From contig NC_089460.1 in the NCBI RefSeq assembly GCF_026210795.1, forward strand, positions 930,001 to 994,000: DNA of 64,000 bases, read 5' to 3'. A model generated the notes under the pieces. The model made no database searches. It was not told where the DNA came from and saw only the letters and a program-made list of their open reading frames with translations. Positions 1 through 64,000 of this stretch are shown in pieces. Numbering within the stretch: position 1 is the first letter of the stretch; every line of letters starts with the position of its first letter. The DNA is from Rhizophagus irregularis (taxonomy: Eukaryota > Glomeromycota > Glomeromycetes > Glomerales > Glomeraceae). Both the position numbers and the translations under genes were made by a program.

Positions 1-3000
1 AAAGACAAGTTATATTACCTGAATTATATATTAAAAGAATACGCCCGAAAGATAACATAAATATAATTACGCGATTTAAAACGAACTCGTATTTCTCTAT
101 TTTTAAGTTAAAAAAGAGCGATTGGTTGTAGAATGACAAAAAATTCAAATTAGTAATCCTTAAAAAAAAACAGGCTCGCAAAAAAAAAAAAAAAATTGGT
201 GGCTTTTGTATAATTTCCAATTATTTTCCTAATTTGGTCATATCAATCAAAGTTATTATTTTTGGCTAAATTTAAACTTTCTTAACAAAAAAAAAAAATT
301 TTATTTAATTTGTTAAAAATTTTTTTTAAAGATATATTAAATTCTTTTTGATCCGAAAACAGATATGATTTGATATCGATAAAAAAAAAATAGTGTATTA
401 TTTATTTTGAAAAAAGAAATTTTAAATCGGAGCATCTTTTTTATTACATAAAAAATTGTAAATGATATAAACTTGGCTAGACTCGCTTTTAAAACACCAC
501 AAGTAAATAGTAAACATATAGTAAACATAGAGTAAACATACAGTAAATTTATAGTAAATTTATAGTAAAAAAAAAAAACTTGATTATTGATGACATAAAA
601 AAATTTAAAGTTTTTTTCTTTTTCATACGGATCAGCAAAATGATTTACATTTTAATATAAGCTGAATAAGGTAAAAGATGAATGAAATAACATCTCACGA
701 TTTTTTTGCATGATTTTACGCAGAATAACAGAATAACTGCGGTTAATGTAAGAGTTACACATTCCTTTCTATATACCAATGAAACATAATAAAAAAACTT
801 TAAAATTAAAAATGCACGGTGAGTTCCGGATAACTCTTTTTATATGCATGCATTGAAAATTTCCCGCTTCATTTTAAATTATTTGTAGCAGAATTTGGAA
901 TTTCTTTATATGTAATATTAATATTCTACTGCAAAAATGTTATATTCATTTATATAAATATATATGTATATATATGTATGATAAAAATAAAAAAAATACT
1001 ATAAATACTAAAATATGTAATGTAATGTGATAATAGGAAAGCCGGTTTTTGTAATGTTACAAATGTTACAAATGTTACATGATTTTTTTTCTTCTCGAAA
1101 TTAAAATGGGAAGAGATCATCAAATCATACAGTATACTGTATATCATACATAACACATTCTATTATAACATTCTATTTAATATATTAAAACTTGATTGAA
1201 TTTTCTTTGTCTTTTTTCTTTATATGAATTTTAATTTTTAAACATTTTTAATATTTTTAACATTTTATTACTTTTATTCTTTATTCTTTATTCTCAAAAT
1301 TCTTAAAATCTTTGTTCATTGAAATTCATTAAAATGTCACCATGTCACTCATGTCACTCCGTTCGTCACTCCTTAGCGATTTGGTGGAGATTTTGACGAT
1401 AAAAATCATAAAATCATGAATCATTTAAATCATTTGATCATAATTGATCTTCACGCGTTGTTTAACAATAACAATTAATAAATTAATAATTGGTGATAAT
1501 AAAATTAATTGGTTAATAAATAAACATATAATAAACTTGATATTATTATTAAAAAAAAATGCGCATTATTTATTTATACATATGATAAAATGATCTGTAT
1601 TATGTATATATTTCTCAATAATAAACACGCGATTACGCGATTACTATACTTCACAAACTTTCACAAACTTTCGGGTATACGGTTGTATACTGTTAATTTA
1701 TAAAGTTTATTTTTAATTTATCTATAATTATACAATAGCATAATATTATAATATGATTCGCGATTTATTTCTCCTTATATGATAATAATCTGATTATTAT
1801 ATTTTATTATTCTATAGATAGATATAGATAGAGATGTGTTGGTTAAATCATTTTTACGCCTTTTTTTTATATGATCCGTGAATCCTTGGTTACAAATCTG
1901 TAAACTTGTGAACAGTTGTGATGCTTTAAAAATTCCCGCTAAGTTTATTCTAGTCTGATCCTGCTTTCTATTATAATATTTGTATCATGATTGATTCAAA
2001 AAAGTATAAATTATATAAATTATAATTTACTTAAATTATTCTTGTAACTATTATTTAATACTATTTAAGTTAAGTTAATCTTTAAATATAAGGATTTATT
2101 TATGTCATAAGGTTTTTTTCTTTGTGTGTCTAGAACCGCATCTCTTTTTCATAATTATCATTAATATTTCCATATTTACTTTCATATATAAAACAAAATT
2201 TTTTTTTTTTTTAAAAAAAAGTCACAATATCAAAACAAATACGCCGTTTTAATATTTAAAGTTCCGAAATTTTACGTATTTAATTCCGATATTCAAGTTT
2301 TAAAGTAGGTTTTTACATTTTTTTAGGTTCTTTATTTAATTTTTTTTAGAATTTTCTTACTTTCGAAAATCTTTTGAAAATCAATCAAAATAATCAATGA
2401 TACTTTATTTTTTTTTTTTCCCTTTTTCCTAAAATAAAATAATCTAATTTTAGTTTTAAAGTTTTAATCAAAAATATTTTAAGGTTTTTTTCGAAAATTC
2501 TTTTGTTCGATTAACCAAATAAAGTTGAAACTATAGTTATTTCGGTTTTAACTATAATTATTTCGGTTTTTGGTAATGAAAAAATTTTGAGTTTTTGGGT
2601 TGATGAGAATTTTTTTATTTTTTTTTTATTTTTTATTTTTTTTCCCAAGAAGAATATATTAAATTCATTTGAAGAAAGCTTTTGTTGTGCATAATACAAT
2701 ACTTTTGATTGTTCGATTGTAATGTAACCAATGAAATTTATTAATTAAACAACCAATCAAAATTTCTTAATTCATGCAATAATTAACGAATAAAGAATTT
2801 TAAATGGTAAACGTGAAAATATTTATTTACGTCATGAATGAATTTAATAATTTATCATAAAAAGAAAAAAGGTTTCGCTCAAAAAAAATATATTTTTTTA
2901 TTTATATTTTATTTTGGTTTATATAATTTTCTCATTTATTTTCATTTATTCTACATAATTACATGTATATCGCAATAAAGTAATTCCTGAATTAAATAAT

Positions 3001-4100
3001 TCTTTTTAATAATAAAAAGATTGTTTTGGTTTGTTTTTTTTAAGAGAATATTTAAATGCGTTCTGAAAGACAGTATAAATTAATTATACACGTGACTTAT
3101 GCGTGGCGCAGTCACGTTGGAAATTCCTTTCACAAAAAATATCATTTTTTTAAAAAAAAAATTTCAAAAAAAAAGAAAATAAAAAAAAAAGAAAAAAGAG
3201 CATTGAGCATTGAAATCAAAAAAATTGATTTTTTTTATATCCACAATATCTTTATATTACACAATATATAATTTTTTTTTTTTGAATATCGTTCGATAAA
3301 TATATGACAAATTTTTTTTTTTTTGATTACAATATTATTTAATCTTATTAGTCTTTTACTATTTTTCTTCGCTTTCAACCGATAATAAACATATATATTA
3401 TTAATCAAAAAAAAAAGTCTTTATATAAATGAAAATATTATTATTTCTATGATTTATTCTAAGATTTTTAAAAAAAACAATTTTCCGATTTAATTATTAT
3501 TATTTTCTGTAGGACCATAATATTATAATACTAATCATATTACAAATTATTAATCGCGTATAAATTTATCCTAATTTCTTTTTACTTTGGTGATCGACCA
3601 TGTTGTAACAAGAATTTGTTACAAAAAAAAAAGGTTCTGCCGATCATAAAGACCTCTTACAATTTTGTAACAATAAAAAAAAAGGTTCTGCCGATCAAAA
3701 AAACCTTCTTATTGCATTCCGAAAAATATAGTGATATGATATAGATATTATTTTAATTATTATACTTATTATACGTATTATACTTATTATACGTTAAAAT
3801 TTTATTTTGCTATAAGAAATCTTTCAATCCGATACATTTGATTTTAACGGAAATACAAAATATCCAAACGGAAATATAAACTATGTTATAAATATTAATC
3901 CTCTTATGGTTAATCAAAATTTAGAACTTGGCAACTTGGCCACTTTATAATTTTTACCACGATCTAAAAGAGATAATCTGTAAAAGGTACATGGAACCGT
4001 AATAAAAATCATCTAAATCCTAGTACTAAAGTAGTCTAAACCAAGATTGTGACTAAGTAATATGCATTATATAATACTTGTTCTTGTACGTTCTAGTTCT
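1..4100. other. A+T-rich intergenic region, no gene recognised
   Basis: The stretch is dominated by homopolymeric A and T runs and short A/T microsatellites. Open frames here are short, low-complexity and rich in F, I, K and N, with no recognisable domain and no plausible splice chain. Near 3610-3710 a short segment is duplicated (a run of A followed by GGTTCTGCCGATCA, twice), flanked by TTGTAACAA-type motifs. I see no RNA gene or coding region. Confidence 0.6.
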
Positions 4101-4130
4101 TGTACTCTATTAAAAATTTGTATGAAGGAA

Positions 4131-5080
4131 TAAGGATATCGGTCCGAATTTTTTACGTAATGTTTCACCCAACATTTTGAAAACTTATTTTATTGAATGA
4201 GGTATGAGGGATTAGGGATATCTGACTTCCACTCTTGACTATTTACGTAACCTTCCACCAAATACCCCGAAAACCCACTCCATCGACTATTCACCATTCA
4301 TGACTATTAATCGATTGCTCGAACTTTTTACGTAATGTTTCACTTAACATTATGAAAACTTATTTTATTGAATGATCGGTCTCCCATTAATTAATTATTC
4401 GAACTCTTTACGACAGATCTCATCCAATACTAATTCGAATTCTTTACGACAGATCCCTTCCAATAATAATTCAAACTCTTTACGACAGAACCCCATTCGA
4501 ACTCTTTACGACAGATCTCATCCAATACTAATTCGAACTCTTTACGACAGATCCCCATCCCATACTATACGTAATATTCCACTCAACACCCACGAAACCA
4601 TAAGGTATCGGCCTTCAACCATTCTCCACCCAATAACTACCCGAATTTTTTATTTAATGTTTCACGAAAACTTATTTTATTGAATGAGGTCGGTCTTCGA
4701 CTGATTCTCCATTCAATACTATTAATAATTATTCGAACTTTATACGACAGATCTCCCATCCAATATTATTAAATTAATTACTCGGATTTTTTACGTAATG
4801 TTCCACCAAAACACCCGAAAACTCACTCCATAGGATGAAATGTATCGGGATAACGATCTTCGACTGACATCTCTATTCCCCATCCAATAACTGTTAACTA
4901 ATTTGACTCGAAATTTTTACGTAATGTTTCACTCAACATTATGAAAACTTATTTTATTGGATGAGCGACTGATACCTCTATTCTCCCATCCCACAACTGT
5001 TAACTTTAATAGAAGAAAATTATCTATAAAAAAAGAATATTATATTTGACCCAAAATTTTTATATGATGTTTCACTCAAT
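4131..5080. repeat. Degenerate dispersed tandem repeat
   Basis: Copies of a unit containing TTTTTACGTAATGTTTCAC, CAACATTATGAAAACTTA and TTTTATTGAATGA recur at about 4150, 4325, 4650, 4790, 4915 and 5060 in the same orientation, with variable spacers containing CATCCAATACTATTAAT-like sequence. This is noncoding satellite-like DNA. The 103-residue open frame through it is a product of the repeat. Confidence 0.6.
4398..4562. repeat. Minisatellite, ~36-bp unit
   Basis: About four to five head-to-tail copies of a unit with the pattern TTCGAACTCTTTACGACAGA followed by TCYCATCCAATACTAA. Copies differ by point changes and one is shortened. It lies within the larger degenerate repeat. Confidence 0.7.
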
Positions 5081-5352
5081 CTGATATAAACGATATAATA
5101 AAGTCTTTATAGATAATAATTATCATTTCGTAACATTATCATGAAAAAAAACATTTTATATTTAAAAAATTGCATAATATACATACAGTAAGAAATATCG
5201 CAAATGATCAGCATTTCATTAGATTACTTGCAGTAAATGCTACACAAAAACCACAAAAACCACAAAACCTTCAGTAGTGAAACCCTTCAGTAGTGGAGTA
5301 TCTCATACATGAGATAGTAAATCGTACATCCAAATGAGATTAAAATAAACCA

Positions 5353-5420
5353 TGTACAGTCAAACCTCATTCGATATACCGATATATATTAAAAACTCTA
5401 TATAACGATAAAATTTCACT
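5353..5420 (+). mobile_element. pogo/Tigger-like terminal repeat fragment
   Basis: The sequence begins TACAGTCAAACCTCATTCGA and is followed by a TATAACGATAAAATTTCACT-like stretch. CAGTCAAACCTC after a TA is the classic terminus of pogo/Tigger elements and matches the terminus at 14993. No partner terminus was found nearby. A 120-residue minus-strand frame (5360-5722) overlaps it, but I do not recognise that protein and do not call it a gene. Confidence 0.45.
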
Positions 5421-5939
5421 TTCCCACTATATGAGAGAACATATAAATATCGGTATTTAGAATAATTAATTGGTATGTCACAAGCAATTAAGGTATGTAA
5501 GAAAGGTAAAGTTAAATCTTTTATATTATCCCATTCCAATTTAACAAATGGACTAGCATTTATCAATTTCAGAATTTTCAATTTGTTATAATTTGATATA
5601 ACGATATTTTTCAATAATTTCATATGAATCCCAAATCCCAATATATTATTATATCTGAGTTTGACAATATCGAGTCCTTTATTGACCATCGCTTGTGCAT
5701 TTCTCATAGCATATAGGATCACGTGTTAATAAGTTAATACCTTATGATCCAGTATGATAAAGTAGATGATTAATTACTATATATAGACGTAGATTTAAAC
5801 ATAGCATGTAATTAAATAAAGCTCTTTAGTGAAATTCTAGTATGAGTTTCATTAAATCATCACATGTTTATAATGGATAAAAAACGTATATAAAAATAAA
5901 GTTATAAATACGCATGTTTCCATTCATTTTATGATTGGC

Positions 5940-6110
5940 CATTCACGCGACGATTATGCCTTTCATGCAATGATTGAATGATCAATTTCTTTCTTTGCGA
6001 CGATTAAGCCTTTCTTTAAATGATTAATCCTTTCTTACGACGATTAAGCCTTTCTTTAAATGATTAATCCTTTCTTACGACGATTAATCCTTTCTTGCAA
6101 ATTGCAATGA
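5940..6110. repeat. Minisatellite, ~40-bp unit
   Basis: Repeats of ACGACGATTAAGCCTTTCTT and AAATGATTAATCCTTTCTT in tandem, with two nearly exact units at 5998-6085 and diverged units either side. No coding potential. Confidence 0.7.
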
Positions 6111-7395
6111 TATATATATATACCTTGCACATCATATAAGTTTAATTATATTAAATCTTAATTATATATTTATCCATTATTTATCAAATTTAGTCAATTA
6201 AGCTAAATAATAAAAACCTGAATTCTTACTAAAATCAAGCATGTATGATATCGCATATTAAAAATTTTATAAATAATTTACAAGTTTTTTTTGTTTTTCT
6301 AATCAATTTTGTAATCGACGATTTGTCACTTTAAACTTGGGGTTGGGGAAATTTTTATTTATTATTTTAATTCTAAGGTAAAAATTTGATAATTTCGAGA
6401 TTATTTCCGGTTTAAACATATGATAACCCTAACATAACATTGAAAAAAAACCGAAATAGTTACTATTTATAAACAAATTACTAAAAAAAGGTTAGTCATG
6501 CTCATCAAGTTAATTTTTTTTGGGATCAAGTATTGGGAATACGGGATTATCATATTTTCATTTATGGTCAAGTAATTAATGTATTAATGTAACACGATAT
6601 AAATTATGATCTTGAACTATTTCCGGAAGAAAATTATAAAAATAAACTTTTTATGATTATATGATATTTTTTAAAAAAAATAAATTGTACTTTATGCATA
6701 TAACTTCATATCCTAAATTTCCGCTTCATATCAATTTTGATCGAATTCTTTTCCATCTTTGGTACTTTCCGATCGGAAATTCGGATATGACATATATATA
6801 AAATATTAAATTTCATGGGAATGAAATGAAAATGATTAAAGTATATCGGACGAAATGCCGATTGTAATAATTTCAAGAATTCGGATTGATCGGAGAATGA
6901 GATCATATGTTTATAGTTATAAATAAATAATGCAACTAATGTTATACTGCATATTTATACTTTACAAATACGCCGATTATTTAAACATATGATTATGATC
7001 TACAGTATTATAATAAAAAAGCTAAAAAGGTAAGGATACTTTTTTATTTTTTTTTTCCCCCATATTTTTAAAATCCTTTTTAATGTTATGTTGTGGATTA
7101 CTGTTTGTTTACTCTCTTTTTCTCTTTTAATGTTTTAATGATAAAAATCCGTTTTCTAATCAATTATCTTTAATTAACAATTAATTAATTTAATTTATTA
7201 TTTCTTTCTTTTTCCTTTAACCGTTTTGAACGAATATATAAAGGTCCCATACGGATTTTTTTTTTAATGAAAATTTTTATTCGAACTTCAAAATTTAAAA
7301 ACAAATTCATGATTTGATGTCTTACTAAAGAAATTAAAATTAACGATACGTATTTAAATAAAAGTAAAAGGTACTATTAAATACGGAAAATAGGA
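6111..7395. other. Intergenic, upstream of membrane-protein gene
   Basis: A+T-rich sequence with poly-T and poly-A runs. No gene, RNA or repeat family was recognised. The last few hundred bases presumably hold the promoter of the gene starting at 7396, but no specific element can be named. Confidence 0.5.
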
Positions 7396-8878
7396 ATGGG
7401 GTTGGTTTCTAGTGATTTTTCATTTGCTGGTAAATATTATATACTTTTTATTTCTAATTATAAAATTTTTTTAAGAGAGTTCACAAAGATCTTTCCGTTT
7501 CATTTTTAGAGAGAGTAATAATTGATGTATGGATCTGGTTATGGTTTATCTATCGGGTATGGTCAACCGATAGATTTGCTAGTTTACAATGGAGCAAAAT
7601 ATGTAATTTCGATTTAAAATCAATAATTACGTTGTTGATTTTTTTGATGTTGCCTGTTCAAGCCGTAAGTTTTTAAACTTTTAACGTATTATGATATATG
7701 AATAATTTTTAATTATTATTTCTTTTTAGATATTTGATATTGCATGGACATATATAAAATATAATGAAGGTTTTATTACTGATACTTCAAATAACAAAAT
7801 ATATACAAAGCCAATTTATGATGATAATGGCCTCCATTGGTCGAAAGAAAATTTATTATTAAAAACATTCACAGAATATTTGTTAGCCTTTTGTTTTGCT
7901 TTTCAAATTGGAACTTTGGCCCTTATGCAAGCATTCTGGAGTCATTTGTCCAGTCAAATGGGTGGTAAACCTTTTATGCGAACTTGGAAATTCAGATTTT
8001 ATGTCGGTTGGGTTTTTGCTTCTATGTTTATCTTCCCATTGGCGAGAGCTCTTACTACTAAAAATGAAATTCTCATTGAGACCATTCCTCAATCTATTTA
8101 TGCTACTCAAATGTTTATAATCTTTTTGCTTGGAATAAAAAATGGAAAAAGGTTGAATGGTTTATTAAAATCAATACAACACACTAGATCTCCATCAGGT
8201 CAAGAAACGATCCTTCGAATTCATTATTTTATTGAAATGAATGAATCTTTGATGGTTGGAGCTTTATTTATAAGTATTGGAATATTATCAAGTATTTTTA
8301 TTTCACTTTATGGAAATCATTCAGTTACATCAAAACTTTTATTGGATATGTTTATTATACATGTAAATTTTGGAAGTTTAATATTATGGGTTACAATGAT
8401 TTTAATCATTTATCCTAGATATTATATAACTGGAACATCAGGTGCTGTTTTGGTTAGTTCAACTCCAACAACCGTGAATGGTCAAACTTTAATAAATGGT
8501 CGTCATGTTTCAGGAGAACCTAGTACTCCAACCGATAAATTAGCTTATAGTCGTTCAAATTCCTATATAATTAATTTAAATACACCGACGACTGCTACTT
8601 TTGCTCAACCGTCATCACCGACAAAATCAATAGCAAATTCGTCAATATATAATAAAAGTGTCGAAAAATCTATAAATAGTTTATTGGAAGAACAGAAGCA
8701 ACAAATTGAAATATTTAGACACAAAACATCCACATCAATATCTTCCATTAAAACTATAGAGTCAAATTATACTAATGCTTCAACTTTTCCTATAATACCA
8801 CCTCCCCCTTTATTACCGCCTCCTAAAAAATATCCCATGGAGGATATTCAAGATGTTGAAGTTGAAGTTAATTCATAA
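7396..8878 (+). CDS. Polytopic membrane protein, seven hydrophobic segments, unrecognised family
   Basis: Three exons (7396-7429, 7510-7664, 7730-8878) joined by GTAAAT...TTTTAG and GTAAGT...TTTTAG introns keep one frame and give about 445 residues. The start was chosen because the first two exons extend the long 3' frame with coherent hydrophobic sequence. Hydrophobic segments lie near residues 14-29, 44-66, 113-134, 147-170, 185-200, 235-257 and 266-293. The remaining ~150 residues form a Ser/Thr/Pro-rich tail with a short glutamine/glutamate-rich helix and a PPPPLLPPP stretch. A short N-terminus, about seven helices and a long phosphorylatable-looking tail resemble a seven-transmembrane receptor, but no family motif is visible, so that is only a hypothesis. 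The next gene, Argonaute, follows on the same strand. Confidence 0.75.
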
Positions 8879-8880
8879 AT

Positions 8881-8881
8881 C

Positions 8882-8926
<45 letters not shown>

Positions 8927-8928
8927 TA
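8881..8928. repeat. (ATA)n microsatellite
   Basis: About 14 perfect AAT/ATA repeats immediately after the stop codon of the membrane-protein gene, probably within its 3' UTR. Confidence 0.95.
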
Positions 8929-8929
8929 A

Positions 8930-9659
8930 TGTACGAGTCTTGGAATATTTTTAATATGAACTTTTTCATACTTTTGTATTATATATCTTGTTCATTTATT
9001 TGTTATTTGAGCTATGAATTCTTGTATTATTTTCATGTATTAATGTATTTTAATTTTCATTACCCTTATTCTCCTTTTTGCTATTATTTTTTTTTTGAAA
9101 AAAAAACGCGTGTTATTTACATGTCCCACTTGTATTTATATATATATATATAAATTTTTTTAAATAAATCGTTCAATCATTTATTTATTTCGGATCAAAA
9201 AAAAAAATATTCCAAGCCTCCCGAAGATTATTACACAATTAAATCAGCTACGAAACGTATATACAATAATATCAAATCACACTGCCACTTCTTTGATATA
9301 TATATCATTATAATAATAATAATTATTATTATTATTATTTCATCATTAAATAATTATTACATTTACCCTGCGTGATTGATTTCTATTTTAATAACTCAAT
9401 ATGATGACGATGGATTTTTTTTTCATTGATTATATAAATGGTGTTATCCCTTAATAATTTTCTTTTTTTTTTATCTTTTGCAAGATTTTTTTTTTTAAAA
9501 AAAAATTATTTTCAAATTTTCTTTTCTAGGTGATCATAAAAAAAAAAAAAAAAAAGTAATTAATCAATAATTATATAAAAAAACATATACATATTTTTTC
9601 ATAATTAAAATATTTATTTCTATTTTTTAATAGTGGAAATAGAAGAAAGATTAAGAAAT
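8930..9659. other. Intergenic spacer before Argonaute
   Basis: A/T homopolymers, a short (TA)n run near 9140 and AATAATTATTATT-type repeats near 9310-9340. A CAATATGATGACGATGG-like segment near 9398 could be an upstream start, but it soon meets a stop. No gene recognised. Confidence 0.5.
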
Positions 9660-12600
9660 ATGAACTTATATGAATTGGATAATAAGATGGCTCAAAGACC
9701 TGGTTATGGGAAAGAAGGCAGACCTATCAAACTTAAAACAAATTATCTTAAAGTCGTTCAAGTAAGTCAAAAAAAGAAAATATCTACAATTTTGATGATC
9801 ATTTACTAACATGTGATTTTCGTTAGTTTCCAAATATTTCTTTATATCACTATAGTTTTGATGTTGCTCCGAAGATTAACAAACAAACGATTAATAAGAT
9901 TTATTATGAAGTCGCCAATAAAAACAATTTCGGAAAATTTTTCGCGGCATTTGATGGAAATTCCTCGATTTACTCTTCTACTCCTTTACCATTGGCAAAT
10001 GAACGAAAAGGGAACAAATTCAAGGTTTGTAAAAAAAAAAACCAAGCCACGTTAAAACTTATTGAATTAATAAAACTCCCAAATTAATTTAGGTTGTTAT
10101 AGGAAGTAATGGCGATAAGACCATTAAAAAAGGATCGTACGAAGCCACCGTCAAATTCATAGAAACTTTAAGCCTTGATCGGCTTAGAAATTATATTTCA
10201 AGCCAAGGACCAATAACAAGTATGGTTATCACGTGTTTGGCGGCATTGAACGCGTATATCAATTTTAATGTTCGGCAGAAGTATCTTTCATCGGGTAAAG
10301 GGATTTATCCACCTAGCCCCAAAAATATACCCATTATCTTATCAAGCGGTGTCGAATTAAAACAAGGATTTTATCAATCATTACGTCCTGGATGTGGTAA
10401 ATTTGAGGTTTTTTTTTCTTTTTTACAATAATTTGACTTCTTTTATTTATTAATAAAATTATTATTGAATTACACACAGATCAGTTGTTTATCAATATTG
10501 ATATTTGCGCAGCAGTTTTCTATCCTTCCGGTTCTTTACCAGAGGTATAAAAATTATTATTAATAATATTATTATTATTTTGTTTTTCGTTGCTTTTTTA
10601 TTTATCATAATTATTTTTAATAATGATTTAAGGTAATTGGCAAAATTTTATCGAAACGTAGTACAGAAGAACTACGTTTTCGTGGATTAAGTAATAGTGA
10701 AATAATCCTTCTATCAAAGGTGAATAAATAATATTTATTGTTTTATTGTTAAATTAATTTTTTTAAATATTTTATTTATTAATACGATTTTTATTCTTTA
10801 GTACTTAAAAAATTTAAATGTTGAAACTTTACATCATCACAATCGAAAACCCGTGTACAAAATCAAACGCATTACAAAAGAATCGGCAGATAACCTTAAG
10901 TTCTATAATGATGAGAAGAATAGTGATATGTCCATTTCTGAATACTTTCTTACTAAATACGAAATTACATTAAAATTTCCAAATTTACCATGCATCCTCG
11001 TTAATCGAGGTATTTACTTGCCCATTGAGGTTTGTTACGTCTTGCCTGGTAAGTTATCTAATGTATACAACTTTATTTTTTTAAAAAAATTTTATTAATT
11101 TTTAAATTTAATTAAATATAATAATACAGGCCAACGTTTCGAAGGACCATTGCCAGACATTACTCTTTCTGACATGATTAAACATACGTGTGTAAAGCCA
11201 CAAGAAAGGTTTCAACGAATTTTGAATGCTGTATCAGACGTCTTCCAACATGATAGAGATCCACATCTTGAGTCAATTGGTATGGAAGTCGATTGCAAAA
11301 ACATGGTGGTTCTTAACGGTATCTATAAATTTTAATAGAATTTAAAAAAAATTTTTTTTTTTTTTATTCATTTAATATTAATCTTTTCAAAATTTAGGAC
11401 GTGTACTCAATCCTCCTCGTTTAACTTTTAATGAAAAAAACCGCCAATCAGAGTTCATCCCTGAAAATGGACGTTGGAATATTGTGAATAAAGTCGTTTG
11501 CCAGGTCATTATATTGTAATGGTTTCTAATATTGTAATTTCTGCTCGTCAAAATTTATTCTTAATTATAAATTTATTTTATTATAATTTAGGGCGCTGAA
11601 TTGGTAAACTGGGCTGTGGTTGTTTTTGATCAAGAACGTTCAGCTCCTCAACAATTGGTGAAATCATTTATGAAAAGATTTCGTGAAATTGCCAATCAAA
11701 AAGGAATGAACATCCCGAATGATCCTTACGTCATGTATGCGAATCCTCAAGGCGAAATTACTACGGCGTTGAATATTGCTTGTCACAAATCTTTGTTTAA
11801 CAAAAATTATCCTCCACATATCATTATATGTATTTTGGGAGCAACGGGTCCAATATATGGAGAAATTAAAAGGATTGGGGACACGCAATTGGGTGTTCCA
11901 ACTCAATGTATTTTACTCAAACGATTAACGAGAAAAAATGGAATCGATCAAATTTGTTCAAACATCTTTTTGAAAGTGAACGCAAAATTAGGTGGACAAA
12001 ACGTAATATTAACCAACGATCAAATTGGGTTTGTATCTTCAGAACCGACAATGATATTCGGCGCTGACGTTTTCCATTCCGGAAGAGGTGATAATAAACC
12101 AAGTATTGCAGCTGTATGTGCCTCATTGGATTCAAAAGCTACTAAATACGCTGGAAGATTTAGTGTTAATAGGGATCCTCGAAATGAAATTATTGAAGAT
12201 CTCAAAGGAATAGTAATCGATTTACTTCGTGTTTTTTATCAAAGAAATCAAGTTTTACCGAGAAAAATTTTGTTTTATCGTGATGGAGTTGGTGAAAATC
12301 AATTTCAACATGTAAAAACTTATGAAGTAAAAGTACTTAAAGAAGTCTTTGCTAGTGTGTACAGAAATTCGGGACCTACACTAACATTGTAAGTTCTTTG
12401 AAGTCATGTTGTTACCATTATTATTTTATAATTTCTAAATTTACTAATCCCTTTAAATATATAGTATTATATTGCAAAAGAGGCATCATACCAGATTTAT
12501 GCCAACTGAACCACGTGAAGGCGATAAATTGGGCAATTGTCGTCCGGGAACAGTGGTTGACAGGACAATTCTCGTTGAACAAGAGTTTGATTTTTGTAAG

Positions 12601-13055
12601 AATGAGAAATTTATTAAATTTTTTTTTTTTTAAGAAACTTTATATTAATTATTTATTTTTTTCAGTCTTACAATCTCACTCCAGCCTACAAGGAACATCT
12701 CGTCCAATACATTATAATGTTCTTCATGATGAAAATGACTTCACTGCAGATGGAATTCAAACATTAACTTATCGATTATGTTACCTTTCCGCTAGGTTTG
12801 TTTGTTGAGTATTTCATTTTTCAGCATTTAAACCTATATATAACATTATTTTATTTTATTTTTCAAAGGTGTACACTTTCAATTTCACAAGTTCCGGCAG
12901 TTTATTATGCTCATCTGATCGCTAATCGTGCTAAACATTATTTTCGTTGGGACGGTGATGAAAAATCAGATCTCAGTAGAGGCAGTGGAGGAAGCAGTGT
13001 GGGATCAATTGAAGAAGTCAAAAATGGGTTGACCAATGCAATGTTCTTCATTTAA
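9660..13055 (+). CDS. Argonaute, complete PAZ/PIWI protein
   Basis: Twelve exons join in frame (9660-9761, 9827-10024, 10093-10396, 10480-10544, 10633-10719, 10802-11048, 11130-11318, 11398-11504, 11592-12388, 12465-12595, 12666-12795, 12869-13055) into about 847 residues. Order: N domain, linker L1 with [21 protein letters not shown] (about 225-345, ending [11 protein letters not shown]), MID beginning near [16 protein letters not shown], then PIWI. The slicer tetrad is present: D592 in ADVFHS, E632 in RNEIIEDL, D664 in FYRDGV, H758 in [17 protein letters not shown] and the [14 protein letters not shown] tail are canonical, and the protein ends FFI. It should bind small RNAs in RNA silencing and could cleave targets. 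Sequence upstream of the ATG at 9660 stays open for ten codons to a TTTTTAATAG, so an extra 5' exon is possible. The exon 3 donor was set at 10397 (GTAAAT) because it restores the [11 protein letters not shown] junction. Confidence 0.93.
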
Positions 13056-14992
13056 TTAAACAAAGTATTAGATGATAATAGGCTGAGTTATTAGTGTTTT
13101 ACTCGTGAATTAGATTTTTAATAAATTTTTTTGCATTACTCGTGAATTAATTTTTAATAAATTTTTTTTGTATTACTCGTAAATTAGATTTTTAATAAAT
13201 TTTTTTTGCAAATTGCATGATGCATATTTTATATCGTTTTCACATGATAGTAGTTTATTTTTTGTCAATTCCAAGTAGTGCAAAAGAATCTTTAAAAAAA
13301 GTATTTATTTTTCAGTTTGCCTAATTATGTCGTTATCATTTCAGTTGTTCATATTAATAATAAAATCAAAATTGTAACAATAAAAATATCAAGATAATTT
13401 GAAAAGATGAATCGTAGTCATTGGCAAAGCCATAAACACAACGGAAACAAGCCCAACAAAGGCTTGAAGAAAAACAATAACAACGGTAGCAAACATAGTA
13501 ACAGTGGCAAGGTTCTTCTCTCATTTATACCGAAACAAATATGGAAACAAATTCGGATCCAAACTTTTTTTTAAAATCGCTAAAATTTAAATTTAAAAGT
13601 CCAAATTTTAAATTTTCAAATTTCAAATTTCAATTTATTATCTTATGACATTTTAATTAATTGAGTATGGTGTTTTATAAATGCTAAATATATAAAATTT
13701 ATTCCGTTAAAATGTTAACAAAAATAAATATTTACCACAATAATTTCTCAGATAGCGTAACTTAGTAAGCGAAAAAATCTTTAATTTTTGTTATTTTTTC
13801 AGTTAAAGCGAAAAAACGAGCATCAATCAATTTAATAACTCGATAAAAAACTCGATTTTCACCGCAGTTGATTTACCACAAAAAAAAAAATTTTAATATT
13901 ATTCTTATATCGCATAATTTAGTTTTAATATATTTTTTCATTTATCATATCTAAAGTCATCAATCAATTTAACTTGACCATTTTAAAATAAAAATCATAT
14001 AAAAACATTTAAATTCAAAATTTTATTATTAAAAAATCCATAAACATTTTGCTATCTAAATTTACAGCTTTTAGAATTATAATCAATAAAATTAATAAAG
14101 GATAAAATAAAAAATATAAGTTACACTTTTAGGATAAATATGTATAACTCTTTTATATTTATTTATTCATATTGTATTAGTATTTACATTAAAAGAAAAT
14201 AATAAAATCTCTAATATAATAATTGTTTTTTATGTGAAAGTAACGTTTATATATGTATATGACTATAACATTTAGATTACTAATTCATGCATATGTGACC
14301 ACAATGTTTAGATTACTAAATTATTTTTTTTGCAGTTTATTAAAATAAAATACATACAAGATAAAATTACAAGTATAAAAACTATTCTAATATAATTAAC
14401 TGACAAACTACTTGTCATATCCCAGGTATTTCATATGTGCACTGTTAGGTAGCTAATTATGCTTAATTAATACATAGCATCTAGAATATTCTATTTTAAT
14501 ATATAATATCCTACTTTTTATATAAGGATACTACAAGACCTACTATATCATGACATTTTGTAATTTTTAAAGAAATAAAAATAAAAAATAAAAGAAATAA
14601 ACCATCTGAACATATCACTTCAAATTTGCTTTGAATCTAATACATCCAATGTTATTTGATCGGAAATTTTGTTTTAAATATAGAATCTTCTTATACAATG
14701 CACAATAAAATAGAAAATTAAACAGTAAAGCAAATTTTATTTAATTCTACTAAAGTAAGAGAAAATTGTTTAAAAATAATTCTATAGATTTGAAAGATTG
14801 TGAATACTTTTTAAAAAAAATACTATTTATCAGATATTTGTATAAATATAAAATAAAAATAAATACTGGTAAGCAACCTTACAAAATACATTACATCTGT
14901 CAAAATAAATTTAATTAGTATTTTGTCATTTTGACGAAAAGTATAATTCAGAAAAAATAAGACTGATTTTCAAAAAAAATCCATTTAACTAA
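13056..14992. other. Intergenic region downstream of Argonaute
   Basis: Just after the stop are three tandem copies of a ~60-bp unit (ATTACTCGTGAATTAGATTTTTAATAAATTTTTTT-like, 13090-13210, broken here for length). The rest is unremarkable A+T-rich sequence apart from the small open frame at 13407. No RNA gene or repeat family recognised. Confidence 0.5.
13407..13574 (+). CDS. Small basic Asn/Lys/His-rich ORF, doubtful
   Basis: A 55-codon frame starts MNRSHWQSHKHNGNKPNKGL and is rich in N, K, G, H and S. Its local G+C is higher than its surroundings, which suggests coding or formerly coding DNA. After GGCAAG the sequence continues GTTCTT, a weak possible donor, so it may be a first exon whose remainder is lost. 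It is low-complexity like the N-terminal tails of some Argonautes and RNA-binding proteins, but nothing identifies it. Confidence 0.25.
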   Translation: MNRSHWQSHKHNGNKPNKGLKKNNNNGSKHSNSGKVLLSFIPKQIWKQIRIQTFF

Positions 14993-15974
14993 TACAGTCA
15001 AACCTCAATGTACCGATACCCTATATACTGATAATTTCTTATATCGATAAATTTTCACTGTCCCATTTCATATTTAATAAAAAAACTTCACTGTACCGAT
15101 ATTATATAAGATTCACGATGTAACGTGTACCGATATTCACCTTTGTCCCTATATAATTGTGTATAATAAAAATGTAATAATAATTAGGTTATACCACATA
15201 TTACATTAAAATTATCAGCTATTTTACATAATGTAAATGCCCAAATTTCTACATGTGACAAATGTTTTATTCTTAAAAATGTTTTTAATAAAAAAACCAT
15301 CGAATAGTTTGTGTTTTACACAAAACATGTATCATGTCTCAACAAGAAAAAAGAAAATCCACCAAAGAGTCCTCTCAACCAAACAAAAGAGTTGTTTTAA
15401 CACATGTGCAGAAGTACCAACTCTGTTTAGATTCTCAAAAAGCACTATGACTTATCCAAACAGAATTTGCCAACTTATATAATATCAAACAAAATACTGT
15501 TTCTAATATTTTTTAAAAAAAAAGATAAGTGGCTTTTTATTAATCCAGATTCAGAAGAGTCAAATAAACAAAGAGAAAAGCAGGTTCATTTTCCCCAAGT
15601 TGAAGAGGCTCTTTCATTGTGGATTACAAATGCACTTTCTGCAAATTTTGTAATTAATGGTGATATCTTGCGCGAAAAAGATAAATTCTTTGCATAGCAA
15701 TTTGAAATTACTAGGTTTTCAGCTTCTAATGGGTGGATGGATAAATTTAAAAAACAGTATAATTTAAAAGAGCATGTTAAGTGGGGTGAAGCAAACAGTG
15801 CACCTCTGAAAACATTAGACGAAAAGAGGAATAAATTGCGTGAAATTCTTAAAAATTATGATTTAAACAATGTTTTTAATTGTGATGAAACAAGTAAGCT
15901 AAATATATTTTAAATAATTTTGAGCACATAATAATTTTTTTTCATTTTTAGGGTTGTATTGGGATTTTGAACTA
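14993..15974 (+). pseudogene. pogo/Tigger-like transposase, 5' part, decayed
   Basis: A TA dinucleotide at 14993 is followed by CAGTCAAACCTC, the hallmark terminus of pogo/Tigger elements. About 340 bases on, a frame beginning MSQQEKRKSTKESS carries a helix-turn-helix DNA-binding region (residues such as KWLFINPDSEESNKQREKQ), then a CENP-B-type second domain and the start of the DDE catalytic domain, FNCDET, followed by an intron and LYWDFELE. Stops interrupt the reading at 15450, about 15513 and 15697, so it is a pseudogene. The frame is destroyed at 15975 by insertion of another element. The 3' half and the right terminus are not found. Confidence 0.75.
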
Positions 15975-16847
15975 GAGCTCCGAACAGGTCAGCCAAATTC
16001 AGGTAACCTAACCTGACCTGACCTGAAATTCAGGTCAGGTATGAGATTTTTAAAAAAAATTCAGGTCAGGTATGAAGATTGACCTGACCTGATTGACCTG
16101 TTGACCTGAAACTATTGATTCTACTATATAATAAAAGTGAGTTGCAGTATTGCGATTCACTTTTTTATATTGATTTTATATAATAAAAGTGAGTTGCGAT
16201 ATTGCGATTCACTTTTTTATATTGATTTTATATAATAAAAGTGAGTTGCGATATCAGAATTCACTTTTTTATGTTAATTCTATATATAAAAGTGAATTGC
16301 GGTATCGGAATTCACTTTTTTATATTGTTTTTATATATAAAAAGTGAATTGAGGTATCGGAATTCACTTTTTTATATTGTTTTTATATATAAAAAGTGAA
16401 TTGAGGTATCGGAATTCACTTTTTTATATTGTTTTTATATATAAAAAGTGAATTGCGGTATCGGAATTCACTTTTTTATATTGTTTCTATATATAAAAAG
16501 TGAATTGAGGTATCGGAATTCACTTTTTTATATTGTTTTTATATATAAAAAGTGAATTGCGGTATCGGGATTCACTTTTTTATATTGATTTTATATAAAA
16601 AAAGTTAGTTGCGGTATTGCGATTCACCTTTTTATACGATTTTAATATAAAAAAGTGAATCGCAATATTTTCAAAAAAAATGTTTTGCACATTTTTTTTT
16701 TGATATTTTAATAAAAATCCTGAAAATTTTAGGTTTCAGTTCAGGTCAGGTCAAACAGATAATCTGATATAACCTGATCTGACCTGACCTGAAAAAAAAT
16801 TTCAGGTCAAGTTTATTAATTAACCTGACCTGACCCATTCAAAACTC
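15975..16847. mobile_element. TIR element with CAGGT-rich subterminal repeats
   Basis: Left end GAGCTCCGAACAGGTCAG and the reverse complement of the right end, GAGTTTTGAATGGGTCAG, are imperfect inverted repeats flanked by TA on both sides (15973-15974 and 16848-16849), consistent with TA target duplication. About 150 bp at each end is built from repeated TGACCTGACC/CAGGTCAGGT, and the centre is an array of tandem hairpins. It is nonautonomous, with no open frame, and is inserted in the pogo-like transposase pseudogene. Confidence 0.75.
16128..16675. repeat. Tandem array of ~10 hairpins, ~54-bp unit
   Basis: Each unit has the form AAAAAGTGAATT, a loop GCGGTATCGG or GAGGTATCGG, then AATTCACTTTTTTATATTG. 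The first units instead carry GTGAGTTGCGATATTGCGATTCAC. Every unit is a perfect or near-perfect stem of about 11-12 bp. It forms the centre of the element 15975-16847. Confidence 0.9.
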
Positions 16848-17059
16848 TAGTAATTACCATTAAAGTCAAGAGGATAGTTTATAAAATTGTTGGAAGGATT
16901 GTTGGAAAAAAAACAGCAACAGCAACATTTAAAAACAAATCTGAAAAATGAAAATGATATCCAAAAAATGACAAAGAAATTTAATAGGTTTTTATCAGGA
17001 ATAAAATCAGGAAGAATATTAGGAAAGAAATCATCAATTTGAGCTTAAAAAGGTAAAAA

Positions 17060-17661
17060 GATGCATAATTAAAAAGTTAATTTTTCAGAAATAGATATGA
17101 AATCTGAAATTCAGAAAATGATAAGTTTTGTATGTTTTGTTATGAAACTTCCATTTTTTTTGTTTATTCTTTAAGAAATGTTCTAACTGAACATTTCTCT
17201 CTTTTTTTTGTAGATTCGGCCAACTTTTAGGAATTTTGAAATTTGGAAAATGGTAAGTTTTGTACTTATTATGAAACTTCTGTTTTTTTTTTGTATTTTC
17301 TTTAAAGAAACATTCTAACTAAATATTTCCTTTCTATTTTGCAGGTTCAGTTATTAGGAATGTAGAAATTTGGAAAATGGTAGGTTTTGTAACATTTTTT
17401 TGTTATGAAACTTCCATTTTTTTTTTAATTAGGGGAAGTTTACTGACATTTCCATTATCTTTTTTTTTTATTAGGCTTCAGGATATTTTGAATTTAGAAT
17501 ATTGATGGGTAAGTTTTACAATAAAATATTACAAAACTTCAACAATTTTTAATATTATTACTAATGGTTTCTTTTTTATTTTTGTAGACTTCAAATCAGA
17601 CACTTGGAATAATTAGATCAGTTGGATCATAAGTTTTATATAGTAATCATAATATAAAACT
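17060..17661 (+). repeat. Tandem exon-like cassettes, array 1 (left part)
   Basis: Units of about 115-130 bp each show a pyrimidine tract ending in TTTTGTAG or TTGCAG, a ~40-base insert (for example one ending GAAATTTGGAAAATG), and then GTAAGTTTTGT followed by TATGAAACTTC. Units begin near 17095, 17215, 17345 and 17475. The boundaries look like consensus 3' and 5' splice sites. No long frame runs through the inserts. The array continues at 19097-20200 beyond two insertions. Confidence 0.65.
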
Positions 17662-17743
17662 AAAGCTCTGAATGGGTTGGTTCAGTGCAGTTTTTTTTCG
17701 GCTCAAGTAGGAACCAAAACTGAATGAAAATCAAACCAGAACT

Positions 17744-17985
17744 AAGGTTGCTTGCTGAAACCTAGAGGTTTAGGCAAGATGGCATTTCGCCGAAAAGTGA
17801 AATTCTGCCAAAACTATATTAAAGTTATATTAAAAAACTGGCAAAACTTTAGAGAATGGTGAAACTGCCAAAACTTATTATAAATGCCGAAACTGCTGAA
17901 ACTCTGCCAAAACTATAATAAATCTATAGTAAAATTTTGACAAAACTAATCGTAGGATTTTGAAGAGGTTTAGACAAGCAACCTT
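17744..17985. mobile_element. Mutator-type MITE, 10-bp target duplication
   Basis: Ends AAGGTTGCTTGCTGAAACC and GGTTTAGACAAGCAACCTT are inverted repeats. The target AACCAGAACT is perfectly duplicated at 17734-17743 and 17986-17995. The interior repeats GCCAAAACT-like motifs. The termini match those of the elements at 42138-47239 and 47281-47500. A duplication of 9-11 bp is typical of the Mutator superfamily. Confidence 0.85.
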
Positions 17986-18019
17986 AACCAGAACTGTCCA
18001 ATTCAGTTCAGTTTTATCT

Positions 18020-18985
18020 GATGTTTAAAAAAATGTGAAAATTAGAATAACTCGGCAATAGCGATCGATAGAAGACAAGCAATAGCTCATTGTAATTGTA
18101 TCAAATCAAGACAATGTAAAATAATTTTTCTAGCCCTGGCTGATCACGAGATAATCAATGCTAAACAATTTTTAAGAAATTAGCGCTAGAATCATATCTA
18201 TTAATCCTAAAGAAATAACCTTGGCATCATTCGATAGATCTTAATGAAACAAATCTAATGAGCCTTTTTTTATTTTTTTATGATCATTACATAACGAGTT
18301 ATCTTAATTTTCACATTTTTTTTAAATTTTTGAATATCAAAAAATAAAAATTCTGATCTAAGATATAACCCATCATCTACTGATTGCATTGGAATGATCT
18401 TTGGCTCATTAGAATCGTCTCAATGAGACGAATTGAATGACAGTAAAATCATGTCTTTAGCATCAGTATATCACGAGATAAATCATGCTAAGCAGTTTTA
18501 GAAAATTAGCATTAGAAAGGGATTTATCAGTGCTAGAGATATGATCTTACCGTCATTCAATTCATCTCATTGAGACAGTTCTAATGAGCTAAAGATTATT
18601 CCAATGCAATCAGTGAATGATGGATTATATCTTAGATCAAAATTTTTATTTTTTGACATTCAAAAATTTAAAAAAATGCAAAAATTAAGATAACTCATTA
18701 TGTAGTGATCATAAAAAAATGAAAAAAGGCTTATTAGATTCATCTTATTAAGACCTATCGAATGATGCCAAGGTCATTTCTCTAGGATCAATAGATACAA
18801 TTCTAGCGCTAGTTTCTTAAAATTGTTTAGCATTGATATCTCATGATCTATTGAAGCTAGAGAAATGATCTTACTACCATTCAATGCGTCTCGATGAGAC
18901 TATTCTAATGAGCTATTGCTCATCTTTATACTATTACTGGTTGCTGAGTTATTCCAATTTTCACATTTTTTCTTAAAATAAAATA
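18020..18985. repeat. Long imperfect palindrome, arms ~470 bp
   Basis: The left arm (about 18020-18490) is repeated in reverse complement on the right (about 18505-18985) with scattered mismatches, centred near 18499 (GCTAAGCAGTTTTAGAAAATTAGC region). Each arm contains shorter dyads, including TCGTCTCAATGAGACGA and GCTAAACAATTTTTAAGAAA TTAGC. It would form a very long hairpin if transcribed. Confidence 0.85.
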
Positions 18986-19395
18986 GAACTGAACTGAACC
19001 AAACGGTTCCAATTCTAAAATCAATCTGAAAACCAAACTGAATTTTTGGTCAGTTTCGGATTGGTTTCTGGTTCAAACTGGAACTATTTGGAGTTTTATA
19101 TAAAACTTTATTTTTTTTAGTTTGAAACATTTCTAATGTTTCTTTTATTTTTTATAGGTCAGGACTTTTAAATTTTAAATCATCAATTTGAAACATTAAA
19201 ATTTAAAAATAGTAAGTTTTGTTGCGAAACTTTACTATCTTTTTTTATTTTTTTATTAATTAAACATTTCTTTTCATTTTTTAGAAATAATTGTTTTTGA
19301 ATATTCAAAAACTTTTTTTTTATTTAATTATATAAATTTAATTAGACAATATATATTAATATAATTATTGTATTTTAGTTCAATCAGGTAAGAAT

Positions 19396-20004
19396 TATAT
19401 ATGAAACTGAAATTGGTTAATTTTGACCTCCAAAATGGTCGAAATGGTTGAAATGATTTTGACTTGAGCCCCTCCAAAAGTCAAAATGGTCGAAATTACA
19501 TCATAGTCATATGATTTTATAGTAAACAATAATATTAAAATTCAAAGTTAACGAACTCCGCATCCAGTGATTCGACTTTTATGATCTTTACATGGTTGGA
19601 TTTAGCTCATTGAGAGGATTTCAATGATATGTATTTCATATTTGTAGCATTAATATTGACGGAGTTATTCACGTTTAAAATTTGGTATTAAATAATCTTA
19701 TAATTTTTATAGTAAACAATAATTTTAAAATTCAAAGTTATCGAACTCCGCATCCAGTGATTCGATTTTTATGATCTTTACGCGGTGGATTCAGCTCATT
19801 GAGAGGATTCCAATGATATGTATTTCATATCTGTAGCATCAATATTGACGGAGTTATTTATGTTTAAAATTTTATATTAAATTATAATTATACAAATCAT
19901 ATGACTATGATGTAATTTTGACCATTTCAACTTTAATTTCAACTTTTGACCTTCCCAAGTTGAAATATTTCTACTTTTGGGTTTTAATTTCGACTTCATA
20001 TATA
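19396..20004. mobile_element. TIR element, 8-bp target duplication, internal direct repeat
   Basis: Ends TATATATGAAACTGAAATT and AATTTCGACTTCATATATA form inverted repeats. The target GTAAGAAT is duplicated exactly at 19388-19395 and 20005-20012. The interior has two direct copies of a ~190-bp unit (about 19510-19685 and 19700-19870), each containing GCATCCAGTGATTCGA and AGCTCATTGAGAGGATT. It is inserted at a GTAAGT-like boundary of exon-like array 1. Confidence 0.85.
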
Positions 20005-20264
20005 GTAAGAATGGTTGCCAAAACTATTTTTTCAAAATTTTAGTTTAGTCAAAATTTAATTTGAAACTATTTTTTATAATAAACTTAATTGCTAAAACTG
20101 TTTTTATGCTTTTCTGAAACTAATTATAATTTAGAAAAGTTTTGAATTTACTAATTTTTTCATTAAAAATAAAGTTTTTGAATTTCAGATTTTTGAATTT
20201 TATTGTTAAATAAGTTTTGGGTAGCAACGCTACAATTAAGTGATTGTCAAAATCACATTTCCAC

Positions 20265-23200
20265 AGGGCCCCTGAATACATATATAATGACCTTGTCGTA
20301 CACTCAGGCTAGATTTTTTTGTGTGTTCATCGTACAGTTACACAATTTGCCTTTTTTGATGGTATTGTGGCTTGACGTTCGAAGTACACTTAATATGATT
20401 ATCAAAAATTTTTTGTTGTACGGTTTATATTAATCTAAGATCAATTCGTAGTACATGACATAAAGAATCGATGTATATGATGTACAATTGAATATAGATT
20501 TGTAGTACATATGATGTACGCGTTATATAATATTTTTATGGTTAGCAATTATAATTTTTTTTTTCAACGTTCTTTGTTTTAAATGTTTTAAATGGAAGAA
20601 AAAACAGCAACAGTGAAACGTAAAGCTTATGTACAAACAAAATTGAATTTTCCTGTAAAAGTAAATGATAGTCCTTCCACAGAGAGAAAGATACAAAAAG
20701 ACAATTCTACACTCTTTATAAATGCTAAACAGGCAATAAAACCAAAAGCCCAAATTAAAACTCAAAGTAATCGAAAGATACCGATACTTGGTGAATTCTT
20801 AAAAGATCCAAAATTAGAAAAACTTAGTAATAATCAAGTTTATTGTCATTATTGTGATACTGGAACGCCTATTACTTTACATCGGATTAATGATGGCTAT
20901 CGATTATGGCAGCATCTTGAAACAAATATGTATAAAGATAACATAATAAATACTGAATCAAATCCTTCCAAAAAACTTCGTACCACTTTTCTGAATTTTG
21001 AAAGTAAACGAAAAGAAACTTTAAATACAGGAATGCATTTAGAATCATCAGGAAAAGGTAATTATTTAATTATTTAATAATGTTCAAAGAATAAAAGTAA
21101 AGAATCTTATCCAAATTCTCTATTTTTAGTGTGCCATGGTTTTTATTCTAAATCATTTGCAGCATTAAGCACGATATGGAACATCAACAGATAAATACAA
21201 AATTTTACGTGATGATAATCTTTTTGATAAAAATGTTAAGGCACATGGATATATCAAAAGCAACGAATGTGAAGGTTATACAACATCCAAATATTGTTCC
21301 AAATGTGGTATTTTAGCACAAATGGATGCTGTACAAAAAAGGAATCGACGTTATCGAACTTATTGCACAAATTGATTGTTTGTTTTTCCTGAAAGAAGGT
21401 CAACCAATACCTGCAAGTATTATTTCTCAATTTGGAGATAGTTGGGCTCAATACGATATCAAAAAGCTGCATGAAACAATAATTACTTCACTTAAACATC
21501 GACCTGGACATACAAAATCAACAGAATTACAACAATTATGCACATATGTTGAAAAAGAAGTATCAGATCATTCCTATTATGTAATAGTTAACAAATATCC
21601 AGCACTTGGACGTATTATTGAAGCAGTTGAGACCCATGGGCTTGAGAATTGGGTTAGCCAATGTATAACCTTTTTAATTGACAAAACATTGGAAGAAAAT
21701 CGACCTATATTTGTTGGAATGGCACAAGCTGTAACAAAAGTTATTGATAAATTGCAACGTGGTGTAACTTCTATGAGAGGAATTGGAGAGTATCATGAAA
21801 GTTTTATTGATTTTTTAGTTGTGCTTATGTCTATTAGCACTTTAGCAACACGTTGGCTCACAGCAAATTTGGCTGGACCAACAATTCGATTTTTACGGCA
21901 TAAAAGAAATGAATCAGATATTTATTATAATATATATGGAATAAATACATCAAGTTTTCCAGATATTATTACAATGTGGCGTAAAGCATATGATTATGCT
22001 GGTCCTACAATATGTGCAAAAGATCAAACAAAAGTTGCAGAATTGATTGAAGTTTGTAAACAGCGGCAAAAATGGATTGGATGTGTGCTATTGAAGATAC
22101 TATAATTCCAACAACAATGACAATAGAGGAACTTCATAATAAAATTAGCAATTTTAAAAAAGCAACATATATTACAGTTTATGCTCTTTCAGCTTGTATT
22201 CCTGGAATACCGCCAATTGTGATTGCTGTCAATCCGTCAGACCAAACGGAAAAAGCAGAAATTAATACACATGATAACAATTTAATTATGAGAGAATTAA
22301 ATCGTGCAGGAGCTATGACAATTGGTTTATATTTTGATGGTGCTACTCTTGATCGGAATTGGTTAGGTGAAGTTTATAGCGAAGATCCAACTTTTACTTG
22401 TGAACTTGCACTTAAAAAGGTAAGATCTTTAATAAAAGATTTTAAATAGCAATAATTAAAATGGACTTTTTTTTATTAGAATACTTCTATATTCAGTAAA
22501 ATGAAATATCCTATAGCCTTACATTTGATGGATAATTCATTACCATTTATTTGTGGAACGGATATTTATCATTGTGTGAAAAAGGGTAAAATATTGTAAA
22601 TATATGCTGTAATTATATTTGATTTTATATAAATAAATTTTTATTTGATTATTAAGGACGAAATATGCATAATAGTGAAACAAGAGTGTGTCCAATTGGA
22701 TATTACATTATGTCTACTGAACATTTGTGGATTTTAAAAGAAAATTCTGAAATTTATTCAGGTTTAACAAGTAATATTCTTAATCCTAAAGATAAGCAGG
22801 CAGATGAATCAGCTGAGAGATTTTTTTCATCATCTGTTTTAAAAGGCAAGTAAAATGTGAAGTAATTTTAGTTAAAAAATACAATTAATAATTTATTTAT
22901 TATTCATAGGCTTTACAGATTATTCTGTGAAAAATAATGATGACGAAATGTATGGTGACACTTGTTACCATTTTTTTTGTGGAATTTTGTTCGAATCATG
23001 GAAATCACATAGCATGGCCCATATAGATCGTGTAGGATTTGCTTGGGACGCATGCATTTTTTTTGCAGGAGTACAACATTTTTTAAAAGCAAATCAAGCC
23101 ACGTGTAATGGAAATAAATTTGGAATATCTTGGCAATCATGCGATGATTTTATCTATCTGGGATTAACCTTGATATTATTAATTCAACAATGGCCAAATT

Positions 23201-25137
23201 TTTATTCAAATTATCCTTTATGTCCGTGGATGATTTCTACTGCCTTTCTTGAGCATATATTTGGCTGTGCACGATGGATTATTGAAGATTTTACCGTACT
23301 AGATTTCTTATCAATGAATGAAAAAATTTTAAAAAATATTATGATTGAAATGAAAGGTTAGTAATTTAACTAAAACTTATTAGTTATTTTAAAAATAATT
23401 AAATTAATTATATATATAATCTTAGGTGATTTAATCAGACCAGATAATAATGATAGTTATAATATCAAATTATCCACAGTTAAAGAAAAATTGCCAAAAA
23501 ATTTGACGGATTTTCCATCAATTTTTGATATTGATAATATGATAGAAAAGGTATATATTACATTATTATCTTATATTTATCCATCATTTATTATTATTAA
23601 TTGTATGTTACTGAAATTTTAGACTTCGTATGCTATGAAAATTATACTTTGCAGTCTTGGCATAGTAGTAAATAAGGAAATTTTTTCAGAATTAATTCAA
23701 CAATCCTTACATTCACTTAAAAAAATAAATAATCATAATATACCTATGGAGAACACAAGTGAAACTGATGAACTTGAGGGTGAATCAGAGGATGAATTGG
23801 ATAATGAATGTGATATTGGCAAATTGCTCACACGACATCAACAACGCATATTGAATAGATCCAAATTTCCTGAACATCTTGACGTTCCTAATAATGATTT
23901 AGATGAAATGGATAATGAAAATACTCAATCAACTTTGGAACTGGATTTTGAGGATAATTTTTTTGAAAAGATAAATAAGGCATTTGGAAAAACTCATGAA
24001 TTGAGTCCATTAGCAATAATGCAAGCAATGTCATATTATCGAGGTAATTTGAATTTAATTTTTTATTATTCTTTATTTTCAATGTTTTAATAAATTATTT
24101 GATACTTTAGAAAAATATGATTACTTTACTCAAAAGGAAAAGAAAAAAGTTGGAAATAAAGCTACACTCAATAAAAATAATCTCACAGTAGTCACTGAAC
24201 TAGGCACAATGGATATTATGGCTGCCGTTCGTCAGAACCGATTAAGTAATACTGAACATCAAGCAAGAACAAAAGGACGAATTACACGATGGAAAACTGC
24301 ATGCAAAAAGGTCTTTGATTCCACAAAAATAAATCCACAATCATCTAAATTCAAAAGAGGAGATTTTTATTATTATTGCGAAAATAGTCATTCTATTGTC
24401 ATTGCTGAAATTATTGCAGTATTTGAGGTAAATTATTTTAAATTTTTATTATTTTTACTAAATTTTTTTATTATTCTTCAAAATTTATGGTTTTTTTACA
24501 AATTTAAGAAACATGGATCAAGCTATGTTCGTGTAGATTTATTATCTGGTTTAAACGAAGGAAAAATTCATGCACGCTTGTATGATCTCAAGCCAGATTC
24601 AGCATGTGAATTTATTCCGATTATAAGCAAAGACCGTACACAATTCACATGTGAGTCTAATCCATTTCGTTTCATTGCACATTTGGGTTCTGTATTAGAA
24701 GAATATCATGGTACTTCTCACTGGTTAGGAAAAACACTAAAATTAGGAGATCTTCAATATGCGACATATTTCCATTTTGTTGGAAAGTCCTGCGAACTTG
24801 AACAATCCATTAAAGAAGCAGAAAAAATAATGCGGATGAGAAAAAATAATGCTAATTCTAACGATGAATAGTTTTAAAATAGTTTTTTTTCCTTCTATAA
24901 CCTTTAGTAGTACATGTGATTTATCAATAAACTTTTGTCGTACATTGTATTTGCTTTTGATTCAACTTTGTCTGTACACTCTATTAGAACGCAAAAATTA
25001 TATATAAATTTATGTAGTACATTTAATAATAAATTTTAAAATATATGTACACTCTTTATTAAAATTTTTATGTACACTTATTATAACTGTCAAGGACGAG
25101 GTTTCATATATGCGCCACAGTGGCATTCAGGGGCCCT
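20265..25137. mobile_element. 4.9-kb TIR DNA transposon, 8-bp target duplication
   Basis: Perfect 13-bp inverted ends AGGGCCCCTGAAT / ATTCAGGGGCCCT at 20265-20277 and 25125-25137 are flanked by exact duplicates of ATTTCCAC (20257-20264, 25138-25145). An uninterrupted relative of the target occurs at about 28441-28500, which confirms the ends. GTAC-containing motifs cluster inside both ends (eight or more at 20295-20522, six at 24905-25080). It carries one frameshifted transposase gene. An 8-bp duplication and AGGG termini fit hAT-type elements, but P- or KDZ-type elements also duplicate 8 bp, so the superfamily is left open. Confidence 0.92.
20592..24871 (+). pseudogene. Transposase of the 4.9-kb element, frameshifted
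   Basis: Coding blocks at 20592-21056, ~21130-21350, 21326-22105, 22072-22449, 22665-22850, 22927-23358, 23635-24042 and 24209-24871 read as one product of well over 1,000 residues, with several GT-AG introns between them. A Cys/His segment (CHYCDTGTPITLH) and SNECEGYTTSKYCSKCGIL suggest DNA-binding fingers near the N-terminus. Candidate catalytic acidic residues are in PTICAKDQTKV, IGLYFDGATLD and STAFLEHIFGCARWI. Frame changes near 21165, 21330 and 22075 (an A-run) break the reading, so it is probably dead. I recall similar proteins in fungal genomes but cannot name the family securely. Confidence 0.75.
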
Positions 25138-25145
25138 ATTTCCAC

Positions 25146-26090
25146 CTTATTATGATTATATCACTAAGGGTATTATATCAACGGAAATTTAGTACATTGA
25201 TTGCTTAAAATCTACAACAATCCAATTATAATAAGAGGAATTTACATTAGATAATGTATTTGTATTGATATTGTATTTTGTAAATAAATTTACAATATTT
25301 TAAATTAAATTTTATACAATAAAATATATGTTAATAAATTAATACTACATTATTAATGATTATACAATAACTAAAAAATATAATTACTAATTTGCTATAT
25401 GCATTTTTAATATCAATATGCATGTTTTTATATATTGTTATATACATTTTTAAACTGTTGTTATTTTACTATGTGTAGCTTTATACTTAAATGAATATTA
25501 TTTTACATATTTCTAAATATTTTTATAAGTGGCGTTGATTGATAAAGGGTTCATTTCCTTACATTTTTTGGAATTGAATAACACATAGTATTTTTCAATA
25601 CTTTATACATCTGTTTAAAATTTTCTGATATATATAGATTTATATTAGACAATATATACTTTGCTAAAAATGACACTTTTTTTGGCATATATTTTTAATG
25701 TTTTGGTACTAGTGTTTCAGAAGTATTTATGTAATTATTATATTATTTTGTAATAGTAAAGTATATTTGTATTATTTTTGTAATGTATTTCAAAATAGTT
25801 TACAAATAGGTTACATATAACAACAGAAATATTGCAAACTAAATAAATTGATATTAGTTTTCTATAATTACAACATTATTTTGTAATGGTAAATTATAAT
25901 TGTATTATTTTTGTGATGTACTTCGAAATAGTTTATGAATAGATTACAGATAATAATAGAAATATTACAAAATAAATAAATTGAAATACATTTTATATAT
26001 TTGCAATAGTTATGTATTATTTCAGAAATAAATTTCTTGAAATATATTTACAATACTTTAAATGCATATACAATTATATAAACTGAGACT
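25146..26090. repeat. Dispersed A+T-rich repeat that received the 4.9-kb transposon
   Basis: The segment starting CTTATTATGATTATATCAC and running through TTAGTACATTGATTGCTTAAA matches 28469-28650 closely. The left part of the same repeat is at about 20238-20264. Further on, a stretch with ATGTGTAGCTTTATACTTAAA resembles 49385-49500. No gene is visible; the function of this repeat is unknown. Confidence 0.6.
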
Positions 26091-26299
26091 TTGGTGAAAA
26101 AATCACCTGACTCTAATCGATCTGCACAAACAAATCTGTTTTTTTTTCACATCCTTATTGTTAAAAATAACAAAAAAAAGAGATAATCATAAACTTCGTA
26201 GTCACGCTCAATTAAGGCAATGTATTACTAGACCTACACTAAAGATGACTTTAGTAAGGCTTTTTTTTTTGAATTAAAAGAAACTTCATACACTTTGCC

Positions 26300-28000
26300 A
26301 GCTGATGGGATAGCTTATGACCTCTAACTTCGTAAAATTTTTTAAATTTTTAAGCATTAAATCGGTAAGTTTATAAAATTTTTTGTATAATAAATATTTT
26401 TTTTTCTCTCTCACATTATTTGCATTTCTGTAGCATTTTTATTATTATTATTTTTTTTTACCTTTTTTTTTCTCTTCTTTTTTTTTCCTTTATGTATCAT
26501 AGTGCATCATTTTACATTTTCATCTTTTTTCCCCATATTTATACTAAAAAACCTGCATTGCTAATAATTAATTAAATATTAAAATATTTTTTTTTTTAGT
26601 TGTTTTGTCATTTTGTGATAGTTAAGTATATCAAAAACGTAATTGCAGAATTTTGAGTAAAAGAAAAAAATAAAAAAAAATAGTTTATTTATGATTAGAA
26701 AGTTTAAATAGTTTAAATTTTAATTTTGCGTTATAACAATTTTTAAAAAATAGACCCTGTTTAATGTCACGTATAACAGATAGGCGTAGTTCAATGATGG
26801 ATAATCTTTTCTTTTAAAAGCTTAAGTTTAATGTCTTTCCCACTCTTTCTCCTTTATTAATTTTTTTTTTCACATTGACGTTAACAAGCTATTGAGTATT
26901 TGAGTATGAATAACTGATAAAAATTAAAGAAAATGAACAAAGTTCCTAATGATTCAAAATTAAGAAAACTGAATATCTCACAAATAGTGTTCTTAGGTGA
27001 GTTTTTTTTATTTTTATCAATTTTTTTTCTTTTTTTTCGTTTTATATAATAATTTTCTTTTTTTTATAGGTTTATCTTCATTTCGGCCTTTAGATATAAT
27101 ATAGTTGGCAAAACAAGCAACATTTATTATTCATGAAGTATTTCAAGCTACTCAAAGGATTTTTTTAATGGTATTAAATGGAATATTTTCAAAATATTAT
27201 ATTTATTATCCTTGTAACACTTGGAAATCAGTAAGTGAGCAAAAATATGTGTGAGGTTTTGGGCTTTTTTAAAAGAAATTTATTAAATAAAAAATTAACA
27301 AACTTTGGAATTTTATTTTTCCAGGTAACTCATTCTTTTAGATGGCTGATACGGTACTTCAAATTTTTGAAATGTGGGATTTTGATAAGGAAAGACAAAG
27401 TAGTTTTTTTTTTGACACGTGGACTTTGGTAATTCTTTTTAATTTTTAATTTAATGAATGAAAGGTTATGAATCATGATTTTTAAATTATTTTCAGTTTT
27501 TTAGGTGACTTTTTCGGGGTCTTTAGGCATGCAAATTACGGTATGTTTTTATATTCTTAGACTTTATATATTAACGTAATATTAACCTATTGATTTCATT
27601 TTTGTTATTTTTTAGATGGTCTTCAGCTCTTTGGACGCAAGTTTTATTTGGTAAGATATTTTTTTTAATTCTTTTCTTTAACATTAACAAATGGTTACTC
27701 ACTTTTTTTCCTTTTATAGATGACTTGCTCTTCAATCAGTTTTCATGGATATATATTTTTGGACGCGAATTTTGCAAGTTTTTCTTTGATTTTTTCTTTT
27801 AACAAATGAATGATTGCTAATATTCATTATATTTCTTTTTTCAGATGATTGGTTCTTCAACTTTGACTTCTCAGACATATAAAAACTTGGTAAGATGCTT
27901 ACTTTTTTTTAATTCTTAAACAAAACATTTTACTAACATTTTATTTTACTCTATTTTAGGCTGCCAGGCTTTGTATCTATTGAGAAAGTATAGTACATAT
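26300..28000 (+). repeat. Exon-like cassettes, array 2 (possible microexon gene)
   Basis: Short inserts of roughly 30-80 bases lie between TTTTTAG/TTTCAG/TTATAG and GTAAGA/GTATGT/GTGAGT motifs (for example 27616-27651, 27721-27780, 27845-27892, 27961-28060). Three inserts begin ATG and contain TTCTTCAA- or TCTTCAGC-like sequence, so they appear to be duplicates of one another. This could be a real gene with many tiny exons, or repeats that mimic splice sites. I cannot build a convincing continuous frame. Confidence 0.4.
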
Positions 28001-28440
28001 AGATATATTAATGGAAATATAGCCACTCAGTTTCTTGGAGTATTTGGACGTGAAAAATTTGGTAATAATGTAATAATAAGTTAATAATATTATGTAAAGA
28101 TTGCACAATTAATAAAATATTAATTAAAAACTATACAAAATCGTTACAAAATTTTGTATGATTATTCAGACTAATTAAAAAAATAATACAAAATCATTAT
28201 AAAACTATTGCTTAAGTAATTTAAATTTATTTCAAAATGCATTACAAACCCATAGAAAAATAATTACGAGCATGTTGAGATGAAATTATAAGCCTAGATA
28301 ACATGGTTGTAATACATTACAAAATATTTTTGTGGGTTTTTGTATGGTTTTAAAAATATAATACTACAAATTTATGTTACAAAAAGTATCATTTTTAGTA
28401 AAGTATTAATATAATTATCACATTTTAATTTGAAGAAAGA

Positions 28441-28652
28441 TCAACCAGGTGATTGTCAAAATCACATTTCCACCTTATTATGATTGTATCACTAGGAGCG
28501 TTATATCAACAGAAATTTAGTATATTGATTGCTTAAAAATCTATAGTAATCTAATTATAACAAAAGGAATTAATTTTACATACAATTTTATATTAGATAA
28601 TATATTTCATGTTGTACTGTATTTTACAAATAAATTTATAATATAAAATATA
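28441..28652. repeat. Second copy of the dispersed repeat (uninterrupted target)
   Basis: GTGATTGTCAAAATCACATT followed by TCCACCTTATTATGATTG reproduces the joined flanks of the 4.9-kb transposon without the insertion. Its continuation reappears at about 29985-30045 beyond another inserted element. Confidence 0.8.
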
Positions 28653-29980
28653 GACTGTTGCTAACTTTCTCTCTGAGTGAAGATCACTTAGGGTGATTTC
28701 ACCTAGGTGATTCACTCACAATTAATTTATTAAATTTATTAAATTTGATTGGTGTAAATTTTAATGTTTCTCACTTTGTAATTTGCATATAAATCTTCTG
28801 CAAATTTTTTGAAATTTTTTGATTGGCTAAATTTTTAAATATATAATAAACAATGCTTAAAATATTTTCACACTAAAAGTTTATAGCAATTTATTAATTT
28901 TCAATAGATTACATGAATCATTGATTAAAAAAAACAAACTCATACTATCCAAAATACTAGATTTTTTGATAGGAATAACAAAAAAAAATGAGTCACAATG
29001 ATAAAGAAAAGAGAATATGTGAATAAAAAAAGGAAAAAAAATGAGGGTGAATGGGAATGAAAGAAACAAAGGGGAGATTGAAGGAGAAACGAAATGGAGC
29101 AAAGGGGAGTGAAAAAAATGAAAGGAACGAAAAAGATTAAGTGGAAATGAAAAAAAATGAAAAGAATGAAAGAGAGACAAGATGAAGCAAAGAGGAATAA
29201 AAAGAATAAAGGGTAGTGTAAAGGAATAAAAAAGATAAAGCGGGAATAGAATAAAATAAAAGGAATGAAGGGTAGTGTAAAGAAATAAAAGAGATAAAAT
29301 GGAACAAAAAAAAATGAAAGAAATGAAAATAAAATAAAAAATAACAGAAAAACAAAGGAAGAGAAAAATAAAAAAGCAAAAAAAAATGAAGAGACGAAAA
29401 AAAACAAAAAATGGAGAAGGAACGAAAATGAGATAAATAAGGGATCAAGTAAAAACCAAACCCATAAAATAAAAGAAGAAATAAAGTTAGTAGGGAACGG
29501 AAATTACATGCAATAAATAAATGAAAACAAAAAAATAAAAACATACCTTAGTAGTTGCAGAGAAGAACTGAAAGATCTAAAAAAAGTGAAATACAAAATG
29601 TAAGAAACGAATATAAGAATGAAGTAAAAAATAAGAAACGGCCTAGTGCTGGACATATATACCTTAATTGCAAAGCCAAAAGAGCTAAAGGACTTAAAAA
29701 AATAAAATAAAGTTAGTAGGAAACAAAATGCAAGAAGCAAATATAAAAAAAGAAAGAAACCGTATCTTGAGTGCCGTGCAAAGAAGCAAAAGGCCTAAAG
29801 AAAAAAAAGATTATCTGAGTACATTTAAAAAAAAAATAAACAAATATAAAAAATGATCAGCACATTAATTAGCCAATAAAATTTAAATGAGATGATATCA
29901 CCAGGTAAAATATATAAAATTATCAGGTTAAATCATCCTAGGTGAAAAATTGCTAAATTACCCTAGGTGAAAATTAGTTA
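28653..29980. mobile_element. Inserted element with CACCTAGG-containing inverted ends
   Basis: Left-end sequence with CACTTAGGGTGATTTCACCT is related to the reverse complement of the right end, which reads CACCTAGGGTAATTTAG and CACCTAGGATGATTTAAC. It interrupts the dispersed repeat whose halves are at 28441-28652 and 29985-30045. The exact ends and target duplication are not resolved. The interior is an almost pure purine tract with no credible gene. Confidence 0.55.
28970..29830. repeat. Polypurine tract (~800 bp)
   Basis: On the plus strand C and T are rare. The sequence is a degenerate repeat of GAAAGGAACGAAAAAGATTA-, GGAATGAAAGAAACAAAGGG- and AATAAAAGAGATAAAATGG-type units. The Phe/Ser-rich open frames on the opposite strand are consequences of this bias. 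Confidence 0.85.
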
Positions 29981-30373
29981 TAATCTAAAATATATATGTT
30001 AATAATATACAATAAAATATATGTTAATAAATTAATTAGTGTTAGCACTTGACTGTTTGGCCAGAGTTGGCCATTTGGCCATTTGGCCAGTTTAGCTGGC
30101 TAAACTGGCCAAAAAAATCTTTGGCTGCGGTCAAATGCCAATACGTTTTTATACATTCACTGGTTGAAATTAAAACTTTTGACTATTAAGAGCTTTTGGC
30201 ATAATTTTTACCGATTAGTTATGTGATTCGTCACATTTTTTGATCAATGACAAAAATCAGTAAAATTAATCACAAATCAACTAAAATTGATTTTTAAATG
30301 AAAACTTATTCAGTCTTTTAATGAAAAATCAACTTATACCGATTGTTATACAAAAAATTGTTCTTTTAATATC

Positions 30374-31065
30374 ACAGGTTGAAAAGTAAAAAATTAGACA
30401 TCAATCAGTCACCAATCAGACAGTTTGCTAACTTTTAATCTAGTGATCAAAAAAGGATGAAATATAGCTTATTGGAATCATCTCAACAAGACGAATCTAA
30501 TGGTAGTAAAATTGCATTTCTAGGATTAATACAGGATCCACTTACTTATAAAATAGGCTTTCAGGCTTAAAATAAAAATCATATATAAAATTTTTTTGCA
30601 GATCCTATTATAAAAGAAAATTTTATATTACATTATTATGATTTTTTTTCTTTTTAACTAATTAACCAATAGAATTTAAGAAAAAAGTAAGGTAAAAACT
30701 ATTAGTAAAAGGCCAATTTTCTTTATTATAAGTAAGCAAGATCCTATTAATACTTGATGAGAAATTAAATAAAATATAAAAATAAAAATATATTATTTAT
30801 GTTTCATTTATTTAAATTTTTTATTAACTATTAATCCTAGAAATGCAATTTTACTACCATTAGATTTGTCTTGTTAAGATGATTCCAATAAGCTATATTT
30901 TATCCTTTTCTGATTACTAGATCAAAAGTTAGCAAACTGCCTGATTGGTGATGGTATTTGGCAAAAATGCCAATCAGTCACACAATCAGTTACTAATCAA
31001 CTACCTGATTGGTAACCGATTAGTGACTGATTGATGCCTGATTTTTACTTTTTGACCTGTGAGAT
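30374..31065. mobile_element. Foldback element with CAGGTTGAAAAGTAAAAAAT ends
   Basis: The left end at 30374 and the reverse complement of 31035-31065 (CAGGTCAAAAAGTAAAAATC) match, and the inner arms match over about 150 bp, including the AGCTTATTGGAATCATCTCA core at about 30458 and its inverted copy at about 30850-30900. It is interrupted by the MITE 30533-30745. The upstream segment 30046-30373 contains repeated TTGGCCATTTGGCC and the palindrome TTGGCCAGTTTAGCTGGC, unassigned. Confidence 0.7.
30533..30745. mobile_element. MITE, AGGATC ends, 8-bp target duplication
   Basis: Ends AGGATCCACTTACTTATAA and (reverse complement) AGGATCTTGCTTACTTATAA are flanked by exact duplicates of ATTAATAC (30525-30532, 30746-30753). 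The interior shares about 80 bp, in inverted orientation, with the MITE at 37345-37570. No coding capacity. Confidence 0.9.
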
Positions 31066-31289
31066 CATTTAGTAAAATTATATTAATTGGTTATATAAAT
31101 CAATACAATTTTGCCAAATTGGTCAAATAGTAAAAATCAATAACTAATTGATAATAATTTGGCAAATCAGTTGGTAAATGATTGAAATCATCAGATGATT
31201 TAGATCAACATTTTACAGGTCTTTTTAAAACAAACTTTTAAACTTTTAAAACTTTTCGCTTTCTTCGCTTTCTCTCTTTCATCTATAAA

Positions 31290-31790
31290 TATACATATTG
31301 AATTAGGTAACTTTTTATTAAATCAAAAAAGTTTTGAAACTTTCTTTAAAAAATGTTTTTTATGTTAAAAAACATTTCTTTTTATACTTTTTGTAAAGAA
31401 GGTAAATTTTAAAAGAGTTTCAAAACTTTTTTTTAAAAAAAATGTTTTTAACTAAAAGTATTTTTTCTTTATATTTTGCAAAAAATTGATTCTGGCGTAA
31501 ATACCATTTTCCTAAGTAAAGTTTTAAAAGATTTTTGAAACTATTTTTAAAAAAAAACGTTTTCTAACTAAAAAACATTTTTTTATTTATTTTAATAGAA
31601 AATCGATTTTGGCGTGAATATTGTTTCCTTAAATAATGTTTTAAAAAAAATTTTCAAACCTTTCTTTAATAAAATGTTTTTAATAAAAAACATTTTTTTT
31701 TATTATTTTTATTTGAAAATTCAGTTTCAATATGAATATCAATATTTCAGATAAAGTTTTAAAACTAAAGTTTTGAACCTTCATATTTGC
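31290..31790 (+). repeat. Exon-like cassettes, array 3 (left part)
   Basis: About five units of ~110 bp contain inserts such as one beginning AAAATTGATTCTGGCGTAAA, ending in AAGTAAAG or GGTAAATT, followed by TTTTGAAACT and AAAACATTTTTTTTTAT. They match the units at 36790-39180. The 4.4-kb transposon 32117-36539 separates the two parts. Confidence 0.7.
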
Positions 31791-32443
31791 CGATCTGCAG
31801 AATTAACAAAATTCGTCTAAATTAAGGAATTTGACAATAATTTAATAAAAATTAGGTAAATTAAGTTTTGCAAAAATGATCATACTTGTGCTACATGATC
31901 ATATGACAGATATTAAGAAATTACTTCAACAAAAAGTAGTATTAAAAAAATTTTTTTCTTTTGTAAACTCCCTATTAAACTTCCTATCAACTCCCTCATC
32001 AACTTTTCAAACAGTTTTTACATCAAGTAAGTTGAGAATTTTTGCAAGTATATTTATAATTATTTTATATTAGATACAACTTAGAGCTGTTTTTTTATTT
32101 TTTTTTTATAGTTTAAGGGCATGCCAGAAATCACCTGATTTCGCTCAATTAGAAACCTGACCCCCACCCCCTAGGTGATCACTATTTGATTAATTAGAAA
32201 TTTGATTGGCTAAAAAAAAAATTGTGGACAATTGTAAAATGAAACCGATTGTCTTAATTAAATAAATTATAAAAAATTTTTATCTGATCTGATTGTCATT
32301 TCTTTCTTTGAAAAATGCAAAGTTTTTTAAAACTGCCAAAATTTAATAAAACCTTCTTTTATAATGAATCCCAAGATAAATATCAAGAATTTTGTAATGC
32401 ATATGCGTATTATAAACTAAGCTGATCTTTGTGATTGAAAACG

Positions 32444-32565
32444 CAGGTCGAAAAGTGAAAAATCAGGCATCTATCAGGGCACAAATTGGTCACCAATCGG
32501 GCACCAATCAGCTACCTGATTGGTGACCGATTGGTGCCCTGATTTTTCACTTTTCGACCTGCGAA
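32444..32565. mobile_element. Short palindromic element, same ends as 30374-31065
   Basis: A near-perfect ~120-bp inverted repeat with ends CGCAGGTCGAAAAGTGAAAA and its reverse complement; inner stem AATTGGTCACCAATCGGGCA versus TGCCC/ATTGGTGACCGATTGG. Its termini match the foldback element at 30374 but it lacks the interior core. Confidence 0.8.
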
Positions 32566-32569
32566 ACTA

Positions 32570-32980
32570 GAGCTCCGAATCGAGTCTGAATGCTTAAAAT
32601 TATAAAAATATAAACTCGACTCGATTTCAGCCGAGCGACTTGCCCGTCAAACTGAATCGAGTCGAGTTGAATTAAATCACGTGATTTTAATTCGGCTATG
32701 CCGATCATTTCCTTTTTTTGGCGATAGCCGTTCCACAAAATTCCATTTTTGTAATTTTCAAAAAATTTTCGTCTCGGATTTTGTGTAACATAATTTCCAA
32801 AAAAGGAAATTCCATAAATTTGGCCGGAATTATGTTTAATTCGGCTTAACTCGACTCGACTCGATTTTATTAAATTATTAACTCGACTCGAATCGATTCG
32901 ATTTGATTGTAATTTTCAACTCGACTTGACTCGACTCGACTCGACCAACTCGCGAGTCAACTCGACTCATTTCAGAGCAC
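32570..32980. mobile_element. TIR element with ACTCG-rich subterminal repeats
   Basis: Left end GAGCTCCGAATCGAGTC and reverse complement of the right end GTGCTCTGAAATGAGTC are inverted repeats flanked by TA (32568-32569, 32981-32982). Inside each end runs a repeat of GACTCGACTCG/CGAGTCGAGTT. Same terminal motif as 15975-16847 and 17663-19096 but with a different satellite. Confidence 0.75.
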
Positions 32981-32982
32981 TA

Positions 32983-35880
32983 TGTGAAACCAAATCGTCA
33001 AAAATTATTGCAAGAATGTATAACTAGGACCCTGAACAATACTAATATAGGTAAGAGCTGAAGATGCGTCACCATATTAGTGGCTATCAATATGTTAGAA
33101 TTTGGGAATGCGTACAATCATCGAAAAATTTTGATAAGGTTAGAATTTGATTTTGCGTAATTTTGATTGGATTTTAGGATGGTAAGATGTCGGATTTGCT
33201 TATTGTTGGTACATTTTTGGATTTTTTTTTCGAAAAAAAAATCTTTTCTGTATTGCATACATAATGTTTCATTAGAAATATAGTAAAGAGCGATTGGCTA
33301 AACATAAATATGTTGCTCATATTATTAATGCAAAAAAAAGTAGAATGTATATGTAGGAAAGATCAAATTAAACCGCAGATATGAAGTAAATTATTTAAAT
33401 AGACATGTAGCACGTTCAGAGGCATCAGAAATTTCTATTGGTAATATTTTAAGATTAGTAAGATTAGTAGATAATGAAAAAATATTATTTTGATTATTTC
33501 GGAAGAGAAGGAATTATTGAAAAGATGATTGAAAAATCTTAATGAAATGTACTGATAAAATTAATAAAAGAGCCAATTAAAATTTTAAAAACTGACTTGA
33601 AGTTAGAGGATTAGAATATGTATTTTGTAAAAATTTCAGGGGTTAGGAGCTATAAATGCATACTGATCATAGTCAAAAGTGCTGCGTACAGCTAATAGTA
33701 AATTTTTTTTCCTGGACCTTACCTATATCAGTATTGTTCGGGGTCCTGTATAACTGCTTGGAAAGAAGTTAGAAAACAGGATACTTCTTTTATTGAAAAT
33801 AAAATCCATGAATATTATAATACTATAACTCCTACTATTCATTCTCATCAAAATTTTTTTTTATCACATCATACTCCTACTGCTTCTACTTCTACTCCTA
33901 CTTCTACTCCTACTACTTAAAAACACACTTCCATTCCGCAAAATATTACTACTCCAAGACTGATTGTTAATGAGTTTATTGATACTACAATAATACAAAC
34001 TAATGCTAGATTACAACAAAACGTGACCAATAAAATTAATTCAGCCATAAAAAACATATTGGAATGTCAACAAATGGTAAAAATTACCACAGATGAATCA
34101 TTAAAGTTATGTTAAAAACTAAAATAATTGAAGAACAAAATACTTTATCAGAACAACGTGTATTATTAAGTAAATTGAAACGATATGCTGAAGCTCAATC
34201 AAAATTAAGAACAAAAAAAAAAATTATTAGAAGAAGGAGTTGTTGAACAATATAATACTCTGAAAAGACCATTTGCAACTATGAAAGATCCAGAATTATG
34301 GGATAAGATTCATGATAGTGTTGAATTTGGAGCTACCCATGCTAGACGAAGAAAAGTGGTTATTAAAGTAAGGACAATAAAGCATTTACGTGAAACTTTA
34401 GAAGAAAAGTATAATACCTACTTATCTCGCCAATGCTTATTCACTTATTTTCAACCTCACCATCAAAATACTTTTGCTGCACGTCGTCATCATCATTATC
34501 CAGCAAAAGTTGGTCTTACCTCTGTAGCATGAACAGATATGAAATCACATGTTGATGAACACTACTATTTAGCGTCTATTAAAGTAGCGAAAATATTTGC
34601 TGAAGTATTTGCAGATGAGTTAATTATCATCTCTCAAGATGATAAAGTAAAGATTGGGTTGGGTATACCTGCAGTTGGCCGTACATTTAAAACAATCCAA
34701 TCTGTTAATGAACCCGTAACTGTTGAAGACCATGATTTTCTAACAGGCTCAAAAATGAAACTCATACCTTCCATTTATTTAGTTATTAATCCAGCTGATT
34801 CAAGTAATACACTTCGAACTGGTCAACTTTTCATATTCATTAGGCCAGAATATTTTATTGGAACATCATCAGCAACTCACATCGTGGATTTAGAAAGTAC
34901 TGTTAAAAATGAAAATTTTTCTAATACTCTAAAAAAAGAAAATAAAGTTAGACCAATTTGGGTTCTTCTTGTTGATGGTGGACCTGACGAGAATCCAAAA
35001 TATATGAAAAACATTATTCAATATGCTCACCTTTTTCATTCTCTTGATTTAGATTACCTAACTGTTCGTACTCATGCCTCAGGTCAAAGTGCATATAATC
35101 CAGTAGAGTGAAGCATGGTTTCTTTATCTGAAAAACTCGCTAGTATCACTTTACCTATAGAGGAATTTGGGCCACATTTAAATAGTCAAGGAAATGTGAT
35201 AGATGAAGAGTTAGCCAGACGAAATTTTGAATATTCAGGAAAAAAATTGTGCGATATATGGAAATGAAATGATATACATGGAAAATCTGTTACAGTAGAA
35301 TATGTTGATCAGGAGAGAAATCCATTTGATGAACCTGAACCTTCAATATTATGGGAATGGATAGAAGAACATACACAACTTTGCCGCTATTCACTGGATA
35401 TAAAAAAATGTAAGAACCGAGAGTATTGCAGTGAATACAGAGCTCCAGATGCAGTAATACTCTTAGATGAAAACAATGGATTTCTTCCTCCAACTACCAA
35501 AGGAAAAGATGGACATTTTATTAATCCAATTCATGCACTTCAATATCATGATAAACTTAAAATCCTTGAATATAATCGTTATTGCCGTCAATTCCACACA
35601 AATTACATCAGCATTTGTGTTATGATGTATGCAGCAAATATTTTCTGACTCTCAAGTTTGTAAAGGAACATAAGCGCAATATACACTCACATTATAATAA
35701 ACGTCGTACTCAACAAAAAAGAAATTCAAAATGAACGGCTAACGAAACGGAAATGGAATGTGTAGTTATTCCATTAAACTTTAATATTGCTGAAGATATT
35801 ATTCAAAGAAACCCATAGCAAGAAATTGAACAGAATGTTCGTGAAGTTCAGTCGGATAGAGAATAATAGTTTGTAATAAT
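32983..35880 (+). pseudogene. DDE transposase of the 4.4-kb element, decayed
   Basis: The coding sequence resumes on both sides of the MITE 33026-33747 (KPNRQKLLQECI | TAWKEVRKQDTSF). A Ser/Thr/Pro linker follows, then a helical region and the catalytic core: D in IISQDDKVKIGLG, D in LLVDGGPDENPKY, and E in the AYNPVE motif, a DDE arrangement. It is broken by stops in the leader, two frame changes at about 34095 and 34220 (an A-run), and in-frame TGA codons at 34530, 35109 and 35265 plus later ones. The TGA at 34530 stands where Trp is expected and that at 35265 where Arg is likely. I recall closely similar proteins as abundant in Rhizophagus; the superfamily is not certain. Confidence 0.8.
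33026..33747. mobile_element. MITE, AGGACCC ends, 8-bp target duplication
   Basis: The 30-bp ends, AGGACCCTGAACAATACTAA and onward to ATATAGGTAAG, match the reverse complement of the right end with two differences. The target GTATAACT is duplicated exactly (33018-33025, 33748-33755). The 722-bp interior has no credible gene. It interrupts the transposase coding sequence. Confidence 0.93.
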
Positions 35881-36539
35881 TAAGTTTGTAATTATTGAAA
35901 TTATTGAACAGTTCATTGTTTCTTGTATGAAATAAAAAAAAATTATGTCATTATGCGTTGTGCTTTGAACTTTATTTTTAATTTTAACATATGATTGGTA
36001 AACTTAAATGAGATGTAAATCACACTGCAGTTTTATGGATAATTTTTTAAACCGAATTATTATCATTTCAGGTGGTGCAGTAACTGATGATCACTAATTT
36101 TGTAATGAAAAAAAAGAATTTTTTTTTTATTTTAGATTTATAATAATATTGATTTATTTTTTATAGTTTAATAGTTTCGGAAAGAAACACTTCATATTAA
36201 ATTTTTAAAATATATTTATTAATAAATAACTTTATAATACATTAATAACATTAATAACAAATATATATGAAATAAATATTAAAATAAAAATAAATAGAAT
36301 AAATAAATAAAAAATATGAATTATTATTATTATTTTATAATATAAATCTATAAAATTTCAAATCAAAGATCCAGAATAAGGATTCTTTAAGGATCTGTAG
36401 CGTAAAAATATACTGATGGTATATATAAGAAATTTACCAATAAAATTACATTATTGGGTATATCACGTGATTATATCAACGTGATTGCAGGACCTGACCC
36501 CTACCCACCCTCAAAATTACGTGATTTCTGGCACGCCCC
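35881..36539. other. 3' noncoding part of the 4.4-kb transposon
   Basis: A+T-rich sequence between the transposase remnant and the right terminal repeat. It includes AATAATAAATAA-type microsatellite (36220-36320). Nothing else is recognised. Confidence 0.5.
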
Positions 36540-37344
36540 TTATAGAAAAAATTTATTTAGAAAGCAAAATTATTCAAAAAAATCTTTCAATAAATAAATA
36601 ACTCTAGATATTAATAACGATATTTTAGCAAATTTAGATTATATATTGATTAGTTGTTTAATTAAAATCTATTTGATATTTATTATTGATTATTTTTCAG
36701 TTGATTTTTTTTCATTAAATTATTAAATATTCTGAATTTTGTAAAGTTTTTCTTTTATATTTTTAATAAACTAACTTTATAATATTTTTTTCCTTTTTTT
36801 TAGAAACTCCTTTTACTGGCTTCAGGTTAAAGAGGTAAATATTTTGGGAGAGATCTTAAAAGTTTTTTTATATATTTTTTGACATTTTTTCTTACGTAAG
36901 AACGGGTTTTGATCGATTTTAATCAGTACTATGCCACATAACTGATGATTGGCAAATTCTGCAAATCAGCGAATATGTTTTTAATAAATATTTTTAATAA
37001 AAAACATTTTTTTTTTATTATTTTTATTTAGAAATTCAGTTTTGGTATGGATATCATTTTCCTAGATAAAGTTTCAAAACTAAAGTTTTGAAACTTTTTT
37101 AATAAAATTTTTTTTATTTTATATAGGAAATCAGCTTCAACATGAATGCAATATTTTCAAAATTTCTTAAAAAAAATATTTATTTTAATGTTTTTTTTTT
37201 ATATTTAATTATAAGGATATCGTTTTAGCATAAATACCAAATTCTAAAGATAAATTTCAAAAAAAGAATTTTAAACCTTTCTTTAATAAAACATTTTTAT
37301 ATTAAAAACATTTTTTTTTACTATTTTTTATATAGGGATATCAG

Positions 37345-37570
37345 AGAACCCCGTCTACTACTAAGATATGTTACCAGTAGAAATTTCACTTTCATATGAA
37401 ACCTTACCTTAGGATTTGCTTAAATTCTATTGGTTAATTAACTAAAAAGGAAAAAAAATCATAACAATGTAACATAAAATTTCCTTTTATAGTAGGATCT
37501 TCAAAGAGTTTTATATGTAAACCTTACCTTAGATCACAAGGTGACCTATCTTAATAGTAGGCGGGATCCT
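37345..37570. mobile_element. MITE, AGAACCCCG ends, 8-bp target duplication
   Basis: Ends AGAACCCCGTCTACTACTAA and (reverse complement) AGGATCCCGCCTACTATTAA. The target is GATATCAG at 37337-37344 and GATATCAA at 37571-37578 (one mismatch). The interior is related in inverted orientation to the interior of the MITE 30533-30745. Confidence 0.85.
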
Positions 37571-38262
37571 GATATCAAATTTGGTATAGATACTGAATTC
37601 CAAAAATAAGTTTTAAAAAAATTTTAAAACTTAAATATAAAAAACATTAATTTTTAATGGCTTTTTATTTTTTTTGTAGGAATATTAGTTTTAGCATAGA
37701 TACCAAATTCCAAAGTTAAGTTTTAAAAAATTTTAAAATTTTAATAATAAAAAATATTAATTTTAACGTTTTTTTTATTTTTTTGTGGGAATATTAATTC
37801 CAGCATGGATACTGAATTTCAAAGGTAAATTTTGAAAAAAAAATTAAAACTATTAAAAAAAACATTTTTTAACTAAAAAATGTTTCTTTTTATTTTTTTT
37901 TTGTAAAGAAAATCAGTTCCAACATGAGTACTGATATTCTAGGTAAGTTTTGAAAGAGTTTTGAAACTTTATTAAAAAATATTGATTTTTTAACGTTTTT
38001 TTTATTATTTTATTGTAGGAAAACAGTTCTGACTTGAATACCAAATCCTATTAATAAGTTTTGAAAAAAATTCAAAACTATTAAAAAAAACATTTATTAC
38101 CATTTTTTTTTTATTATTTTATTGTAGGAAAACAGTTCTGACTTGGATACTGAATTTCATAAGTTAGTTTCAAAAAAAATCAAGACTATTTAAAAAATGT
38201 TTATTAAAGTTTTTTTTTATTATTTTATTGTAAGAAAACAGTTCTGACTTGGATATTAAATC

Positions 38263-38557
38263 AGGATCCTGGACATTACATATACAACTCAGTGGTAACT
38301 TTTTCGCAAATTGACCTAAATTTCACAAAAAAAAATCAGTTTTTTGCAATTATCTCGGCATCCAGTAGTTCAATTTGTATGAACTTTTTTTTTTGTTTTG
38401 TAGCTCTCATCAAGCTCTACAAAATAAAAAAAATCTGCATAAATCAGATTACTGGATACTAAGATAATCGCAAAAAACAGAAAATAAAAAAAAAGCAAAT
38501 TTGGTTTTTTTTTGGCAAAAAGTCAGTTGTGAGTTCTATAAGAGATGTCCGGGTCCT
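38263..38557. mobile_element. MITE/foldback, AGGATCCTGG ends, 8-bp target duplication
   Basis: Ends AGGATCCTGGACATTACATA and (reverse complement) AGGACCCGGACATCTCTTAT. The target is ATTAAATC at 38255-38262 and ATCAAATC at 38558-38565. The interior is a palindrome with ATCTCGGCATCCAGTAGTTC on one arm and GATTACTGGATACTAAGATA on the other, plus TGTAGCTCTCATCAAGCTCTACA at the tip. Confidence 0.88.
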
Positions 38558-39344
38558 ATCAAATCCCATAAGTTAGTTTTAAAAAAATTTTTGAAACTAT
38601 TTAAAAAAAATGTTTATTAACATTTTTTTATTATTTTATTATAGGAAAATAGTTCTAACTTAAATACTGAATCCTATAGGTTAGTTTGAAAAAAAATTGA
38701 AACTATTTAAAAAATGTTTATTAATTTTTTTATTATTTTATTGTAAGGAAATGGTTTTAACTTGAATACCAAATCCCATAGGTTAGTTTTAAAAAAAAAT
38801 TTGAAATTATTAAAAAAAATGTTATATTAACAATTTTTTTATTTTCTTTTGTAAAGTATCAATTGTTTCCTTAGATAAAGTTTTGATAGATTTTTGAAAT
38901 TTACTTAAAAAAAACTTTTTTAGCTAAAAAATGATTTTATATATTTTTTTTATAGGAAATCAGTTCCAACATAAATACTGATATTTTAAGCAAAGTTTCA
39001 AAAATTTTTAAAACTTCTTTAAAAAAAAATGTTTTATATTAAAAAAACATTTTTTTATTATACTTTTAGTAAAGAAAATCGGTTCTAATGTGGATACCAA
39101 TATTTTAGGTAAAGTTTTAAAATTTTTAAAACTTAGTTGACCAACCATTTCTTTACTTTTTTTGTAAGTTTCCCCTTTGAATTTTATCAGATCAGGTAAA
39201 TTTTTTACAAACCCAATTTTTTATTTAAAAAATGGGTTACTGTTCTTTTTTTTTTGCATTGGTAGGTTGTTTTCAGACTTTTATCAGGTTAGGTGAAAAT
39301 TATAGGTAAATGATGTATATAAATAATAGATAAATAATAATTTA

Positions 39345-40058
39345 ATTGCTGATCCACATGTGATCGATAGAATTTATATAATAAAATGCAGCGCAACATT
39401 TATATATAAGCCATGTCGATCATGTTTTTATATCAAACAAAATTCAACCATATTGTTATACAATTGCGTAATTTAACACCTGCAATATACGTTTAAGATC
39501 TTAGAAAAAAAAAATTTTTTTATAAAAAGTTTTTTTTCTTTGCAGTTTATAAAGTTTTATATGTAGGAAATAGAGATTTCATAGTATTTACTACTATTTT
39601 ACTTCTATGGTATAAACTCTTTAACTTTTCTTTGACGCTTATAAAACTTTTTTTGATTATTATTTCTGTCAACTATTACATTTTTAATAACACTACGCAC
39701 TTTTATATCTCTTTTTCTTTCACAAATATGTCCAGTTTATAAAAAATATGAATATAATGAAATATATGAATAATAAAAGGACTTTTATTAAGTTTTAGCA
39801 TAATTTCAAAATAGAAATAGTTATCTTGAATTTTTTTCTTAAAAAATAATAAACAAGTCATATAAATATGGACATAATAATGAAGTTCTGATATAATAGC
39901 ACCAGTTGCAACAAGTTTTTTGGGAGTTATATATGTATTTGACGTTGTTGTTTCTTGGGAAAACAGAGATTTCAAACGGCATTTTTTTTTATTAATTAAC
40001 ATAACGCCGCATTTTACTATGTAAATTCTATCGATCACATGCAGATCGGCAATTAATA
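39345..40058. mobile_element. TIR element with ~45-bp inverted ends
   Basis: The left end (TTAATTGCTGATCC, then CATGTGATCGATAGAATTTA, then ATAATAAAATGC) matches the reverse complement of the right end (TTAATTGCCGATCT, CATGTGATCGATAGAATTTA, ATAGTAAAATGC) with few differences. The target duplication is not resolved. A 111-residue minus-strand frame inside (39703-40038) starts within the right terminal repeat and has no recognisable domain, so it is not called a gene. Confidence 0.75.
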
Positions 40059-41467
40059 TGTAATTTTTAATAAAATAAATTAATAAAATTTAATCAATAA
40101 ATTGTTATTATAAAATTAAGAGATAATTTATATATCGCACATGTAATATCATCGCATCCTAATATATCATGTGATTTTTATTTTTTCAAATGATGTAATT
40201 GATGTAAATCTATGATTTAAAAATGATGTAATACTATATGATTAATAAGCTTATTTTTTTAGTAACAATTGTTTGTCCTCTCCTTTTTTTTCGCACAAAG
40301 CCACAAAAATAAAAAAAAAATGGCCAGTTTTCGTTACTGTAAATATTAAATTTTTTGCTTTAAATTTTGTCATTGAAAGTCACTTGGAATAATACTTTTT
40401 CAACTTTTTATCATACAGATGACGATTTTACTTTGAATGAAGATAAAAACAAAAAACTAATGAAAGTTAGTATAATATATGTTTTACATTTGTGGTTATA
40501 AACATATGAATTAATGTAATTTTATATAGGTCTGGAAGACTTTGATATGACTGTCCTTCCTATGGGATCTGTTATAGGTTCAGAATTAGAAAACTTTAAT
40601 GTATCTAAATATCCTTTATTAACTCAACCTGTAGAATTAGTTGTTAGTTCACGTTTTAGTTTTTGAAATATCGCTGAATATTATATAAAAGAGAATGGAA
40701 GACAGAAAGGTTTTATTATTAATCAGTATTGAGTTGAATATAGTAAAATACAGTCATCCAATACCACTGATCGAACTGTAAGAAAAAGAATATTTACTTG
40801 TGAGTATGCTGGAAAATACAAGCCTAAGAAATTAAAACCAATTGACTAGCAACGCAACAAAGAATATAAAAAGATGGATTGCAAATGGTATATTAATTTA
40901 AGCAAACCAGAAAGCAATAATTTTGTATGCATTACCTTCATACAATCTGAACATAATCACGAACTACTTGCTGATAATATAAGATTTGCTGCAAAATTTC
41001 AAAGGTTTGATCAATCTGTAATGAAGGAAATTGAATGTGCAGTTATATATGAACGATATGATGCTTACACTATAAGAAACTTGTTACAACCATTATTTCC
41101 CAACCAGATCTTTTTTACTCAAGATATATCAAATGCCATTCAAAAGATTAAACGCGAAAAACAGATTTCTGGTTCAGATGCATCTGTCTTATTAAAATTT
41201 CTTCTCAAACAACAAAAGGAAGAGCCAATGATGTTTGTACAGCCATTAATTAATGTTGATAGTAACAGATTGTGTGGCATATTTTGAATGACGGCAAATC
41301 AAATTGATTTATGGTCTCGTTACTCAGATGTTATTTTATACGATAACACTTCAAAAACTAATAAGTACAATTATCCACTGTCTTTATTTATACTAGTTGA
41401 TAATGATGGAAAATCATGTTTGGGAGTTCAAGCCTTTTTAAATGATGAAACACAGGAGAGTTATGAG

Positions 41468-41689
41468 AAGATCTCAAAAAATACATAAAAAGATTATATT
41501 TGAGTTTGCTTAAAAAGAACTAAAATTTTCATAAAAATCTTGCCTTTTTTTAGATAGTGCCAGCCTAAATTTTATTGTCCGTTTTGATACTGGCCAGCAT
41601 TATCATAATTCCAGCCCTGAAAAGTTGCTTATTTTAAGCCAAAATCTTGCCGATCATTTATAACCTCCATATGTATTTTTGGGGGTCCT
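41468..41689. mobile_element. MITE, AGGACCC-type ends, 8-bp target duplication
   Basis: Left end AAGATCTCAAAAAATAC and the reverse complement of the right end AGGACCCCCAAAAATAC are inverted repeats. Targets are GTTATGAG (41460-41467) and GTAATGAG (41690-41697). Removing it joins ESYE to WALQ of the MULE transposase, which confirms the ends. Confidence 0.88.
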
Positions 41690-43434
41690 GTAATGAGTGG
41701 GCCCTACAATAGACATTGGACGCAACAGGATCTAAACCAAAGGTTATTTTAATTGGTATGGATCCAGTTATAGATGCTGCATATAGAAATGTATATAAAA
41801 ATACCTATCACATTCATTGTATTTGGCATATATCTCAAAATTGCCAAAACGACTTAAAGCTAAACTTGGAGTTGTAAACTTTAAACAATTTGTTCATGAT
41901 TTCTGGAAAATGTAAAACTCATTATGTTTGGATGTTTTTGAGCAATGATTTCAAAATCTATTGGAAAATTATCCTAATAGTAACGAGTATTTGCATAATC
42001 CAATTTACTCAACACGACATTCTTGGGTACGTGCATTTATAAGCCGAATATTTACAGTTAGAATGCAATCAACACAACATGTTGAATCAATTAATGCAAT
42101 TGTTTATAAAGCTATTTCTTCTAGTTCAACTATGGCTAAAGTTGCCTGCCGAAATTAGGGAGTTTCAGCATGTTGAAATTGTCGAAATTGTCAAAACCTA
42201 AAAATATTACGTTTCACATAATAACTTGGCATCTAATGATCGTAGAATGATGCACCATAGCTCGTTGAAATCGTCTCATAATGACGAGTCAAATGGTAAT
42301 TAAATCATCTTTTTATTTTGCTATAGTTTTACGGCCAAGTCTCCCTTTACTTCTTATGAAGCATCATCGGACTAGTATCCTATCATCCTCAAGAGGTAAC
42401 CATACTACTGAGTACTTATTTTTCCTCAAGCAGACAGTACCATATATGAGGACATCCCCCATTGGGCCACATTTAAGGCTGATCTGAAGCTAGAAATACA
42501 CCGCCTACTTGTCCTTAAACCCATTGTATGATACTGGTATGGTAGCTGTCACCTATAAACAACAATAGTCCGAAATTTTGAAATTTATTTATTTATATTG
42601 TGTAACTTATGTTTTAAAGTACTTTGTCAAAATATTAATTGCTGCGTAAGCGGCAAAATTTTTTTTTTGTCATATTACATGGAATTCTTATGGATTTTCA
42701 TGGAATTTTTGTAAAATCCATAAAAATTACATGAAAACTAGTCCGAAATTTTATATTTTTATTATTGCTACTTATTAAAATTATCCAACTTTAACCCATA
42801 ATATTAATTAAAATTCTTATTAAATTCTATAAAATAATCCGATAGAAATGTTCAGTACATGTTGCTATATCATTTTATCAGTCAATTTACAATTTATAAA
42901 AATTTGAAGTCACTTAATATTAGTGTGGTTTATAGGTGACAGCCACCATACTCAATTTATTTTACGACCTTTAGAGAGCACCTACTTTCATGGAGGACTT
43001 TCAACAGGTAACATCAACCATCTAGTACCCTTCCATACCACCATTTTAGGTACGAGGAATCTTGCATCAAAGACCACTACAGTCTACCTTCACAAGCACT
43101 GATAGTACAGTTGTTTATCGTAAGTGGTATACTTTGGCAGTCATTCAGACGAGAAAGTAAAGCGAGTATGGTGGGTATCGGCCATCCAGGGATCAAATCA
43201 ATCAGGGACCCAAAAACACCATGACCCTTAGTTGAAATGTGCAGCCTAACTGTACACACTAATTCACCATGATGCAGTTCAACTACGCTAATCCCTATAC
43301 CTTCATGCTATTGGTTGTAGCATCTGCAGTAAAATTCGTTTAATTTCCGTGATTAGTGGAATTGAACCTGCGACCTGACACGCACTATACTCAGGCTTAA
43401 TGAGGGTCTCAGTCACTTACCACTGAGAAAGGGT

Positions 43435-43665
43435 GATCAACCCTTTAAATCATCTTTTTATGATCACTAGATGCCAAGATATTAAGCAAAACATCAAAAA
43501 TCGGCATTTTGTATTTTATGATACTGCGCTATTTGACGTTTTACTTAATAACTTGGCATCTAATGATTGTAGAAAGATGCACCATAGCTCATTGGAATCG
43601 TCTCATAATGACGAGTTGAATGGTGGTTAAATCATCTTTTTACTTTGCTAGAGTTTTACGGCCAA
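43435..43665. repeat. Palindromic core block
   Basis: A hairpin module carrying GATCACTAGATGCCAAGATA and its inverted copy TAACTTGGCATCTAATGATTG is followed by the AGCTCATTGGAATCGTCTCA module and TTAAATCATCTTTTTACTTT. The same block recurs at 42225-42330 (partial), 45340-45735 and 46700-47110. Confidence 0.85.
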
Positions 43666-45339
43666 GTCTTTTTCTACTTCTTATGGAGCATCATCGGACT
43701 AATATCCTATCATCCCCAAGGGGTAATCATACCACTGAGTACTTATTTTGCCTCAAGTAGATAGCACCATATACTGTATGAAGACATTCCCCATCGGGCT
43801 ACATTTAAGCGCCGATCTGTGGAATACACCGCCTACTCATCCTTAAACCCATTGTATGATATTGGTACTCAATTTATTTTACAACCTTTTAAAGCATTTA
43901 CTTTCATGAAGGACTTTCGATAGGTAGCATTAACCATCTAGTACTTTTCCATACCACCATTTAGGTACAAGGTCTCACTCAAAGGCCACTACAGCCTGCG
44001 ATTACCTAGCACCGATAGTACAGTTGTTTACCAAAGTGGTATATATACTAACTCGGACGGGAAGTAGTAGGCATATCGTTCAGTCACCTGCATGGCGGGT
44101 ATCAATCACCAGTGATCACTAACCAGGACCCAAAGAGTAGGGAATTGAACCCCCATAACCATGCTATCTGTTCTGTGCACAAACACCTTGGTTGGTCTAA
44201 GACCTAACAGAAAGTCTAACTACAGGACTGCGCACATGCCAATAGCCTCATAGGAAACGTTAGAAAGACACCATGACTCTTAGTTGAAATGTGCAGCCTA
44301 ACTGTACACACTAATTCACCATGATGCAGTCCAACTACACTAATCCCTGTACCTTCACGCTATTGGTTGTAGCGTCCGCAGTAAAATTCTTTTTATTTCT
44401 GTGGTCATGAGAATCGAACTTGCGACCTCACCATACTCAACCACCTATTGCCTCTTATGAGACTAATCTCGGGTCTGTGTCCTATCATCTTCACTGAGCA
44501 ACCATTATACCGAGTACTTAATTCCTTAGGCAACAGCACCACTATAGAAGACATCCCCATCGGGCAATTTTAGACTGATCTGAAGCTAGGTACACGCCGC
44601 CTACTCATCCTTAATCTATTGCATGATACTAGTACTCAATTTATTTTTACGACCTTTAGAGAGCATCTACTTTCATGAAGGACTTTCAACAGGTAGCATC
44701 AACCATCTAGTACCCTGCGATTACTTAGCACCGATAGTACAGTTGTTTACCCCAAGTGGTATACTTTGTAGTGACCATTTGGACAGGAAGTAGCAGGCAT
44801 CTGTTCAGGATCACCCCTTATGGCGCATCAACCACCAGGGATCACCAACCAGGATCCAAAGAGTAGGGAATCGAACCCCATAACCATGCTACCTGTTCTG
44901 TGCACGAACACCTTGGTTAGTCTAAGACCTAACAGAAGGTCTAACTACCACTAAGACATTGCACCCTCAGCTTTACCATTTAGAACGACCATCTAGCCAT
45001 TACTGACCTCAAGTGGTATTGTAGAGTGATTACCCGGACAGGAAGTCCCCCCTAAGGTATAGTAGTGACCTCAAGGACAGGACGGCGCACATGCCAATGG
45101 CCTCATAGAAAACGTTAGAAGGACACCATGACCCTTAGTTGAAATGTGCAGCCTAACCGTACACACTAATTCACCATGATGCAGTCCAACTACGCTAATC
45201 CCTGTACCTTCACGCTATTGGTTGTAGCGTCCGCAGTAAAATTCTTTTATTTCCGTGGTCATGGAAATCAAACCTGCAACCTCACCATACTTAGGCTTAA
45301 TGAGGGTCTTAGTGACTAACCACCGAGATAGGGTGACCA

Positions 45340-45735
45340 ACCCTCTTAAATCATCTTTTACGATCACTGGATGCTGAGATAATAGGCGAAATGTCAAACA
45401 GTGCAGTATCGTAAAATACAAAATGCTGATTTTTGACGTTTTGCTCAATATCTCGGTATCCAGTGATCGTAGAAAGATGATTTAACCACCATTCGACTCG
45501 TTGGTATGAGACGATTCCAACGAGCTATGGTACATCTTTTTACGATCACTGGATGCCAAAATATTAAGCAAAATGTCAAAAATCGGCATTTTGTATTTTG
45601 CGATACTGCATCATTTGACGGTTCACATAATAACTGGGCATCCAATGATCGTAGAAAGATGCACCATAGCTCGTTGGAATTGTCTCATAACGATGAGTCA
45701 AATGGTAGTTAAATTATCTTTTTACTTTGCTAGTG
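45340..45735. repeat. Palindromic core block, double copy
   Basis: Alternating hairpin modules: one with arms ATCACTGGATGCTGAGATAA and ATATCTCGGTATCCAGTGAT, one with GACTCGTTGGTATGAGACGA and its inverse, then both again. The SINE-like block follows immediately at a TTTGCTAGTGTTTACGGCC junction, as at 42330 and 43660. Confidence 0.85.
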
Positions 45736-46699
45736 TTTACGGCCAGACCACCCATTGCCTCTTATAAGACTAATCTCGGGTCTGTGTCCTATCATCTCCA
45801 TGGGCAACCATTATACCGAGTACTTAATTCCTCAGGTAACAGCACCACTATTGAAGACATTCCCCATTGGGCCATTTTAGGCTGATCTGAAGCTAGGTAC
45901 ACGCCGCCTACTCATCCTTAACTAATCCATTGCATGATACTGGTACTCAATTATTTTACGACCTTTAGAGAGCACCTACTTTCATTGAGGATTTTCGACA
46001 GGTAACATCAACCATCTAGTACCCTTCCATACCACCATTTTAGGTACTAAGTTTCATTCAAAGGCCACTACAGCCTGTGATTACTTAGCACTGATAATAC
46101 AGTTGTTTCACCCGCAAGTAGTATCTTTTGTAGTATTCTTCAGACAGAAAGTGCAGGCATCTGTCCAGGATCACCCCTTATGGTGGGTATCAACCACCAG
46201 GGATCACTAACCAGGACCCAAAGAGTAGGGAATCGAACCCCATAACCATACTACCTGTTCTGTGCACAAACACCTTGGTTGGTCTAAGACCTAACAGAAG
46301 GTCTAACTACCACTAAGACATTGCACCCTTAGCTTTACCATCTAGGATGACCATCTAGCCATTACTGACCCCAAGCGGTATCGTGTCGAATTCACCGGAC
46401 AGAAGTCCCCCCAAAGTATAGTAGCCGACTCAGGACAGCGACGCGCACATACCAAATGGCCTCATAGGGAACGTTAGAAACACCTTACGATTCCCCGGAT
46501 TGAAATGTGTGGTCTAACTGTACACACTAATTCACCATGATGCAGTCCAACTACGCTAATCCCTGTACCTTCATGCTATTAGTTGTAGCGTCCGCAGTAA
46601 AATTCTTTTTATTTCTGTAGTCATAGGAATCGAACTTGCGACCTCACGCTTCGAAGCTTAATGAGGGTCTCGTACTTAACCACTAAGATAGGTTGACCA

Positions 46700-47110
46700 A
46701 CCCTTGGTTAAATTATCTTTTTACGATCACTGGATGCTGAGATAATAGGTGAAACGTCAAATGGTGCAGTATCACAAAATACAAAATGCCGATTTTTGAT
46801 GTTTCGCTCAATATCTCAGTATCCAGTGATCGTAAAAAGATGATTTAACCACCATTCGACTCGTTGTTATGAGATGATTTCAACGAGCTATGATGCATCT
46901 TTTTACGATTACTGGATGCTGAGATAATAGGTAAAACGTCAAATGGCGCAGTATCACAAAATACAAAATGCCAATTTTTGATATTTCGCTCAATATCTCG
47001 GTATCCAGTGATCGTAGAAAGATGATCTAACTACCATTCGACTCATCATTATGAAACGATTTTAACGAACTATGGTGCATCTTTCTACGATCATTGGATG
47101 CCAAGTTATT
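46700..47110. repeat. Palindromic core block, right copy
   Basis: The same two hairpin modules as at 45340-45735, repeated, ending TTGGATGCCAAGTTATTATG just before the right terminal sequence of the composite. The left counterpart is at 42215-42330, in inverted orientation. Confidence 0.85.
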
Positions 47111-47280
47111 ATGTGAAACGTAATATTTTTAGGTTTTGACAATTTTGACATGTCAAAACTATTTTGGCATTTCAGCATTTTGACAGGTTTTAGTTTCAAC
47201 ATTTTGACAATAGTCTGTAGAGTTTCGGCAGGCAACTTTAATTATGGCTGATGTAGTTGAAGTTTTGGACTCTTGGATGT

Positions 47281-47500
47281 AAGGTTGCCTGCCTAAATCT
47301 CTCCAATATTCTACGATTAGTTTCGCTAAGATTTTACTATAGTTTTATTATAGTTTTGGTAAGATTTGGCAGTTTCAGCATTTTGTCAGGTTTCGCTTTT
47401 CTCCAACTATTTAATAAGACTTTTATATAGTTTCTGCAAAGTTTTGCTATTTTGGCATTTCGCCAACTTGCTAAAACCCCCTAGTTTTACCAGTAATCTT
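47281..47500. mobile_element. Degenerate Mutator-type MITE
   Basis: The left end AAGGTTGCCTGCCTAAATC and the reverse complement of the right end AAGATTACTGGTAAAAC are related. Flanks TCTTGGATGT and ACTCAGATGT agree at 7 of 10 positions. The interior matches, in inverted orientation, the MITE at 17744-17985. It sits 31 bp from the second target copy of the 5.1-kb composite, within the same transposase. Confidence 0.7.
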
Positions 47501-47793
47501 ACTCAGATGTAAAAAGAATCAATGAATAAAGATTTTTTAGCATAGAAATTTAAATCAATAACATTTTATCAACCATTTGTTGTGAATAATTTCTTTAGTA
47601 ATATTAATAGTGCTATCAAAAAATACTTTTCACCACGAATTGTTCAAGAAATCTATAAACAAATGTGTGAATCAGTGCTTTATAAATGTGAACAACTACC
47701 CCTTAACGAGGCCTTTGAATTTATTGATGATCAATTGGTAAGAAATGATTTGTTAGTGAAATTAGGATAAGGAATTAGTTTAGAATTAGAAGT

Positions 47794-47850
47794 TAGGGTT
47801 AGGATTAGGGATTAGGGGTTAGGGGTTAGGTATTAGGGATTAGGGATTAC
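47794..47850 (+). repeat. Interstitial telomere-like repeat (TTAGGG)n
   Basis: About nine degenerate units of TTAGGG, GATTAGGG and GGTTAGG in tandem, starting GTTAGGGTTAGGATTAGGG. It lies inside the MULE transposase remnant, just after the RNDLLVKLG coding block, possibly in an intron. Confidence 0.9.
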
Positions 47851-48957
47851 CGAATTAGGATAAGAGTTTTTTAATTAAATTTATTGTTTTAATTATTTTA
47901 GGATCAGGACGAATTTAATAAATATAATGCCAATTCTAATGATAATCAAATAGTAAGATGTGTTTGATGTGTTTTGTATTTGTGTTTAGAACTTTATTAA
48001 GTTTATTGATGATATTTTTTACATCTTTAGGATATGAGTAATCAAAATAAAGAGAAAATTGAAAATATTGAAGATTATTATGACTTTCGGCAAATATATT
48101 TAAAGGCTTTAATTAGTTCTGTTTTAAGAAAATCAACTCAAGTATATGAGCTTATTCCTTATATGCACTAACCTCATATCAGCATATTTTAATCTTCAAT
48201 AACAGAACTCATTTATGTACATGTTTGTTATTAGTTTCACATGGAATTGTATGTCACCATTATTATTTTAAATTTATGATTGAGAATTCAAATGCTTTAT
48301 TTCATATAGTTAATGCCAATAAGATGGCTTCATGATAGTGTCTGGAATTGTATTGACTCCATTTTTGATGAGCCATTATTTATTGGTAAATCATCTAAAA
48401 GTTTAAATCAGATTCAAGTTAATGATATTCAGAAACTGAATTTCATTCCAAGGCATCATAATAACATTCAAGAAGTTCAGATTTGGCAACATATACAAAA
48501 AAAATTGAATATAGTAGACTTATAGGACATTTCAAACGAGCTTTGGATTATTCATTGAAAGATAATGACCAAAAGAATTTGGACGATATTTTATTAGCTT
48601 ATACTATTCATGAAAAAGAACAAAAGCAAATGACAGGTTACAATCAGAAAGAAGAAATGTCGTTCTTAATGATAATATAAATTTGGATAATGAGATGAAG
48701 TTATCTGATGGGCGTGTTTATGATGTAAATGATATTATAGATCCAATAAAACATCAAGGTAAAGAACAAAGGTAGACCTAATACTAAACGATTTAAGACT
48801 TATAATGAAGAAAAAAACAAAGTGAATCAAAAAGAAAATGTGTACAAGATGGATGGTAATGTAAATGATAATGATGATAATGTTAATAGACGTAAATGTG
48901 ATTTATGTCATAAAATGGGACATTATACTTCTAAATACCCTAATAAAAGGAATAGCT

Positions 48958-50707
48958 AATTTATATACTATAGCGATTTTAATTGTATTTTATAATATGT
49001 AATATTTTAATAAAGTATTGTACGATATCACATGTAATAGATCACATGATCATATATAAGCGATGAATAATATTTTCCGCATACGCGATGATCTAAAATT
49101 AAAATCAGCTAAATGTACAAAAATCAGTAATAATTATTAGGTTTATTAATAATCATCAATTTGATTTTACTGATTTATTGCCAATTTTAGTGATCGATTT
49201 ATTGATAAGTAGCAGGTATTACAGTGCAAATCACCTATAAAATTAGTTGCCAATTTTTTTGGTACTGATCGGCTAAGGTTAGACCAAATTTTATCCAACA
49301 TTCAGCAATTTAAAATTTTGCCAAAATGAACTATTCTAATCAGTGATTGTTATACACATTTTTAAACGATTCAGTTATTATTTTATTATATGTAGTTTTA
49401 CATTTAAATGGGTGTTATTTTACATGTTTTTAAACATTTTTAAATGGGTTAGTTTACAAAGGGTTCGTTATTCAATACTTTTTAGCATTAAACAACATAT
49501 GGTGTTATTCAATATATTTATACACCTACCCAAAACTTCCTGATGAATAATAAAATTTGGAAAATATGGTAAAACTGACAGAAAATTTGAATTATTATAA
49601 TATAATATAATAATATAAAATTATCGTATAAAGTAGTAAATAAAATAATAAAATATTATATTATTTATAGCAATTTTTTATGCAATGTTACAAACTGATT
49701 TAACGTATTATTCTGTATTATCTTCACAGATTCATATAATTTTACATTAATCTGTGTTGACATAGAACAATGTACTGTTTTACATGCATTTAATTTACTG
49801 ATGTAGTTATAATATTATTACAAAATATATTGATTTAATATTGCTTAAATTTTAGAAGAATTCAGTAAAATTATCACTTTAATATTTATAAAGTAATATT
49901 TTATGATATTATTTTATATTATATTGATATTGTATTTATTTTATATTTTTTTTAAAAAAAATTATTATTAATATAATAATATCAAAATGATATTGATTTA
50001 ATATTTTATCAAGTAATATCTTTAGTATGATATCATTTTGATATATTAAATTATTTTTTTTTTGCTGCAGCACATATAATTCTTTATTAAGATTTTGAAG
50101 AGACAAGTTTTAATACAATACATATTGAACAGGTCAAAAATCCTAATTAAATACTAGGAACTAAAGTCTATTAATCAGTTGGATCTGCCTATTAGGTGAT
50201 TGTTGGTACTTCACTTGGGTTTAATCACATCCAACCTTTAAATGTAAGTTGAGCTTGCTTTTACTTTCTGACTGAATTAAAAATCCTAAAAAAAAAAAAA
50301 AATTCTTAAATTAAATAATATATTTATTTTATATATCTATTATTAGATTTATGAAATTATAAATGTAATTTCAAAGAATTTAATAAATGATTTATTATAA
50401 ATGGAATAATATCAAATGGAATAATATCAAATGAACTTAATAAAAATTACAAAAATGTTTTCAAATTTACAATAATTACTTAATATACTAGAATTCAATT
50501 TAAAATTAAAATCATTATATTGCAACTCTATTTGATTTCTTATGAATTAGAAATTTTTAACATAATTACAAATAAAAGTAAATTTAGAGATTATTGGAAA
50601 ATAAATACAAATTTTAAAAATAAGCTGTAAAGGGTGATTGCTTAATAAATCAGAGTTATCAAAGTATATTATATAATGAATTATGAAAATTACTAAATTA
50701 TTAAACC
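48958..50707. other. Intergenic, border between repeat-rich and gene-dense regions
   Basis: It holds a segment (about 49330-49560) related to the dispersed repeat at 25400-25600, and long A+T stretches with ATATTATTTTATATT motifs. Near 49025-49050 are CACATG/CATGTG-containing sequences that may belong to the MULE end, but no clear terminal repeat could be matched. No gene recognised. Confidence 0.5.
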
Positions 50708-51684
50708 TTATTCTCTACGTAAATTATCCAGCCTTGCCTGCAAGGCTGCATCATTACTAGATTCCATTTCCTCAGCTTGTAGAATTTTTTCTTTTTGTGA
50801 TACTCTTTCAATTGAATTTGGAGTATCTACCAGCTAATATTTTAAAATAAAATATTGAGTATAGAATAATGAAATAACTCCTTGGAAATAAACTTTGCAA
50901 CGTACCGATTGATCCAAACTAATACCAATCTCATCCAGAACCTGATTCACAATCTCATCGCTTTCTTCTTCATCATTCTCTTCTGCCATGGTGTCATCAA
51001 TAACATCATTCATCATATCTTCTTTCATATCCATAATCTCAGATTCTTTCTCAAATTCTGACATAATTTTTTGCATTGCTGGTAGATTCATTTGTCGATT
51101 CATAGATTTCATAGCCTAATGTATTTTTTAAAAATATGATTGGTAAAATTACCTAAGAAAATTTCCTTTCGTACAACTTACCTTTGTTGCTCCTTTCATA
51201 GCTTCAGACATTTGTTGGTTAGATCTTAGAGTCTGTAAATAACAAGATATTTATAAATATTGTAATAAATAATTTTACAAATTTATTGGAATAATTAAGT
51301 ACTTGAATTCGCAATGAAACAGCTTGAAGTTGAGTTTTCATTGCTTGAAACTTTTGAGAGTATCGTCGAGTTCTAACAAGATCTTTAGCCATAATTTTAC
51401 ATGCGCTCTATTTGTAAAAAACTATTTAGTAATTCGCTTTATAATATAACAATAATATGATGAAATTGTTCATTAATTTCCTAAAATTTGGAGTTGAATT
51501 CGAAATTCTGCCGGTAACATACCATTTGGTTTGCCTTGGCTGCTTTTTTTATATCCGCTATCAATTTTTTTTCGGATGCGTCAAGTTTTGTCTTTTCACG
51601 ATCCATTTCACGCTGCGCTTTTTGAAGAGAACGTTGATGTTGCCGCAGCATTTCAGCCGGAGTCTTTTGACGACCAAACAACAT
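50708..51684 (-). CDS. VPS2: ESCRT-III subunit VPS2/CHMP2
   Basis: Five exons on the minus strand (51684-51523, 51407-51303, 51232-51182, 51115-50906, 50833-50708) give 217 residues, close to human CHMP2A. The N-terminus MLFGRQKTPAEMLRQHQ and the basic helix 1 are typical. The core contains KIMAKDLVRTRRY and AMKGATKAM. The acidic C-terminal half has EIMDMKEDMMNDVIDD and EEESDEIVNQVLDEIG, ending with a MIM1-like helix LQARLDNLRRE, which should bind the Vps4 ATPase. It polymerises on endosomal membranes for multivesicular-body sorting and membrane scission. AG precedes GAAATG just upstream of the chosen ATG, so a short additional 5' exon cannot be excluded. It is head-to-head with the PET191 gene. 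Confidence 0.95.
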
Positions 51685-51951
51685 TTCCTAATAAAAGAAA
51701 CATATTCAAGTGAATATACGTTTCAAGAATTCATTCTTATGTTTCAGAGAAAATAAATACAAGAGTAAACCTTTACTATACCATCATTTTGAGCGTTGTT
51801 TTTATTTTCGTGTGAAAAATAGATATGTATTTGGTGGGGTTGACCTTTGAGTATTTATATCAGGAAAGGTTGCGTTATACATACATTTCAAGATAATCTT
51901 ACTATGCGAGGAAAGTCTTGTGACCAAAATTTTTATCTTTTTTAAAAAAAC
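51685..51951. promoter_or_regulatory. Shared bidirectional promoter region, VPS2/PET191
   Basis: Only 267 bp separate the two divergent start codons, so the promoters of both genes must lie here or in their 5' UTRs. No specific factor site is recognised. Confidence 0.5.
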
Positions 51952-52330
51952 ATGCCTTCTTGTAAAGAGTTGCGCCAAGAACTTGTTAATTGTATGCTTA
52001 AATCTGACTGTGTTCTTATAAAACGGCATACTGTCAAAGGTGAAATATCGTTCATAATAGAATACAATATAAAAATAATGCGTTCAGGTCCTAAAAAAAT
52101 GTTTCGATTTTTCTTACTTCGAGTTTTTTTCCCTTAAGAATGTTTACAGCCAGAACATGCCGAAGATGTTCCCAAAGAATGTCAAAGCATCCGAAAGAGT
52201 CTCTTTGAATGCCGAAGGGGTCTGGTATGTTAATTTTTCGAATTACTTTATTTTTCTATCAATATAATATATTTACCCGTAATTACTTTAGCTTGATATG
52301 CGGACGCGTTTTCGAGGCAATAAAACATAA
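51952..52330 (+). CDS. PET191: Cytochrome c oxidase assembly protein PET191/COA5
   Basis: Three exons (51952-52039, 52139-52224, 52292-52330) encode 70 residues, the length of animal COA5. The start MPSCKELRQELVNCMLKSDC is diagnostic. The middle reads KECLQPEHAEDVPKEC and the end FECRRGLLDMRTRFRGNKT. The Cys pattern fits a twin CX9C-type protein of the mitochondrial intermembrane space, imported by the Mia40 pathway and needed for complex IV assembly. The second exon begins at AATGTTTACAG after TTAAG; a nearer TTTACAG would drop the conserved ECLQ residues. Exons 2 and 3 have higher G+C than their introns. Confidence 0.95.
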
Positions 52331-52726
52331 ACACATTCAAGCGGAGTTTATGCGATAGTATCTTTATATAAATTCAAAGCATTGACATTTTTCTACCAAC
52401 TTTCTTTTGAGTTTAACGAGTAACAAAATTTGCAACATCAAAATATGGTCTTGATTGTAAATTTCGACACAAAACGGATAGCAGCAAGTTACACTTTATG
52501 AAAGTAAATAATTTAATAAATACAAAAATTCAATTACAGTATAAGGTTAGTTTTCACTTAGAATAAAAAGATTTATTGAATCTTAAACCCTCATTCCTCA
52601 CTTAAGTTCCAAAGTAAGTTTCATACTTAAATTAACACGAGAATTAAAAACTATAGATGATTAAATGAAACAATTATGTTGTCTAACAGATAAAGAAAGG
52701 ACATAAACTTTTAATTTATTGCTCGA
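52331..52726. other. Intergenic between convergent PET191 and UBC7
   Basis: 396 bp between two stop codons, holding both 3' UTRs. No gene or repeat recognised. Confidence 0.6.
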
Positions 52727-53911
52727 CTATAACATATCAGCTGATCTTCGGACTATACGTTGGACTTTCTTCTTGAATGCCGGATAATCTTCACGCCAGT
52801 CTTTCTGTAAACGAAAGATAAAATAAAAGAATTAGTTATTATCATAAATAGAACGTCAAACATCTAAATAAATTCTTACGGCAGCTTCGATATTTGCGGG
52901 AGATTCATCATTAGGTGTTGAAAGCATCGAGATAACACTCAACAAAATGGTCTCAACTGTATGCACTGGCATCCATCTTTCACCTGCATCCTCGTAGCCA
53001 TATTTATCTTCACCAGGAGGGTGCTAATAAAGGAATAAGATTATCCCAAGCATATATTGAATATACGATAAAAAAGAAAGGATTTAATATATTTCTTACC
53101 AAGATTGAAATACAAACTTCGCCATCAGGGTAAACTACGGTGATAAAATTAATTATTATTAATATGCACGTAGTAAATTATTGTTAAACAATCGATTGTT
53201 CAAATACCATTCGGGTGCCACATTTCAGATATGAATCTCAGCTTTGGAGGCATCAATGGATAATCCTAATTTAAACAATGAATATCATCGGTACATATAA
53301 TTTATTGTTTAATTTATCAAGAAATTTACAGCTATATCAAAGAATTCATCTGATCTGTTATTACTTGCCTTTGGAAACGTCATCCTTGCTTTGAAAAACC
53401 CACCTTCACTATTTAGGTTGAATCATTAGGATATTAATATCATTCAAATTAGCAATATGATTCGGATATAAAATTATCATCATTTTGTTCACTTACTATA
53501 AAGTATCTGGTGGGCCAATAATCATAATCTCCCACTTTAATAATAAAATTATCAGACAATGCTAAAATATGTAGCTAACACAGAACTAAAATCTTTAGAA
53601 TCTCATACCTTTACAAGGAAAATTTAAAATTAGCTCAACTATTTTTTTTTTTTTTTAAAAAAAAAAATAATAGAAAACAAATAAAACAAAATGGCAACTT
53701 TTATACCTCATAAATGTTATCGTTGTCAACAAGTCCTGCCGAAAACCCTTCTACGGGATGTTTTGATAGTTCTGATTCATTAAACAGATAGGAGATAGGA
53801 AGAATAAATAAATAGTCTGTGATTGACTTTAAAGAACTATTCATAACGATTACCTTTAAGTTGCTTTTGAAGAAGGAGAGCGGATTGTAGAGTAGTTGCT
53901 GGAGACGCCAT
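52727..53911 (-). CDS. UBC7: Ubiquitin-conjugating enzyme E2, UBC7/UBE2G type
   Basis: Eight exons on the minus strand (53911-53854, 53771-53707, 53534-53497, 53408-53369, 53265-53208, 53134-53100, 53023-52880, 52804-52727) give 171 residues. The UBC fold is complete: [55 protein letters not shown] with active-site Cys94, then the [17 protein letters not shown] loop that marks the G family, and the [15 protein letters not shown] helix. In yeast and animals this enzyme acts with ER membrane ligases in ER-associated degradation. The intron after FKARMTFPK begins GCAAGT, a GC-AG intron. The gene is head-to-head with the thioredoxin-like gene. Confidence 0.95.
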
Positions 53912-54147
53912 AACCGTTATAATCGTTAAAAGAGCTTGAATCTTGGATTGTTAATTTTGAGTGATTAAAAAATAGCAGGACTCCGAGTCGCGAGCAATTG
54001 TCATTGATCGGACTTGAATGAGAGTTCCGACAATAAAACCCTAGTAGATTGAGCAGCCAAATCAGGCTAGATCCAACGTTTGTGCAAATCATAACTACAT
54101 AAATTTTTCTTAAGTTGATCTCTCTCTATTTTCGTAGTTTATTTACT
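53912..54147. promoter_or_regulatory. Shared bidirectional promoter region, UBC7/TXNL1
   Basis: 236 bp between divergent start codons. It has higher G+C than nearby intergenic DNA and contains AAAACCCTAGTAG and GAGTCGCGAGC. No known factor site can be assigned with confidence. Confidence 0.5.
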
Positions 54148-55530
54148 ATGGCTTACATTAAAACAATTGGGGATTTAGCCGCGTTCAATAAGCTTATTGC
54201 ATCGCCAAAATTGGTAGATATATACGTTTATAATAGTTAATTACGCGCTTGTACTATTTTTTAATTCTTGCATGTTAATTATAGACAGTTGTTGATTATC
54301 ATGCGACATGGTGTGGTCCATGTCAAACGATCGCGCCAGTTTTTCAACAATTGAGTACGCAATTTAAGCATGTAAACTTTGCAAAGGTAAGTATATATAT
54401 TTGAATTCAATTAGCACATTGAAATCCATGCTTAATACTCTTTTTAGGTCGATGTTGATCATGTTAAAGAAGTCGCGACCAAGGAGGGTGTTACTTCAAT
54501 GTAATTTCAGCTTTTTTTTACAAAAATTTCCTGGTCGATTTGATTCATATTGTAAATTTTTATATTTTTTTTTTTTTCTGTTAATGGCTGTAGGCCAACT
54601 TTCAAATTTTACAAAAATGGAAATGAAATTGCGAAATTAACTGGCGCTAACCCTGGCGGACTCAAAAACTTGATCGAACAACATGCTGGTACTCCTGAAG
54701 AGGGTGGATCAGGCTCTTTGAATGTTCAAGGTCATGTAAGTGAACGTTATATATTGCTTTTCCACATTTCCTTTTTTTTTCAATTTATTTAATACAATTT
54801 TGTGGTTATGAATTTCAGACGGATATCAACGAATTTATTACACTGAAACAAGTTGATTGTCTTAATCAACAAGAAAAAAATAATGTTAGAAATATCTTTG
54901 ATAAAAATGACATGTATTTGGAGTCCGATGTTGATGAACAACTTTTGATCTCTATTCCTTTTAATCAAGCCGTAAAGATTCATTCAATAAAACTCGTTCC
55001 AAGAGACATGGGTAAATAATTATTTTATTTTTAAGTTTCTAATGAATCTGGATGTGAAAATTTAGAATACTCATTATCTTTATTGCTTTTTAAGAACATG
55101 CCCCAAAGACAATCAAGATTTACGCCAACAGATTAAACATTGGATTTGACGAAACAGATTCAATCGAAGAGACGCAAAGCATCAATTTGACTAAAACGGA
55201 TTATGAGAAAAATGATATTATTCCTTTGAGATTTGTTAAGTTCCAAAGTATCACAAATATTGCTGTAGGTTTAATTTGAACAATTATTATATATCTATAT
55301 TATTTCTTATATCTGACCCGCATTTTTTATTAGTTATTTGTAATGGATAATTTAGAGGATGAAGAGACAACCATTATCAAGGAATTGCGTTTCATTGGGT
55401 AATAAGTTTTTCCTTTTCTTTTTATTAATGCAATTTCCTTCAATAATATTTTTCTTATGATTCTTACTTTGTGTGTAGATCTCCGGTGGAGACAACCAAT
55501 ATGGAACAATTGAAAAAAATAGAACAATAA
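54148..55530 (+). CDS. Thioredoxin-like protein with PITH domain (TXNL1-type)
   Basis: Eight exons (54148-54213, 54285-54386, 54448-54500, 54594-54735, 54819-55011, 55095-55264, 55334-55398, 55479-55530) encode 280 residues, close to human TXNL1 (289). Residues 1-105 are a thioredoxin fold with the redox motif WCGPC at 31-35, then PTFKFYKNGNEIAKLTGA. A linker follows, then a PITH domain with FITLKQVDCLNQQ, SDVDEQLLISIPFNQAVKIH and TIKIYANRLNIGFDET. In other eukaryotes the PITH domain docks the protein to the 26S proteasome, so it is a cytosolic reductase associated with the proteasome. It neighbours an E2 enzyme, but divergent pairing alone does not show co-function. Confidence 0.95.
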
Positions 55531-55708
55531 ATGATTGTATAAGACTTTATTTAACGGTGTAAACCGTTTTTATTTTACCTCAACTTTTCATTGTTTCTGA
55601 ATATGATCAAATCTTACCTTACTATACAATTAAAATGTTTTAATTTATCATGTATTATGTATTATAAAGATGGATTAATAAAGTATCGATCTGTCTACAA
55701 AAAAGTAG

Positions 55709-57624
55709 TTAGAGGTTCTCTTTATGTGAGTACGAAAAGGCGTCTATACAGATTGTTATTACTCCAATTACTATTTCAAAAGCTAAAAAAAAGGACAAAT
55801 TAATTAAACTTAGTCAGAAATCTAAATTTATATATATTATATATTTACCAATTAGGACAATGACAATCCATTCAAGTTGTTCACCTGTAATTCAGAAAAT
55901 ATTTTATAATAATAGTATAGCATATAATATGATGGAAGCCAAAAAAAAAATTACAAACCGTGAGAACTTGTCAAATGCTCTTTAAGCATATCTAAAAGGT
56001 CACCTGCAAAGTAATATTATTAAATATTTAAATTGGATTATTTATAAGCTTAACATTTGATAATGAACATACTTATTACGGCAACTCTTTGATTTAATAG
56101 TTCTACACGCTGCGAAATCTCAAGATAGCCTTTGAAAAATCAAATTAGTAACTAAGTAATACAAAATATGTAATAAAAGACTTAAGGTTTCTTACCTCTT
56201 ATTGCTGCATATAAAGGTTCATAAGAGGGTTCCGACCAAAATATTTCGGGAGTATCTAAAATATTACTAACCAAATTTACGTTGATTCTCATAATGAACA
56301 GCTGTAGTGATCATAACAAAGCATGTCTCAGTGAAGTTTAACAATTAAAATTTAATTACAGTAAAAGCTGAAAAAAAAATACCTGTCCAATTTTCTTAGT
56401 AATTGCCGATCTAAAGAAGAAATACTACTTTAGAATTCGTTTAACTAGAAATAAACCGATATTATAATCACAGACCTGGACATTTGAACTTTTCCTGTTT
56501 CTGCCATGGTTTGTGGAATATGTTTAGTTACTTCAATTGTTTCTTCAATTAATCCTTCAAATAATGTCATTTTCACAGATTGTGCAATAGCATGAGATAT
56601 TGTAAGTTTGATCATGTAATTGCCAGAATTTTTAAGAGTTATCACATCATTATAAATTCTGAGATGTTCTCGTTGAATTAATTAAAGAACAATATTGCAA
56701 TGTTAAACAAAACATAATATTACAAAAATCACCTTGGTTGATACGATGCAGCGTAATTATAGCGAAATTCCTCTGTTTCAACATCATCAGAAGCTACAAA
56801 ATTTAAATAATTAAAATTTGCTGTACACTACTTAATTAATAGAAAAAATATAATTCCAACCCAATTTTTCATCTTCAAATGGAACAAGTTCGTACAATAA
56901 ATTCTTTTCTTCATCTTCTTTCATGCCCCATATAACTACAACACCATATTCAAAGAGAAAAACTTCAGAAATATGCTCTTGCGGAAAGGGTAAAAGTGCC
57001 GGATCATCAAGACCCAAAAGATCAGCCGTTGATGGTGGCTCATGTATCTTGAAGGTAAATGGTGTATAGATACTAAAAAAATTAAATGGCGTGAATCTTA
57101 GAATCTGTTGAATAGATTTATTATGATACATATCTTACCATTCATCAACACGTATGGGCGCAGTCCCATTTTTTGATTTACGACCTTGAAGATTTTTGAA
57201 TAGCTCATCTAACCGATAAGCTCTAAATATGGAATATTATAATCATATTGGATAAACTGAATTTAATGAATTTGAAAATTTTTTCATATATAACTTACGA
57301 AGCAGTGCAGTAAGCGGTTACTCGAGGAAGTAAAAGCTTTTCTTGTTTACTAAATTTTTCTGCTTCAATTCTAGCGGTACCTTGAGGTAATTGTCCGATT
57401 TGATTATAAATTTCACACGTTTCTGTGGGAGGAACAGTTTGTTGTTCTGTTGGGAACAACGTGAGCTTTTGTGAAGTTTTCGTTGTTCTATTTGGTTGCT
57501 TAGCTTTTGTTCGTTGCCTGCCGGAGATTTCGGGTTGAGGAATATTTACTCCTTGTCTTTGCTGAGAAGAGCTTGGCAAAGGAGCAATAGTTGGAAGTGG
57601 TGTATATTGTTGTCGCTTTTGCAT
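55709..57624 (-). CDS. RMD1/SIF2-family (DUF155) membrane protein
   Basis: Eleven exons on the minus strand (57624-57299, 57222-57139, 57072-56861, 56793-56733, 56658-56476, 56410-56383, 56301-56196, 56129-56073, 56003-55959, 55884-55849, 55782-55709) give 403 residues, as in yeast Rmd1. A Pro/Gln/Thr-rich N-terminus precedes RVTAYCTASAYRLDELFKNL and the DUF155 core: EVFLFEYGVVVIWGMKEDEE, ISHAIAQSVKMTLFE, HIPQTMAETGKVQMSR, INVNLVSNILDTPEIFW. It ends in a hydrophobic anchor, EWIVIVLIAFEIVIGVITIC. The anchor needs the last exon; stopping earlier would truncate it. RMND1, the animal homologue, supports mitochondrial translation; yeast Rmd1 is needed for sporulation. The role here is inferred from family only. 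Tandem tiny exons (28 and 36 nt) are notable. Confidence 0.92.
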
Positions 57625-57791
57625 TGTGAACAGTGAATGATAAAAAACCCGTGAATTTTAATTTAATATTTAGTTGATGGTTGATGAACTCGAAACCGCA
57701 GTCACGCACAGACCACCATCACCTGATTCCAATTTTGGAGTTTTTTTTTTTTTACTACGAAATTAGCCTTTTCATTTATATTCGTGTAAAA
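57625..57791. promoter_or_regulatory. Shared bidirectional promoter region, RMD1-like/PAXBP1-like
   Basis: Only 167 bp lie between the divergent start codons, including a T13 run at 57739-57751. Both genes must share this regulatory space. An in-frame ATG at 57681 upstream of the chosen plus-strand start would add a low-complexity FFFFYYE stretch and is not preferred. Confidence 0.5.
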
Positions 57792-60700
57792 ATGATCAAA
57801 AGAAAAACAAGGAACATTAGGACTAAACTCAATAGCGATGAAGAAGCCAGTACTGATACAAGTTAGTACAATTTTACTTTATTTTTAATTACCTGAATAT
57901 AGATACCTTTCCTTATAGATTCCTTCTACAGGCTCTTTCATTTCTGTTATAAAGTCGGAAACAGAAAAGGATCAAAAAAAAAAACCTAAAAAGGGTAAAG
58001 CTATCCTTAGTTTTGGGATTGATGAGGTATGTTCATTTACAATTACTTTTTCAGTTTATCTTTTATAAACATTTTGGAAAGGTTCCACCTCTTATTTATA
58101 TAACTATTTGAAGCAACATTGTTTGATTGTTTATAGGAAGAACAAGGCGAAACCTTTCAAATAACAAAGACTGCTGCAAGTCGTCGTCTTGCAAAGTCAA
58201 AATCCAAGAAGCTTCATATTGATCAGTTTAGTATCTTATTAGAAAATTGGCATTAATTTCTTAATATACTTGACTCTAATGTTAAAATTCTTTTTTTAAT
58301 TAGTCAATCAATTTCTCAAGATTCAGATCAAATAACGCCTTCCTATACTGAAGAAATGTTATCAGAATTACGTGCTAGTACACCATCAGCGCCGGCTTCC
58401 TTTCAGTTTCAGGATAATCTTGAAAAATTTTCATCCACTCTTGGTGAAGGTATTTTATAATCGGATAAATTTTTTCGGCTGACATTTGATGGTTAAACAT
58501 TAATTGTGTTTTATTTTCAGGGAATATTTTTGGTATACCCGATGCTAGTGCTATTAGTGCAGCTAAAAAGGAAAGAGAGATGCGACGAAAGAAAGGATTA
58601 TCTGATGCTCCAGATTATATTCCTTTATCAGAAGATACTGATGTAATGTATTTATATTTGGGCTGGGCCAATATTTAATTTTATGTTTAACACTCTCAAG
58701 ATTCTGGGATACCAAAAAATTGAGATATTTTTCTAATGAGAATTCTCATATCTGGATATATATTTATTTATTTCATATAATTTATTGTTCAGAATAGATT
58801 ATTACTCTTTTCTCCATTTTCGTTCTTACTCCATCTTTTTGAGTAAAAATTATTTGTTAAACATAATTTTTAATTGGTGCAGATTTAAAATTATTAGCTT
58901 TTATTATAATTACTTACTAATTATATTTTTAAATAGATTATAACTACATCAGGCAAGAAAATGGAATCAAGGTTGGTTCGTGAAGAGGATGAGTTGGGTG
59001 AAGCAGATGAAGGTCGGTATTCAATAGTCTATTTATGATTCCATGAACAGTACTGAGCTTATAATAAAAATGCAGAACTTGAACGATACATGAATGAAAA
59101 ACTTGCTATTGGAAAAAAAGCCAAAAAAGAACAGGAACGTCTTAAAAAAGCAGATATTGAAGAAATGATCATGGATGTGTATGTGTATATCTTTTCTTTT
59201 TTTTTTTCCTAAAAATTATTAAATTATTTTATAAATAAATATATAATTATTATAGAGATTTTGAAGATGAAGATGATGAAATGTTACAATGGGAATTAGA
59301 AGCTATGAAAGCGGGTGGTCATATTCCTAAAAAATATTCACAAAAAACTCCTGATCTAATGAAACAAGTGAAACAAGCTAGAAGTAAGTATTTATTTAAT
59401 TTTATTTTTATTTTGAATTACTAATTAAATTTTTAAATCATTAAATATATCTAATTTCATTGTTTAAGTACCTACTGTTGTTCCTGTTCCTACATTAAGT
59501 GAAGTTCAATCGCATCTAGAGAGTCAACTGATAGATTTACAAGAGCTTTATAATAATCACCAAGCTGAACTTACTCAAACACAAAGTGTACTTGACAGTA
59601 TTACGTCTTCAAACGCACAAATGGATATTGAAATGCAAAATACAAAAAAACGTTATACCTATTTTCAAGAGCTTAAAACGTTTGTTGAAAATCTTGTAGA
59701 ATTTCTTGATGATAAGGTTAGAATTATAAATAATTAATTTAAATAAACAATTGTATTTAATATTTAATTTGAACTACTATTATTTTTAATATATTTTGTG
59801 TATATATCTAAGTTTCCAATACTGGAGAAACTTGAAAAAGATTATCAGGAAGTACTCATTAAAAAGTCACAGCTTATTATGCAAAGAATTATGGAAGATG
59901 ATACTTATGATATTGAATTATTCAGTACAAGTAAGTACAAGTTTTTCTTACAATTGCAAATCATTATAAGTGATGAATGAATATAATAATATATATTATT
60001 TATTTTTCAAAAGATGAAGCATATGTAAATTCTGATGTTAGCAATACAATTCGTCAGCAAAGAGGACAACAACGTGATCATAGACGATCTCTTCGAAAAA
60101 ATAATACACATGTAGATAAGTTAGAGGAAGAAGGTTTTTCTACAGACGAAGAATTAAGTATAAGTGATGAAAAAGAAATTGCTAAGGAAATAGGTAATCA
60201 TCAAAATCTTATTTTTTATTTTTTATTTTTTTTATTTTTATTTTTATTTTATTTTTGAACTATTATATTATTTTTTATTATTAATTAAAAAGGTTTTTTT
60301 TATAGATGAAATTTCATATCACCATACTAAGTTATTTGAAGATGTAACTGATGATTTTAAATCAATTGAATTAGTAAAATCTAAATTTATATCTTGGAAA
60401 ACCGAATTTAATGATGATTATACAAAAGCATATGGAGGGTTAAGTTTACCAGGTGTATTTGAATTTTATGTTAGATATGAAATAATGTTATGGAATACAT
60501 TAAAGGTATAAATTATTAATGATATTTGGTATTATAAATATTATATTAATTATATTTGACAAATTATAGTTTGATCGTATGGAGTGGTATAAAGTTATTT
60601 CAGAATATTCTATTCCTGAATCAAATACAAGTCAAATAAGAACAGATGATGATTTTACTATTTTAAGCAAAGTTTTTGAGAAGATAATATTACCAAGAAT

Positions 60701-61383
60701 AGCATATTTAGTAAAAACTTTGAATCCATATTCTTCAAAACAAACAATGTCTTTTATTGAAATATTTGGGAATATATTAAACCACATAGACAGAAAATCC
60801 CAGAAGTTTCAGGTAATTAAATCAAGTATTTCTTTTGAATAATTTTAATTATTTAATTTTTTTTTTCTTTTTTTTTTCCAGGATGTAATTAACGAAGTTT
60901 CAAAACGTCTTCAGAATGTAGTTATGTCTCTCGAAACCATACCTGAGAACATAAATATACCAGCTGATTCAAATAAGGATATTTCAACAGCACAAGACCG
61001 GTACTTTTGGCGCAAATACAAGGTTTGATATAAGTATTTTAATATTAGCGCGTTTTATGAATCTCCTCTAATTTTGTATCAATCGAATAGTTGTTAAGAA
61101 ACCTTATAATGTGGAAAGAGTTTGTTTCAATAGATGTTCTTCGATCATTATCAATTGATTGTTTACTTAATCAATATTTATTATGTATTTTAAACAATTC
61201 ATACAATTCATCAAAAGCAGAAAAATATCAAAAGGTAAAAAAAGCAAATTATTATACACATTATATAATTATTATATACATTTTAAATTATATTATTTTT
61301 TTCAGATACTTAATATCATTCCAAGTGATTGGCTTTCTCCGTCTTTATTAGAAGAAATTGCACGTGGAGCTGCAGGATTTTAA
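57792..61383 (+). CDS. PAXBP1/GCFC1-type spliceosome-associated protein
   Basis: Sixteen exons (57792-57861, 57932-58026, 58137-58230, 58321-58449, 58521-58642, 58937-59012, 59076-59178, 59256-59383, 59469-59716, 59813-59930, 60014-60193, 60306-60505, 60570-60812, 60882-61022, 61091-61234, 61306-61383) encode about 722 residues. The N-terminal third is charged and disordered (KPKKGKAILSFGIDEE, ASRRLAKSKSKKL, KKERRMRRKKGL-like KKEREMRRKKGLSDAPDY). A central helical region follows (EEMIMDVDFEDEDDEMLQWE), then the GCFC domain with AYGGLSLPGVFEFYVRYEIM and YSSKQTMSFIEIFGNIL. The family acts in pre-mRNA splicing and lariat-spliceosome disassembly. The acceptor of exon 4 is uncertain: 58321 or 58327 keep frame, while the nearer TTAG at 58303 does not. 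Confidence 0.88.
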
Positions 61384-61816
61384 TTTAATAAATATGCCAA
61401 AAAATCCAAAGAAGTTGTGAGCTTTTTTAGCCTATACTGTGTATGATATTTCTTCAAAGGAATACTGTCTGATCAAAATTCATCATAATAATTTACATAT
61501 GTGCTCAAGTGTATAATTAAAAAAATAAGTTTCTCTTTAATATAATAATCACGACTTAATATCTCAGGAAAGAAAAGGATGAGCAAATTTTTTAGCTATT
61601 AAATTTAAATTGCAAATTGCAAATACCTAAATAATATTCTACAGAAATATGATCTATATTAAAACTAAGGCTAAAGTTGATGTTACGATAATACATTATT
61701 ATACATAACACGTAATTTAGTTTTTTTTTATCAAAAAAAAAAAGTGACACAGTCACTAATAAATAGATTTTAAACATCATCTCCATAAAGTTTCTTTGAA
61801 AGCTCAACTATATGTA
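61384..61816. other. Intergenic between convergent PAXBP1-like and taxilin genes
   Basis: 433 bp between two stop codons, holding both 3' UTRs; A+T-rich. No gene recognised; the 71-codon minus-strand frame here has no recognisable features. Confidence 0.6.
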
Positions 61817-64000
61817 TCAATTGACAACTAATTCATCCCTTTCTATAATAACTCTATCAGTTTCCAAATCTGATTCACCAGAAGCATCTAATTTTTGCCC
61901 AACTTCAAAACATTCTCGATCTATCTCAAAGAAACATTGTGCTGGTATTTCAGTAACTTCCCCATTGTTATGTTCTGTGCATTTACAGGGTGCTGTATCT
62001 TCTGTCGAACCATAATCACTTGATCCTTCCTCAACTTCTTCTTCACAAGTTGAAGAAATAGGTGTGCTAGGACGTCGAATAGGTGTCAATTCAAAAGATT
62101 CTACTTTCTTCTTAAGAACCGTTCTTTCAGCCTACATTAAACAGGTTAATATACGATGCGTGATAAAAAATTTTACAGACAGAATTCCCAAACAGGATCA
62201 ATTCATACTTGTAACGCTTTGCATAAGTTTACTAATTTTGCTTGCTTTTTTTTTGCATCCTCTATAGCTTTCTGATCCCTTGCCCGCTGGAGTATGCGGA
62301 TAAATATCGATTCGTAATTATGTGTATTAGCATACCTTCACCAAAATATCCACATAGGTGGAAAAACAATAATAAAAGAAGAAGAAATAGTGATAAAACG
62401 AAAGGTTGAAGGGAAAGACACATTGGATTGTTCAATGTGCGCTCAATTTCCCAAGTAGTATATGAAAATCTTAATATAAATTAATAGTACCTCTTCGGCC
62501 ATCTCTAGAATGTTCTTGTTCATTATATCACATTTTCCTTTAATCGACGAATTTTCTTTTTCAAGTTTCTTTGTCTTTTTGGTCATCTGCGGTATTAAAA
62601 CGCCTATAAGAGAGTAATATAAATGCATCTGTATAAAACTGATAAATCACAAGCGAAATGGTCAAACCTGTTCCATTTCTTTACGGAAAGTAAGAAAAAG
62701 TTCATTGCTCTTATTTAACGTTTCCTCAACTTGCTTAAACTTATCTACGTAAACATTAAGCTGTTTACGTAATTCTGTTTCTGTTTTAGTGAAAGTTTCT
62801 ACTTGTTCCTTTAAAGAATTGATCTAAACAGCAAAAAGGAAAAAATTATTTGTAAACATAACATAAAATAAACTCCTTAAATAAGTAAATATTCTAACTT
62901 TTATCATTTCTTGTTCGGTTAATTGCTTTTGTTGCTGTAATTTTGCTTCATATAATTGCAATTCCAAATCTTTAGATCGAACAACACTTTTGAAGTGTTT
63001 CTCACGGAGCTCATATTGTTCTAAGAAACTGCGGAATTTATCTTTCAATCTATTACATCGGAATGAAGTGAAAATAAAAGGTTATTCTATTAGGACAATC
63101 GTACTTAAATAATTGGAAGAAATAAAATGTACTGATTTAGAAGGTTATTTATCTAGTAGATAAATTACTAACGCTTCATTATCCTCCGCTCGTTTTTTTT
63201 TCTCGTCAGTATCTTCTTCCATCTTGGATTTGATTTCCCAGATAGTATTTTCAAATTTACTCGATAATTCCTCGCGTTTCTGTTGTTCGCTAGCAGCCAA
63301 GCGCTTGCTTTCTTCCTACAAAGAGGATGCATTAACTAACGCCTTATAATTTAATAATGAGAGACTAAATTTTGCAAACCTTAATACGTTTATTTTCTTT
63401 CTGCAATTCTCGACATATGTTTTCAAATTTATGCTTCATTAAATTCGCTTTGGACAAATCACTCCTAGCTAAGAGAAAATTATATGTATGAGAATTTTAT
63501 TCAATAAATGTAAATCATATTAAATTAACAAGAAGATATATGTATACCAGCATCCTTCTCTTTTTGTAATTGTTCATTGCGTTTCTTCAACTTTACATGA
63601 TCTAGTTCAAGGCGTTTCATATCTTGAAACTATAAGCCAAATAAAAAATTAAAATGACTTATTATCAAAATCGGAAGAAATTAAAAATTTATAAATTAAT
63701 TATGCTTACCAATTCCATGTACCTTTGCTGTATCATATCAAATTTTTCCATTTGATCATCACGGGAATTGATGGTATCTTTTATTTCTTTGCTTGCTTTT
63801 TTAACAGCTTTAGCTATTTAATAGTTAAAAACCGGTTTATTAATTGAAATAAAAGTTTTTTTTCAAAAAATATAAACAAATAACTGTTATTAAATATATA
63901 GTTAATGTAAAAGAAAAGTATTAAAGTAGTTCTGTACCGAGTTCCTTTTCCTCTTCATCCTCAATTAACGATTCATTTTCAAGCTGCGTGATTTTGTTCT
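61817..64000 (-). CDS. Taxilin, 3' part; gene continues beyond window
   Basis: Ten exons on the minus strand lie in the window (64000-63938, 63813-63710, 63629-63548, 63468-63380, 63315-63173, 63049-62899, 62823-62668, 62586-62491, 62286-62209, 62131-61817), about 424 residues to the stop. The long coiled coil has taxilin hallmarks: KFENICRELQKENKRIKEE, KDKFRSFLEQYELREKHF, LQLYEAKLQQQKQLTEQE, LNVYVDKFKQVEETLNKSNE and FRKEMEQMTKKTKKLEKEN. The last exon adds a Ser/Glu-rich tail (TPIRRPSTPISS and an acidic stretch) not part of the coil. Taxilins bind syntaxins and take part in vesicle traffic. The N-terminus and start codon are outside the window. Confidence 0.92.

Follow-up and report, generated by a model that had tools for sequence, protein, structure and literature searches.

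Satellite-like central repeats have been described within non-autonomous elements of the Pacific oyster, Cg_HINE (PMC7492417). As in that account of Cg_HINE, the system reported here consists of tandem central modules with differing flanks in non-autonomous elements, dispersed together with them; however, the carriers described there are all of the Helentron type, whereas ours have four kinds of target duplication, and our module, hereafter the cassette, is palindromic and a retroelement target (PMC7492417). Several of the carriers (E1, E3, E5 and Tc1-like elements) are long, inverted and internally repetitive, like the foldback elements Tetris and Galileo, but in the descriptions of the latter the repeats belong to single families (PMC4079207, PMC3573991), whereas here the repeated unit is common to several kinds of elements. 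No description of the cassette was found in the literature consulted, which does not establish that it is unpublished.

Tx1L resides inside a DNA element of Xenopus, Tx1D. Target-specific APE-type non-LTR retrotransposons include those of the Tx1 and R1 clades (PMC4640811). Like the elements of these clades described in that source, the LINE found here has a multicopy target, a single position within it and a target duplication, and a sister copy matches an APE endonuclease; unlike them, it targets a cassette distributed across several families of DNA elements and shares its position there with a SINE-like element (PMC4640811). Unclassifiable repeats are given as 32% of the Rhizophagus irregularis genome (PMC8647823), from which the 64-kb stretch analysed here, the window, was taken.

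The cassette and its carrier elements

The original prediction was that mobile elements with unrelated ends have a core sequence in common. With up to 3 mismatches, the core AGCTCATTGGAATCGTCTCA was matched 12 times in the window and never in 100 shuffles; genome-wide, with up to 2 mismatches, it gave 821 + 858 matches and the reversed pattern none, and prokaryote genomes held no exact match. Sharing of the core was confirmed, since the matches in the window and genome-wide lie far above the shuffled and reversed controls. A second hairpin had been placed next to the core. Both motifs are present (partner motif with up to 2 mismatches: 14 matches in the window, 0.10 expected), but they belong to a single discrete near-palindrome of ~115 bp, TAACTC-GGCATCCAGTGATC-..core..-GAGTTA, the partner motif being its ends. 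A profile of this unit recovered cassettes in E1, E2, E3 and E5 of the window and gave no match in reversed sequences and five shuffled windows. Cassettes occur singly or as arrays within their carriers, of which the first four in the window are listed here (strand given where assigned).

17661..19098: element E1, hAT-like by its ends (TAAAGCTC..) and 8-bp duplication, from sequence and 20 relatives
17653-17660 and 19099-19106: 8-bp duplication of E1, TATAAAAC
17743..17986: nested element in E1, ends TAAGGTTGC.., 8-bp duplication accagaac, read by eye
18048..18103, +: first E1 cassette, diverged and weak (profile, E 0.3); full cassette here in the family consensus
18196..18301: E1 cassette (profile)
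18366..18480, +: E1 cassette (core match and profile)
18520..18621, -: E1 cassette (core match and profile)
18691..18798: E1 cassette (profile)
18837..18951, -: E1 cassette (core match and profile)
19396..20004: element E2, 8-bp duplication GTAAGAAT
19554..19667, -: E2 cassette 1 (profile)
19744..19856, -: E2 cassette 2 (core match and profile)
30373..31061: element E3, ends CACAGGT..ACCTGTG
30429..30535, +: E3 cassette 1 (profile)
30826..30931, -: E3 cassette 2, inverted (profile)
38263..38557: element E4, with a candidate cassette, strongly diverged, at ~38351-38465 (weak match)

E1 had been described as TA-flanked (17663-19096). It is flanked instead by an 8-bp duplication, which is exactly 8 bp in 12 of the 18 relatives that have both ends, among 20 loci. 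hAT elements are recognised by short inverted ends and target duplications of 8 bp, and by these sequence features E1 is hAT-like. Its window copy contains five clear cassettes and a weak one, the family consensus six; the nested element at 17743-17986, similar to a stretch at 47265-47501, is separate and outside the cassette system. The expected two direct copies in E2, with its 8-bp duplication, and two inverted copies in E3 were both recovered. An exact 3-bp duplication was found in 11/16 members of the E3 family, the window copy showing none. CMC elements produce duplications of 2–4 bp and have CAC-type ends; judged by its 3-bp duplications and CACAGGT ends, E3 is CMC-like. In E4 the profile match was weak (E 0.2 in the window), with two arm matches one cassette length apart, and is suggestive of a diverged cassette.

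E5 holds six cassettes, as predicted; SINE-like inserts interrupt three of these, and retroelement inserts account for most of the element's length. The 10-bp duplication assigned to it did not stand: a duplication of 8 bp with one mismatch (actatggc/attatggc) fits better, and a reading of E5 as a MULE was dropped for this reason. Both ends are present at 5 loci, counting the window copy, and at 3 of these the duplication is exactly 8 bp, although similarity among the four non-window loci continues well into the flanks, as if a single insertion had been copied.

42137..47240: element E5, ends TAAAGTTGCCTGCC, 8-bp duplication with one mismatch
42222..42315, +: E5 cassette, split at profile position 94 (profile)
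42316..43446, -: SINE-like insert 1, duplication AAATCATCTTTTTA (42302-42315 and 43447-43460)
43549..43643, +: E5 cassette, split at profile position 95 (profile)
43643..45347, -: SINE-like insert 2, same cassette position, duplication AAATCATCTTTT(T)A; longer, apparently multiple
45449..45560, -: E5 cassette (core match and profile)
45631..45725, +: E5 cassette, split at profile position 95 (profile)
45725..46709, -: SINE-like insert 3, same cassette position, duplication AAATTATCTTTTTA with the cassette's own T on both sides
46812..46926, -: intact E5 cassette (profile), hairpin z -11.2
46994..47108, -: intact E5 cassette (profile)

Across the genome, eight kinds of non-autonomous DNA element carry the cassette; they differ in their ends and have target duplications of at least four kinds: 8 bp (E1, E2, E5 and X36), 3 bp (E3), TA (two) and TTAA (one). 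This supports the proposal of a core common to families with unrelated ends, and widens it beyond the window to eight element kinds. As also proposed, the core agrees where the flanks do not: the outer flanks are unalignable between families, mean between-family identity outside the cassette being 0.33 (blocks 0.28–0.41; shuffled flanks 0.309, sd 0.013 for the mean) vs 0.91 across the first five bases inside the edge. With edges defined by the profile trimmed by eye, 16/16 edges of eight representatives start TAACT, TATCT or GAACT, the two edges of one palindromic element being non-independent. The TA at the edge may be part of the palindrome itself. Extra conservation of the end bases was not retained as proof of transposition: it reaches 0.91 at outer edges, but over all cassettes the end bases show no higher conservation than the interior (0.63 and 0.67, at approximate offsets, as a length of 115 was applied to a 117-position model).

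The cassette as a site of retroelement insertion

The three E5 inserts lie at one cassette position (profile 94, 95 and 95); retroelement insertion into the cassette had not been part of the original prediction. This site was carried by 20/20 SINE and 19/19 LINE junctions sampled, compared with 273/5000 random 26-mers. Upstream of the SINE, a cassette ending at profile position 88–99 was present at 12/20 loci, including one, L045, where a short LINE end and a rebuilt site separate cassette and SINE; at 7/20, head-to-tail SINEs are joined via the site, and at 1/20 the site follows other DNA. The LINE junctions are ranks 2–20 of a similarity list obtained with one cassette-inserted copy as query. 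Nine of the 19 directly join the cassette at positions 94–98 and the other 10 carry a piece of the site, an adjacent partial copy having been cut instead at rank 14 (L077). In this similarity-chosen sample, the LINE is target-specific, its copies occupying a single position within a repeated target.

The LINE at L105 has a reverse transcriptase and runs into a 3′ end at a cassette (L081); its partial upstream frame has no Pfam match. A sister LINE (L042) has matches to APE endonuclease, reverse transcriptase and RNase H, the APE match being in L042 only. One sister copy is located at a site other than the cassette position, so the site preference is that of a subfamily. In the SINE-like element a B-box-like GGTTCGATTCC was seen by eye; ARAGORN found no tRNA at five loci and Rfam gave no match at E 0.1 at four. 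The SINE and LINE 3′ regions showed no significant similarity (best E 0.47), their last bases alone looking alike.

The junctions place the non-LTR retrotransposon and the SINE-like element at one position of the cassette, in either arm (..TCNTCTTTTTA^CGATC.. or ..TTTATCCTTTTC^CGATC..), so that the cassette now serves as a landing pad for both; as the mechanism we infer target-primed reverse transcription, which would generate the duplication of ~14–17 bp. This duplication restores part of the site and would so allow the head-to-tail towers observed.

Proposed entry into the families, and a test of selection on the cassette

The reading that we favour, with reasonable though not high confidence, is that a discrete ~115-bp cassette entered the families as a unit, spread by hitchhiking and now serves as the LINE/SINE landing pad. 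Entry would have been by a cassette or a block of cassettes, most probably through either insertion of a small nested palindromic element at TA sites or block copying between elements, and later spread would have occurred without selection on the cassette sequence where this was examined. Spacer sharing between E5 and the pogo-like elements (17.5–31.5, reached in 0–1 of 400 shuffles) and between E5 and the Tc1-like elements (19 and 21, reached in 0 of 400) indicates that blocks, and not single cassettes alone, are held in common, and suggests block transfer among these three; no block common to the E5 spacers was found in the E1, E2 and X36 spacers. In the cassette tree, the outer cassettes of the pogo-like elements fall with E5 (97/88) and those of X36 with E2 (100/95). 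Keeping each family's cassettes together was not rejected, however (pogo-like p 0.10, E1 with L007 0.27, X36 0.20), so each family may have been entered once, and repeated exchange was not accepted as proven by the tree.

Alternatively, and here we are tentative, the cassette itself may be a minimal mobile unit: TA sites in other transposons would be entered either by a lone cassette or by a block with a cassette at each end, as in a composite transposon. A self-mobile MITE would have inverted ends and a target duplication revealed by empty sites. The cassette edges are sharp and bear TA, but searches for empty sites returned none: the exact gapped pattern of the TTAA family had 0 matches, and 0/40 scored matches for the pogo-like family (1123 candidates in all) span the joined flanks, the join being two bases short. 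The matches listed in the pogo-like search were mostly one-flank.

It is also possible, if somewhat doubtful, that gap repair or recombination copied arrays into the interior of another element, whose ends were retained, without any mobility of the cassette. The multi-cassette blocks common to E5, pogo-like and Tc1-like elements would fit such copying, as would the cassette types that cross families on the tree, though these crossings are not forced; a Helitron-like chimera in five copies (L124-L128), which contains half of a TTAA element and, of that element's cassette, the initial ~45 bp, shows that pieces get captured. Random copying would, however, cut cassettes variably, as in this chimera, whereas in all eight representatives the outer cassettes run intact up to their edges (16 of 16).

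Selection of the cassette as a signal had been offered as the alternative to exchange. A protein-binding site, origin, promoter or hairpin RNA, selected in each family and re-acquired as an aid to transposition or expression, would account for the like length and edges across eight element kinds, but we consider it improbable. In E1, the one family whose copies were not selected by core match, cassettes are no more conserved than spacers over 21 copies (0.875 vs 0.884; difference -0.009, -0.027 to 0.010), so signal selection is unsupported there; the subfamilies go in opposite directions, a deficit in the 15-copy one (-0.023) and a slight excess in the six-copy one (+0.031; 0.001 to 0.064). 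In E3 the cassettes exceed the other non-terminal sequence (0.952 vs 0.896), but in copies selected by exact core match. When five single cassettes were folded, one was very strong (z -11.2), one moderate (-2.7) and three non-significant: a maintained hairpin is not general. No Rfam family reached its gathering score within the window. By eye the core resembled a tRNA D-arm, but derivation from a tRNA or by way of Pol III was rejected (none by ARAGORN or Rfam), as were microRNA precursors, the best of the weak Rfam matches (MIR841, 47.7 and 40.3 bits vs a gathering score of 200), which were ascribed to the long hairpins. The original prediction is supported in part: for core sharing between families, but not, in E1, for selection as a signal.

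That all carriers form one ancient family with ends diverged beyond recognition is very improbable and already contradicted: 8-bp duplications occur in four of the eight kinds, and E2 and X36, which may be one lineage, have TATA-type ends, 8-bp duplications and one cassette clade in common, but duplications of 8, 3, 2 and 4 bp imply differing integration machineries, diverged ends do not explain near-background flanks that jump to 0.91 at the edge, and the copies tested did not resolve into one such family.

The cassette and its retroelements would explain a set of the unclassified R. irregularis repeats and supply a rule for sorting them. Two questions become testable: how transposons that rely on different machinery come to have interiors in common, and whether targets carried by other transposons can sustain a site-specific retroelement. 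If the cassette were self-mobile, several superfamilies would be vectors of one nested parasite, itself a LINE/SINE target, in a three-level system.

A discrete unit shared by different transposons

It had been predicted that mobile elements with unrelated ends share a core sequence. Twelve matches to this core, AGCTCATTGGAATCGTCTCA, were found in the window (≤3 mismatches) and none in 100 shuffles, while its partner motif, GGCATCCAGTGATC, had 14 matches (≤2 mismatches) for 0.10 expected. The assembly searched (G000; 146.7 Mb, 32 contigs) contains 821+858 matches to the core (≤2 mismatches; reversed control, 0), 208+210 exact matches to GAATCGTCTCANNNNGACGARTYGAATGG and 255+258 matches to CTCGGYATCCAGTGATCG (≤1 mismatch), both with controls of 0. 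Alignment of 23 distinct examples, drawn from the window and from the assembly loci L001-L040, showed that core and partner form one near-palindrome of ~115 bp, TAACTC-GGCATCCAGTGATC-..-core-..-GAGTTA, the cassette. The cassette profile matched at full or near-full length in elements E1, E2, E3 and E5 of the window and over at least part of the unit in all 40 loci L001-L040, themselves retrieved with core patterns. No match was obtained in reversed sequences or in five shuffled windows.

Cassettes found with the profile in the elements of the window
17661-19098, E1: five clear cassettes and one weak
19396-20004, E2: two cassettes
30373-31061, E3: two cassettes
38263-38557, E4: a weak match (E 0.2), with two arm matches spaced one cassette length
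42137-47240, E5: six cassettes, three of them split

Both outer edges were compared using one representative of each of eight carrier kinds: E1 (as family consensus), E2, E3, E5, X36 (the element type of locus L036), a pogo-like element, a Tc1-like element (L005) and a TTAA element (L037a type). Between-family identity outside the cassette averaged 0.33 (0.28-0.41 in five-base blocks), a trace above the 0.309 (sd 0.013) of shuffled flanks. Inside, it was 0.91 over the first five bases and 0.41-0.81 thereafter. Two caveats apply: the profile that defines these edges was cut to length by eye, and in a palindromic element one edge is not independent of the other. All 16 edges start with TAACT, TATCT or GAACT. 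With all ungapped cassettes, too, identity stepped up on entering the unit (from 0.31 to 0.63) and down on leaving it (from 0.67 to 0.31), at approximate offsets. The edges, and carriers with differing target duplications, bear out the predicted sharing, in the form of a discrete unit; it is real and unusual.

Carrier ends and target duplications

Ends and duplications were read from copies, and fractions refer to loci with both ends located. An exact 8-bp duplication was present in 12/18 E1-type copies (20 loci examined), which had been thought TA-flanked, and in 6/6 copies of X36. For the E5 type, 8 bp (exact in 3/5; 6 loci) fits better than the 10 bp originally predicted, and the four E5 relatives in which both ends were located seem to be duplicates of a single insertion. 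The duplication of E2 was exact in 5/7 at scripted ends, with 8 identical bases in 7/7 when the flanks were listed. The remaining carriers have (i) an exact 3-bp duplication (E3 type, 11/16; 21 loci), (ii) TA on both sides (pogo-like, 5/5; 23 scanned), (iii) a 4-bp duplication (L037a type, 5/5: four TTAA and one ATAA) or (iv) a TA duplication seen at a single locus (Tc1-like L005, whose other assembly matches are partial only). The superfamily names are presumptive, following the general rules for terminal sequence and duplication length. With 40 candidates scored for each, whole-query matches numbered at least 32 for E2, 29 for X36 and 28 for L037a.

Two similar short elements of the window (47265-47501 and 17743-17986) have E5-like ends by eye; no cassette was found in them, and they are possibly module-free E5 relatives. 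Single diverged cassettes at L129 and L131, in contexts assigned to none of the eight carrier kinds, may be further carriers or isolated cassettes. The window also holds a 52-bp tandem array of ten copies (16125-16660), whose unit includes an inverted repeat (GTGAATTGCGGTATCGGAATTCAC), eight telomere-like TTAGGGA repeats in the contig interior (47793-47849) and, by eye, an exon-like frame for a putative PIWI part of an Argonaute protein (11601-12392).

Possible exchange and capture; tests for selection

Among 68 cross-family pairs of between-cassette spacers, those of E5 resembled both pogo-like spacers (scores 17.5-31.5, reached in 0/400 or 1/400 shuffles) and Tc1-like spacers (19 and 21; 0/400); the pogo-like set does not include the inner spacer of L024. 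No likeness to E5 was found for E1, E2 or X36 spacers. An E3 spacer against one E5 spacer, and an inner pogo-like spacer against X36, gave scores reached in 3/400 and 2/400 shuffles, respectively. A tree was built from 86 cassettes, which remained of 172 once near-copies were removed; in it, the outer pogo-like group joined E5 (97/88) and the outer X36 group joined E2 (100/95). These groupings suggest repeated exchange of cassettes between families; a constraint keeping each family's cassettes together was not rejected (p 0.10, 0.27 and 0.20), and repeated exchange is therefore unproven.

The exact gapped pattern of an empty TTAA element had no match in the assembly. For joined pogo-like flanks, none of 40 scored matches (1123 candidates) crossed the join; because the joined query was two bases short at that point and the list was filled by matches to a single flank, this argues only weakly against an empty site. 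Five copies of a chimera (L124-L128) combine a left-hand portion of the TTAA element, reaching ~45 bp into its cassette, with a presumptively Helitron-like 3' end, a GC-rich hairpin followed by CTAG. This is a capture that cut through the cassette.

The proposal that the core is selected as a signal was not supported where tested. The 21 E1 copies compared were selected for similarity to window 18000-19000 rather than for the core. In these, cassettes were as variable as spacers (0.875 vs 0.884; difference -0.009, -0.027 to 0.010), being less conserved in a 15-copy subfamily (-0.023, -0.038 to -0.007) and more conserved in a six-copy subfamily (+0.031, 0.001 to 0.064). E3 cassettes appear more conserved in 16 aligned copies, all but the window's picked by exact core. 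Among five cassettes folded as DNA, the hairpin was very strong in one (z -11.2), moderate in one (-2.7) and non-significant in three.

The cassette as a retroelement target

SINE-like inserts split three E5 cassettes, at profile positions 94, 95 and 95. Two are flanked by cassette-arm copies AAATCATCTTTTTA, one copy of which lacks a T; the third is flanked by AAATTATCTTTTTA with its T on both sides, and therefore it, at least, inserted independently. The assembly contains 132+143 matches to the 3' end of the insert (≤2 mismatches). Twenty copies were hand-spaced from the first 100 matches listed, a sample that omits about five copies known beside a core and includes two neighbours (L047 and L048). 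An upstream cassette ending at profile position 88-99 was found in 12/20 (in one, L045, separated from the SINE by a short LINE end plus rebuilt site), a head-to-tail arrangement with another copy via a site piece in 7/20 and a site piece after other DNA in 1/20.

A second, longer element, a LINE, ends at the same cassette position (L034, L035); its 3' region has at least 41 assembly matches, 40 of 345 candidates being scored. Locus L105, which continues into cassette junction L081, has a 1204-residue frame with reverse transcriptase. A sister LINE (L042:4194-7230; L063, L064; C5), encoding an RRM ORF1, APE endonuclease, RT and RNase H, occupies another site, flanked on either side by AATCACCAAATAT, and site preference is therefore a subfamily property. 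The same 13 bp flank another insert, near a pogo-like element's end (L037, ~1974-2290).

LINE junctions joined the cassette at profile positions 94-98 in 9/19, a site piece and then a SINE 5' end in 7/19, a site piece and a truncated SINE in 2/19 and a site piece and other DNA in 1/19. On recount, 20/20 SINE and 19/19 LINE junctions carried the site; among 5000 random 26-mers drawn from the fetched, cassette-rich loci, 273 did. The cassette is thus a target of retroelements, a second and strong finding.
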